From: Heterotrichella gracilis
Taxonomy: Eukaryota; Sar; Xanthophyceae; Tribonematales; Xanthonemataceae
DNA: 64,000 nucleotides
Assembly (NCBI GenBank): GCA_032358255.1
Contig: JAULBX010002556.1
Coordinates: forward strand, 1 to 64,000
Direction: 5' to 3'
In this document: piece after piece, positions 1 to 64,000 of the stretch
Position numbering within the stretch: position 1 is the stretch's first letter
Layout of the letters: every line of letters begins with the position of its first letter
The notes under the pieces: generated by a model
Databases searched by the model: none
The model's input: only the letters and a program-made list of their open reading frames with translations
Told to the model about the DNA's origin: nothing
Position numbers and translations under genes: made by a program

Positions 1-255
1 ACCCCCCCCCCACCAAGTGCGCAGCAGGAAACCAATGGTCCAAATACAACGATGATTATTATCATGCGTGTTTCCTTAGTACTACATGCAATGTCATATT
101 AAGTACTTCACCTAATCGCAGTAGCTTCTGCCGTGGCAAACCCTTGCTAAGCTTTGCATTGGTCGTGAACTTCCTTGTTAGGGTTTACAGTGGTCGAGAA
201 AAGCCCTTGCTAGAGTTACCAGTGCCGTTGTGACCCTAGGGCTGTGTGTCTGCAG

Positions 256-495
256 CACCTCCGCCCACCCCACCTCCATCACCACCACCAAACCCGCCAC
301 CACCAAAGCCCCCCACACCACCACCACCATCACCACCCTTACCGCCACCCAACCCCCCACCGCCATCACCCCCCCCGCCGCCGTCGCCAAGGCCCCCACC
401 ACCAACACCTCCACCACCACCACCATCGCCACCACCGCCGCCACCCACCCCACCACCATCGCCACCACCACCACCACCCGCGCCGCCTCAGGATG
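256..495 (+). other. First polyproline hinge exon of the matrix protein
   Basis: The frame with a CAG acceptor at 253-255 and a GTGAGG donor at 496 encodes about 80 residues of almost pure PPPPSPPPPPP type, ending PPQDG. Similar shorter hinges open later modules at 2939-2984, 5082-5181, 7777-7840, the 3' half of 10591-10734, and 13361-13520. Such runs are the classical glycosylated rod segments of pherophorin-like or hydroxyproline-rich algal wall proteins. The antisense Gly/Val-rich and Gly-rich frames are shadows of this composition. Confidence 0.8.
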
Positions 496-3400
496 GTGAG
501 GGTTCCCAGCCTGATAAACTCTAAACCGTAAACAGAAAGTTAATGGTTCCATTCTCAATATGCGCTGATCCCTTGCACCATTCCCCCGCATCCCATGACC
601 CGGCAAGCAAAGCCCATACCCTACTACTCCCCCATCGGCCCCCCCATTTTAACCCCGTATTTTCCCTCTTCATGCCCCATGTGCCACATTTGCAAAATTG
701 TCGCAGCCCCCAAGCTTGGCCCCCATTCCGAGGTGGACCAGAACCCCTCGCTCCTTGTTGATTGTGGCTGGAACCCTTGCCAAGGGTTTGCCTATAAACC
801 CTCCAAGGGTTCCCCTACACCCTCTCCCAGCCGGTTGTGCCTGGAACCCTGGTCAAAGCCCCGCATGAAACCCTCGTCAAGGGTTGTGCCTGGACCCTGT
901 TCCCCAGGGCTTGCTTGAAACCCTCGTCAAGGGTTTTGCATGGAACCCCCTCTCCAAGGGTATGGCGCACTCACCCCCTGTCCCCTTGCTCCCACCCGCA
1001 GTGTCATGGCGTCCCTTCTTCCCCACCCGCCAGGACGGGCTCAGGGATATGATTACTGGGCCCAGGCAGGAGTGCCCATCGGTAAGCCCTAAACCTTAAA
1101 CCCTAACCATAAACCCTAAAACCATAAACCCTAATACACAAGCCCCGCCAGGACGGGCTCCCGGATATGATTACTGGGCCCAGGCAGGAGTGCCCAACGG
1201 TAAGCCCTGCAACCCTAACTATAACCAAAAAACCTGAACCCTAAGCCCCTCCAGTCTGACTGCATGGAGGTGCCCTACACCCTATTCTAAACCCTAATCC
1301 CTAAACCCCAATGCTTGCTTCTGCCAGAAAGTGGTGGTCCGCCTGTCTGCGGTTGGAGACAACCGCAGATGGTTAGGGTCCAGAGTTTAGGGTTTAGATG
1401 TCTGCCTCCAAACCTCTGCCCCCTCTGTAGGTTTAGGGTCTAGGGTTAATGAGCGCCTCCACCCCTATATTTCGGGGTTTATGGTTTGATGTTCTTCACT
1501 GTAGGATTCATGGAAACCCCTTCGTGCAAATGGCACTGCCAGCCTGTGAGCGTTGGATGCTCTGCAGCCGTTTAGGGTTGAGGGCTCAGGGTTTAGGGTT
1601 TATGTACCTATATGCCTCCGCTCCACTGCAGGGTCTATTGTCTAGGGTTCACTAACGCCTCCACACCTTGCCCTCATGTAGGGAACCTGGGTGGCCTCTG
1701 TGCGTGTGTCCTCCGCAGCAACGGCCTTTGAAGCCAACTGCACCGATGGAACCTCGCTGCTCTACAAGCGCTCAGACACATACGCGTTTGGCGACCCTGC
1801 GGTGACGTCACCCGATGGCTTCACCCAGGCGGCGGTTTCATGGTCCTACACCGATTATGCCCCATCTCAATACACGCCAAACGTACGTGTGGAACCCTAC
1901 ACCCTGCACCCTACACCCTACACCCTACACCCTACACCCTACACCCTACACCCTGCACCCTGCACCTTGCCCTGCAAGCCAAGGGTTCAATAAGGGCTGC
2001 CTCAAACCTAAACCCTTACCCCTCACCGTGCACCCTTACTCCTACCTCTTAACCCCATCCACCAACCCTACAACCAACCTTCCAACCCCCACTCCACCCC
2101 CGTCACCACCTTTAACTCCACCCCCTAGCCCCCACCCCACCCCCATCCCCGCCCTAAACCCTGACCCCTAACCCCCACCCCACCCCCATCCCCCACCACA
2201 GATCATCCAGTTGTTGGGCCTGCCCAATGCCACCTTGCTGTCCTATCAGCCGACATTCAACTTCGACTGCGGCATCTACGGGCGCATCACTGGCTGGCAG
2301 TTCATATACAAAGGCTCCGCGATTGTGACCCAAGTCAGCTTCAAGTGCACACCGCTGGTGCGTGGCGGCTGGAGTGTAGGGTGTAGGGTCTAGGGTTTGT
2401 ACACACTGAAGGGTTTTATTGTGACGCAAGTCAGCTTCAAGTGCACACCGCTGGTGCGTGGCGGCTGGGGTGTGGGGTGTAGGATTTGTTCACGATGTAG
2501 GGTTGTAGGGGTTAGGGATCCCATCTATGGTTTGGGATTGGGTTTTGTAGGGCTTGGGGTCGAGGCATCCCATCAGCTGGCAGGTTGGCCAGCCACCAAG
2601 GGTTGTAGGGTGTGTGCAAAACCCTTTATTAGGGTGTTGCATTCCTGTCTCATTTTGCCAGCTGGCAGGTCCTATCAGCAGGTTGGCCACATGCGCCAGA
2701 AATGCACCCCTAGGTGGCTGGCCTGTCTAGGGTTCATGTTCCAGGTTGCAGGGTTTCACACATCTGTGGAGCGGGGGTAGGGTTGGGACCAAAACCCCAC
2801 ATTGACACGCAAACAGCTCCGCATGAGTGCTCACTTACCCCTTTGCCAAAAGCTCTGCACCCACCCTAATGAAGGGTTTTACACGCGCCCTACAAATCGT
2901 CTTTTGCACGGACCCTAACCAAGGGTTTTGGTGTGCAGAACTACAACCAGCCGCCCTCGCCCCCGCCCTCACCCCCACAAGCAGGTGCGGAGCCCCAACC
3001 CCCAAATCCCAAACCCTAAACCCTAGCCTGGCCCTGGCCCTGGGACCTGGGTGTGGCCCGATGGCAGCAAACCCTACAGCCCTCATCCTGAAACCTAGCT
3101 CCGACCCTACCAGGGGCTTGGTATTGCCAACGGCGCCAAATGGCGAATGTGTCCCCCAGTGCCGTGCCCTTTGATCACCTTGCATTGGTTTGGCCAGTGG
3201 TATCGCACCAGCCGATTTGGATGGCCGTGGTATGGTCAGTAGCAAAGTGGCAATCGGCCGAACCAGCCTCTTACATACCAGCATACCCATGTGAATGCGT
3301 CTGTCCCGGCATTGCTTCCACCGGAGTAAAAGGCCTGTCACCTTCTTGGACAAATTCCAGCATGTTGCAAATGTTGCCCCTGAAAACCCTGTTGTGGTCC

Positions 3401-6400
3401 CTGCCCAAGCGAACGCTAATGCTTGCCTCCAAAACCCTGCAGAGGGTTTCCTGCCTTGGCTCCCATCCGATCGATCCAGCTATGGCTACACAGTCAAGCC
3501 AGCACAGCTATGCCCAGCGGTGAGTACCCTGAAACCCTTAACCCTGATACCTGGAACCCTTGACACCCTGAAACCTAAACCCGGTCACAGGTATCAATGA
3601 CATCAACATATGGACCCTGAGGCCCTGAATCCTGAACCCTGTCACAGGTACCGTAACGTCATCACATCCCATAGGGACCCTCAACCATGCATGTACGGCA
3701 AACACCCACCTCTGCCAGATCTCCATCCCTCAGTACCCCAGGTGCCAAGCGGCTCCTGAGCTGCTGCAAGTGCGCATAGCCAGGGTTTAGGGTTACCTTG
3801 AACCCTAAACCCTCAACATAAAGCCAGCCAGGCCTTGCCACTCAAGACCTACACTAAAACCCACCACCACAGCCTGGTCACCCCACATCCTAAATGTGTC
3901 CGCTTTTGGGCTCCTGGCTGGTGTGCGTGAAAACCTACACCGAGGCTTTCCACAATCTGAATTTTTTTCTACTGCAGGGCTCCTGGCTGGTGTACGTGCA
4001 AGCCTATGCAGATGGGTATCAGCTGTACCGTATGTTAGGCAACTGCAGCGACAACACCCAGATCTTCTACTCCATCGACGCATACATGATATTCCCCGAT
4101 GACGCCTCCAAGATACTCACTGCTGGCTCGCCCGACGGGTTCACGATCGGCAAGGGGAGGTACAGGGAAACGGATGGCTACCCAACGTACACTCCCCAAC
4201 CGGTGGGTGCTGGGGGTGGGGGGTGGTGGAGGATGGGGGGGGTCCTTGGGGCGGAGACGGGGGATGTGTTTATTAGGATCTAGGATGTAGGGTTTAGGGT
4301 TACATGTTGTGGGGTCCTTGGGGCTGAGATGCGCTGTGTGTTCTTTAGGGCTTAGGGTTACATGTGGTGGGGCTGAGCCTGGCCCGGGACACCCAAGGCT
4401 TTGAAGGGCAATTGTGTAGGGCATTAGGGCTTTAGGGTTTCTGCCCCCCCTTCCCCCAGACACGCCCCCCTCCCCGCCCTTTCCCCCGCAGATCACTCAG
4501 GTCATAGCGGTGCGGCCCGACTCCCAGCAACCCTGGAACACCCAGCCATTTGAGGGGCGGTGCGGGTCCCTGGGACGCATCACGGGGTGGCAGTTCCAGA
4601 CCAAGGAGGCACAGAACGGTGGCCAGACCTCAGCCGCACCCATGGCCGTGCGCTTCCGCTGCACCCCAGTGGTAAGGCAGCGTGGGGCGTGGGCTAGGGT
4701 TTAGGGTTTCTGCCAGCGAGCCGACAGCTGTGAGCTTCCGATGCAACCCTGTGGTATGGTGATTGTTTAGGGTTTAAGGTTTCGCTGGTGCGCCGCTGTC
4801 GGTGCGCCGCACATGCACTAGCGGAAATTGAAGGTAGGGTAGGGGGCACATTTAGGGTTTGGGTTGAAGTTCAAGGTTCATGGTTTTGCACGAGGCTCTG
4901 GCCGCGCTGGTTGGCTGTGTGCTTCACATGTGCCCCAGCAGTGAGGGTGCGTAGGGATCGATTGTGCTGTAGGGTTTAGGGTCTAGGGTTACCGGTTTAT
5001 AGTGCATGAGATTGAGAGCAGCAGAGTGGTGTCATGATTTTGGAACTCACGCATGACCCCCCCTTTCCCCCCCCCTTGCAGTATTACACCTACCCTTCAC
5101 CGCCGCCCAGCCCCCCGCCCAAGCCCATCCCCCCGCCACCACCACCACCCTCGCCACCACCGCCATCCCCTCCCGCTGTCGGTGCGTGTGGTGGTGCCCC
5201 CTTGCTGGGGGTGTGTGGGGTAACTGCCGCAGGCTACGCACACACCCCACCCACAGCCACAGCCACAGCCACACCCCGCACCCCACACACCACCCACAAC
5301 ACTCACACCACACCACAAAAGCACACGCAAGAAGCCCAACACAATCACAGTCATCACATCACAACACACACACACACACACAACCATAGCCACCACAACC
5401 ATAGCCATGGATGCCGAGAAGAGAGCACAACTTGCCACCTTTGCAGGCCTTCTCGCCCCCTGTTCCCTACCCTGCGTTCCTATTGACCATATTATCTCAA
5501 CCCCCTGTTCCTCCCCCTTATGCCCGCTGTCGGCTACACCCCTTGGGCCCCAAAGTTCATGCAACATCAACAGGGAAACACAGCTGCGGGAAATCAACAA
5601 CATTTTGCTAGCAGCCATTCTCTCACCCCTTGTCCCCTCCCCTACTCCTGCAATGGGCTACACCGACTGGACCCCCAAAACCCCATGCCAAATCAACAGA
5701 AATACATTTTTGTAACACCTATTTTCTCAACCCCCTGTTTCCTCCCCTGTGCTCCTGCAGTTGGCTACACCGACTGGACCCCCAAGTTCATGGTGTATGG
5801 TCAGGAGGCCATGCCCATTGTCACCCAAGATGCGGCAGAGTGCCCCGCAGGGGAGTATATTAGTGAACTGGGGATGACCAACAGCAAGTACTGGATGTTC
5901 AACTACGTGCGTGATCCTCAACCCTAAACTGCTGTGGTAGGGTGTTAAGGGTTTGGGGGAAGGGTATTACCGAGCTGGGGCTTGACCATCAGCAAGTACT
6001 GGGTGTTCGATTGCGTGAGTGATCCTCAACCCTAAGCTGCTGTGGTAGGGTGTTTAGGGTTTTGGGGAAAGGGTAATTGGAGCTGGGGCTGAACACAAAT
6101 GCACGACCCCAACACTGCGGGTCAAGGTATTTAGGGCAATGCTTGACTGCAGAATGGGAGTGCCCTTGGGGTGTAGGGGCACTGCCATTACACCCCAGAT
6201 CCTCTAAAACAAACTATACCCTCATCGGCCTTTACGCCCGCTCACATGACCCCAAACCCTAAACACTGAACCCTAAACCCTGGCCCCCGCCTGCAGAGCT
6301 ATCCTGGCCCCGTCACCGGGTTTAAGCCCGCTCACATGACCCCAAACCCTAAACCCTAAACACTCACCCCCGCCTGCAGAGTTACCCTGGCCCCATCACC

Positions 6401-9400
6401 GGCCTTTAAGCCCGCTCACATGACCCTAAACCCTAAACCCTAAACACTCACCCCCGCCCGCAGAGCTATCCTGGCCCCCTCACCGGCCTCCAGGCCCGAT
6501 GCACCAATGGCCAGCAGTTTGTGAGCGGCGCTTTCTCGCAGTTGTACAACACCTCGCTGCCAAAGGTGGTGGCGGGCCCTGGCGGCATCACCCAACTGAC
6601 ACTGCAGTATATTCTGGAGGACCAAAAGGCTGGGGTGTATGGCTATGAGCAGGTGCGGTGTAGGGCTATGTTTAGGGTTTCAGGGTTCCAGGGTTGTTGG
6701 GGCATTTGGCTATGAGCAGGTGCGTCTGTTGATCTAGGGTGTAGGGTGAAGCTGGGGTTTTCTTACAGGGTCGCCTTTTTGCAGCCCCGCCCCCCCCAAG
6801 ATCTCGGAACATTCCTGGGGAAAGGTTGCCCAACCCCCATCCCACCCCCACCCCCCTCTGCAGTGGTCCAGCCGCGCCAGTGGCTATCCAGCGACCCCAC
6901 CAACCCTAAAAAAACCCAAATCACCCGAATTTCTGGAAAACCCTGGAAAAACAAAAAGACCCTGAAAACTCGCCTGAAAGTGCGCACCCCCCTCATGCAG
7001 TCGTCCTTCATCAACAGCATCAACGCAATACCCCGGCTGTGGTATGGCGGCTGGGACCCAGTCACAGGACCCTACGGGGACCCACTGGGGGGCACACAGC
7101 TCACCACAGTGACCCTGGCCTGCCCCCCCAACACCCGCATGGGGGGATTCCAGGTGCAGACCCAGTCCTCAGTGACTGCTAGTGGTAGGGTGCTGCTGCT
7201 GACTGGTGGAAGGCGCCTGGTCAGCCTGCGCCTGCAGTGCACACCCCAGGTAGGGTTTTGAGGAGGGCGGTGGGCGGTAGGTGATGGGGTGTGGTAGGGT
7301 TTGGGGTGGGTTTTAGGTGCAGACCCAGTCCTCGGTGACTGCTGGTGGTAGGGTGCTGCTGGGGACCGGTGCACTGCACCTGGTCAGCCTGCGCCTGCAG
7401 TGCACACCCCAGGTAAGGGTTTTGTGTAGGGTGTCTGGTAGGGTTTCGGGGAGGGTAATTGTTGGGGTATGTGGTCAGCATGCGCCCGCAGTGCACACCC
7501 CCAGGTAGGGTTGTGGTAGGACATGGGTGTGGTGGTTGCTAGGGTGTGGTAGGGTTTGGGGTGGGTGTCAGATTGACTCGTGGAATGTGGTGTCAGAATG
7601 CTGCGTAGTGTTTGGTGACCGTTTTGAGTGACGTTACACAGCGCTGCGCCCTCCCCTTGTTATTCGCCCCCTTGATCTCGCACCCATGCACCGCGCAACC
7701 CACATATGGTGCCAGGCGGTGTGACGTGCACCCATTGTAACCCCCGCCCACTCCCGCACCACCCCCACTCCCGCAGCCCACCGGCATCAGCCCCCCTCCT
7801 CCACCATCACCGCCGCCAGCGCCACCGGAGCTGACAGAACGTACGCACCCTAAACCCTAAACCCTGAACCCTAAACTATAAACCCTACACCCTACAGCCA
7901 TCACCGCCACTGCCTCCGGAGCAGACAGAACGTACGCACTCTACCCCAAAACCCTAAACCCTTATTCTGTGGACAAACTTACCAAGTGCTGAATCCCTTA
8001 GAATATGTCGTGCAGTTGGCAAGCTACTGACTTGGAATGTCCCTCTTTGCCTACAACCCTCTCAAGCGCCCTCCCAGGAGACTGTTTGACCTCATCACCT
8101 GCACGACAAGAGTGTGTGTCAGCTAAGAACTTTCAACCCTATGCACCATCGTGATGTGTGTATGGTGGCATCCTAAATATGACATACAATGTATTGCGGT
8201 GTGCGGGTATCCATCAATGCCCTGAGGGTGATGAGGCGCCTTGGTTCCCACACACTAGCTTACCTCACCCTACACCCTCCTGGCCCTAAACCCTAAACCC
8301 TAGACCTTAAAACCTCCCCTTGCCCACGCAGCTGGCTAAACCCAGTGGCTCCCTAAGCCTTAAACACAACTGTAAACCCTACTCTCCAATCCCTAGATCT
8401 GATACACCTCCCCTTTCCCACGCAGCTGGCTGGACGCAGTGGATCCCAGAGTCCCTATACCCTAACCCCAAACCCTGATTTGTGAACCCTGAACCCCCAC
8501 ACGCAGCTGGCTGGACGCAGTGGATCCCAGAGTCCCGCACAGAGTCAGGCCTCGCAAGCACCTTCCCCGCACAGGCAAGTCTGGTGGTGGTGTGCTGGGT
8601 TCAGGGTACTGATGCTACCCTGAGCATGGTACTGTTGGTACCCTCAGCAATATGCTGATGCTTTCATGAGCTCCTAAGGCAATTTGCCTGTTGCATGTAC
8701 TCCATGGTAGCCAACCCTGGGGCCCTTCCACTGCCACACGCGAGCAATGGCATTTTCCGTTTGCCTCCCCCTCCCCTGCCCCTCCCCCCTGCACGCATAC
8801 AGCACCACATGCAGTAAACCCTAAACGCAGCAAACCCTGACCCCCTATTTGCCCACCCCCCCTGCCCCAGACCTGCCCCAACTCCTGGACTCCCACTGCA
8901 CCACAAGCAGTAAACCCCAAACCCTAAGTGCCACAAACCCTAATCTCCTTCCCTCCCCCCCCCCTGCCCCAGACCTGCCCCAACGGTGGCGCACTCACAT
9001 GCAGTAAACCCTAACACTACGTGCCTCAAACCCTAATCCCGATACCTCCCTCACCCCCCTGCCCCAGACCTGCCCCAATGGCGGTGCACTCACATCCATT
9101 GGAGTGAGGTACAACCCCGCAAACGCATGGGCAGACGACCCCGCGCACCAAATGGAGGGCCTGCTCGGAAACTGCAGGTAACCCGAAACCCTAAACCCTA
9201 AAACCCTGAACCAAGTGGAGTGTTTGCTAGGAAAATGCAGCCGCATCTACCCTAAACCCTCCTTCCCTCATGTTTTGCCCCCTGACACTTCCAGTGCCTG
9301 ATATTGGCAATAAGCGCATGTCTCTCCATATGCCACCGCCAAATCCTCCACCACCCCCCAACACCAACCCCCACACACCCCGGCTCCCACCATACATGCA

Positions 9401-12400
9401 CACACACCAACCCCCCCTCCCCACCCACCCCCACCCCCACCCCCACTCTGCAGCGATGGCACTGCACTGTCCACCTTTATACCCACCTTTGGCTCGCTCA
9501 GTGCATACGTGGCGCTGCCTGGCAAGGGGGCTGACGGATACCTGCGCACAAATTGGCAGTTCACCACGCAGGTGAGGGTGTGAGGGTTTTAAGGGTTTTA
9601 AGGGCTTTAGGGTTTTAGGGTCGAGGAGAACGTTTTCTGTAGGTGCAAAAGGTTGGCGCTCTACCACGCAGGTTGCTGTGGAGTGTGGGGTGTTGGACAA
9701 CCCTGGAAACCCTAATACTCTGACGAGGTTTGCAGGGCGCCAGTTGGCAGTTTTCCAGGCTGGAGAATGCAGGGCTTTGGGGTGTAGGGTGCAGAGTTTT
9801 AAGGGTTAGGTTGCAAGGTTTAATGACCAGTGTGGCGCTGCCTGTTGGAGTGTACCAGGCCAAAGGGTTTCAGGGTGCCCAAGGGTTTCAGGGTTTCCAA
9901 GGTGTGGGATGAAGGGTTTTGAGGAGACGGCTTCCAGCTGGCAGTCAACCATTGATGAGCACGCAGGCAGGAAAAGTGTATTAGGTGATCAGGACGTAGG
10001 GTATTAGGGCTTCTGTGAAAATGCCCTCTCCCCTCTCCTTCCACCCACCCCCCTCGCCCCCACCCGCAGCGCAACTACGTGGACCCCACCTTCCCGGTAG
10101 TGGGCCTGGGCCTGGTGGGGATCCTCAACCCCCGGCTCTATCCCATCGATCCCAACGCCATCTATCCCGGGGACAAGTACGTGCTGGCCAACATCCAGTG
10201 CGGGGGATACCTGGCAGGTGAGTGCTAGGGTGTAGGGTTCAGGTTTTAGGGTTTAGGGTTTTAGGGTTTTGCACCTGACTTCCAGGGCGGGGGCTACCTG
10301 GCAGGTGAGTGCTAGGGTTTAAGGTTTACGGTAGGGTTTTGGCGCCGGGCATCCAGTGCGGGGGATACCTGGCAGGTAAGGAATCCTGGCATCATGGCTT
10401 GAACACGGCTGCAGGCAAGAACCGTCACATGGTCATGATTACCCATGCAATGCATGCTAGTGAGCACACGTGCAATGACTGTTCATCGGATCAAACGTTA
10501 TCCCCCGGGGTTGCAGTCAGCGACATGTCCCCCGGGATGCAGTACTGGCCACTCAATATTTCTGACACCCTTGAGACCATGAAAACGCAGGGTTCCAGAT
10601 CCAGATCTACAACTGGCCGGTGCCCACAGTGGCAGCCATCAAGCTGCTGTGCTGGCCAAGTGGGTTCAACTTCCCGCCACCCATGCCGGCCAAGCCGCCC
10701 TCGCCGCCCCTGCCGCCCTCCCCACCCTCCTCATGTAAGTAGATGACTGGACAAACTAAAACCCTGAACCCTAAGCATCCAGGTTTACAGTTGGCTGGTG
10801 TCGGCCATCAAGAAGCTGCTGCTGGACCAAACCCTAAATCCTAATGGGGTTCATGTTCCCGCCACCCACGCCGGCCCAGCTACCTCCCCGCTTCTGCGGC
10901 CCTCCCCACCCCCTCCTTGTAGGAGGCGATTGGAGGGCCCTAAACCCTAAACCCTAAACGTCCAGATCTGCAATCCACATCCCCTGTCCCGTGCAGCCTG
11001 CTCACCCACCACTCCGCCCCTCTCCCTCCCCCTTCCCCTTTTCCCCCCTCGTTCCTCCCCGTTTCCCCCCTCACATGCCCCTTTCCCCCCCCGCAGCCGG
11101 CTACACCCGCTGGTCCCCCAACATCCCCCAACCGGCTGGAAGCATAGTGGACGAGGTTCGGTGCCCCGTGGGTCTCTACATCGTCGCCTTCAGGGTATAC
11201 TTCGATGCAGCGGGGCAGGCGTCCAATGCAGGGGCGTCCTATGCGGTACCCTATAGGGCGATCGTGGGCGTGGAGGCGGTGTGCAACTACGGTGCGTGCG
11301 GGAACCCTTGACTTTGAACCCTGAACCCCGTGCAGTTGTCGTTGTTCATCTCCAAACCCAGCGCTCATCCGTAACCTAGCAAACCCTAGTTCTCCCTTAC
11401 CTTAACTCCTAATCTCCCCCCTCTTGCAGGTGCCAAGCTCAAATCCATGGTGTTTATCCCCCTTGACAACTACGTTAGTCCCTGGGACACACCACATCCC
11501 AATGTGGGCGTGAACACCCCTAGGTCTCTCGACTCTGAACCTTTATCCCTCCCCCCCCTTGCAGATGCCAAGCTCAAGTCCATGGTGTTTATTCCCCCCA
11601 ACAACTACGTCAGTCCCTGGGACACATCTGATCCCAATGTGGGGGTGGGAAACCTCGCCGGCAGCACAGTCAACTACGGAACCCCCAAACCCTACAGGTG
11701 AACGCATATGTCACGTTCATGTGTGGGATGCTGTAACTTCAGCTTCATCTCTTAGCATGGCGGGTGAAAGTGGAAATGGCCACCTGGCAAGGCTGCTGGG
11801 GATCGAAGCAAACCCAACTTTGTTGATTACATTTGATTTTTAAACTTTAGCTTGCTGATCAGCTGCCACTAATGATTGACTTGGAGTACGGTGTTATAGA
11901 AAACCCCAGGTGTGCTAATGGGGGCAATCATTTTTCCATGTCACACTTCCCTCGTGACAGCCTCATAACCCCCCTAGAACACAGGCGCATTGGCCAAAAT
12001 CCCCAAAAAGCGCCGATCCTGACATTAAATCCCCGAGTCTCACACCTAGCTAGTCCCCAACTGTACAAAAGACGTCTTCACACTGCTGCGGCCCACATCC
12101 TGTTCTCCCCCTGTACCTGGTGGGCTGTGAGTAAGTTTTGCACCTTGTGCTGTCGTAGGGCAATCGGGGGCTATTACGCAATCGGAACCTACACCCCGGC
12201 CGGGAGCCCACCGGTAAGAACCTACCCTAGCACTTACCCTAGCACCTACCCTAGCACTAACCCTAGCCCTTAACCTATCAGCGCCTCTCATTGGCATCTG
12301 ACCATGGGCATTGGCTTATTGACTGTGGATGTTGGCAGCTTTTGGAGGGGGCGCCTCGTTAGCTGCTCCCACTTTCGCCATCACATCTTTATTACTCATA

Positions 12401-15400
12401 TCATTATTCCAAGAGGTCATCACCCTTGCCTACATGACCCTCCCTCCTGCAACCTCACTTCCCTTCTGACTTCCCCTTCTTGCCTACACATGACACCACC
12501 CCCCTGGCCACCAACACAATGCGCGCACTGACCCGCACCATTACGTATACATCCTGTCCTGCCCTCCACCCCCCCCACGAGCATCCACCCATATTCTGTC
12601 TACACCAGGAAACTTGAACTGAATGGAAGCCTCCATTTAGTTCAAGTTACAAACCAAACCATACGTTTTCTTACCAGAGTCAGAATCAGGAGGGCGGCAG
12701 CGTTTTTCAACCCCTTCCTCCCCTCCCCGCAGGGCAACAACCCCTTTGCCACCTTCCAAGCCACAATGCAAATAATCAACAATCAATAACAGTGCTATTA
12801 TTATTAAATAATGGCAATAATCCTTCCCTTTCGGCAGGGCAACAACCCCCTTGTCACCTTCCAAGACACCATGCACGCCGTCACCCGCACCAACGTGTTC
12901 CCAGACAACCTCCCCGCCTTCCCATACGGGAGCTGGAACATCACCTGCCCTGCCAACACGCGCATCGCAGGCTTCCAGATGCAGCAGGATGGCGTGGTCA
13001 TGGTGGCCATGCGCGCGTACTGCGCAGCGGATGTGCGGTCCCTAAACCCTGGCGTAAAACCCTAAACCTTGGACCCTAGAGTTACACTCTGAACCCTAGA
13101 AGTATATACCCTGGCCAGGGTGCTTGAGGCCCCACCACAGGGTCTTACCACCACACTGCCCCATCCAGTGCAAAACTCCCTCCACTGCGCATCATTATGC
13201 ACGATGGCACAATGCATCAACAGCTGCCTTGTTGCCAATGATTACAACTGATCGCACTGCCTCCGTGTCATGATCCAAGCTGATCGTACTACCTCATCCA
13301 CCCGCCCCCACCTCACCCTACAACCCTCAACCGCAACTCCTCCCCCCCTTCCTCTCGCAGACCACGGCCGTGGGTGCCCGCTTCCCCCCTCCAAACCCCC
13401 CACCACCCCCCTCCCCACCACCCAGTCCCGCGCCACCGCCACCACTCACGGGCTGCAAGGGCAACTACGGCAATGGGAGCACCTACGACTGCCCTGCCGC
13501 CAACCCGCTGTGCAAAATAGGTGCGGCCTGGATGGGCCTTGATTGCCTACAATCGGCTGCTATCACCTACATTTGGCTGTGATCGCCTGTAATTGCCTGA
13601 AACTAGCTGTGATTTAGTAAACAATAGCCAATCTAACTGTACAGCTGGGACACATGTAGGCAAGCTGTGGATTGGCAAATTAACTGCCCTGCCTTCACCC
13701 CTCTAAGTGCCTAAACCCTAAACCCTAACCCTTGAACTTACATGCACCCACTTTCTGTCTTGGGCCACTAACCTCCATAGACCCAAACCCTGCGCCCTAA
13801 ACCCCTCACCTCTAAACCCTGAATCCCTGGACCCTGAACACTACACCGGAACCCCAAACCCCAAACCCCAAACCCATGGGCATGCAGGCACCTACTTTGT
13901 GTCGGGCCTCAAGTTCACATACTGCGGGGGATGTGATGCGGACTATGCCCAGGGCTCACCCGCAGACTGCCCCGCCACCGCCCCTATTTGCAGCCTGGAT
14001 GGCGGCTGCTACCCCTGCCAACCCACACGCAACACAAGCATCGCCACCGCAGGTAAGGGTTTAGGGTTTATGTTTCAGGGTTTTGGGTTTAGGTTTAGGT
14101 ACGGGCAACACCAGCAGCGCCACCCTAAGCCAGCACCATCGCCGGGTGCCTGGACTGTGGGAGGGGGCAGGGGGGGGGGAGTGAAAAGCACGGGCCATGG
14201 ACAAAGGACACCTGAGGTCGCAGAAACCCCAATGCAAGTATGTACAATCCCACATTTGCATTGGGGTTTATTGTGTGTTTCCTACTGCCGCAGGCACCGC
14301 TGGTGGTTTTGACCCCTTTTTTGTACTCCTGTCGCATCACTTTCAATGAGGTGATGGGAGCGTATTGTGATTCATTGTGTGTTTCCCCCCTTGGCTGCAG
14401 GTGGCATTTCCCCCCAGCGTTGCCCCCCCTTTGCGCCTGTGTGCAACGCTGCGGGCGCCTGCGTGCCATGCGCTGGAGGCTACCTGCAAGCAAACACCCC
14501 CGTGGACCAGCAGTGCCCCTACAAGTACCCCATCTGCACCGGTGAGTGGTGGGTGGTGGGTGGTCCTGTGTACCTGCCGGAAAGGGAATGATTATTCACC
14601 TGTCTTGCATGCTTTCATACCCCTCAGCGGGTGGATGAAACCATTACCTCCCCGGCAAGTGCTCTCAGGCTGCGTTGCTGGCTGGTCAGTGAAGCTCTGC
14701 AGCAGGCCTTCTGAGGGGTACAGTAACTATTTATCATAGTTATTGTAATAAGATATGCTATTGCACATGCTCGGGCTGCCCAGCGGAGCTCCACAACTCC
14801 CTCCCCTTGCAACAAACCCGCATGCGATCAGCAGCCATTCCCTCCCTGTGTTCTCACCGCACGCTCCATGCTTCCCCCCCCTTTGCAGCCGGCAAATGCT
14901 CAGCCTGCACAGCGGGCCAGCCCTGCACCGGCGCCCCCGGCCTCTCCCCCATCCAAGGGGTATCCTGCGGCACTTTTTGGAGCTCCACGTCTTGCTCCCC
15001 TTGCCAGCCCCGGTGCGACAACGGGGTGGGGGGTGCGGGAAACACCAAGGTATGCGCCTACGACGCCATCAAACAAAAGTACAGCTGCCAGTCATGCACG
15101 GGCAGCTACGGGGCAGGGACTGTGCTGGATTGCGGGGAGGACGTGCCCGTATGCAAGAAAGGTGGGGAAGCCGCCTTGCCCTGGAACCCTACGTTAGGGT
15201 GCATGTCCAAGCCCTGAACCCTAGATGCGCGCTTGCTAAGGTGCATGGAACCAGGAGGACTCATGTGATGTATTATATCCTCCTGATGGAACCAACATTT
15301 TGTTTGGATCCCATTTCTTGTTATAAACCCAACACCTTGTTTGAAACTCATGACCTGCCACAAACCCAATACTTGCGATAATACAAGCAACAGCATTCGC

Positions 15401-18400
15401 TACATGATGATGTGCTTCATCAGTCAACCATGAACGTTGACCTAACCCCAATGTTTTGCGCACGCAGACGGCCAGTGCGCGCCCTGCACCGGCAACGCAG
15501 GCAGTGGAGCCACCCGCGCCTGCCACCCCTCGGTGCCCATCTGCCGAGTGCGCCTGGCCGACCAAGGGGAGAACGTGATCACCACGTGTGTCAAACCGCA
15601 GTGCGACCCTAGCGGGGTGTGCAACCTCAGCCCCGACTGCAACGACCCCACGCAGCGTGAGTAGAAACCCTAAACCCTGCAACCTAAACCCTAACGCCGC
15701 AACCTCAGCCCAGACTGCAACGACCCCACGCAGTGTGCGCAACAACAGGAGTCAACCTGAACCCTGAACCCTGAACCCTAAACCCTTAAGTTTAGCAATC
15801 CCTGTTCCTTTCGAGCACAAGCCTCACCTGCAGCCCAGATCGCTGCGGTGTCATCCACTGCGACTGAGGTGTGAGCAAAACCTTTTAGCTCTGCTGGCAA
15901 AGTGCTTTGCCGACAGGTGTCAAGATCGCCTGCACAGCTGGCGATCCTGCTCCTTGTTTCCTCAAGGCCTGACTTCTCACACCCCCTTGAATGCAGTGGG
16001 CAAGGCCGGCTGCCCCGCTGATTGGTTCACCGGCCAGCCCGTGGGGGGCTGCGGGGGGTCATTCGGAGAGGTTGGCAAAACCAACCTGTGCCCCTCATAC
16101 CTACCCACATGCCTCAACGGGCCAGGGGGCCAGTGCATGCGGTGCACCTCCAACTATGCGGTTGGGGGAGGGTACGGGGGGTGTCCCGAGACCGCGCCAA
16201 TATGCATGCAGGTGAGAAATAAAATGACTCTTGGTTGTGATGGTGTTTTTTAATTATCAGATTTAATATTTACTAAGTATGGTATTATAGCTTTGGGGGT
16301 GTATGGGCCAATGATTTAGAATGTACAAGCAAATAGATAGGTGAATAATGGCTTTGGCGGGGGGAGCTGGTGCAGGGGATGTCCCGAGATTGCGCCGGTG
16401 TGCATGCGGGTGTGCGCCCAACTTCACTTTGTTTGTGACCTGGGGCGACAAGGGTAATATGATACCAATAGTCATATTTGTTATATTTGTTACCTTTTAA
16501 GGCCCTTGGTGGATGTGGCCTTGGGGTGCTTTCCTCGGTATGTGTTGGTGCATTCGCACACCCGGGGCAGCTGCGGGCTACGGCAGTAATATACACTGGG
16601 TTAAGAATCAATCAATACTTGATTAATTATTTGAAGAAAAAAGCAAGACTTTTAGCTAATTCATTACTTAACCGTTTTTATGCAGACCCCCACCAGCGGC
16701 GGCCTGTGCCTGCCCTGCGACGCCAGCTACGGCATGAAGGGCAACGCGCCATGCAACAACCCAAACCGACCGGTGTGCACCGCCATTGGCAAGTGCGCGG
16801 CATGCACTGGCCACACCTCAGAGAACGGGTTTGCACCCTGCCCTCCCCAGCAGCCGGTGTGCAATGCAGGTGGGTGCAGGGTTCAGGTTGTAGGGTTTAG
16901 GGTTTAGACCCCCAGCAAGTCCGTGTGCAACAAAGGTGATAGACGCCAAGCATTGCTGCGCAGGGTTCAGCCCGGGGTTTGCTTTAACCCTAGGGTTCAG
17001 CCTGGAAGAGGTCGCGACTCACTTGCCTTGTATGCACATCCAGAAGGACTAGAATGGGACTAAATTTGGACTAAATAGATTACATTGGGACTGTTTTGAG
17101 TCGCCCTGGCATATCTCTGAGAAAGTGCAGATGGGTAAAACGGGAAAGGAACGGAAGCAGAGGGGGTAGAACCAAGCAGCAAAAAGCAAGCACAAACAGG
17201 ACCAAACGGTGCAGGGGTAAGCTGGCATATCTGTCACAACATCCCCTCCCTGTGTTCATTATGCACTCCCCCCTGGAAACAATGGCCGCCAGTGCGTCTC
17301 ATTCAATGCGCCTGTCCGTGTATGCGTAAGCAGGTAAATGACCTCGTTTCATTCCACTCCCCTTGACCTCGTTCCTTTTTGTTCTCCCTGCAGGCACCGG
17401 CACCTGCGGGCCCTGCAGCCGCAACAACCAGTTCATGTATTTGGTATTTCCACCTATTTTATTTGTGAATCTTACCCCTTCCTGCAGGCACCGGCACCTG
17501 CGGGCCCTGCAGCCGCAACAACCAGTTCCTGGACGAAGAGTTTAACTCTGCAACCGACTGCGGCTTCAAATACCCCGTGTGCTCAGGTGGGGATAGGGTG
17601 TAGAGTACAGCGTAATAATGATATTACTAATATTAATATTATCAACATTAATGATAATAATAACGCTGCTTGCCCACGTGTCAAGGGCCTGCTGCACCGG
17701 CCGCCCTCACTCACCTTTTTTAATCATTTGTAATCATTTGTCATCAGTAGTGATGACCCGCCCGGGTAATGATGCGTTACATGTATGCCAATTAGGATCA
17801 CATTACCTGTGCATGTGCCTCCAGGGCGCCGGCAGCCTGGTCCACAAGTGCACCCATCAGTAGTGATGTAGTGTAATCGGTACTGTAATCAGCTGTGATG
17901 ACCTGGGTACTGATGATCACACTGCTTGCGCAGGTGGCAAGTGCCTCCAGTGCACCAGCAACTTCATCAACGACTGGGACATCCAGTCTCCCAGGGATGG
18001 AGTGCAGTGCCCCTGCTACGCGCCCATCTGCCAACGTGAGCCACTAACCCTAAACCCTAACCCAATACCCTAAACCCTAATCCACTACCCCTTGCTGCCC
18101 TTGCAACGCGCGCAGCTGCCAACGTGAGCCACAAACCCTAAACCCTAAACAAACACCTCTTGCTGCCATCCATTTTCGTCAAAGCGGGTCAGCAAACCCT
18201 ACATTTTCAAACCCTCTACCCGTACGCATGTAAACCCTAAACCCGTATGCCTGAAACCCTAAACAGGTATGCTGTGCGCCCATCTACCAGTGAGAGCCAC
18301 TCCCCTGGCTGAAAAGCACATCGCGCCCGCAGTGAGCGATCAACCCCTAAACCTCAAACCCTAAACCCTAAGCCCAGCTCTGGCTGAAAGCACATCGTAC

Positions 18401-18998
18401 TCACAGGCAGCCCCCAACCCCAAAGCCCTGTGAACAGAAGCAAACCCTAAGGGCCCTGTCAACAGCACAAGCCCTACCAGCCATGTTAGAGGCAGACCGT
18501 ACCAACCCTGTCGACGCCCCCACACCCTCACCTCACGAGGGGTACACCACCACAGCCAACCCACTGTTGACTGATCCTGAGCCCAAGCCTTACACCCAAA
18601 CCCTAAACCCTTAAACCCCCCCCTTCCTGCAGTGTACACCGACACCGAGTCAGGCAACGCACGTTGACCCTAAACCCTTGAGCCTAAACCCAAACCCTAA
18701 TCCCTAAACCCCATACCCTAAACCCTACACCCTCCCCGCAGTGTACACCGACACCGAGTCAGGCAACGCGCTGATGACAGAGGGCGCCTGCACCAAGTGC
18801 GACAACTTCAACCCGCAGTTCAGCTGCGGCAAAAACTCGGTGTGCCTCAACGACAAGCAGCTATCCCTGGCCAGCGTGGTCGAGGTCTGGACGGGGCCTG
18901 CCGACACTCCCCCCTGGTACTTGGGCACCTGCGCATTCTGCCTGCTGCCGTTCTGCCCCACCAGCATCAAGTGCACCCTGGAGCAGCTGTTTGACTAG
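256..18998 (+). CDS. Large modular extracellular matrix protein with polyproline hinges and Cys-rich tail (5' end outside window)
   Basis: Exons read: 256-495, 1034-1081, 1682-1882, 2202-2357, 2939-2984, 3443-3519, 3978-4202, 4492-4671, 5082-5181, 5761-5906, 6464-6652, 7001-7249, 7777-7840, 8507-8574, 9068-9177, 9454-9571, 10070-10217, 10591-10734, 11097-11291, 11565-11697, 12159-12213, 12838-13032, 13361-13520, 13888-14052, 14401-14541, 14889-15161, 15468-15656, 15997-16211, 16686-16869, 17488-17586, 17934-18035, 18742-18998 (TAG). Phase carries unbroken from 1682 to the stop. Between 1081 and 1682 one small exon is probably missing. About five modules follow one plan: a polyproline hinge, a short exon with G-[YWF]-x-x-W-x-P (VGYTDWTPK, PGWTQWIPE, SGYTRWSPN), then exons with GNCSD, GRITGWQF or CP..R[MI].GFQ, ending in a Cys strand. 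Hydrophilic and Cys/Pro-rich, so probably secreted, like algal wall proteins. The family is not recognised by name. The first hinge exon starts in phase 1, so exons lie upstream. Confidence 0.8.
762..962. repeat. Short tandem inverted telomere-like repeats (AACCCT-spacer-AAGGGTT)
   Basis: This intronic block contains seven or so degenerate units of about 30 bp. Each has a C-type half (AAACCCT or GGACCCT), a spacer of 3-6 bases and a G-type half (AAGGGTT or CAGGGCTT), so each could form a small hairpin. Two units share the core AAACCCTCGTCAAGGGTT. Isolated units occur near 2870-2930, 22505-22570, 34930-34950 and 63432-63450. Confidence 0.65.
1893..1975. repeat. Tandem array of a telomere-like heptamer variant (CCCTACA)
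   Basis: About ten near-perfect copies of CCCTACA or CCCTGCA follow directly after the donor of the exon ending at 1882. It is the cleanest array of this variant in the window; elsewhere the unit is CCCTAAA. Confidence 0.85.
5520..6090 (+). repeat. Both edges of exon 5761-5906 repeated in the flanking introns
   Basis: The acceptor edge, reading GGCTACACC..CTGGACCCC..AA in the true exon, is present three times: near 5528, near 5650 and as the exon itself at 5761. The donor edge, reading CTGGGG.TGACCA.CAGCAAGTACTGG, recurs at 5975-6020 with its GT donor and the following 'gatcctcaaccctaa', and is weaker near 6075. Copies are head-to-tail and roughly 110 bp apart on both sides. Confidence 0.85.
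6290..6495 (+). repeat. Three-fold repeat of the acceptor edge of exon 6464-6652
   Basis: A unit of about 85 bp runs from CACCCCCGCCTGCAG through AGCTATCCTGGCCCC and the start of a Gly/Leu codon run, then a CCCTAAA tract. It occurs near 6295, 6376 and 6460; the last copy is the true exon start. Confidence 0.85.
7140..7510 (+). repeat. Three-fold repeat of the donor edge of exon 7001-7249
   Basis: The last 100 bp of the exon (from CAGACCCAGTCCTC to the donor) is copied almost whole at about 7319-7412, with its own splice donor. A shorter third copy ends near 7505. TTTGGGG/TAGGG tracts separate the copies. If spliced, the second copy would lengthen the module. Confidence 0.85.
10785..10925 (+). 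repeat. Decayed copy of exon 10591-10734 in the following intron
   Basis: The segment resembles the exon from TACAACTGGCC.GTG to the Pro-rich end (CCGCCACCCA.GCCGGCC, then CCCTCCCCACC). It is interrupted by CCCTAAA tracts and has lost the open frame. Confidence 0.75.
11428..11525 (+). repeat. Tandem copy of the first part of exon 11565-11697
   Basis: An acceptor (CTTGCAG) followed by GCCAAGCTCAAATCCATGG and a further 60 bp or so matches the true exon start at 11565 with few changes, including VSPWDT-type codons. The copy ends in TAGGTCTC. It could serve as an alternative, mutually exclusive exon. Confidence 0.85.
13450..18998 (+). other. Cys-rich C-terminal tail of the matrix protein (exons 13361 to 18998)
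   Basis: From the Cys at 13453 to the stop, the product is a chain of roughly 35-45-residue units, each with a CxxC pair followed by C(P)xxxPxC, for example CVPCAGGYL, CSACTAGQPC, CGPCSRNN, CLQCTSNF and CTKCDNF. Spacing resembles the small disulphide repeats of growth-factor-receptor or ephrin-receptor-like Cys-rich domains, but no specific match is claimed. Most exons here enter and leave in phase 1, so units can be shuffled or skipped without a frameshift. No C-terminal membrane anchor is visible; the protein ends CTLEQLFD. Confidence 0.7.
18628..18772 (+). repeat. Duplicated acceptor edge of the last matrix-protein exon
   Basis: A CTGCAG or CCGCAG acceptor followed by TGTACACCGACACCGAGTC and AGGCAACGC occurs twice, at about 18631 and 18740, about 110 bp apart, with CCCTAAA repeats between. 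The second copy leads into the terminal exon. Confidence 0.9.
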
Positions 18999-20414
18999 GG
19001 GAGCAAAAGGGGAGGGGATTCGCAAGGGGCGGTGGCGTGGTGGCCATCCCCGGGGCTGCCTCGCAGTGCGCGGGTCTAGCGGGAAATTTCCGAGGTTTAC
19101 CTGGGGATCCCCAACATCCTTCATAAGCGCGGCAGGGTCATCAAGGCGAAGCCAACTCCTGAGGAGTGTCATTTTGATAAACTATCCAATATTTGAAGAT
19201 TTTGAAATTTGATCTTGCACCTGATCAGCGATAACAGTTTCTTAAGATTGCTCGTGCGCATATTTCCTTAGGGTGGTATTTGCTGTGGTCACAATTAGCA
19301 CCACAACATGATGAGCAGTGTCTCACACGATGTGCATTCCTGTCCATACCTGTCCAGTGCTTTCATTATTATATCAAAAGCTCAAAAATTGGTTTCAACA
19401 AGTGTTTCCGTGGTATTTTTTATCTAAATCTCACTCCATGCGCCCACGGCAGACTTTGTGCACTGTCCCGCTGCTTAGTGAATACCACGCAATAGCATGT
19501 GCTGCTTTTGTACAGAGATGTTGTTTTATATATGTATATACTATTTTATTATAAACTTTTTTTCCTTTCAACTCACAACGTCATGCATATGGCTAAATGT
19601 TTTCTATGACAAGTCATAAATTCTGTCACATTTGCGTATGGGATAGTGACTAGTGCCCAATTTATGCCATGTGCGGTACATAGGCATCACGCCAAGGGCA
19701 CACATTTGTCAACAAGACATGCGTTCACCTGTCATTTGATTTGCAACACTTTAGTTGCACAGGTCCTGTGCACTTTGCTTGGCAACACATTCAAGCCTGG
19801 TATTCCGGAGATGTTATGCATCTGGGAAATCCCCTTTTTTTCATTAGTTTAGTTCAAAATCCCTGTTGACCACAGATGTGAGCCTTTGCCACACCGCAGC
19901 TTTCTCTATAAATATTAGGGTACAGTCACTAAGGAAGCAGAAGGAAAGTGTAACAGTTTGGTCAAAGGAATTGCACAGACGCGCATGCGAACTATTGAGG
20001 GGAGATTGCGTTTAGTATCACACAACTGTTGTGGGCAGGCGGAGTCCTAGCGGGACCCTGTGAAAACCACGGTGTGTCAAGCTTGTTAAGATGCAGTAAT
20101 TGCAACAGCACTGCATGGCATGGTACTTGCACGTTGCTGCTGAACACCACATGCAGTGACTGAACACAAATCCTATCCAGCCTGCATGCAAATTTCCAAA
20201 GCATCTGACTACATGTGCAATTACGAGGGTCAACTTGGCAATGCCCCTGGAGGGACCCTCATGGAATGAAGGGACTACAATAGTAACTAACTTGTAATGA
20301 AACAAGTGCTCATACCATGGACACTACCCCTCTTGAGGTTGGCACCCCTCGCCGAGTCCAAACCCTATACCCTACGCCCAACCCCTCGCGAGTCCAATCG
20401 CTAATACCCAAACC
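18999..20414. other. Intergenic region between convergent genes
   Basis: AT-richer DNA holding the 3' flanks of the matrix gene (+) and the kinase-like gene (-). Frames are short and show no splice logic or recognisable protein. Telomere-like heptamers are rare here compared with the introns. No RNA gene was recognised. Confidence 0.6.
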
Positions 20415-23400
20415 TCAACCCCTTCCCAAGTCCACATCAGTGGCATCCCGCAGCATCTGGCGCAGCTCTCCAACCTCCCGTTTCAGCTCTCCATTCTCAT
20501 GAGCATCCGATATCAGAAATCTGCCAAAGTCCAGAATCACACAAGTCGCGTTGGGTGTGACGATGATGTTCTCTGGGCGCAGGTCCCTGTGCAGCACTCC
20601 CGCGTCGTGGATGCCTCGTAAACCCTGCAAAGGGTGTGCCCAGAGGTGTCAACACCATAAACCAGGACTCCCACTTGATATCCCAAGTACGCCTGAGCCG
20701 CTGTCTGTTTGTATAACGGATAATTAAATGATAAAACAAATGTCAACGAGTGCAGCTGGAACATCCACGTGGGCATGCAGACAGGCACATGGACGGGGTT
20801 GGCGCAGAAGCGCATGGTGTTGCACCTGACATAGGGGTATACCTGACACCATGATGGGAGTATACTGTTACCACACATGGCACCCAGCAAGCTAGCCTAT
20901 TTGTACTAGGGTCTAGGGTTTATTATTTAGGGTTTTGCACCTGACTTTAGGGTAACACGCATGTCACCCAGCACGCTAGCCTAGCTGTACTGATGGAACG
21001 CATGCAGATAAGGTATGCAATGCAGATAAGATGTGCAATGCGAGTTACTGCCACTGGTGCTCACAAATGCCCATGTTAGCTCCATGCTTCCAGCAAAACA
21101 GCCACATTAGCAGCTCTTTCCTAGCACTGTTTGTACCACGTATTGAGTTGAGCCCCAACATCTGCCCATGTGCCCTCACCTGGATGGCCCATGGCGTTAA
21201 GTCCGCCAGCTCCTGGTTTAGGGTTTAGGGTTTAGGCCACCACCTGCCCATGTGCCCTCACCTGCATGGCCCATGGCTCCAACTCCACCAGCTCCTGGCT
21301 CAGGGTTTATAGTTTAGAGTTTAGGCCAATTCCTGTTCATGTGCCCTCACCTGCATGGCCCATGGCTCCAAGCCCATCAGCTCCTGCTTGCCCAGCCGCA
21401 CCTCCCGCAGCAGTGGCCCCTCCACCACCTGCGTGGCCATGAAGTAGGTGGTGCCCTGCCAGGTCCAGCCATGCGCAACCAGCACAGGCACACACCTGCG
21501 TCAAGTGGATGTAGGGTTTAAGATGGGTGCCCTATGACGTCCAGCCATGCGCCACCAGCACAGGCACACACCTGCACCAATGGGTACATGGGCTAGGGCT
21601 CAGCATCCCGGTTTCAGTGTCCAGCAATGCGCCACCAGCACAAGCACACACCTGCACAAGGCCACAGCAGGTTGCAAGGCATGGCGGGGAAACACTTGCA
21701 GCCAGCGGGTACAAATCTACCACACTAGGTATGTTTTGCCCTCTCCCCTCCGATGGGCACATGGTTCAGTATCCAGGGTGTCGTCAGCTCCCCAGCACGA
21801 AAAATAGTAGTCAGATCAAAACAAAGGAGTTACAAGGCACACAAAGTGCTTAGAAGCAGCTGTCACCATCCGAGAGCCCAAACAGAACTGGCCACAAGCC
21901 AGGGTACACAGTTTAGGGCGTTAAGGTATACGATTTAAGGCCTTGCCGGCACGCGCGCTCACCTCCCCTGCAGATGCCTCAGCCTGTAAAGACACCTGAT
22001 CTCATTAATGACCCCATCCAAATCACGCAGCCCGGCCCCCATCTGGGTGGTCTTCACCGCCACCCTGCCGCCTGCCAGCACCCCCTCCCGCACAAAGCCG
22101 CTGATGCCGCTGCCAAGTGTACGCCCCATGTGCAGGTCGCCAAGTGGCAGCACGTCCTTGAGGGCCTGGCGGCACGCAAGCACCGCCTCCACCGCCTGCG
22201 GTGTAAAATTCAAAATTCAACAAACGATTGAAAATTAAATTTGGTTTCAATTAGATTATAATACATACAAGTACTGCCTACACCGCCTGCTGTGTACAAC
22301 AGTATTCGAAAAAAGGGTTAATTAAAAGTATAATACTTTATCAAAACACTTATAATATTGCACAGAAGCACCTGCTGTGTTTGGAGGGCTGCCAGCTGTC
22401 CTGCTGTGGGGCCGCCCAGCCCGTCCAAATGCAGGGTGCGGCTGGTGGTGTCGCCCATGGGTAGGCTGGCATGCGGTTGACTGGTGCCGCCTGCCTTCCT
22501 TGAACGCAAAACCCTGCCAGAGGTGTTGCCAGCTGGGCTTGGAAACCCTAAACCCCTCCCAGGGGTGTTGGCAGCTGGGCTTGGCGCAGGGGGCACGGTT
22601 GGTGACGGGGAATGCTGAACCATGGGATTTTGCCCAAAGCAGGTTGCGCTGTAGCGGCAGGGGAATGGTGCCTGGACCAGCGCCTGGTCTTGTATATAGC
22701 AAAAGAGGAGGCGCACTCTAGCTGAAGGGTCGGTGAGCCTGCATCCAAGATAGAATGGATTATCATTGTACTGCACTGCAATACCTACCCTTGATCATTT
22801 GTTGTTCAATGCTGTAATCGGATTCACTGTAAGCAATGTATTATGCCAGGAGAGGAATGAGTGGCGCAAGCTTGTGCTAGGCTAATTGCGGATCTGCTTT
22901 TGTGCTGAAATGCTTGTAGAAATAGTTTGTTTTGTAACCAGGTTTAATGTCAGCCATTGTACACCTGTTGAATCCACAACTGCAAACATGCAGGGCATGT
23001 CAAACAGCATAGACAGCAATGCATGCCACGCATGGGATACAGACATCGTGCACACGTCTCACATACCGCACTGGTTGCCCCACATGCAGTGCTGATGACT
23101 CCACATCCACCTGTGTAGGCACTAAGCAAAGCCCATCACACACCCCGCCCAGACCACAGCTGTACTTCACAGCGTTCCCAAACCACTGTGCCAGCACATA
23201 CACTGCGCCTGGGTTTCCTGCACGCCAGGACTGCCACTGCTCAGTAAAGCTAGAGCTGGTCAGGGTTAAGGGTTTAGGGTTTAGGGTTTAGGGTTTCCTG
23301 CACACCAGGACTGCCACTGCTCAGTAAAGCAAGAGCTGTTCAGGGTTTAGGGTTTCCTGCATGCCAGGAGTGCCACTGCTCAGTGAAGCAATAACAGGTA

Positions 23401-24690
23401 GTGCCATCATTGTTTTGTTGTAGCACACTGTGAGGTGCCTTTCAAGGCCATAAGCCAAATGGTTAGTGCAGAGTCCACCATACCCACCTTCATTGTAGAG
23501 GTTTGCCAGGCACTCCTTCCCACTGTCGGTGAACAGCTTGTCCAAAACTGCAGGAGCTATGGTCTGCACATACATCCGCCCCACCACACCCAGCACTGTG
23601 CTTTCCACATAAAACCTGGGGGCGCTGTCCACCAACACGCGCTCCCACACCACATGTTCCTGGGGTGTTGGGCTGGTCTGCAAGGTTGCACACAGCAAGT
23701 CAGCTCACACATCCCACTGGTTTACTCCACAAACTGAGTCAGTCACTGAGTGCCAATGAGTGCCACTTCTATTACCTCCCAATCGGCGTCAGGCATCTGT
23801 TGCTGCTGTTTCAGCTTGTTTAGCAGCATTGTTGCCCCACCATCCAGTTGCGCCACGAGGTACGCGTGGACCCCTGCTTCGTTGGACACCCTCTCAAGCT
23901 TATGGGCTTCCTCCTCGGGTGCAGTAAACGCAGGAGTGCTATCCCAGCCTGGAACCAACCTTTTGTGCTTCTGCAACCATTAAACCAACTGGGGCTCGAG
24001 CGCGCTGGCAGAGAACTTGAACTCGGCATCGACCTGTTTCGGGTGAGTACCAGTATCCGCTAAGACGCCTCCTGATAGTGCAAATGGAGTGTAGTTGGGA
24101 CTCATTTTCATAGGCAGGCAAGGCTGTTGCAGCCAGTTTGCCAAAGTCACTGCAACCATAGTAAGCGTAGTAAACAAGCCGTTAAACTGGACATAACCAA
24201 CAATAAAGTAAATTTACTCTACAGGAAGGTCAAAGACCAAACAACTAATCCCTACCCATTGGGCTGTAAAACCCAACGCTTGAGAGGAGGGCCTTAGCTG
24301 CTTATCCCAGAACCTGTTATCGTCAATTCATATGATACAGTGCACAGAAGTCTACGTACACCCCTCCATGACGGGTCAGCCAGATGCATGCATTGGTCCC
24401 TTTCAGTGGCGTCTGCACTGTCTCAAGCGCGTCTGCCAATGTGCAATCTGATATTGAGCATCCCAAAGTACTCTCGCGGAGCCAACCACCACCTTGTGTA
24501 GTTGAAGGGAAAACTAACAACAGAAAGCAATAATGCATGCATGCACATTCGCCCGAGTGCTGCTGTTGTTGTAACTAACCCGAGCAATGGATGGCGCTTC
24601 TAAGAAGCCCCCGTGCTCGCCATTCACACCGTGGCTTTGCAGGAATTGGCAAAATGCAACGCAGGTCCGGGTGTCTGCCTGTGTTATGCA
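20415..24690 (-). CDS. Protein-kinase-like protein with unrecognised N-terminal region
   Basis: Exons read (high to low): about 24590-24690, about 24350-24490, 23986-24149, 23776-23970, about 23410-23677, 23067-23236, 22372-22648, 21963-22195, 21351-21495, 20675-20842, 20415-20624 (TGA). Phases agree from 23236 downward; the joins at the 5' end are uncertain. The C-terminal third is a kinase domain: Gly loop LGSGISGFVREG, VAVK lysine, hinge region near FMATQVVEGPLL, catalytic loop HRDLRPEN and DFG. Only about 35 residues follow DFG, so the usual C-lobe with APE is missing. This recalls short-lobed kinases such as Crinkler-type or FunK1-like C-terminal domains, which is inference. Upstream is a Ser/Pro-rich linker and an unknown region with WERVLVDSAPRFYVESTV. 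The 5' end is not fixed. Confidence 0.6.
21073..21160. repeat. Dispersed repeat, copy in kinase-gene intron
   Basis: Shares the landmarks of the 36362-36475 copy, lacking about 20 bp in the middle. Intronic and without an open frame. Confidence 0.65.
21160..21665 (-). repeat. Both edges of kinase exon 21351-21495 present in three copies each
   Basis: On the low side (donor), the edge including CCCTCACCTGCATGGCCC and ..CCATGGC occurs near 21172, 21257 and 21345, separated by TTTAGGG tracts. On the high side (acceptor), the edge with GCGC.ACCAGCACAGGCAC ACACCTGC occurs near 21475, 21550 and 21630. One exon is thus flanked by two extra copies of each border. Confidence 0.85.
23216..23395 (-). 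repeat. Triple repeat of the acceptor edge of exon 23067-23236
   Basis: A 40-bp unit (TTTCCTGCA.GCCAGGA then CTGCCACTGCTCAGTAAAGC) occurs at about 23216, 23296 and 23356. The first two copies are separated by the longest near-perfect (TTTAGGG)n run I see in the window, at 23264-23302, and the next gap also holds TTTAGGG. Confidence 0.9.
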
Positions 24691-25304
24691 CACAGACGCG
24701 AGTCTGGCTGGACTTCCAAACCCCAACCTAGGGTTTGAGTTATTACAACAACGCAGGCCCTGGTGCGAGCCAGCAGCCCTCTAACTCCGCCTTTGTGCCG
24801 TTCCTATTCTCTTAAATGTCTTTCTTTCTATCATTATAAGCTTTCTGATATGTAATTGCAACATCGTTACAGCTGCTGCACTGCATTGCATACGGTAGTA
24901 CTTGCAACTTGCAACTTGCATCTTCCTGTCACTGACAGGCGATTCAGGCCGATCAGCCCTCAATATCAAAACAAAAGGGCCAGAGTGCGACAGGTTGTCC
25001 AAATCTGGACTACATGTGATTGCAAGATCCCATACGGCTACAAAAAACTCCTTAATCAATGCAATTCAATCAGCCCTGTTCAATCCTCCCTCTATAACTC
25101 AATCCACGAAATTTGCCGCCCCAATAAACCCCCATGCAGCTACATCCAGCATCCATCCCACCCCCTTCTCCACCCAGAACCCCAGGCCATCTCCACCCAA
25201 ACCTATGTGCGCCCAAAACCTCACATCAAAACCCCAACCCAACTGCGCAAAAAAACCCCATCTCGCCCCAAATCCCTACCCTATCTGCGGACCCAATTTT
25301 TACC

Positions 25305-28300
25305 CTACCTGCGGTCCCCGAACCCCTCCCCGCGCCCGAACACCGCCCCGCCGCTGCGTGCCTCAGGGGGTGGTACCATATAGCTGACGGAGGGGGGGTA
25401 GGCTGCATCCAGACCCCCCAGGGGCACCTGCTCCTGCTCCTGAGGTGCCTGGTTGAGGTCCGCCGCCAGGCGAGTCAGCACCCTTGATAGGTACTGGCGG
25501 GCAAACAGCTCGCCTGCAGGCACATGGACACAAAGGTGAGTTTGTATTATTATAACTTTTGTTGTATTGTATCTCTTTTGGGCGAGTTGACCTGAGTGAC
25601 AGGGATGTGCCTTACAACTGGCAGGCATTAACCAACGCTGACATACTACCACGTTCCTTGTTGCTCCAAAGGACACTGTTCACAATCAGCACCGTTTTGT
25701 CGGCTTCGCGTGTTCATTTGTATGCGAACCCCTGAATCAAAAGCCTCCCACCTCTTGAAACCCCTGCCGCTATGCTGCCACCCCCCCTCCCCCTTCCAAC
25801 ACACACAATCCCCCCCATCCCCCTAACCTGTGTGCACCATCCCCGGCAGCAGCTCCGGCAGCAGCCCCGCCACCTCAGCGGCTGTGGCAGCGGCACCCCG
25901 CAGGCTGCGCGCGCTGGCGGGCGGTGGGGGCAGCTGGGCGGCGAGGTTGGCCAAGCCCCGAACCACCGATAGGGCTTCGGCGTCCTCCTCGGTGGGGCGC
26001 ACGGTGGGGGCCAACCTGGAGGAGTGGAGTGGGGTTGTTAGGAATCAGGACGATTCTTGCGCAATGACGGGGCGACGGCGTGTGTGTATGTGTGACATGC
26101 AGGAATGTGGGCATTACGTTGGCGGCGCAGCGGTGCATGGTTGTCTGGGTCCCCTCCCAGGGATGGCGGTTCTGCAGCCTCTCTGCAATTCCTCTGATGA
26201 TCGCACCGTGAAAGAAACCCGCACACGCCCACTCCCTCAATAAAAACACATCGAAAGTATTGCACATGCACAGCATTACCCCCCCCCCCCCAAGGCATTT
26301 TGCTCCGCCCGCACCTCTGCATCACATCCAGCGGCGTGGGAAAAGGGAACAGCAGCGGCCTGAGCGGCCCCAGCGCCTGAGAGGCGCCCATGGCGGCCAA
26401 TGCAGGCCGGCTGCCCAGCGCGCGCGTGAGGGCGCCATTGGCAAGCTCCCGAGAAACTGCATCCACCCCCGCCACCAGCTCGTCCACCAGCAGCTGCTGG
26501 GGGTAGGAACCGGTGCGCGAGAAAACCACCCGCAGGGCGTCGCGCGCGGTGTCGTCAAGGGCCTTGGCCTGTGAGGGGTGGGGGTGGGTGGGTGGGTGGG
26601 TGAATTGTGGGGGGACATGTTGCTGGATTGGAGGCAAGCTGGTAACAGGGTTGTGGCAAAACATTGGTGTGCGTGCAGAGTAGGCACTACATGAAGGGGT
26701 AAAACCTAGATTAGGGTTTCCAGACATGCTGGCGAACCCCCACCCTGGGCCAGCGCCTTCCACAATGCCATCCATAAACCCTGAAACCTACACTACACAC
26801 CCTAGACTGCGCACCTGGCCCTAGCCCTCCACAATTCCCTCAACAAATAACCCATTGAACCCTTAACCCTATGAACCTTACCCTCCAAACCCTACACCCT
26901 AAACCCAAAACCCTACAAGCGCACCTGGCCCTGCTCCTCCACGATCCCCTCCACCGTGAACTCCTTGAACCCCTCCATCAGGCGCTGCAGCCTGGCCACA
27001 TCAAGCCTGCTCCCGGTGCCGTACAGCAGGCCACGCAGGGCGGCGCGCGCGCGCGGGTGGTCGTCCGTCAGCAGCCGCCTGGAAACGGAGGATAATTATC
27101 AACAAGATGTACGAATAATCTTATTATCAAATGTAAAGTCTGTGGCCCACCCAGTCAACAAGGTCCTGTATCCCTACCTGGAAATGTACGGGAAGCACTC
27201 CTTGACGATGGAGTAGGTGGGGTCCACCCGCAGCGCGATGCCCTCGATGACGCTGAACGCGCGCAGGATGAGTGCAAAGTAGGAGGGGATCTGGAAGGGG
27301 TAGTTGCGAGACAGGGAGTCGAGCTCGGCGGTGACCTGGAGGGGTAGGTGGGGCGGGGTGAGGAAGGGCGGGGACAATTTCGGAGCAAAGGACAAAGCAT
27401 GATCGTTTCATGTACAGCATGCATACACATGCATACACGCTTTGTGGAATATTAATACAACAGAGGAAGCTGCAAGGTAAGGCAGGAGAGTCGACAGCCA
27501 AAGCAGGGAGGGTCATCAGGGTTTTGCGCAGTGGCGCAATAAACCCTAACTTGTAAAAATGGTGCTCATCAAGTAACCCTCCTCACCTGATCGATGTTAA
27601 TCCCCTTGGCACCACCCCCCTGCACCAGCTGCGTGAGGATGCTCCCCAGCGGCCCGATGAGCCCAGACTCCCTAGGGTTTGGCGCGCCGGGGGGGATAAA
27701 CCCTAGGGACACCAGGTCCTCCGCCACCCCCTCCCAGTCCTCGATGCTGAGGTGCGTGATGTACTCCACCAGGGCGATGCTCTGCAGGGGGGTAACCTGG
27801 GGGACGGGGGAGGGAGGGCGGTGAGGTGAGGAATTTGTTGTTTCTAGTGGGGGAGTGAGCTCCCTTCAAATTCAACGCAGATGTTCTCAACATATACACC
27901 GCGCGCCTGCACACGGCAGCATCGGTGCACCGCACATACCAGCCACCTATCCCTTTTTACAATTTTTTTTCATTTTTTTTATTGCCTGCCAGCCGCCCAT
28001 CCAAATGCATCCCTTGGTGACGCCCTCACTCTGCACCCTCCCATGCACCCCCCACCCCCACCGCCACCAACCCCCACCCACCTCTGTCATGAGGCCAAAG
28101 TCCAGGATGCAGATGCGCCCCTCGGGTGTGCGGATGAGGTTGCCCGGGTGCGGGTCTGCGTGCAGGAAGCCGGTGTCCAGCAGCTGAATGAGGTAGCAGT
28201 TGAGCAGGGTGTCGCACAGCTGGCGCACGTCCGAGGCGTTGCTCTCGCTCAGCTTCTCGCCTGCAGGGTTGGGTAAGCGTGGTATTTTTTTGGTTTATCC

Positions 28301-31300
28301 TTACTTCCGTTGATTTCATTTCATATTGCTTTGTGTGCACACCTCTCGCCTATGTTGGAGGCATAGTTCCCTTGTTGTTCACTTGCTTTTTAAAGCTCCT
28401 CGCCCTCCCGGTAAAGACATTGCATGATGCCAGCAATGCCCTCCCCACCAACACCACAAAATTGCATGTCGGAACAACCCTTTTACATGAACAAACAACC
28501 CTTGCCAGCACCCACCTTCCACCCAGGTGGTTGTCAGCACTTGATCGTTGGACAGCTCGGGGTGCGCCCCCGGCACCACAATACCCTCAAGCTGCGCCAT
28601 CTGCTCCCTAAAGGTGGCAGCATGCTCTGCCTCGCGCCGGTAGTCAAGCTCGTCGAAAAAGCGCGCGGCCCACTCGTCAATCAGGCCAGCCCAGTCGGTG
28701 CGCACCTGCGGGGCGGGGTAGCATTTTAAATTCAATTTGATTTCAATGATGATATAAATGATGATAATGTGATTTGATACCAACGTGACTTGACATTTTT
28801 CAAGTTTTGATACCGGATTGCGCCCTGGAGGACGTGTTGAGCGTTGCATATGTTGCGGGGTAACCAGTTGAGGGACATTGTGCAATACCCTACTGTAGGA
28901 CCTGTGATGTGGTGTGCTGTGGAGGTCCCAAGAGTTTATCATATGTATGGCCAGCAGCGCAGCGTATGAGGTCCAAGTCTAGCACCACCGTAAGGGTTTA
29001 ATATTTGGGATTAGGGTTGCTCACCTGCGGCAGCTTCTGTATGGCCCAGAGCTGCGCTGCGCATGAGGTACAGGTGTAGCACCACACCAAGGTTTTTAAT
29101 TAGGGTTAGGATTAGGGTTTCGGGTTGCTCACCTGAGGCAGCTTCTGTAAGGCCAGCGCTGCGCTGCGCATGAGGTGCAGGTCGAGCGCCACGCTGTCCC
29201 GCACGCCAGGCCTCCGAACCTGCACACACACAGCTTGGCAGGTCAGGGTCAGGGTTTAGATTAGGCTTTGGGATTAGGGTTCGGCCTAGCACCCCTGGCC
29301 GCCGCACTACGCCCACATACACATCAGCAGTTCAGTATCTGCTGGATTTTGCTCTGTCCATCCGCCGTCCGTAGACACAAACTCATTTGGTACAGCTGGG
29401 ATCAGCAGTTCAGTATCTGACTCAAATACACCCTGTTGCAGTCATTGTACAAGCATGTAGACACTCAGGTCTAGTGTGCACTGCTTACACTATCTCTGTG
29501 TGTATAACCACTGCGCAGCCCTTACCTTGACCGCCACAGTGCCGCCGCCAAATTTTGGCGCCAGGGTCCCCCGGTACACCTGTCCCAGGGATGCTGCTGC
29601 CACTGGCTGGGGACTGATGTTGGTGAACACCTGGGTGACGGGCACCCCAAAGGCTGCGGGGGTGGGGGGTGGGGGGTGAGTGTGAGTGGCAGGGCATGTG
29701 GACGTGTGCAACAAACACCCTTCAGCCTTGAGAAGCTAGAAGCACCCTCACCCTCCGCCATCCTCATGCAAAAGTAAAACCCTGTACCTCTTTTCTTCTC
29801 TGGAAGCACGCACGCATGCATGCATGCCGCCGCCCCCACCCCACCCCACCCCCACCCACCAAATGCGAGAGAACCAACACCAAGCATAACAACCACTCAC
29901 CCTCCGCCATCCTCTCTAGCGCCGCCTCCGTAGGGAATGGCCTCACATTGTCCTGCAGCTGCTCAATCTGCTCCAGGTATGCCAGGTCGAGGATGTCCAC
30001 CCGCGTGGACAGCGCCTGCGCCACCTTGATGTACGCGGGGCCCAGGCGCTCGATGGCCTGACGCAACTGGAGGGCGCGCAGTGGGGCGTTGGACTGGAGC
30101 TGGCCTGGGGAGGATGAGGGTAAAGGTGGTTGTGAGTGGGTTGAATTTCGGGAGCAAAGGATACTGACAACCCTGCGCGCTGTGTTTGGTAGGTAGCGCC
30201 TGTGCCGCTGTAATGGCTGGTCAACAGCCTGGTCCAAATGGAGGGTGCCCAGGGAACCGTTGGATTTGAGCTAGCTGGGAAGCAGGCGGAGTGGGCACAC
30301 TTTGATGCCTGCAGGCCCGTGATGAAAGGACTGGTACAATTGCATTCTCCATGCTGCCAAGTATCCAAAGGGGTACTGTACACGGACAGGTTCCGAGGCC
30401 TTCACCCCCGACCCCCCCAACCCCCACCTCTCCACATATCCAGCAGCAGCCCCGCCCCAATCCCAAAGCCCTAAGCCCTAAACCCTAAACCCCACCTCTC
30501 CACATGTCCAGCAGCAGCCCCGCCCCAAAGCCCAGCACCTCCGCCGCCACCACCGCAGCCCGCTGGGCCACCTGGAGGGGGCGCCGAGCGTAGTAGGACT
30601 CCACCGCCCCCGCGTCGTACCGCAGGGGGAGCGCGTCAGGGGGGAGAACCCTGTCTAGGGGGTCGTAGGAAGGGGGGGGCTGCGACAGCTTGACCAGGGC
30701 TGCTGTGCCGATGGATATGAGGGCGATGGTCTGGAGGCTGTAGCCGCCCACGCCTGCAGGTGGAGTTTAGGGTTTACTATTTTAAGGCTTTACTATTTAG
30801 GGTCTAGGGTCTTGAGTATTACATCTAGGATGGAGATGAGGGCGATGGTTTAGAGACTTCAGCCCGCGCCTGCGGGTGGGGTTTTGGGGTTTAAAATTTT
30901 GGTTTTAGGGACTTGGATCTACGATTTAAGGTTTGAGATTTGGAAGTTGTAGCCCCTGACGCCTATGGGGTTGGGATGATGGGGGAAGGATGTGTTTATG
31001 ACTGGGGGTAAGGGGAAAGGGGGTTCGAGCACAGGGTGGAGTGGGATCAGTGCCTGGCATGGGGAGGTCAAGGACAGATGTTGCCCATGGGTGTCACTTG
31101 CATGGCTTAGGTACCCCATGCATTACATTCCGACTGCGCGGTGGCGGCAGCCTGCATCAGGGTTTAGAGTTTTCAGAGCTCAGAGATGAGCACCATCCCA
31201 GCCCTACCGTCCGACTGCGCGGTGGCGACTGCGCCCGCAATGCCCGCCACCACGCCGCCCACATCTAGGTGGCCGGTGAGCCATGTGGCGGGTGATGGCA

Positions 31301-33022
31301 GCGCCTGTAGTGCGGGTAGGTGCAGGGATGACACCATGCTGGTCAGGGTTGCGCCCACGCTCTTGCTGATGCTGCCTGCGCCCTCTGGGACCTGGTTGAC
31401 AAAATACATTATAAATTATTATTATTAAATTGACTTCCCTCCCCTTGAAAACCAATACCAGGTAATGCCATATGTCACACACAATAATACCAGGGTGCAC
31501 AGAAGCAGCTGGCTAGCACTACAGGGCTACATGCATGTGGCGTGCCACAAACTCAAAACCGTAAATCAAATCGGAAGATAGCGCCCTCCCAACTCCCCCC
31601 CCCACACACCTGTCCCCCAGGCACCACCGATGCCAGCGCCCGCTGCGCTTTCTCAAGGGTAGCGGCCCCATCCCCCAGGTCCAATCCCCCCAGCTCCTGG
31701 GCTGACCACTGCAGGAGGGAGTGGGCAGCGGAGGCCAGGGCGGAGGTCCCAAAGTGGGGGGGCAGGGGGTCGGTGGAAGAGAGGGCCTGCAGAAGAGGGA
31801 GGGAGAGGGGTTTGTTGGCATGGGCGGATACCCTGCGGAGGGTTGATGTATGGGCGGCAGAGGAGGAGGAGAGGGGCTGCACTAAATGCACACAACAATT
31901 GGGGTTTAGGTCAAGGATGTAGCGCAACAGAGCTTGTGGCGCCCGACAGACAGATAATTAGGGTTTAGGGTTTGGGTTTTGGGCGTACCGCAACAGAGCC
32001 TGTGGCCCCCGACAGCCCAGCACTGGCCAGTCCTGATGAGACTGCTGCGGTCAGAGAATCCAGCACAGCGCCGCCTAAAAAAGGGCACGACCACCGTCAG
32101 GTTGGGTAATCAGACGAAATCGTCGTGGATTGAATTGCACTGTCTTCTCAATGGGAGGCCATCCAGACTATGGGTGCAGGAATTGACGGCATGTGTGTGT
32201 GCAAATTTTGTACTGGTGCCAGCCCTGCTGATTGCCCTGTTTGCTCGCATTGTGCTACTGGGTAGAAAACATTAGGGTTTTAGGGTTTAGTCCCTTAGGG
32301 GTAGACGCAAAAACCCACCTGCATCCAGGGCTGGCCTGGCGTCAGGGAGTGCAGGCAAGCCAGACAAGTCCACCTGCGGCAATGGCACCGAAGGCAGGGC
32401 CTCATGCAGCGCCCCAGCTGCCTGCTGCACCGCCCTACCCACCCCCGCTGTCCCGAAATGGGGCTGCGCCGCCTGCGTTGTCAGGCTGTCTGATATCGAG
32501 CTGGCAGAGCTGCTCACCTGCCTGTGAGGGTTGAAACCGAGTGGGGTGGGTCAATACACAGGGTTTGGTAGCTGGCCTGGCAGTCAGCAGGTTTAGGGTT
32601 TAGGGTCTGGCAACCGTTTCTGTAGCCTGCAGGTTCAGGGTTTAGGGTTTGATACCCGCTATGGTCGCCTGCAGGTTGCCTCAAAAGGTAGGTGGAGGAG
32701 GGTTTGAAGAAGCCCATATGTGCTGGGAAGCGCCCAACGAGCGCCCAGTGAATACGCACATACGCCCCCACACCCCCACCACCCATCTACCCACACACAG
32801 ACACCCCCCCCCTCCCCCTACACCCCACTAAAATCACATATCCCCACCACCCACCACCCCACCCACCCACCCACAAATCCAAACCACGCTCCCACATCTG
32901 TGCAGACACAAAGCCCACACACTCACCTCACCACCGCCTCTGTTGCTGAAGACAGGTCCAGGGCACGCACACAAACCCTAGCTCGAGTTTTCCTGTCTTT
33001 CCTGGGCTTGGCTGCCAGTGGT
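25305..33022 (-). CDS. ABC1/UbiB-family atypical kinase, probably plastid (plastoglobule) type
   Basis: Exons (high to low): 32927-33022, 32319-32521, 31989-32074, 31610-31786, 31208-31391, 30496-30753, 29901-30104, 29526-29653, 29133-29219, 28516-28705, 28082-28260, 27587-27796, 27178-27335, 26925-27078, 26315-26568, 25828-26015, 25305-25513 (TAG); all phases agree, about 988 codons. Core motifs in order: LGPAYIKVAQALSTR (family KxGQ, here KVAQ), AAASLGQVY, VAVK, then HADPHPGN and DFG. These define the ABC1K/ADCK/UbiB fold, whose plastid members act in prenylquinone metabolism in plastoglobules. The first visible exon is basic (KPRKDRKTRARVCVRA), transit-peptide-like. Residues about 35-260 are low-complexity Ala/Ser/Leu with a repeated PHFGT motif. 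The start codon is unresolved; an ATG near 33158 joined by a very short intron is possible. Extra exon-edge copies lie in several introns. Confidence 0.85.
28940..29180 (-). repeat. Three copies of the donor edge of ABC1K exon 29133-29219
   Basis: The edge running from the donor through CAGCTTCTGTA.GGCC to GCGCTGCGCATGAGGT occurs as the true exon end (29131-29180) and again at 29022-29070 and about 28945-28985. TTAGGGTT tracts lie between the copies, and the copies grow more diverged with distance from the exon. Confidence 0.85.
30420..30890 (-). repeat. Copies of both edges of ABC1K exon 30496-30753
   Basis: Donor side: CCACCTCTCCACAT.TCCAG, then CAGCAGCCCCGCCCCAA, occurs at 30425-30465 and at the true edge 30493-30535. 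Acceptor side: GATATGAGGGCGATGGT then TGCAGGTGG at the true edge 30713-30765 is repeated at 30832-30882. Heptamers fill the gaps. Confidence 0.85.
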
Positions 33023-33841
33023 CTGCAACGTGGGGCGTGGAGTGGCTACGTGAGAGCCAGCATCAGCGGGATAGGTACAACCAATGGCGTTCTGTGCAAC
33101 TAGAATTGAGGCGCTGGTGTATGGTGTGGTGGCCGCATGTGGCACTGTGGCACTGCATGGGTGAGATGGGGTGAGGGAAGGGCGGTCACATATGGTTGGC
33201 CCTGGAGAATGGTGACAATGGCTGGCGGTCAGAGACCACCGATATTTGCTGGCAACTGTGGTGGGCTTGGGTGGTGACTATTGGTGTGGCTGTCAAACCA
33301 CACCACCCACCAGTCATCATAGTGCAACGTGAATACGAGGAAAAACTTGCCACTTATGGAACCTGTTTTAATAACCTTTCAGTCCAGCGTAGCCAGATCA
33401 CGGCTGCCAGGGTGCAGTGCATGGGCCTTGATAGGTATGAGTGGCATGTGGTGTGGCGTGGCCCCAACAGTACCCAAGACCTACCGTTGAGGGCACAAAC
33501 CGGTGTTTTGAGTGGGGGTAGGGGCTTGCAATACAGCATTGCTCCTGTGGCCCAAGTGGGACGCCATTGCGTGGTTGCTACGGCGCACAGTGGCTGGAAA
33601 AAGTGCCCACTCCTGGTGGTGACTAACAGTGTATGGGCTTCGCCCACGGAAGGCGACGTTTCCAGAGGCTAGCAGGCCGCCCGATGCCTGAGGCGTATGT
33701 CAAGAGGTATTATGTGTCTTTCAAGCAAGTTTTGATGGTATGTCACTGCCGTTTGTGACTCGTAGTCGTAGGAATGCACCGGATTGCATCGTGCCCAGTG
33801 AAAATATCTGAAGTGTGTGGCCAAAAAGCCAACCCCGCCGC

Positions 33842-33872
33842 CCGCCGTCCGTACGCAATTTACGGACGGCGG
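33842..33872. repeat. Perfect 12-bp inverted repeat (hairpin) between divergent genes
   Basis: Arms CCGCCGTCCGTA (33842-33853) and TACGGACGGCGG (33861-33872) flank the 7-base loop CGCAATT. It lies in the non-coding stretch between the ABC1 kinase (-) and protease (+) genes, so a promoter, regulatory or small-RNA role is possible but unproven. Confidence 0.75.
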
Positions 33873-34454
33873 CAATGCCGATTTGCTCCCCGTCGTGTTA
33901 TATTATATGCATGCATTTATTCCCCCTTTACAACTTTCTGTGAAAGTTCTCGAAGTTTGCGTGTTATAAACGCCCCGACAAGTTGACTGAAGGTTTTGCG
34001 GTCCCTTGGAATTGCTTGGTATCATCCGTGTATTGTTACCAAGGGTGGGCGACGCTGCCTACCCCGAAAAACTACCAAACGTTCCCGCGCACTGCTTTTT
34101 ACGCCCACTAGTTGTCGCCGGATGTTCTGCGATTCTTGCCGCCTGTGCTGTAGAAATAACTTGGAACTTATTACCTAACAGGTTAAGTGCCAAACCTGCA
34201 CATTTTGCGGCGCAGCGTATCGTGTGGGGCTATGTACCCATTATGAGGTTGCTTACATCTTCCACTCTGTTTTGCAACGTACACCACCTTGCATCATAGT
34301 ACAACACTGCCTATCCACTTCGCGTAATTGTTGTATACATAATTATAAACAGCCGGCAAAAATTGTGCGTGCAGGAATTATGCTGCACTTCTTCATTCTT
34401 TATCATTCGCACTGTTATTATTTGCTGCATGTGTGTGCAGGCTCCACCACCCAC

Positions 34455-34586
34455 CTTGGGCTGGTTCTGCTCGTCAGGCGGCCTGAAGTGCATGAGGTCC
34501 TTGCCCACTGTGGCCAGCGTGGCGTAGGCCGCTTCCCGCACCACCTCCAGGTTCCAGCATATCAGAAACGACTTGACATCCATCCC
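34455..34586 (-). CDS. Possible isolated exon of an unrecognised gene
   Basis: A 44-codon open stretch lies between a TTTTAG acceptor and an AG|GTGGGT donor, reading GMDVKSFLICWNLEVV and then REAAYATLATVGKDLM. An upstream ATG at 34736 followed by four codons and a GTGGGA donor could start it. I find no continuing exon with matching phase before the ABC1 kinase, and I do not recognise the sequence. Confidence 0.2.
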
Positions 34587-35170
34587 CTAAAAGATACACT
34601 GCCCAAGTACGCGTAGTGCGTGGCGCAGCGCACCATAACACACTCTAAAGCAGTGGCTGGTGCCGTCCCTACTCGGTCGCAATGCCGGGCCTGATCCGCC
34701 AGGCCTGGCGCTATATTTCCCACCTGCAGCCGCAGCATGGTATCCAGTTAACAGAAAGCATACACAAATCAACCTTGGGGGGACCAGGTGAGCCTGTTAC
34801 TTGCTTCCAAGCCCTACCCCCTGGACCACTGGCACTCCACATGCAGTGCAACCCTAATAGTGCAACCCTAACCACGCACACAATTGGGAAACACCCTAGC
34901 CACTTAAACCACTGGGGCTGCGGTAAAAACCCTACCTAAGGGTCTTTACCCCCCGAGGGCTTTACCGCTTGTGTGTTGACAGTTGCAGGTATTGACAGGT
35001 GCAGAACCCTCAACACCCCCTGGGCCCAGCCACTTATCAGTGCCAGGCACAACGTGACCCAGGCCCTCTATGCTGACCCCTCCTCGGTACGCCACTCGCC
35101 CCCCCACGCACCCGCCAACTGCACAAGACCCAACCGGGTAGATGCACCCCCCACGCCTCCACCAACCCCG

Positions 35171-35205
35171 CACCTATTATAGTAGTGTATAATATATCCA
35201 TAATG
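35171..35205. repeat. AT-rich element, copy 1 of 2
   Basis: ACCTATTATAGTA, three variable bases, then ATAATATATCCA. The same element recurs at 38377-38410, so the two copies flank the protease gene in direct orientation. Confidence 0.7.
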
Positions 35206-35243
35206 AGGGCACAACTGCTCATGCCCGAAATGTCACGCAGCGC

Positions 35244-38002
35244 ATGCCTGCCTCTGTGTTTACCCGCATTTGGCCCCCCGTTAGCATTTCTCCATCATCC
35301 AGTGCAAGTCCAATTCGAGTGCGATTGAGTTCCCACCACCATCCCCACCCACCCCCCCAGGCCCACCTGGCCCACCTCACCAGTGGGGACAAGCTGGTGC
35401 CCCGCCCGTCCCCAGTGCTACCGGAGGTCATCCCCGGGGCAGATGCCATCCCCGAGTATGGCCTGTTTGCGGATGAACAATACGTGGTGTCCATGTTCGA
35501 GGTGCGGTAATCCCCCTGAAATATGCTTTGGTGTCCATGCAGTGGTGAATTTCCCTACCCCGCACTCACCCCACACCCCACCTCACACCGCAGCGCTCCC
35601 GGCGCAGCGTGGCCCACATCACCTCTATGTCTGACGCGCGGGGGGGGTACCCCACCCCCGATGGGGGCCCGCAGGTGCCCTTTGGCTCTGGGTCAGGTTT
35701 CCTGTGGGACACACAGGGCCATGTGGTCACAAATTTCCATGTGCGTAATGCGGGGATGTGTGGGTGGGTGGGATGTGTGGTGGGTGGGATTTGTGGCTGT
35801 TGTGTGCTTGTGGTGGGGTGGGATGTGTGGGTGTGGGTGTGGGTGTGCTTGTGGTGGGGTGGGATGTGGGGTGTGGGTGTGGGTGTGTGGATGTGCTTGT
35901 GATGGGATGGGATGGCCAATCTGGGCGCAAAAACCATCGCATCGCAGTCTGCTAATAGAACAAATTTTGCTTTTGGAAAATCCACCGCAACCTTTGATGA
36001 ATACCCTAACCAAAACCCTCCCCAGGTGATCCAGAACGCGCGCGCCGCCAAGGTCACCCTACACAACAACATCACCCTGGATGCGGTGCTGCGGGGCGCT
36101 GAGCCCGACAAGGATTTGGCTGTGCTCAAGGTGGATGTGGGGGGCGCGCTGGGGGCGGAGAGGCTGGCGCCCATTGCGGTGGGGGGCTCGCATGGCCTGC
36201 GGGTGGGTGTGGTGGGGGTTGGGTGGCGGTGGGTGGGTGAAGATGATGCCATACCAAATGGTAGCATTGGGACCCATGTGGGTTTACAAAAAAAATATGT
36301 AAGGGGTGCCGCAGCACACATTTGGCCCCATGTGGGATCAATGTGTATGTTTAGTTAGTTAGTTACATGCATTCCAGCAATACAGCCAGATTAGCAGTCG
36401 GTCTTGCAAATGCGGCGCCACGCAGCTCTTTCCTGGCACTGTTTGAACCACTTATTGATCCCACGCGACTTGAGGTTTTGCTGGAGTAAGTCAGCCCATG
36501 TGTATGTTTATTTGCTTTTTTCAGTATTCAAGTTATCTTTTTTGGAAAATGCGAAGGTGCTGCAGCATGCGCCCCGCATGGAGGCTTGACACCAAGGCTT
36601 GACAGCGATCTTGCGCCCGCATGCTGCAGGTGGGTCAACGCGTGTTTGCCATTGGGAACCCTTTCGGCCTGGACCAAACCCTAACCGCGGGCATCGTGAG
36701 CGGCCTGGGGCGGGAGGTGCGCGGCATCACCGGGAGGACCATCAGGGATGTGGTGCAGACGGATGCCGCCATCAACCCAGGCAACTCAGGGGGACCCCTG
36801 CTGGACAGCCGGGGCAGGTTGATTGGGGTGAATACCATGATCTACAGGTGGGGGTTTTTGGGTGGAGGGATGGGGTGGACTGGGTGCTGAGTAATGTGGA
36901 GCAGATCGGTGCAGCAGCCGTAGCATAGGCACCGCACTTGCGCCACATGCCGTTACCCACGCCATCACACACCACACACACACACACACACCAGCTGTTG
37001 CAGCATTGCATCATTATCCATTGCATCATTATCCATTGCAACATCAATATAACCACTGCTCTCCAGTAAGTAACACCCGCCGCTGCCCCCTTGCCCACAG
37101 CCCCTCAGGCGCCAGCGCAGGGGTGGGGTTTGCCATACCCTCGGACACAGTGCGCAGGGTGGTGAACCAAATCATACGACACGGGAGGGTCATACGGCCG
37201 GGACTGGGGGTGACGTGCATCCCCGACCAGGTAGGCATTTCATATGTGTGCTGTTGTCTGTTATTCTGTTATTAACTGAGCTTCCTGCCATGTGTGCCAC
37301 AGTCTGTGTTTTGGAACAGCGATTTATACAATTCACAGCTATTAAACTGTAACGCGCTTGCAATGTGTGACTACCAAGGGAATATCGATAAATGAACGTA
37401 ATTTAATCTACTAGTGCAAACCAATCAGCCAATCAACGTGCATCCCCTACCAGGTTGCTGCCAGCATCATCGGGGAGCGCAAGGGGGTGATTATACGCGA
37501 CGTGGTGGGAAACACTGGGGCGGCACAGGCGGGGCTCAGGTGAGGAAGGAGGGCGGGGGCAACATTGTTTGAGGGATCATTGTTTTCCCGAGTCCTTTGC
37601 ACATAGGGTTTAGCGTACAGGCGTACACGTTGCTCATATTTGGCGCTGTCCCTGAAACACATGTTGTCATGCATCGCGATGTCCATCCAAATGGCAGTAC
37701 ACCCTGAGGGTACCTCAGCAGGGGTCTGTACCAACATGAGTGTCTGTGATGTACCCCCATTTGAGGCCATTTGCCAATGCGGCATGATGCGCCGCAGGGG
37801 GGTCCAAAAGGATGGCTTGGGCAACATCGTCATGGGGGACATTATCATTGCGGTGGGAGGGGAGGTCATCCCTGGGACTGAGGACCTGGTGGCTGCCATT
37901 GAGAGATTCAACATCGGGGACCAGGTGCCGCTGACTGTGCGCAGGGGGGATGCGATACTGAAGGTGGCGGTGCCGCTGCTGGGGCCGGTGGCCAGTACTT
38001 GA
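35244..38002 (+). CDS. DEG1/DEG8-type (DegP/HtrA family) serine protease with PDZ domain
   Basis: Exons: 35244 or 35361 to 35501, 35594-35740, 36026-36202, 36630-36847, 37101-37230, 37454-37539, 37798-38002 (TGA); phases agree throughout. Trypsin-fold motifs: [19 protein letters not shown] with the catalytic His as the last codon of its exon, DKDLAVLK with the catalytic Asp, and [17 protein letters not shown] with the catalytic Ser. A PDZ domain follows ([18 protein letters not shown]). The order and wording match thylakoid-lumen DEG1/DEG8, which trim and quality-control photosystem II proteins. The ATG at 35244 gives a Ser/Arg/His-rich leader that could be a transit peptide, but the exon may instead start at the acceptor before 35361 with upstream exons (candidate 35005-35086). 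DEG1 versus DEG8 is not settled. Confidence 0.8.
35745..35905. repeat. Degenerate GGGTG/TGTGGG minisatellite in a protease intron
   Basis: The intron after the catalytic-His exon begins with about 160 bp of units such as TGGGTGGGATGTGTGG and GGGTGTGGGTGTG. It explains the Trp/Gly/Val- and His/Pro/Thr-rich shadow frames on both strands. The G clusters could in principle form a quadruplex. Confidence 0.85.
36362..36475. repeat. Dispersed repeat, copy in protease intron
   Basis: About 90 bp with landmarks TTCCAGCAA.ACAGCCA, then ATTAGCAG, GCAGCTCTTTCCT.GCACTG and TTTG.ACCAC.TATTGA. It matches 21073-21160 in the kinase-like gene region in the same orientation. A weaker relative may lie at 56960-57035. 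Confidence 0.65.
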
Positions 38003-38978
38003 AAAGCAGAAGGAAAAAACCAGTTTTCAAGCAGTAAATGTATGTATTTTTTACAGCATCAGATGATCAGAGGAGGCAAATATTTGCCAACCGGGTGATA
38101 AACCCTGACATTGTGAGCAAGGGGGATTGCAATGATTTTATAACACTGTTGCAAGGCAGCAAGCCACTGCTGAGAATAATGTTCTGAGAATGTTCAAATT
38201 GTAAAACATTAGTAAGCAATAGAAAATACGCCGCCCGTCCATTGATGGGTGCGTGGGTCAAAAGTAGTAGGCTGACCTTGGTATGTAGAGGGGGGGCCCT
38301 GATTTGATGATCAAAGCTGCCCTATGCCTAGCACTACTGTAGGCCTGGTAGCAAGTGGGAAGAGGACGGAGAGTGTACCTATTATAGTACATATAATATA
38401 TCCACAAGAGACTTCAAAGAAGGTTTGATTCACTGAATTTCGGACAGAACAGTCATTTCCGTGTAAGATGTGTGTCAACCTGCCAGCAGCGCTAACCTAA
38501 TTATTACCAATAGTCAGACTGATCAGTTTAGGAGCTGAAAGATTGCCTGCCTCAGGCAACGCAAGGGGATTGAAAGTTGCAAACATGTAAAAGAATTGCA
38601 AGAGGGCGAGCGCAAGAGGTTGATGAAAAACGCAGTAAAGAAGAGTTGCTACCCTGTGTGTGACATGCTCCGTTTTGATGAAATGATGGAAATTAACCAG
38701 TCCGGACCTTCTTGCTAAGATGAATACCGGTGACCCCAAAACCAATCCTCAAAAGTTGATCAAGGGCATCACGCTAGTATGTCGATTGGGCTATAGCCCC
38801 TATCATCTGCATGCCCCACCAGTTGTTGCCAATGGTTGTCCTCAATGTTTCCAGCCCCCCTCTGCATAATGACCTGTCAATGACCCCTTGGAATTCCCTT
38901 CATGTGCAGGTACCTCTCTGCCGCAGTGCGCTGCAGGGTCCACTGCTAAACTTGCGCAGCTAACAGCTAGTGCAAGGC
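38003..38978. other. Intergenic region between convergent protease and glycosyltransferase genes
   Basis: AT-richer, with no credible frame on either strand. Holds the AT-rich element at 38376-38410. No RNA gene or terminator hairpin recognised. Confidence 0.6.
38376..38410. repeat. AT-rich element, copy 2 of 2
   Basis: Matches the element at 35171-35205 except at the three central bases and the 3' end. No open frame or terminal inverted repeats are obvious. Confidence 0.7.
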
Positions 38979-41719
38979 TTAGTCAGCTTTGCCCGCGCCA
39001 GGTTTGCTCTGTGGTGCAGCCCCAGGCAGGTCGGTCTTGACTGCGTCGAAGAAGATCTGCGCCACGTCAGCAGGCACTCCTCCATCCCAGAACTTCTCGT
39101 GGATGGTGTGGGTGGACCCCACCTGGCTCACGTCCCTGAGATGTGTTAACAGATCCCCACAGTTAAACCAATGAGCAGGTATATTTATATTTATATAGTT
39201 ATAACTACTATAACCTATTCAAAGGTTTCCACCCTTTTCCTGACATAAAGGCGTTTACAGGAAAAATCTCCACATGAGTGATTCAACTAGTAAATTTATA
39301 TTTAACTTCACTAGCGCAGCTGCCTTTTCCCCCAAATTTAACGTCAGTACTGTAGTCCCTACCTGAAGAAGTTGCCGCTGTATTCCCGTGGCACATAGCC
39401 GTACCCCTTGCCCCAGTACCAGTTGAGGAAGTTCTGGTCGCCCAGACCAATCTGGAAGTCCTCGCCCCACTCCAGGCGGGACACCATGTGCTCAAAGCGC
39501 ACGGCGCTGGGGTGGAGCACCATCATGCCTACGCGGGAGGGGGAGGTGGGTGAAGATAGATGTAAATGGCAGGGGGCGCATGAGCACATTGCTGCGGGAG
39601 GTCTTGGGATCAACAATTCCAATTTGCATTTTAGGTTTGCATTTGATGAGGGCACCCCAAGATCCAACATATGGGGGGGAGGGGGTGGAGTCTAGCCCAG
39701 GAGGAGGAGCAAAGTCTGAGGAGCTCCTGCTAGCATACCGCCATGGCATTTGATTCAGCCCACACTACAACTCTTGTTGCAAGCATGAATGGATCATCTG
39801 CCATGTGGCAATGCCCTACCTGCATTGAAGGTCCTGAGCTCTGTGTGTCCGCTGTCCAGGTCCCTTGGAGCCGCAAACTCGTACTGCTTGGAGATGTCAA
39901 ACAGGCCATCCATGTTCTTCAGCACCAAGATGTCTGCGACCAGGTACAATCATCACACTTGAAAAACGTACAACAAATGATAGTCACGATCATGAATAAC
40001 AATAGTAACGAATTTAATTGTTTTCTTTTAATAAAACAACGACACAACTTGGCAATTTCTAGTATAATACTTATGGATCAAACAAGACAATCACAAGACA
40101 CGCTGAGAAGCGCTGGGTACTGATCGCGCACCATGCGGTTGTAAGAACGATGCATACGGTACTTGGCAGGAAGGAAGGACAAGAAATGAAGGCATGAAAA
40201 CACGTGCACTTACCTGCGTCGAGGTACACCAGCCTGGAGTACTCCGTGAAGTTCCACACATACAGCTTTGCAAACATGTCCTCGTAGCGCTTGGAGCCAA
40301 GCTCATCCATGGAGTGGCCCGGGGGGAAGATGGTGTTGGCCACCTCGACCACCTGGCAAATAGCAATTGCCAAACGTGCGTCATGATGCATCCATGAGGG
40401 TATACTGGACAAATTGTATTGTAAATGTGTTGCGCCATGCCTGAGCCATTCCCTTATTATGAATAAGGGAAGGCAAAGTCTTATATTAATTGGAAATTGG
40501 GAGTGCCACATCAAACATGCACTGCGTGACGCAAGCAAACCACAGTGGCAACCAAACAGCACAGCATGGCCACCAACTGCGTATGGCACCACAGCATAGT
40601 TTTGTGAGTCTTACCTTTGCCCCCATTGCCTGCAGCTCCCTGCGCTTCTGCTGGGATGTCTGGGGTATGACCATGACGATGACGTCCCTGGTGGGCTTGC
40701 TCCGGGTGACTGCAGGCGCAGGAAAGGCAGGAAGATCATGAGCAAGGCACGCACTACAAGGGTTGGTGGGGGGTGCGGGGTGTTGCGGTGTGGATGGTAT
40801 TGAGGTTGTGTATGTATGGGTGTGGGTGGGTGGAGGGGGGGGTGAGGGGGGGGTAACAGCAGCTTGGCAGCTGTGAGTACCACTGCCTGCAAACCTCTGC
40901 TTGGGTCTGGTCGGTGTTATGGTCAAGCATAGAGATGACATACGCACCCTAAACCCAACCTTAAACCCTAGACCCTAAACCCTAAACCAGTTTGCTGAAG
41001 TACGCACCAGGGTTGTGGCGCAGCCTGTGTACCAGCAGCTTGGCAGCAGTGAAGTACCACTGCCTGCCATCCTCTGCGGGTGGCCTGTCTGTGTCGTGGT
41101 CAAGGAGCGAGGTCACGTACGCCTCACACCCTGCGTCTGGGTGGCTCAGGAACTCGGGGCTCAAGGGAGAGGACTCGTGAGCTTCCAAGATGGCTTCAAA
41201 GCGAGGGCAGACCGTGGTTGGCTCTGGCAGCTCTATCAATGCAGCAGGGTCAGGTAAAACAATATGCCTGGATCCAGAGGGAAGAGTGGTTTGCAGTTGG
41301 CTGAGCTTGGCGTGGAGTTGGCTGGCCTTGGCTTGCAGTTTGGTTTGAACTTGGCTAGGCTTGTCTTGCAGCTGGCTGGGCAGTTGGCTTGCCTTGGCTT
41401 CTACTTTGCTTGGCAAGTGAGGCGCGGATTGGCTTGCTGTTGGGTCTGTTGAGGATGGGTGGGGTTCTGAACCTGGCTGTGGCTTTGGATGATGCCCTTT
41501 ATGCTCTTGGTGGTCTGCATGACGGTGTGCCACCAGGCTGCCACTTCCTCTCCCAGCCGTGAGCCTGTCGACAGCTGCCACGCTCTGAAGGGTAACTGCA
41601 GCCACTAGTGCAGCAATCACGAGGAATGGGTACCGGAAAGAGGAGTGGCGCTTGCAATGCCTGGCGAGTGGGCCTACAACTGTTCGCTGTCTACCAGGAT
41701 GGCTGCAGTTTTTGTTCAT
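38979..41719 (-). CDS. Type II membrane glycosyltransferase, GT8 (glycogenin/GUX-like) family
   Basis: Six exons: 41008-41719, 40615-40709, 40214-40352, 39820-39933, 39363-39528, 38979-39135 (TAA); phases close exactly at 460 aa. The ATG at 41719 gives a short basic cytosolic tail, then one membrane segment (residues about 31-50, YPFLVIAALVAAVTLQSVAA), as in Golgi type II enzymes. A low-complexity stem follows, with an 11-residue repeat at residues 109-141. The catalytic part has VIPQTSQQKRRELQ, LVYLDAD (DxD motif at 314-316, split by an intron), ILVLKNMDGLFD, FNAGMMVLHPS and GDQNFLNWYWG. DxD and GDQ are the nucleotide-sugar and metal-binding elements of GT8. Donor sugar and acceptor cannot be read from this. 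A role in glycan synthesis in the secretory pathway is inferred. Confidence 0.85.
40449..40471. repeat. Perfect 10-bp inverted repeat with 3-base loop in a glycosyltransferase intron
   Basis: Arms TTCCCTTATT (40449-40458) and AATAAGGGAA (40462-40471) flank the loop ATG. Intronic, function unknown. Confidence 0.7.
40855..40950 (-). repeat. Copy of the donor edge of glycosyltransferase exon 1
   Basis: AGCAGCTTGGCAGC.GTGA and TACCACTGCCTGC, followed by a GGTCAAG..GAG.T stretch, match the true exon at 41034-41115. The copy lies about 180 bp into the intron. CCCTAAA tracts fill the space between. Confidence 0.8.
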
Positions 41720-41744
41720 CTCATACACAGGTCAGCCGCTGGCC

Positions 41745-41752
41745 TATTTATA
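41745..41752 (-). promoter_or_regulatory. Possible TATA box of the glycosyltransferase gene
   Basis: On the minus strand the sequence reads TATAAATA about 25 bases before the ATG at 41719. The spacing would put transcription start almost at that ATG, so either the leader is extremely short or the match is fortuitous. Confidence 0.35.
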
Positions 41753-42163
41753 GCACGTTTGGCTCCACAGCTTGTCTAGGAATATTCGGCGCTCTGCATG
41801 TCTAGGACGCCATGAGCCTGGATAGTGCGGAGATGGGCTGGAAACTCTCAGCTACCAGGTTGTTCTGTCCTGACTTCAAGCTGTCCTGAGGTGCTGCCTG
41901 TGATGGCAGCCAACCTGCGGAAGCATGACCAAGGGGAGGTTAATGGCACCTGAACGGTCTTGTGTGCACCCTTCTGCCAGACTGGGACCTTACTACAGCA
42001 CCGACCTTGAAACAACTCGACATGAAACAATGGTGTTTGTCCAAAGCCTATGATATATAACTGGATCACACACGATAACCGGTCATTAACGCCTCACGCG
42101 AAGCTTTGGGTTGCATAAGTCGGCATGTTAACATGTCGCAGCAATAACACTGCTAGCTATTAA

Positions 42164-42191
42164 GCGGTTGTGCTTTTTAAAGCACAACCGC
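42164..42191. repeat. 28-bp near-perfect palindrome
   Basis: Arms GCGGTTGTGCTTT (42164-42176) and AAAGCACAACCGC (42179-42191) flank only two bases. Just upstream is GGCATGTTAACATGTCG (palindromic core), and just downstream an 8-bp hairpin, CAGGCGAA (42226-42233) with TTCGCCTG (42241-42248). Confidence 0.75.
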
Positions 42192-44064
42192 ACAGTGGAC
42201 CCCACCTTGTTCACTTAAAGAACGCCAGGCGAAACCTCACTTCGCCTGTTTGCTGCAATATCATCATGCGGATAACGCGACCGCTACATAAAAGCGACTG
42301 GAAGGCCAAAGGGCTTCGCCTGTACCACAGAGTGCAAGGGAACCACAACACTGATGAACACCCTATCCCTAGCCTTTTTGAAGGAGGTGAAGGGTTTACA
42401 CAGTGACACAGGGGCAAAACTCTGGGATATATGTTTACCATCAGCGTCCTGTGAGCATCTGAAGAAACGGTTTTACTGACAGATGCATTTCTATTACTAA
42501 AAAACCTTAATTTCAGTACAGTTGCTGACGCAATTACATTTACATGTTCCATGCCCCAATGACTGCATAGCTCAATCTAGTGTCTCTATCCCTTGCAGGT
42601 TATTTGGCAGTGCCTTTCTTGGTCCCCGCCTTGTTCCCAGGCATTTGTACCACTACTAATGGCGGGGTATTACTGAGTAATGGGAAGCATATCGGTATAC
42701 CATGTCCTGCAACACTGCTCACAGTGACAACCCATTCCACAGAGATCCACTAAACAACCACGATATTGCTTCGTTGAGATATACCATTCCTAAGAGCCTG
42801 TTACCCTATAGTATACTGCACAGAAGCAGCACGGCATGCCGATCATAACGCAACGATGGTAGTCCCCATTGCATTCAACACGTATAGTTCCCAGACTATA
42901 GTACAATAACCCCCCTCTTGTACACTGCTGCCATGATACACCATCTGCACACAAAGTGCGTGATCTACACCCTGGCAAGTGGGTGGACAAGAATGGTGAA
43001 AAAGGCAAAGGACCAAGCACTGGAAACCCTAAACCCTAAACAGAGGTTGTACACACCCTGGCTATTATACTACATTGATTGGGGGTACAAGGCACCGCAA
43101 GAGGATCTCTCCGCTACACAACTCAGCGCATGTTGGTAAAAAAACAGCACAGATGCCAATACAGTACGGGACAATCCCCCCGCTTTATGTTCAAACCAAT
43201 GGGCTGAAACCAACTCTACCCGGAGCGCGACTCCGGTATCCTGATCGGCACAGCGTCTAACATGGCCGAGAAAAAAAGCAAATCTGGCAGTCCACATGAT
43301 GCACAGTCACTCTGTGCGCCTGCAAATGTAATAATCAATCATTGACAAAACGTGCAATCCTACCTATCCAAATATTGTATACCCTAAACTCTAAAAGCCC
43401 CACACAGCCCCAACCAGAACTGCATGTGCCACCTTTTGTTGCCATAACGTTTCTTCCCGTTTCATCCCCCCTCAATCCGCCTCTCTTTGCCCGCATTACC
43501 CCCCTCGTTCTCGTCCCCTGACCCCTCGCTGCCCTCCCCATTCATCCGCAAGCGCTTCCCCCCCTTCAAAACAACATCACCATCCCCTTCTCCTTTCCCA
43601 CCCACCACCACCAGCTGCAGCCTTGACTTGACACTTGCCGCGGCCCTGAGCGCAGTGACCTCCCCTTGGCTGCTGTTGTCCGAATAACTCCCAACCCTGG
43701 CTCCAGCCACATGGGGGGCCAACCCATGCTTTGATCCTACCCGGGTAGACCCTGCACATGCGGTCGCCATTGGTTGGATTTGCAAATGTGGGCACTGGAA
43801 CCCTCACGAAACCCAATAGTACCCTGGGCACGACAGGGTGCGCGCTGGCTACATGCATTCCATTCCAGCAGCCAGCAGAGCAGTCAACCCTGCACTAGCG
43901 GCGCCCAGCACTGCTACCCTGGCAATGCTTTAATCATTGCTACTAATGCAGGGCGTCACAGCTCCTGTTGGGCCAGTGACCAGGTTTTTCCTTTGCACCT
44001 GCGCCCGCCATGGAGGACTTACGCCCTCAACGGGTATACGTGTACTACGGCGTCGCGTCAGAGG

Positions 44065-47000
44065 TTAGGATTTGGCCCTACCTGGCCCTGCCATTGTGTG
44101 TATGTAAGCCTCCCTCAGCTGCTCCCAGCGCTGGTCCAGGGTACCCGTGAGGCCGATGGACATGCGCACCAGGCCGGGGTGGATGCCTGCGCAGGGGAAA
44201 AGGAAAAACTTAACAAATAAAAAAATTGGATAAATACATTAAATATGCAAGCGGCGGACCCACAGCGGACATTTTTGACATAATATGTCAATCTACAACT
44301 GTTAGATGCGTACCAAGTCGGGGTGGATGCCTGCACAAGCGGCACCCAGTTCTGTTGTCAGTAATTCGCCAAGAAACACAAAATGGAAGTAAATTAATGC
44401 GGCCGGCGGCGTTGAATTAGGTTCAATATCCACATGCAAATCATTATATCCCAAAAAATGGTCCGATTACACCTGCCGCGATCTGCTCCTCCCGGCTCAT
44501 CTCGCTCGACGTGCTGGCCCCACTTGCCGACATCAGCGTCTCAAAGTAGCCCAGGCTCACCGCCATCAGACCAAACTGGGCCTGGTTCTGCAGCCGCTCC
44601 ATGAGGCATGCCGCTGCGCTGGCTGTGGGCAGGGTGAGTGTGAGGATGCCGCTGGCGCCATAGCCAGGGTTGGCTAGGCGGGTGACCAGGGCATGCTGCG
44701 GGTGGCTGGCCAGGCCTGGGTAGCGCACCACTGCGCCCATCTGCAAGAAAGAAAGGTGGGAGGTGGTGGGTGGGGTGAGAAAGCGAGGTTCCAGGGTTCA
44801 GGGTTTAGAGTTCAATGGTAGGTAGGGTGGAGGGGTACGCTGGCTGTGGGCAGGGTGAGTGTGAGGATGCCACTCGCCGGGGTGGTGAGACGGGTGGGTG
44901 GCGTGGAGTGATCAGTTGTCAGGGTCGAGGTAGATATTGTGGAGGGTATACCGGCCGTGCACAAGCCCTTATGCGGAGGGACAGGTATGGCACCCTATCC
45001 CCTACACACAAGCAAAGCCCTGCACAAATCAGGCTCCACCACTCACCTGCTCCAGCCTCTCCGCCAGCGCCTGCGCGCGCTGTGAGTGCTCCCTCATGCG
45101 CAGGGGCAGGTGCGGCACCCGTATCCCCAGCTCCGCCGCCACCTTAGGGTCCATGGTTGGCCCCAGCAGCATGAAGGGGCCCAGGCGCAGGTCCATGAGG
45201 CGGGAAACAAAGGAGTGGGAGCCACACACAGCGCCTGGGGAGGGGGATTAGGGTTTGGGGTTTGTGAAGAAGGTTTTTGGGGTAGTCCAGGCGCAGGTCC
45301 GTGAGGGGCGACACAAAGGAGTGGGAGCCACACACAGCGCCTGGGGAGGGGGATTAGGGTTTAGGGTTTTTGTGAATGTGGTTTTAGGGTTCTGGGGTTT
45401 GTGGTTGCGCGGGTGCAGGTCCATGAGGCGGGACACGAAGGAGTGGGAGCCGCAGACAGCGCTTGGGGAGAGCAAGGGTTTAGGGTTTAGGGTTTCTGTG
45501 CTTGTGGTCTTAGGGTTTGGGGTTTGGGGTAGTGCAGGCGCATGTCCATATGAGGCGGTATAGATAAGGGGGGGTATGAGCCACACATAGCACCTGGGGA
45601 AGGGGGAAAGGGTTCCATATTTCAGGGTTCAGAAGCCGAGGGTTTAATACAGGTTTTGCTTGTCCATCGCAAGTGCAGCATGTGCAGGTGAGTGGGGATT
45701 CTCTTTCTGTTTTCCCTCCCCCACCTGCGATGATATCAGACGCCCCGCTTATGAACTTAGTCAGGCTGTGCACCACCACATCAGCACCCCACTTGGCCGG
45801 GGTGATGACACATGGCGCGAATGTGTTGTCCACCACCAGCAGGATGCCACGTGAGTGCGCCAGGTCAGCAAGGTGGGGCAGGTCAGCCACCACCAGGGTG
45901 GGGTTGGAGATGGACTCAGTGAAGAGCACCTGGGGGGGGAATCATACATAAAAAACGGCAGGATGATTGGATTAAATGATAATGATGTACAGCGGGCATA
46001 TGGATGGGTTGAAATGAACTTGGTACAGAGCACCTGAGTGAAATCATTACAAATATCGGTACTGAAATACGATGTGAGATCCATGTTGACACATGACCAT
46101 GGGTTGGAGATGAACCCTGAAGAGCACATGTAGAGCACATACCTTGGTTTTTTCGGTGATTGCCTCCGCCACCGCCTGGTGGTTGCTGATGTCCACAAAG
46201 GTGGTGTGCATGCCGCACTTTGCAGGCAGAAAGTCCTTGAGCAGCGCATGCGTGCCGCCATACACTGCGTTGGATGACACGATGTGGTCACCCGAGTTGC
46301 AGATGTTGAGCAGGGCGGAGGAGATGGCTGCCAGGCCTGCAAAATGCCCATGCGAAGTCAAACTTCCTCTTTTTCCTCCTTGCAAATTGTTCACTTGATG
46401 CCTCAAGCCACAGCACACTGCAGTCTTCAATCATTGTTAATGGCCACCTTGAACCAAGTGCCTCAAATTACCTAATGTTCGTTGAAGTAGGGTGACTTGG
46501 GTGTCTCCTCATACCCACACTTTAAATGCGAGTAGCAGGTGGTGGGCATGGGCTGCACCCTCCACAGCATGGCCGCATGGATACTTATTTTACCCTTAAC
46601 CATCCAATGCAAGTGCCAGATTTGTGAGTGATGCATGGGTGCCTCAGTGTCCTCAACCCCCAACAGCTGGGCGCATGAGCATGCAGCCTCACTAAAACCC
46701 TAAATTCTAACCCTTTTGAACCCTAAACCCTAAAGCCCACCTGAGCTGCAGGTGTATGCTGCCTCTGTGCCCTCCAGCACTGCCAGCTGCCTGCCCAGGC
46801 ACCTGACTGTGGGGTTGAAGGAGCGGCCATACAGGTAGCAGCTGCCTGGAACACAGGGGGTGCTATGTCAGGAATAGGTTGACACATCAGGTGGAATTGA
46901 CATGAGACACTTCCTAGAGGCTGGATTTGCAGACGATGCTGACCCATGCCTGTTATTCCTGAAAGCACTGGTGGTTTCTAATCTCAGCCCACAACCCTCG

Positions 47001-47514
47001 ACCTTGACCGCCAATAAGGCACCACTTTGGTGGGGACTAAAACTGCAGCTGATACCACTGGTGCACTGAAGCCCAACCCATAAATCTTGGGTGTTCAGTG
47101 TTGGTTGCACTGAGCAGCTAAATTGAAACGGTGAGTGGTTGCATGTGAGGGCATGCCGGGTCGCGTCAGCATGCAACACCATCCACGTCCGCGGTAACGT
47201 CACCCCCTGCAACAGAACCTCCTTGTATTGGACCTGCCGTACCTTTATCTGTGCCACACTCCCCGGTGAACATAGCGCTCATCGTGTCAGCGTTCATCAC
47301 TGCAACAGAGCAAGTTCCGTCAACGTTGGATGGTGTTGAAGGCATGGGGTAGTCTGCACATGACTTGATGCAGCCCAGTCAGCCCGCTACACTGACCTGT
47401 AAAAGTGGTGCTGACTTCGATGGACGCGTTCACCCCTCCCCATTCTCCAAACTCGTGCCGTTCTGCGGCCAGTCTGGCTTGGGGATCCTCCCACTGGGCA
47501 GGTTGGGTGTCCAT
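44065..47514 (-). CDS. MGL: Methionine gamma-lyase (Cys/Met-metabolism PLP enzyme)
   Basis: Eight exons: 47397-47514, 47243-47299, 46741-46845, 46143-46336, 45725-45929, 45047-45234, 44473-44740, 44065-44186 (TAA); phases close at 418 aa, normal for the family. The ATG at 47514 is preceded by an in-frame TGA. Landmarks: RHEFGEWGGVNASIE, YLYGRSFNPTV (phosphate-binding Tyr/Arg region), GDHIVSSNAVYGGTHALL, VVDNTFAPCVITPAKWGADV, then HSLTKFISGASDIIAG with the PLP Lys at residue about 216, and late SLGYFETLMS and GIHPGLVRMSIG. The sequence follows plant methionine gamma-lyase more closely than cystathionine synthases. It would cleave methionine to methanethiol, 2-oxobutyrate and ammonia. No transit peptide is evident, so probably cytosolic. 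Two introns hold extra copies of exon edges. Confidence 0.9.
45170..45615 (-). repeat. Four-fold repeat of the acceptor edge of MGL exon 45047-45234
   Basis: A unit with GTCC.TGAGGCGGGA.AC, AAGGAGTGGGAGCC and ACAGCGCCTGGGGA, followed by a TTTAGGG tract, occurs at about 45190-45240 (true exon), 45298-45350, 45418-45470 and 45543-45602. Divergence increases with distance from the exon. Each copy retains the splice acceptor. Confidence 0.92.
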
Positions 47515-48680
47515 ATGCAGCAGCCGTGTGTATCAAGGGTTCACCACCACGACACCGTTGGACCAAAGGATCTAGACGAATCTTAGACAATCATATTGGT
47601 AGCAAACAGGCAAAGGGTTTGTTCTTGCGTCCCAGCGTCTCGGCAGGTTCCTTTGCGAGCCGATCACAGTGTGGGTTTGACGAGAGATGTTACTGTGTAC
47701 TGACTGTGGATCATTTGGCGAGACTTTCGCTGCTCGACAATGTGCTGGCATTTTAAAACTATGTCAGTGGTATGGTGCCACCAAACCGGGTTGGTTGGTG
47801 TTATCCAAGCACGTTGGAGCACCTTTTGTGTCAAGAGCGTATCTCACTTACCCTACCTTAGGGCCTAGGGTGTTATCGACCTACTGGGTACCCTAATACA
47901 GAGTCTAAGACTATCAATGACCGAAAATAAAAATGAAATGGATATTCAACGCCAATGGCGTGAACAAGCCACCCGGCACAGCAAAATAGGCGGCAGGTCC
48001 CCAACCAAACTCAGTCAGGAATGGAGGTCAAGGTGACGGCAAAATAGAGGCGCAAAGGCCCTGCAGCGGCTGAAAACTGGGCGTGTTCGCTGGCTCCTGT
48101 AAGAAAATATGATCAAATATTCGAGTGGGTTCACGAGCATGTAGGTCAACATAAAGTACAGTAGAGCTATACATCCATGATCACGAGGAAATAAAGACAT
48201 GCTAATCTGGCTGCTAAATCTAGCTGTCCTGCTGCATGCACACATGTAAGAAAATGGACTTGCTAGTGCAGCCCACTCAAGTGCGCGCACTCCATGATGG
48301 TCAAGCTACAGTGCCTTGACACACCAATCACGTGGTGGGCAGTAAAGCTTCTAAAGCAGAATGCACGCACTGGGCTGGCATCCCACTGCAAAGGGATAGT
48401 GCAAACAGTGCCTTGGCACAATAATGATCACTGAATACTGCAAACATCTTTCAGATTGACCAAAAGGTTAAGTGCGGAGTGCACTGCCACCTGCTGCACT
48501 TGCTGTCTCTTAGCAAGAATTATCTGGTGATTCATACCATTTCTGAAAATGTAAATTGCCACATCCCTGCGTAACAAGCACACTGACATGGCATATGCCA
48601 GTGCTCAGAATGAAATCCCCTCCTGTAATAGTAATAGTTATCGTACTCCAAAATACTACACCCCCCACCCCAGTTCCACC
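47515..48680. other. Intergenic region between MGL and the cyclin-like gene
   Basis: Contains the MGL promoter region. No credible coding frame, no heptamer tracts, and no RNA gene recognised. Confidence 0.55.
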
Positions 48681-48689
48681 CCTTCCATG

Positions 48690-48880
48690 CCATACACATC
48701 CTCCGCCGCCGCCCAGGTTCCTGTCCAGTGCATTGATGACCACCAGCTCACCTGACCGCAGCTCGCCACCCTCACTCCCCCATGCCCCCTCATGAGCTCG
48801 CAGCTGGCAAAGAAAACCGCCATCATTCTCCCCCTTGCAGCCCACCCACAGAAAAGCCGCCAGCTTCAGCACACAGCTGC
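48690..48880 (-). pseudogene. Decayed tandem copy of the cyclin-box exon
   Basis: Directly downstream of the cyclin-like stop, the minus strand again reads CVLKLAAFLWVGCKGEN and, after diverged sequence, GELVVINALDRNL. This parallels CVLRLDMAACLWIACKAES and RELVVINALGWNL in the gene. Spacing is retained but the middle (the IFADCELMSIAGG region) is replaced by Gly/Glu-rich sequence. Confidence 0.75.
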
Positions 48881-48888
48881 GTTGGGTT

Positions 48889-50220
48889 TCAGAGCCCATG
48901 CCCCGCCGCTGCGAGGCCCAGGTTCCAGCCCAGCGCATTGATGACCACCAGCTCGCGCGCGCGCAGATCGGCCCCCCCCACACCCCCCGCAATGCTCATG
49001 AGCTCGCAGTCTGCGAAGATGTAGGTGTCGCTCTCCGCCTTGCAGGCGATCCACAAGCAGGCGGCCATGTCGAGCCTGAGAACACAGCCGCGCTCGTGGC
49101 GAAGAAGGCCTCCCAGAGATGCCGCCTGGATGCCGCGGCTGGCGCAAAAGTAGCGCACGTACAGCGACGCCGCTTGGTGGATGGCCACGCGGGGCACCAC
49201 GCGCCTCATTCGCAAGGGGATCAGGCAGGACGCCATGTGGGTCAGTCGGGAGTGGATGTCTCGGAAGACTGCTGGGTCGACGGTGGATGTGCGGCGGGAG
49301 CTGACACCCTCCGGGGAGCCTCGGGGCGGTGACCAGTGCAGTGTGTCGGAGGCGCCGCTGACTGGGGAGGGATTCCGGGCAGGGTGGGCGTTTGTGGCGG
49401 TGGTGGCGGCTGCGTTGAGGTGGTGTGTGAACATCATGCCAGCGCCGGAGGGGCGATGCGTGTGGGTGCTGCGTTTGCATTTGGCTGAGCGTGCGTCGGC
49501 TGAGCATTCGCTATCCGAGCCCTCAATGGAGGGTGTTGGGGAGGGGCAATGGGGAGGGTGGGTGGTGGAGGCGGTGCACTTGCGCTTGGCTGGGGGTGCG
49601 CCCAGTTTGCATTCGCTGTCCAGTGTGTCGCCGGTGAGGTCACACTCCTGTGGGCAGAGGCACAGGGTTTAGGGTTTGTGGATTAGGGTTTGACTTTTTG
49701 GAGTTCCATAGCCAGGCTATGGCTTAAGTTGAAGGCTGCATGAGCCGGAAGTCACTGTGAGCTCACACTCTTATTGGCAGGAGCCCAGGGATTGAGTTTA
49801 TGGAATAGGTCGTAGTTTTATGTAGGGTACCGTCAGTGCTGGCTTTCATTCCAGGCACACCTCACCCCAGGGGTCACTACACCCTAAACGATAAGCCCTA
49901 GACCCTCCACGCCTCACCCTCACTGCCTCACACTTGAAGAGTGCACCTGGCACTGGCTTGAACCTCAATTCACATTTAAACTCTCACTCCCAGACGAAAC
50001 CCTCAGTGGTAAACCCCCCTACAAACGACTTTCTACCCCATAAACCCTCCACGCCTCACCTCCAACGCCTCATATATGAAGGGTACACCGGGAATGGGCT
50101 TGAAGCTCAGCGTCCAGTAGACCGGGGAAGAAGGAGGAGGTGCTCGCACTCGCTTCCCCACCCCAAACCCCCTTACTGGAGCATCTCTGGGCGTCCGGGG
50201 CGAGGCTGGCTGGGGCGGCG
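48889..50220 (-). CDS. Cyclin-box protein, apparently short after the first box
   Basis: Two exons visible: 50060-50220 and 48889-49647 (TGA); phase 0 at the junction. A further 5' exon is needed because the first enters in phase 1 with no ATG. The N-terminal exon (SPVYWTLSFKPIPGVPFIYE) is unrecognised. The large exon starts with two related acidic/basic Ser-Cys-Lys repeats (DSECKLGAPPAKRKC; DSECSADARSAKCKR), then a cyclin N-box: MRRVVPRVAIHQAASLYVRYF, LDMAACLWIACKAES and ELVVINALGWNL. The reading ends eleven residues after the WNL of helix 5, so no second cyclin fold is encoded unless an undetected exon follows. Cyclin assignment rests on motif order; the subclass is not clear. Confidence 0.6.
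49900..50090 (-). repeat. Copy of the donor edge of cyclin exon 50060-50220
   Basis: CGCCTCACC.TCA.CGCCTCA, then a GAAG.GT.CACC.GG.A stretch and GGCTTGAA, at the true edge (50050-50105) is repeated at 49910-49968. CCCTAAA-like sequence precedes both copies. Confidence 0.7.
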
Positions 50221-52300
50221 CTGCAAGGAACGATATAGGGAGTATGGTTGCTGGGGCAATGCAAGGGAAGTAACGCGCAGACTGTGGGTGCTGTTCCCGA
50301 TCAACTGTGAGGGTAAAAGGGCTGTAACTAGTGTGTGGAAGGGTGGTGGGTGGGGCACGCGGTAGAGTGCTGCATGCACTCTGGAGTTGAACAAACTAGC
50401 TTAAGCCCTGTCTTGAATAAAACCGGGTTAAGAGAGAAAGAAAACGGGGCGCTGCTTTCCTGCCTATACTTCCCATACCAACAGTGCTTGCGGTGTGAAG
50501 TGCATCCAGCCAGTTCTTCAGGCAGCTCAAGCTTCATACTTATGAAAACCTGGACGCTTTGGCATGCATGCATGTATGCATGCATATTTTGCACTCGTTA
50601 TTGCATGCATATGGGGACTCCAGTCATGGATGGGCACAGCTGGAGACCAAGCAGCTCGTGTGGGTCACTTCAACCTTTGTGCAGAGGCTGCAAACCTCAA
50701 CGGAAGCGAATGGGTATTGGACCGGGGGGTGGTGGCGAAGTGCGCCTCTATCGTACCTAGTGCATCCTGCTCCATCGGCGTGGTCCAACAGCCTCGGAAC
50801 GCGTTCAATTGCTTAGAGAGAGTGGACGTTCTGTGTGAGGCAAGCCGTTGGAGGAAAGAGTGTGGCGAGGAGAACCTGTTACACACACGGGTCTGGTTGG
50901 AGTGGGGTTGGCCAGGAGGTGGCTGTCGAGAACATGGGCCAACGCCTTTTTTGGGAAGTAGCTTTTGGTGTTGCAACAGGTCACTAACTAGCAAGTATTC
51001 AAACAAAGGTATTGTGCTCCCTTGTGGACTCCGCACCACCAAGCCCAAGGCTGGAGGCGTCCAGCGTCTGCATACATGGACACCACCAGGGGATGGGACC
51101 ACTAATGCACTAGCATCACCAATGCACACTCACCACTCTCACTCTAGCCGATCCTGGGTGGTGGGGCGTCAAGAAGGTGTGCTCCCAGTTGCCGTCGGCT
51201 CTCAGAGACTTGCAACACACTAGTTGTAAGCCAGTTGTAAGCTACAAGTATCACCAGCTAGCACACTAGTGCCACACTGCTTCGGAGTTCAAACCTACAC
51301 AATCGTTTCACGCTGTATTCGCTACAACTACCATAGGATAACTAACCACCGATGACTGCTCTTTGAGATACCACGGTCCGAACCTTTGGCTTAAGTATGG
51401 GTAGCATAGCGGCGCTGGACTGGGCGACCGAGCAGAGTCGCAACCATGCCATGCCCAGCACGGTGGAAATGGTGCCTGGTTTGCAAAAATAATGCCATGT
51501 CCATGAATTGGCAAATCTCCATCTGTGCCATTTATTCTGCGCAGCAAGTCACTCTGTGACAGTACTGACCCAGATTGACCCTAGCAACCAACTGTTCAAC
51601 AAGTTGGCAGTGTCATCACCGCATACATGCAAACTTGCCATAATGATTAAGCCAGGCGTTCTTTGAAATCCGCCAGCCAACTGGCACTGTAAGGAGATTT
51701 GGTTTGCAAATCACGAAAACATATGCTTGGGTCAGATGCCGCAGCTAACGTAACGCACGATGCTAGCATAGTATATACTGGCTCGGACAGATGCCCTTTA
51801 TTGGCCCATGCATATGCCTCAATGCACTCAGAGCCATACAATAATTGTGCGTTCTCTTTCTTCCATTCTTTTTGGGAAATCCCAACTGCTGAATACATAG
51901 AATACCTGCGTGAAATCTACATCCTGCCTGGTTCACGAGGATGCTTGCAAACACACGTTACCCTACCAGGGTAGAAACAATCTGGAATGCAATCCATTAC
52001 CTGGTCACGTAGAACCATGCAGAGCAGCCAACGTCCACGACATCCAAGCGCAATCCAAGCAAGGCGTGCCCATGCATTGGCCAACAGAAACTGCATGACA
52101 AAAATTGACAGCACACAAATAGAATGCGCGTACGCACACAATTTTTGTTGCAACAACCCCCAGCGCAACACCCCACACAGAAAAGCCCCTTGCAGCCCTC
52201 CGCCCACCCACTAGCACCCGTCCCCAAGCCATGCGCAACCCCCCAAAGGGCTGCAAGTCCCGCCGCCCTGGCCAAAGTAAACCTTTCACCCCCCAACAGC
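50221..52300. other. Non-coding or unrecognised region
   Basis: About 2 kb in which I identify no gene. A minus-strand frame at 51647-51898 starts with ATG and encodes 83 residues (MYSAVGISQKEWKKENAQLL..) that look protein-like but match nothing I know. Short ATGCATGC-type repeats occur at 50560-50610. No heptamer arrays. Confidence 0.45.
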
Positions 52301-52334
52301 CCACTTCCCTCCCCTGCAATGCGCATACCCACTC

Positions 52335-52670
52335 CCTGCTCACGGGGCTGCCTCCAGCGTTGCCAGACCCTGCTCAATATATGAAATGCCCTGAGCAGGT
52401 GCTCGCCTTGCAGCCCTTCTTGTGATAGAAGTTGCTCACCACGCCGCCTACCGCATAGCCATTGTCTGTTGTGGCTGGGAGCTGTCCAGCGATGAAATGT
52501 CAAATAGGGCTACCATCATCTGGTCACGGAGCAGCCTCCAGAATCTGCCAAGGAACCGTCCAGTGCAATATCACAGCATCACCAGTAACTGGCGCTGGGC
52601 TTAAAAAGTAGTTGTACTTGCTTATCTGGTCACGGCGCCGCCTCCAGTATTGCCAAGATCTGCTCCATGT
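52335..52670 (-). repeat. Three copies of the terminal-exon end of the pseudokinase gene
   Basis: The unit TCACGG.GC.GCCTCCAG, ..TTGCCA and GA.C.TGCTC is the real 3' end of the coding exon at 52630-52670. It recurs at about 52524-52570 and 52340-52380, both beyond the stop codon. The copies are therefore not confined to introns. Confidence 0.8.
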
Positions 52671-55600
52671 CCAGCCGCCTGTCTGGGTCGCTGTTGAGGC
52701 AGCTGATGGTGAGGTGCGCAACAGACACGGGGTAGTCGTGCTTCCTGAGGTGGGGAGAGAGGAGGTACAATCACAATCACGATTATCATCTCAATGCAAT
52801 TACAGATTGGGAGGGGTCAATCACAGCCACCATTACCATTCCATAACAATTACAGATGGCAAGTGCGCCATACACAGGGTAACCGTGTTTCTGCACGGTG
52901 GGTGGGTGGTGGAGGTACAAATACAATGCCTACTAAAATCTCAATTGATTTACACCTAAAACAATGGTGAGATGCGCAGACTCGGGATACGGTAGTAGGC
53001 TTCTGAAAGAAAGGAGGAGATGGGGCCAGGGCATGGGTTTCCTGACATGTACTGCAGTGCATTCATGGTATACAGTGATGCAGCAGCAGCCGGCATGCGG
53101 TGCGCCAGATATCATCTTGACCACCCCTTTAGACGCCGGACGCTTGCGCAATGAGTAATGAATGTTCTTCCCCCCCTCCACACCCACACCCACGCACCTG
53201 AGCGTCTTGCCGCTGTATGCCTTGCCCGTCATGAAGTACCACAGCAGCACCCCAAAGCTCCACACATCAGCCTTGGAGGTGGGGTCCGCGCCCTCGCGCA
53301 CCTGCAAGTGGGGCACAGGGGTGGAATCCGGCATGCAAAACATATATACAGTGAGATGATAAACCATGCAACCAAACATTTATGCATACGGTAGATCACT
53401 ACGCCCCTCATCTCCAGTATGAGGGCATCATTCGAGAACGATACCGCGTGAGAGAGAGCCAGCCTCGGAGGCCGGTCATCCCCTCATTTATCCCCACCAT
53501 GCAACACTAACTGAAACGTATGGGTGTACATCTGCACCCTCTATCCGCTAGTGAGCCGATCGCAAGGCACTGAAAAGGTGCATCGTAATCATCCAGCTAC
53601 TACCGTACGCCTTGCCATTCAGGCGGTGCAACGCCAATTAGGGTTTAGGGTTTTCCGCGCACCTCTGGAGCCGCCCACAGGTTGTTCTTGCCTGGCTGCG
53701 CCACCGCCGCAAATATGGCTGCGTCCGAGAGGCAGATTTTGTCCCCCATTGACAGCAGCACGTTGCTTTGCACCAGGTGTCCGTGCGTGATGCCTGCCGA
53801 GTGCAGCGTCTGGAGCGCCTTGGCGATGCCCACGCACATCATCTTGCCCCTGGGGTGGCATGTCACATATCATATATAGGAATATATCATATGTGACATA
53901 TGTTGGGTGGTGGGGTCCCCCAGTACAAGGTGATTTCTGAAATAAACGTCTACAACATGATACAGAACATTGTACATACAGTGTAGTATTCAGAAGACAT
54001 GCGATACTAGCTGAAATTACCACCGCACGTATCCCTCCCAGCATTAGCACCACACTGTACCCCGCCACCAATAGCCAGCTGGGTTGGGAGGTGGTGTCGC
54101 ACATGAAAGCAGGGCAAAGGGGTGTGTGGTGCGGGCAGTGGGTGGTTTGTGAGGGGTTTGCTGGAGGCGCAAGCCCAGCTGTGCCTGTATGCCTGTCAGC
54201 ACTGGTACCAGCTGCGCAAAACCCTAAACCCTAAAAGATCCCTGTCAAGCATGGTGCCAGCACTGACACCAACTTTGCTATGCAACCTCCGAATACCCAC
54301 TGTAACAGCCCCCCTCCCCTACCTTGGCTTCCACTCGATCATCCCGCAGTCCAGCACCGCCTGCAGGTTGCGGCCCCCCACAAACTCCGACACCACCATC
54401 AGCCTGCCACGCCGCGTGTAGCACCCAAACACGTGCACCAGCCCGCTCTCAGGCGTACTCAGCTTGCACAGCCGCCCCACCACCTGGCAAAGGATAAGTG
54501 GGTAACATTGAAAAATGCATTTTCTTTTTACTACTTTTCGTTACTGCTAGAGCATCGAACCACCAGGTAAGATAATCAACGTTAGGGAGTGCACAATCAC
54601 TGTGTATGAAACATTACCAAGCACTGCGACTGCTGGTGTTGCGTCACCAACAAAGCAAACACAACAGAAATCAGGGGCGTTATACAGTAGATCAGGAACC
54701 CTATACCCTTGGCACAATCAGGGACCGCGCGCTCAGCACCATCCCCACCTGCTTGATTGACTCCACGTGGTCCACCCTCAGCGGCAGCATCTGCTTGATC
54801 ACCACGTTGCGCGTCTTGCCGCTGCTGCGCAACACGCCCTTGAACACCTGCGGGGTGCGGATTGTGGTGGTGTGGCAGGGGTGCGGGTGGGGCGCAAGGT
54901 GTGGGGCTGTGGCAGACGCCTTCTGAGCACACGTGCATATATATATGTGCCAATCCATGCTGTTGCTTGGTTCTAAGCGGGTGGTACTGATCCCAATGCT
55001 CTCCAAAACATCGTTTGACCAAAATCTACAACCCATAGATACAAAACGAATGAACATAAAAATTAACCCAATAATAATAGTGAAAAGAACACCGGTTTTC
55101 TCCTTCCCCTCTCACCGTTGACAGCGGCCCGTCAGCCAGCTTGACTTTCTTGCCCTGGGAGTCCTTCACCACCTCCACAGTCTCGCGCATCACCTCCCAC
55201 TCCTTGCCAGACTCGCTGTGCACAAGGGCGGGCGCCGCAAGCCCGGGCCCCTTGCCGGCCTCCATCTGCAGCACCGCGTTGTCCATGTTGCCTGAGCTGT
55301 CGCGCCCAACCTGGAGCCACCTAGAGCAGCGGGAGAGGCATGGGAGTCAAGTACAACTTGTCTGCATTATTCCGTTTGCACTTGTGTATTCCTGCTAAGC
55401 AGGAAGGTGTGCAACATGTGCATACATGTATGCAAGTTGCCCCATCGCACACACCACCGCCGGCATGCCAGCAGGGGCCCCTCAACCCCCCAACGCCACA
55501 GCGCAACCCCAACCTGCCAGCAGATTCATCACCCCCCCAACAAGCCCTCGTCACCACACACCCCTGCCTATCCATTGGCGTAATCTGGCTGTCCTGCTAA

Positions 55601-57833
55601 AATGCATGTACCACACTAATAAACACGCACCGCCAGCATGCAAGCAGCTATTTCCCGCCACCGCACCCACCTACCCTCTGGGCTACTTGCATGTACCTAT
55701 CTAATCAGCATGCATGCAGCTACTAACCGCCACCCACCTGCCCTCGGCAGTAGCGTACACATCCATGCTGGCATCCAGGTCCTCGTCCTTCCTGACCTCC
55801 ACCGGATCGCCCCCCGACTCCATGTCAAAGGGGCTGATGAACTGCACCTTGTCCCCGTAGGGATCCGTGCTGGGACGGCCCCCATCCCCAGCCTTCTTCC
55901 CAAAAGGCAGGCACCCCACCCCGGCGCTGTCACCCCCTTCGTGGTATACCTTGGGCAGGCCGATGGCTCGGGCCTTGCGGCGCCTGCTGCGCGCCACCAA
56001 TAAGAGGCCGACCAGGGCCACGGCGGCGAGGCCACCTAGGACGGAGCCTGAGGGGGAGAATGGGCTGTGTGAGGTGCCTTGGATTGTGGTGGAAATTCAG
56101 AGCATGCAATTGTAAGGCTGGATGAGGCTCTGGCTGGTGTTTGCAAATTCCTGTAGGGTTTAGGGGTTGCCCGCTGCGTGTGCCCAGCAGGAGGTCAAGC
56201 AGGGCACAACGGCTAGGGTTTAGGGTTTCCATGTTGCATAGTGCAATTCACCCCCCCAGCGACTCACCGACAATCACGGCAGTGTTGCTGCCCGATCCGC
56301 TCGACCCCTGTTCCGCGCTGGTGGACGGCTCGGGGGCGGGCACAGGAGTGACCACCAAGGGGGGCGGTGGGGACCTTACCGCTGTCGTCACGTTGGCGGT
56401 GGCAGCAGCCCCATCCTCAACTGCGCCACACAAAAAAAATGAGCTGGATTGAAACTCACAGAAAATAGAATGCACACTGATGAAATGGCTGGAAACGGGA
56501 AAGAATTGGAGTGAGCGAGGTTAAAAAAATGGAGGGCGTGGCGCCTCAAGGGCGTGGCGTCAGCAGCCCCATCGTCAACTGCGCCACACGCCGTGACGTG
56601 GTTGGTACCCACAGCCAGCGCAAGTGCATGTATACATGCAGATGCGTTTGCTGCATATGATGCCCGGCTCCTACTCAACTGGTTCAAGCGGCTGCGCTTC
56701 ATGCGCCAGAATGCCAAAGCAGCAGCGTACGGCACACGTACTACACGACAGCTGGGATGCATACAACAGGTGGGGTGATTTGCTTGCATACCTTTTGCAC
56801 AGAGGAATGTGATCCCGCCGATACCCACTCCCTGCGCCACGTACGCCTGCACACACAAAGAAGCACCAGTCAGCCGGGTGGACCTGGTCCCATGACCTGA
56901 GCGCAGGTGATAACAGAGCAAAGGTTTCCTAGGCCTACAATGCTTCTGCTGGTCTCTCTTATATACTTGCAACCCAGCAGTGCAGCCAGACTAGCGGCCA
57001 ACCTTGCAGCCAGCTTGCACCACCAAGCTCTGGCTAGAGAACTGCACAAAAGTGGCTCCACGGGGCTGTGATGCGTGTGCAATACCATAACATCTGTTGG
57101 CTGAGTCAAGACCTCTCAACGCTCACCTGGAAGCCTGCCATGCGTGCCCCATCAGGGCAGTTTGCCTGCCAGGCCTTGGCCCCCGGGAGGGTGCGAGGCG
57201 CCTGCACGGGCTTAGCTGACAGCCTGTGGAGGTAAGAGGTGGAGAATCCATACAGCGCTGAGAACCCCCCTTCAGGCGCTGTCAGCACCTCGTCTTTCTG
57301 TGAATAGGGTGTCAGCTTGGCGTCCACTGTCAGGCCCTTGCCGTTGCCAGAGCAGGATGCGGAGATGGAGGAGACGCAGTAGGCGTCCTCCACCTCTGGG
57401 CACTGGTAGCTTGTGACGTCGATGCTTGTGATCACGCCTCCGTTGCTGCAGTGGGCGGGTGGCTGCAGGAGGGCACTGCTATCTGAGCTGGCTGGCGTCC
57501 AGGTGGAGTTAGAGGCTGCACCCGCGGAAAACCTGCAACCAGGGTCACCAGCTGAGGTGGTAGAACACAGGCTTGGAAGGTGTTGAGCAACGGGGAGTGG
57601 GCCAAGAGGAGCTGGGTTTGCAAGAGGGTTGTTGGGCCAGGTGCTGAGCAAAGCCATGGTTGACACCCCCATAAAATGTATGATAATTGAGGCAAGATGT
57701 GGCAAACATGGGCTGATCCAGCACAAAGTCTGGGACAATAGCAGTACCAGTGTAGCTAGTTGGTCACCTACCTGCAAAGGAGGACCAGGCTCGCCACCAC
57801 CGCTAGGTGGTGCTGCCTCAGGCCGTGGGACAT
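52630..57833 (-). CDS. Receptor-like transmembrane pseudokinase with matrix-type ectodomain
   Basis: Eleven exons: 57772-57833, 57127-57532, 56792-56846, 56268-56420, 55738-56047, 55116-55320, 54749-54847, 54323-54483, 53663-53849, 53198-53301, 52630-52744 (TGA); phases close at 618 aa. The ATG at 57833 gives a signal peptide (HHLAVVASLVLLC). The ectodomain (to about 225) has WQANCPDGARMAGFQ then a strand ending FLC, and a Pro/Ser linker. One membrane span (LGGLAAVALVGLLLVA, about 229-244) is followed by RSRRRKAR. Kinase domain: VVIK lysine at 415, but the catalytic loop is HGHLVQSN (506-513) instead of HRD..N, and the DFG site reads LSDAA (524-528). AAPE and ADVWSFGVLLWYFMTGK are intact. The lost HRD Asp and DFG Phe-Gly predict a pseudokinase that signals by binding rather than by phosphotransfer. 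Confidence 0.85.
53860..53899. repeat. Imperfect inverted repeat in a pseudokinase intron
   Basis: Arms ATGTCACATAT (53860-53870) and ATATGTGACAT (53889-53899) are exact complements, and pairing extends inward after one mismatch through ATATA. It begins about ten bases upstream of the exon 53663-53849 acceptor on the transcribed strand, so it could affect recognition of that splice site. Confidence 0.7.
56560..56605 (-). repeat. Copy of the acceptor edge of pseudokinase exon 56268-56420
   Basis: GCAGCCCCATC.TCAACTGC then GCCACAC at the true acceptor (56404-56432) is repeated at about 56567-56591. Unlike most cases, no TTTAGGG lies between. Confidence 0.8.
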
Positions 57834-59168
57834 GGTTGGGACCCAACGGTGGTACAGGCTTGCCAACTATCGCCAGGAGAGGCCGATCATAGCCCCGAAG
57901 AGCTGTGTGCCTCACGGTTGGCTGATTGTGTCGAACAAGTTGTCTTCTGCAACCCCAGCTGCGAGTCCCAAAGTGACAGTTGCCCCAAAGGAGAGGGGCT
58001 CGTGATTGTGGATTAGTTGCAGCAACTGTAGGAAGCCAACCTTGCACTTAGGAAGCAACCTCACGTTCCAAAGTATTCTAGTTACGTTGTGGCGTGCACC
58101 ACTGTGCCAGTTCTATTCGCTATTCGCTGACAAACGCATGTCAAGCTGGCAGTGAAGCTGCTCTGACTGGACGCGGACTGGACTCGCCAGAGGGGCTCAA
58201 CAGGACCTGTCACGAGGTGGTTGATAGCACAATGCACGCGATCGCAAGCTACAGTAGGAACTAGAGGACAAAAACATATCGAAGGCATCCGTTCTGGTCA
58301 ACATTTTCCATGACAAAAAGTTGTGCCATCTTTTGGCCTCCAGGGATTTACAGCGTCCCAACGAATAAAAATAAAATAGATGGTAAATGTTTTTTCTTTT
58401 TTCGCCCACAACAGGTTTGTCATTCCACTGATTTCCATCCATTGATAGATTGGGCAGCACCAGGTTTTGCCACAGGTTACTGCTGTAGGTGCTGGGGACA
58501 ATCTCACTTTTTCTTCTGTTTGCACTTCCTGCCCGATTTGCGCAAACCTTGTCTCAAAACGGGGCTTAGCCTGGACCTGGCAGGCATAATCGGGAGCTGC
58601 AGGCTGCTGAGCAAGAGAGGTAGAAAGGCGACTACAAGCAATATGTAGTAAGGTGCATGGGCATAAAGGTTCACCGGCTCGCAGCGTTCCCATCACTGCA
58701 AGGACTTGCGAGATAAACCACATGTTACAAATCTATGTCCCAGTAACAAAAGCAGACCTTTCCATTTTGCAGCTGTATAGCACTGGCACTGCCGATGTTC
58801 ATACTTGAATATGCAGCGCCCGATTATACATAAACCAGCTTACCACGTGCTGCACAATGCAATGCTTCAAACCCCGTCCAGGTGCCAATCCAGTCCCCAC
58901 ACCTCCAATCCACGCTGCATGCCCTGCGCTGCTGCAGCACGCACTGTCCCCAGCAGTAACACCATACTTTTAGTGAACTTCTTTCCAAACACCTGCACCA
59001 CATCCCTGCCGCCGGCCAGGCTGATGACCTCCCCTACACCCTGCACCCCCCGCTGATGCACCCCCCTTGCTGGCGCTTGTGTTGACAGAAGGTACCGCTC
59101 CCGCCACCGCCCCCTTCGCATTTGCTGACTGTTGCCGCTGCCGGCACACGCCAAATGGCGCTGGGCGC
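57834..59168. other. Intergenic region between the pseudokinase and eIF3k genes
   Basis: Holds the pseudokinase promoter and the eIF3k 3' flank. A long minus-strand frame extends upstream of 57833 but has no ATG before the signal peptide. Another frame at 58867-59154 lies past the eIF3k stop in a different frame. Neither is supported as a gene. Confidence 0.6.
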
Positions 59169-62100
59169 TTACGATGCGCGTGCCGTTGCAGCGGCGATGA
59201 GGGGTGCAAGCTGCTCCAGCCTGCGCCGAGGGAGGGTGGGTGTCATTGCTCCTGGTGCGGGCTGGTGCAGGCTAAACCCTAAACCCTAAACTGACTGGAT
59301 TTCCTCCAGCACAAGGCCACGGCATGTGGCCATGTGGTGCCAAACAGCAACCTCTGGCTGGGAGATGCAAGCAGGCCATTTGGGGATGCAAACAGGTGAT
59401 TCTGGACGCAGGCATGTTTTGTCCCTACTGCCATCAGCGACGGTAGGCAAGGATGACGCCTTGGATGGTATGTCTAAAAACTAGGCATTTCATGATGCAG
59501 ACAGGCAATATTACAGGCAGTTCACCAGTGGGTCAACCAAGAATGAACCCAGCCCATTGACTTGCGCAAACCCTAAACCCCAAAACCCTAAACAGGCATA
59601 GTTCACTCACTTGACGCTCTCTGAGCTCACATGCTGCTGCGTGAAGGAGTTGGCGCCGCTGCAAGGGGGGGGGGGGTACGAGTTGGGACAGGCATAATAC
59701 ATACAGGAATTTGAGGGGAGACGTAACAGGGAAAACAGGCATGCAAGGCAGTCACTGGTTTGGTCGTTTGAGAGGGCAAGCAGGATGATCTTGGGAACTG
59801 CAAAACTGTAACAGCCAACATGCAGCATACTGAGTAATTTGGTGTTCTGCATGACAGTATTACAATGATGGACTGCAAGGCGCACGCCAATGTACTGGCA
59901 TACCAACTGCAGCAGTAGACATGCTTCACTGCCTAGACTGCTGGATCGCATGCCACCACTCCGATGCACACGCTTACTTCCTTGGGAAGCAGAGTTTCAG
60001 ATTTAGGGTGCACGTTTAGGGTTTAGGGTATAACACAAGCACAAGCTTACTTCTTTGGGAAGCAAAGGATTGGCCCCACGCCGCCCTCAACCACCTGCCA
60101 CCCAGCATCCGCTACCTTGGACTGGATCTGCGCAGCCAAGAAACAAAAATTATATACATCGCCATAAATTAAACAATACATAACAAAATTGCGCAGATCC
60201 AAGTTGGTGAATATTTCAAATTCATATTTTAAATCTGCGCAAAGCAACAATGTCGCCAAATAAACATCAGGGACTTGATTACAGTGTAAGGCATTCTCTA
60301 CACCCTATTCCCAACCTCCTTGCCCCAGGGACACATCAACAGGAATGGGCATTGCATGTAACGGATGTGTTACTAAAAAAGGCATTCCCTACACCCTACA
60401 CCCATTAATCCTTGCATTGCGTGCACCCTACATTCCTTGCAACCTAACCCACATACCAGCTTGTCAGCGTTGCCCCATCCGCCACGCTCATTGTGCTGGA
60501 CACCCCAAACCCTACACCCTACATCCCAAAATCCTACAGCACGCACCAGCTGGTCCAGTGTGGCCCCATCCAGCCGCACGCTCTGCGCAAACGTTTGCCT
60601 GGACACCTTCTGGTATGTGTTCTGGAGCGCACTGATGATGTACTCACGCACGCCGTCGTAGAAACCGGGCACTGCAGCAGCAACGCGGGATTTTGAATTA
60701 AATATTGGCAAATTCAAGGTACTGCAGCAGCACCGCGGGAGTCGAGAAACTGTGTGCTTAATATATTGACCATATATAAAACCATTCTGCGTGGCTTGTT
60801 CAACCCTGGCTGCCAATTTGGCTGCGCTGCTTGATGCGTGCAATCAGAAACAGGGACCAACAGGGAACGGCATGGCGGGGTGTGGGGCGTACCATCGTTC
60901 AGCACGTCGCGCGCGTATCCTGTGTGCTCCCAGAATGCAGGGAAGCGCCCCTCCTCCAGGTGCTTAGCCAGGCCAATGAGGTTGGCCAGGGGGAGCGCGC
61001 GGTCCTCCTGGGGAGGGAATCAGGAACGTTGGTGGTCGAGCGGTGTGGGATGTATGTTGATGGCATGTAATTTAGTGTAATAGAAACTGTGCACCCATTG
61101 TGCATGCATGGTGGGCGGGATATGAGCTTATGGCCGTGGTATCAAGCTGGGTGGGATCTGCTTGTGGAATGGGTTTCAGGGCCATGTATGTGGGGTTGTA
61201 TGGAGCATGCGTGTGGAATGGCCAGGGTGTGCTCTAGGAGACGTTCGGTCTTTCGGTTGTTGGCCACACCCACATGCCCACCCGCCCCTGTCCATGCCAT
61301 ACCATGCCAACCCATAGTCCATGTCCACACAATTTCACGTGAAATCCGCCGCTGCCACTGCTAGCATCCACCCCACACACGAAAAATCACAGCTGTTGCT
61401 GCTGAGGCCATTCACGCGCCATCCCCCAGAGATCCAATGCTGTCTCTGCCCCCGCCAAGTGCGCTCCGCCGCTGTGTAGGGTTTAGGGTTTGCTGGCGCT
61501 GTCCATGCCATAGCAGTAACTTGGCTGTGCTCCAACCATCGGAGGTTGCGCCAGCTGCTATCCAACCCACCGGATTCCTCGGGTCCGTAGTATGCAGGAC
61601 AGCCCAAGCGCGTCCCCACGCCTCCCCTATAAAGCACAACCCGCGCCACGCCAGCCGCCCTGAAACCCCAAACCCTGAACCCTACGCTGCGCCCTGCTCA
61701 CCTTTATCGACTCTGGAATGAGGTGCAGGCGCAGGGACAGGTCTCTCTCCTCGCCAGCTGTGTGCCTAAGCCCAAACCCTAAACCCTAAACCCCTGCGCA
61801 CCTTTATCGACTCTGGTATGAGGTGCAGGCACAGCGACAGATCCCTCTCCGGCAGCTGCATCATTGCCTTGACAAGCACTTGGGACACCACCGCCACGTT
61901 GGTGGTGCGTGGGTAGAAGCTGTAGTGCCGCAGGAGGGCCAGGTTGGCATCGAGGTTGTATGTCCGGGTTTGGACCTAGAGGAAGGGTGGGGGTCAGGGG
62001 TTTGATGCGGGTGTGGAGTTGGAGGACAGGGGTTTGGTGTATTGTGGAGCTTACAGGACATAAAGACACATTGATGGCTCAGAAAAACCATAGGCAACAC

Positions 62101-62509
62101 GCTGGGGTGGAGGTCAGGGATTTGAAATGGCGTGTGGACCCCAGGAGCTTTGTAGGTGTGGGGTGGGGTGAACGTCGTAGGGACCTGGTTTGGACTTGTG
62201 GATGGTGTACAGGTCAAAGGGTTCGATGTGGCTCCGTATGCAGAGGTGTTTTGAACGCCATGGTGGGACCAGTGGTAATGCATGCATAGGTGCAAACGTA
62301 CTTGCTCCTTCACATATTGCTCCAAGTCGGGTACTCTCTCTGGGTTATACCTGTATGACGGCAGTTAGAGTAGGTTGACACTAATCATCACCCGTGGATA
62401 GAATGTGCATGCACGTTGCCCAGTTCAAGATTCAGGCTATGCGATGGTGCAGTGCAGTCGACACCACCCCACAGGCCACGTACTTGTCTGCTCCTCTCAG
62501 GGCCAACAT
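59169..62509 (-). CDS. EIF3K: Eukaryotic translation initiation factor 3 subunit k (eIF3k)
   Basis: Eight exons: 62484-62509, 62302-62350, 61802-61975, 60893-61007, 60547-60671, 60051-60127, 59611-59658, 59169-59220 (TAA); phases close at 221 aa, matching the usual length of about 220. Order follows plant eIF3k: ADKYNPERVPDLEQYVKEQ, TYNLDANLALLRHYSFYP, SLCLHLIPESIK, HLEEGRFPAFWEHTGYARDV, VPGFYDGVREYIISALQNTY, LDGATLDQLIQSKVADAGW, ending LEQLAPLIAAATARAS. It is a PCI/WH-type subunit of the eIF3 complex acting on the 40S ribosome in the cytosol. The first coding exon is only 26 nt from the ATG; an upstream CTGCAG acceptor means more 5' sequence is possible. Extra copies of exon edges occur at 61700-61745, 60715-60735 and 59965-59995. 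Confidence 0.9.
59960..60075 (-). repeat. Duplicated donor edge of eIF3k exon 60051-60127
   Basis: CAAGCTTACTTCTTTGGGAA, then GCA.AG, at the true donor (60043-60068) is repeated at 59968-59993 as CACGCTTACTTCCTTGGGAA. A TTTAGGG tract lies between (60001-60030). Confidence 0.85.
61695..61850 (-). repeat. Duplicated donor edge of eIF3k exon 61802-61975
   Basis: CACCTTTATCGACTCTGG then ATGAGGTGCAGGC.CAG.GACAG occurs at 61700-61745 and at the true edge 61799-61845. CCCTAAACCCTAAACC lies between. The copy keeps the splice donor. Confidence 0.9.
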
Positions 62510-63797
62510 GGCTGCAGAAACGCTTCAGAAATACGCCTGTGGTGCCTTTAAGGGGGAGAGATCAGTCGATTGGATGTGTTCACCGAATGGCGATAGTGGC
62601 ATGCAAGGGATGAAACGGGCTCTACAAACCAGATGGGCTGTTGCAAGCTTGGTAGATTAACCGACAGTTTAGCTTTGCAAAGTGGTAACTTTGCACAGGT
62701 GCTCGCTTGTTCCTGTCCTTGCTAAGGTGGGTCGCCGCCAACATTTTGGAAGGCGGGAATATGCTACTGCATTGGTGACGGGGAGGGATATCCAAATGGC
62801 AGGCCTGGAAGAAAGAAAGAAAGAAAGAAAGGGAACGCACAGAGGCGTAGTTAGGGGGCCACTGGCTCGCACCAGGGCACCACACCAGCCAGAACTGCTG
62901 GTCAAGGTTAGGCCCTAAGGCCTAATTAGCCAATGCCCGCAGGCATGGCATGCAAAAGGGTTTGGCGTTTAGTGTACACAGCATAGGAACCTTGAATAGC
63001 AAGGAGTTGCAACGCGGGAATAAGGCTGGCAATCATGCGGGGGGCTAAGCCTATAGCAGTCAGGCCTGGAAAATGACAGGTATTTCCTGTCAAATAAAAA
63101 GCCACATAATACCACATGTTTCCCCCAGAACTTACCCGAGATGGCGAGATATTGTTACATGTGTTGTCAACCAAAGGTTGAGCCACAGCTACAGGGTGAA
63201 GACTGTGCACAACTGAGGTGTGTCTCCCGCGGCCTCAATGCAGCTGTGCTGCACTCTGGACTTGTCAAGGTATTATGTCTTTCTGTACACTGCATTGGTG
63301 GTCACCGTAGAAAAAAAGAAGTAGACAAAGCCCAGGTAGGAATCCTGGCACCATAGGCGGTAAAAGTGTAACTAGGACCCACCATTGCCTGACACTTGGA
63401 AAAACTTGCGGACGCTAAAAGGAAACCGGCAAAACCCTTGACAAGGGTACTTCACGTTGACGAGGGCCTCACCACCCTTTCCTCCAAGAAGACACCATCT
63501 TCTCGTCAAACCCCACTCCCCCTCTCACCCTCGTATACGCCTCTCAACAACCGTCCCAAGGCATTGGCCCCCGCACAAGTTATTTGGCACTGAAGCCCCC
63601 ACACCGCATCAGACCCGCGCGGTGCTGCACAGCCTGGCGCCTGGCTGAATACCCCACCCCCCTTCCACACCCCAGTACCAGCCAAAATAGCATCCTGCAG
63701 GATTGGCCCTGAACCACCAGCCGATGGTGCAATGTCAGGCAGACCAGAAACCCCCCACCCACCCCACCCCCCATCCCCCACCCCCCGCCCCCCACTG
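62510..63797. other. Intergenic region upstream of eIF3k
   Basis: Contains a (GAAA)n microsatellite at about 62808-62832 and one AACCCTTGACAAGGGT-type inverted heptamer unit near 63432. A C-rich tract lies at 63730-63795. No gene or RNA recognised. Confidence 0.55.
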
Positions 63798-64000
63798 CTA
63801 GCACGACGCGTCCACTGGGTTGTCCCTGAACCGCCCGTGGTGCGACATGAGGTAGTCAACCTTCTCGGTGGTGTTGTACTTCTTGGCGTCTTCCGGGAAT
63901 CTGCAGCACCAGAAGGTGGGCACCATGTCCATGCGCGCGTCAAAGCGCCGGGCCATGGAGGCGCACGTGAACTGGCGCAGCGCCTGCAGCAAGGGGCATG
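63798..64000 (-). CDS. C-terminal exon of an unrecognised gene (partial, runs out of the window)
   Basis: The minus-strand frame is open from the window edge to a TAG at 63798-63800 and reads LLQALRQFTCASMARRFDAR, MDMVPTFWCCRFPEDAKKYN and VDYLMSHHGRFRDNPVDASC. The composition (Trp, Cys, Met, charged residues) looks like real protein, but I do not recognise the family. Whether 64000 is inside the exon or near its acceptor cannot be seen. Confidence 0.55.
   Translation of the reverse strand, partial: CPLLQALRQFTCASMARRFDARMDMVPTFWCCRFPEDAKKYNTTEKVDYLMSHHGRFRDNPVDASC

Follow-up and report, generated by a model that had tools for sequence, protein, structure and literature searches.

Genes and duplicated exon edges in the window

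The window analysed here, a stretch of 64,000 nucleotides from a genome of 68.5 Mb that is probably green algal, carries genes with short exons, among them those for an ABC1 kinase and proteins resembling methionine gamma-lyase and DegP. The median exon measures 140 bp, about the size of one nucleosome. For the Rubisco small subunit the best PDB matches include chains such as 1gk8, which we take to be from Chlamydomonas reinhardtii. Pfam scans of 30 single open reading frames yielded a family for seven of them, a result of the shortness of the exons, and scans of the whole window with Rfam (gathering) and for tRNAs gave no matches. Together with 200 kb from two other contigs, the sample comprised 264 kb. 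All gene borders are predictions of a model which was seeded with 16 exon pieces picked by eye and trained on the same DNA. The predictor fuses adjacent genes and seems sometimes to turn copies into exons; "intergenic" denotes DNA without a gene prediction. In some predicted proteins, peptides from exon edges recur in short tandem arrays, which suggests that the model took decayed copies for exons.

An earlier note on this DNA had claimed that exon edges are copied, with their splice sites, into the adjoining introns, and this is borne out in the window and beyond it. In the 264 kb, the intron next to a 50-bp exon edge holds a direct copy of that edge at 35 of 224 donors and 34 of 233 acceptors, about one border in every six or seven, against 4 and 6 copies for exon middles and none in the reverse-complement and foreign-intron controls. 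The enrichment of edges over centres, which the note had proposed as a check, is thus present. With a local score of at least 18, an exon-edge copy is found at 34 splice borders of the window, in 28 of its 96 introns of at least 80 bp, and in 76 of 307 such introns in the 264 kb. The 35 border arrays of the window are spread over five of seven predicted gene blocks, which may fuse neighbouring genes. The copying had been described as window-wide; it is present in the window but not confined to it, as 22 of 159 donors and 20 of 165 acceptors have a copied edge when the 200 kb are taken alone. Telomere heptamers are about 3.4 times denser in the window (122 in 64 kb vs 112 in 200 kb elsewhere).

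All ten of the regions singled out in the note as clear cases overlap arrays from an independent diagonal scan (Table 1). The copies are in direct orientation, as had been stated: self-BLAST of the window gave 30 direct and two inverted pairs (spacing up to 300 bp, at least 40 bits), both inverted ones with a spacing of 50 bp or less. Divergence also tends to grow with distance from the exon, the nearest copy being the most similar at 8 of 13 multi-copy borders and the farthest at two, with three ties.

Table 1. Position and composition of arrays and related features in the window
Feature	Position	Strand	Description
Donor-type array	2322..2507	+	Downstream copy of ~36 bp of exon end with ~30 bp of intron; 95% identity, spacing 96
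Donor-type array	5870..6090	+	108-bp unit of exon end, GTGCGT and intron with CCCTAAA; aligned over 113 bp at spacing 108; second unit missing in paralogue C637 (109-bp gap)
Acceptor-type array	6219..6498	+	~84-bp units of CCCTAAA tract, CAG and exon start; predicted intron end 6463; 143-bp gap in C637
Exon end + GTAGGG donor array	7141..7571	+	Main spacing 163; additional partial copy
Acceptor-type array	8312..8536	+	37 bp (CACGCAG + 30 bp exon) 100% identical, copies separated by 44-bp decayed CCCTAAA gap; array common to C637, whose gap appears nearer to pure (CCCTAAA)n
Acceptor-type array	8788..9098	+	~95-bp units; 197 bp (about two units) missing in C637
Acceptor-type pair	11424..11647	+	Spacing 135; 88% identity across 89 bp
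Acceptor-type pair	17384..17531	+	Spacing 94; 96% identity across 54 bp
Acceptor-type pair	18626..18769	+	97% identity across 35 bp; gap of 74 bp degenerate CCCTAAA
Two exon-border arrays	21155..21657	-	21155-21386, spacing 82; 21450-21657, spacing 76
Array adjoining acceptor	23211..23399	-	Intron-side copies of ~56 bp with (CCCTAAA)n; almost no exon included
ABC1-kinase gene donor array	28953..29192	-	Exon end ..QKLPQ and donor copied downstream; one clear and one shorter decayed copy; AACCCTAATCC follows donors
Donor-type pair	30427..30528	-	97% identity across 34 bp; gap 34 bp, TTTAGGG-rich
Exon-edge pair	30710..30864	-	Spacing 119
DegP-like gene intron	37231..37453	+	Last ~19 bp resembles upstream exon end
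Exon-interior copy	44617..44877	-	Segment 84-124 bp from acceptor; 40 bp, 95% identical; copy 221 bp upstream in intron, border not included
Methionine gamma-lyase-like gene array	45179..45614	-	CAG and first ~55 bp of exon GAVCGSHSF..; three additional intron copies separated by CCCTAAA
Weak pair at 3' flank	52336..52668	-	Spacing 290; 77% identical
Donor-type pair	61692..61850	-	Spacing 100; 90% identity across 59 bp

Arrays were defined as clusters of ungapped direct pairs, with telomeric and simple runs masked in the scan. The 264 kb contain 253 local direct pairs at spacings of 30-400 bp and none at the control spacing of 2030-2400 bp; this result, together with 14 permuted heptamers (see below), speaks against chance or low complexity as the cause. 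The array pairs have a median spacing of 95.5 bp and a median aligned segment of 50.5 bp. The duplicated segment includes 37-44 bp of exon and 10-12.5 bp of intron (medians), typically about 40 and 12 bp. Among the 93 donor and acceptor segments, 16 end before reaching the border, and of the 50 acceptor-type ones ten extend beyond the far end of the predicted exon, which leaves their border assignment unsure.

Copies mostly bear the border type of the original, donor or acceptor, from which it follows that the intron already existed. This speaks against the idea that introns are born here when exon sequence containing AG|GT, a proto-splice site, is duplicated, which we consider hardly credible. 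The intron of the DegP-like gene is the sole clear signature of that kind. In the register test, the upstream exon end equals the intron end in one of 274 introns at a score of at least 12 and in three at a score of at least 10, and the intron start equals the downstream exon start in none of the 274, so that intron birth fails as a general account.

Excess of arrays at exon borders

The earlier note's argument against simple intron repeats, namely that these would not follow exon borders, is incomplete. The excess of edges over centres proves little on its own, because any tandem duplication that carries exonic sequence into an intron must span the border. The stronger evidence is the excess over pairs within introns and between genes, plus the telomere filler. 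Out of 134 arrays in the 264 kb, 93 lie at borders, 24 within introns only, 13 between genes and four within exons only; for the 32 arrays with an identity of at least 0.90 these numbers are 22, 7, 2 and 1. In a strict recount, with predicted exons shorter than 60 bp counted as intron, 82 of the 134 join exon with intron or intergenic DNA (null mean 31.3), 30 are intron-intron (42.6), 13 intergenic (41.4), 7 exon-exon (17.6) and 2 intron-intergenic (1.1). Depending on the choice of null, pairs at exon edges are 3.4- to 15-fold in excess of those confined to introns when each is measured against chance, among young pairs too. Biased detection is not supported as the source, since simulated detection was almost blind to class (0.90-0.998; at 15% divergence 0.956 for border and 0.909 for intron). 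Slower decay of exon-bearing pairs is likewise disfavoured by the equal excess in the young class.

Could small tandem duplications, arising at random all over the genome, nevertheless produce this picture? Edges would then look special through exon constraint, short introns and the purging of events inside exons. Introns of about 290 bp and units of about 95 bp do bring many duplications into contact with a border, the unit-length null giving 33 border and 42 intron-only arrays, and exon-only arrays are depleted as expected (4 vs 15.8). However, the observed 93 border arrays stand against 24 intron-only ones, the excess persists in the youngest class (22 vs 7), for which unequal decay is hardly relevant, and a 3.4- to 3.7-fold excess remains in the strictest recount. 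Moreover, intergenic arrays number 13 instead of about 43, and random duplications do not predict telomere filler. We therefore regard this explanation as unlikely.

Telomere repeats between the copies

The tracts of telomere-like heptamers reported between copies were found again: exact heptamers occur in 50 of 82 gaps, compared with a mean of 17.3 and a maximum of 29 in 1000 draws of random intron segments of matched length. AAACCCT is the commonest heptamer class in gaps (6.1%, vs 1.3% in other intron sequence and 0.23% in intergenic DNA). Telomere-unit coverage amounts to 0.161 in gaps and 0.039 in introns, with a mean of 0.006 for the 14 permuted heptamers. Where the gap measures at least 15 bp, 62 of 104 direct pairs have telomere heptamers in it (border 50 of 85, intron-only 8 of 10, intergenic 4 of 8, exon-only 0 of 1). 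Non-terminal telomere-unit repeats thus exceed chance and flanks are modified, target duplication included; both are marks of interstitial telomeric sequences. TTTAGGG has been described as the ancestral telomere repeat in green algae, according to the available part of that paper (PMC8226300). Locus L040 has a (TTTAGGG)n run some 140-180 bp inward of a contig end; none of the three contig ends examined is capped, and they do not confirm TTTAGGG as the telomere repeat of this genome.

Taken over all genes, telomere coverage peaks 10-40 bp inside introns. A tract 8-48 bp inside the border is found at 27 of 42 donors with a copy and 49 of 252 without, and at 13 of 43 and 29 of 251 acceptors, respectively. 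Among 12 loci outside the training set, direct copies flank all three perfect tracts whose centre is no more than 40 bp away from a predicted exon and none of the remaining 11. Up to 40 bp upstream of 30 predicted starts, G-rich coverage was 0.010-0.057, with only 300 bases per bin. Acceptors with copies show the sense C-rich orientation only (C 0.120, G 0.000), donors both orientations (C 0.139, G 0.086), a pattern which fits insertion that is blind to orientation and then filtered by splicing. Read outward from the exon, 32 tracts are G-rich and 17 C-rich; this does not clearly point to telomerase priming, as splicing may force the orientation at acceptors. Telomere microhomology of at least 5 bases occurs at 6 of 49 exonic breakpoints, a share of 0.12 and barely above the control (0.04).

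These tracts may also have come first. Set 10-40 bp inside splice sites for some other reason, they would act as fragile sites, and replication or repair at the tract would tandemly duplicate a unit of about 100 bp that extends from the tract over the splice site and ends within the exon. Wherever the intron copy has a tract on either side, the two tracts share one orientation (13 of 13 cases at donors; 6 of 6 at acceptors, which show a single orientation anyway); such a tract either preceded the duplication or was copied together with the unit. Full-unit pairs exist (5870-6090, and 6693-6984 in L016, where intron sequence after the donor was also copied), and in the 208 introns without detected copies a G-rich peak follows donors at 10-40 bp (0.044-0.051 of bases). 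C-rich coverage in copy-free introns is, however, only 0.015-0.018 at donors (10-40 bp) and about 0.01 at acceptors, so that C-rich tracts at borders largely accompany copies. One-sided tracts, too, lie on the near side only in 17 cases and on the far side only in seven, as expected if they come with the copy. The likeness between filler and outer flank cuts both ways: of 22 young border pairs, 15 exceed the control in this respect but only seven show strong likeness. On balance, a tract-first origin appears somewhat unlikely.

Decay of the copies and their possible origin

The copies decay near-neutrally. The earlier note had also considered a selected supply of alternative splice sites, which is not supported. 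On that view selection would retain the copies because they offer reserve or rival splice sites or other places for an exon to end, and copies that reach the border do mostly include the splice site. Yet the donor dinucleotide is kept in 21 of 30 donor copies and AG in 19 of 28 acceptor copies, about as many as identity alone predicts (22.3 and 20.7), and the reading frame is broken by 116 of 132 indels. The synonymous share among single-difference codons (0.43 vs 0.25 expected) might suggest selection, but in our reading a constrained exon compared with a neutral copy would yield such an excess. Furthermore, three copy-bearing introns of L016 can be matched to L015; for two of them L015 has no copies, and the third match is doubtful. 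Selection of this kind is thus very improbable. Constraint on the telomere tracts themselves is not supported either: paralogue identity is 0.859 at positions that form exact heptamers in the window (other intron 0.809, exon 0.929), while we estimate that about 0.90 would be expected merely from choosing those positions.

Paralogues differ by whole units. At arrays of the window C637 is without stretches of 109, 143, 106 and 197 bp. Identity between the pair of copies at 5968 is 83%, and these, judged by eye, differ more from each other than the paralogues do there, which makes loss of a unit as likely as gain.

The break-repair process raised in the earlier note remains the best fit to the telomere-rich gaps, the neutral copies and the whole-unit differences between paralogues; the breaks themselves we infer. 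Starting from the observed anatomy, filler, edge excess, decay and unit differences, we tentatively propose, with slightly less than even confidence, that recurrent break repair at exon edges leaves telomere repeats and a duplicated edge, and that introns gain length at either end in this way. Exon edges would be hit repeatedly by DNA breaks or paired nicks, owing either to transcription-linked nicking or to exon-biased breaks that survive only if a splice site is spared. Repair would duplicate the edge-spanning segment of about 50 bp (some 40 bp of exon and 12 bp of intron), long overhangs being filled in, for example, by CST and polymerase alpha-primase. Telomere repeats (TTTAGGG/CCCTAAA), from telomerase or another source, would remain between both copies in the order edge, telomere tract, edge. 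The copy with the uninterrupted exon would stay in use; the other, placed within the intron together with its now superfluous splice site, would decay neutrally. Direct copies would then allow gain or loss of whole units of tract, splice site and exon edge, and introns would lengthen inward from both ends. A more specific version is possible but doubtful: that the footprint of the nick or break is fixed relative to splice sites, at about 40 bp on the exon side and 12 bp on the intron side, and healed by telomere repeats and overhang fill-in. Introns would then lengthen by accretion at both ends, telomere DNA thereby becoming a main raw material of intron sequence, within genes and hardly between them.

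Against break repair, 51 of 82 border pairs have a filler more similar to an outer flank than in the control, and in 25 of these the likeness is strong. Part of the set is accordingly tandem duplication with the tract included, although shared telomere-like sequence alone could cause weak likeness. The segments that stop short of the border, such as 44617-44877, are not explained by simple target duplication.

The results bear on two open questions, the way in which introns become longer and the reason for the presence of telomere repeats within the genes of some genomes. Because each young copy is found next to the sequence it came from, the many events can be dated by means of the conserved exon and compared from one paralogue to another. 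If exon edges are indeed hot spots of breakage and repair, gene structure would be newly tied to DNA damage; if telomerase supplies the filler, telomerase or telomere fragments would work routinely within genes. For gene annotators, decayed edge copies may be mistaken for exons.

Several known systems come close. Short interstitial telomeric sequences of mammals are repeats at double-strand breaks thought to be inserted in repair (Genome Biol 2007, PMC2246262). As here, telomere repeats lie within chromosomes, older tracts have more mismatches and some insertions have target duplications (6 of 130 rodent and 4 of 25 primate loci in Table 1 of that paper). Most of them, however, come with a deletion or no change, and the available text describes no focus on exon borders, whereas in this genome the tracts lie near exon edges between direct copies of about 50 bp. 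CST-guided fill-in by polymerase alpha-primase produces direct duplications, mostly below 100 bp, at breaks with complementary overhangs (Nat Commun 2021, PMC8355091). Copies are direct in both systems (here only direct, with the median of 50.5 bp given above), and CST is also a telomere complex, but telomere filler and a preference for exon borders are not described in the accessible part of that study. Copies abutting without filler, as fill-in would leave them, are rare here, the gap being 5 bp or less in 9 of 100 exon-bearing pairs. For the telo boxes of plants, telomere motifs within genes, transcription-linked nicks with free 3' ends extended by telomerase have been proposed (BMC Plant Biol 2010, PMC3022908). 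Telo boxes are short motifs concentrated at 5' ends, rarer in Arabidopsis introns but more frequent in the first two of these, and duplicated exon edges do not figure in the portion of that paper at hand. Published intron creation by tandem duplication likewise involves exon sequence and splice signals but, as far as the available descriptions go, makes introns from exon interiors, whereas here existing borders are copied into existing introns. The ingredients of the process are already known; its focus on exon borders and its scale appear to be new.

Gene model and copying of exon edges

The genome comprises 68,512,230 bases in 903 contigs, and the window is contig 28, positions 1-64000. For a wider test, 20 stretches of 10 kb each were taken from contigs C2 and C46, and a two-strand gene model was trained on all 264 kb, window and sample together. 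It yielded 382 exons, with a median length of 140 bp, and 357 introns, with a median of 289 bp; the splice consensus is CAG/GTRRG at donors and TGCAG/G at acceptors (slash, exon border). The 16 seed pieces were regained at 0.91-1.0, as expected, because they had trained the model. Many predictions read out as coherent protein, some with proline-rich sequence; a methionine gamma-lyase-like prediction of 316 residues aligned over its full length to solved enzymes, and the best solved-structure matches of a Rubisco small subunit were chains such as 1gk8, from Chlamydomonas. This protein, the proline-rich predictions and the splice consensus would point to a green alga.

Copying of exon edges into adjoining introns is real, in the window and in the sample alike. 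Of 224 donors, 35 have a match to their exon edge in the adjoining intron at a score of at least 18, as do 34 of 233 acceptors; exon middles gave only 4 and 6 matches, and the opposite edge of the exon 3 and 0. At the same score neither reverse-complemented edges against the adjoining introns of these 224 donors and 233 acceptors nor exon edges against other introns gave any match. The sample without the window holds edge copies at 22/159 donors and 20/165 acceptors, and over the 264 kb they are present in 76 of the 307 introns of at least 80 bp. Pairs at a spacing of 30-400 number 253, those at the control spacing of 2030-2400 zero. All ten clear cases cited in the earlier note were regained in the array scan, and the local pairs of the window run in direct rather than inverted orientation, as it had stated; the divergence said to rise away from the exon exists as a tendency (nearest copy most similar in 8 cases versus 2, with 3 ties).

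Near predicted stop codons, too, local direct copies are more frequent: 9-17% of the 50-bp windows lying no farther than about 100 bp away have one. At start codons the rise is less clear, and numbers are small in both cases.

Preference for the border and fate of the copies

An excess of edges over centres is insufficient as proof, because tandem duplication can bring exon sequence into an intron only together with the border; the fair comparison is that of border-spanning pairs with intron-only and intergenic ones. The 134 arrays of the 264 kb fall into 93 border, 24 intron-only, 13 intergenic and 4 exon-only, and the youngest 32 (identity at least 0.90) into 22, 7, 2 and 1. Random placement gives, in the same order, 33.2, 42.3, 42.6 and 15.8 for the full unit and 15.8, 51.1, 43.4 and 23.7 for the aligned part. 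The border to intron-only excess over chance is thus 4.9-fold with the full unit and 12- to 15-fold with the aligned part (young and all pairs). It is 3.4- to 3.7-fold in a strict recount, which demoted predicted exons below 60 bp and demanded at least 15 exonic bases (exon and intron 77, exon and intergenic 5, intron-intron 30, intergenic 13, exon-exon 7, intron-intergenic 2). Simulated detection was near-equal across all array classes. Local copies occur in 18% of 50-bp windows at borders, 11% in introns, 7.4% in exons and 3.0% in intergenic DNA, versus at most 0.36% in any of these for inverted and distant controls.

In exon-bearing pairs, the duplicated part has a median of 37 bp of exon and 10 bp of intron at donors (n=43), and of 44 bp and 12.5 bp at acceptors (n=50), with median gaps of 41 and 55.5 bp; the gap is 5 bp or less in only 9 of 100 pairs. 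In 16 of the 93 donor and acceptor pairs the duplicated part ends before reaching the border.

No function of the copies was detected by codon-position, indel and splice-dinucleotide tests. Mismatches between copy and exon at codon positions 1, 2 and 3 (0.150, 0.132, 0.224) look as would be expected for a constrained exon facing a neutral copy, 116 of the 132 indels shift the reading frame, and splice dinucleotides are retained no more than expected.

A collinear stretch on contig C637 shows 0.81 intron and 0.93 exon identity to the window where well aligned, and its partly alignable introns make it useful for dating repeats. Some window arrays are common to both, others have stretches missing from C637, which carries 19 insertions of at least 12 bp of its own. 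Seven introns were paired between L015 and L016, two paralogous transporter-like genes; three bear copies in L016, two of these being copy-free in L015, and for the third L015 also has an array, the pairing being weak.

Coordinates of arrays and related features
Sequence	Position	Observation	Reading
Window	1-18998 (+)	Long predicted protein, rich in proline over some stretches and with recurring modules; holds 18 of the 35 border arrays of the window	May be several genes merged
C637	784-7419 (L031-L036)	Collinear with window 4100-11200	Collinear paralogue or divergent haplotype
Window	5639	106 bp missing from C637	
Window	5968	109 bp missing from C637; copies 83% identical, paralogues less diverged by eye	Copies more diverged than paralogues, so C637 may have lost one unit
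Window	6208	143 bp missing from C637	
Window	8312-8536	Array common to C637, whose gap seems nearer pure (CCCTAAA)n	
Window	8883	197 bp missing from C637	
Window	37231-37453	DegP-like gene; intron end copies upstream exon end	Putative signature of intron gain by exon duplication
Window	44617-44877	Exon interior copied; one clear case among pairs stopping short of the border	
L001	1680-1838	Near-perfect 53-bp tandem repeat, final copy entering a predicted exon	Border-type duplication without gap, apparently very recent

Telomere heptamers and a possible mechanism

The telomere-like heptamers reported between copies are borne out: exact heptamers make up 16.1% of the bases in gaps (13.1% if the sample is taken by itself), versus 3.0% in introns away from arrays, 0.85% in intergenic DNA and 0.36% in exons, with about 0.5% for permuted heptamers. 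AAACCCT is the top class in border gaps, most of the next ranks resembling its decayed forms; it also tops the rest of the introns and is absent from the top classes of intergenic DNA. At donors, heptamers of either orientation peak 10-40 bp into the intron; at acceptors the peak lies at 10-60 bp and is chiefly C-rich. Tracts occur at 27/42 donors with a copy versus 49/252 without, and at 13/43 versus 29/251 acceptors. As an independent check, the unchanged model was applied to 12 loci outside the training set, where direct copies flank 3/3 perfect tracts whose centre lies no more than 40 bp from a predicted exon and 0/11 of the remaining distinct tracts.

In 208 introns of window and sample in which no copy was detected, TTTAGGG is still enriched 10-40 bp after donors, CCCTAAA far less; this may reflect a splicing-related G-run or remnants of old events. 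The window has about 3.4 times the heptamer density of the sample (122 in 64 kb versus 112 in 200 kb), with most of its heptamers at 1-32000; since the window begins at a contig end, its position is possibly subtelomeric.

We propose that breaks happen at exon edges, that telomere filler would go in at the break while the edge becomes duplicated, and that the direct copies would afterwards allow gain and loss of units. Against birth in a single step, tract orientation agrees on both sides of the copy in 13 of 13 cases at donors, and filler-flank likeness exceeds the control in 51 of 82 border pairs (strong in 25) and in 15 of the 22 young ones (strong in 7). For part of the pairs these figures favour tandem duplication, across the border, of a unit already holding a tract, a rival to which we give a fairly low probability. 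The tract orientations are consistent with filtering by splicing: upstream of acceptors only C-rich tracts, which would supply pyrimidines and a branch-point-like CTAAAC, would be tolerated. Breaks might favour exons, with survival limited to events that leave a splice site intact; alternatively, the footprint might be set by some feature at a constant position with respect to the border. As tracts are scarce between genes, we infer that the process is tied to transcription or to the structure of genes.

Judged by titles and abstract openings, no paper pairing telomere repeats with duplicated exon edges came up in a search of open-licence literature. By analogy, our proposal would merge three processes. 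Telomerase action on transcription-linked nicks has been put forward in PMC3022908 to explain telo boxes. In its edge-tract-edge form the pattern is similar to the insertion of telomere repeats into mammalian breaks, where, according to PMC2246262, the target is duplicated in some cases. It likewise resembles the small tandem duplications made by overhang fill-in, in which, according to PMC8355091, polymerase alpha is guided by CST, a telomere complex.
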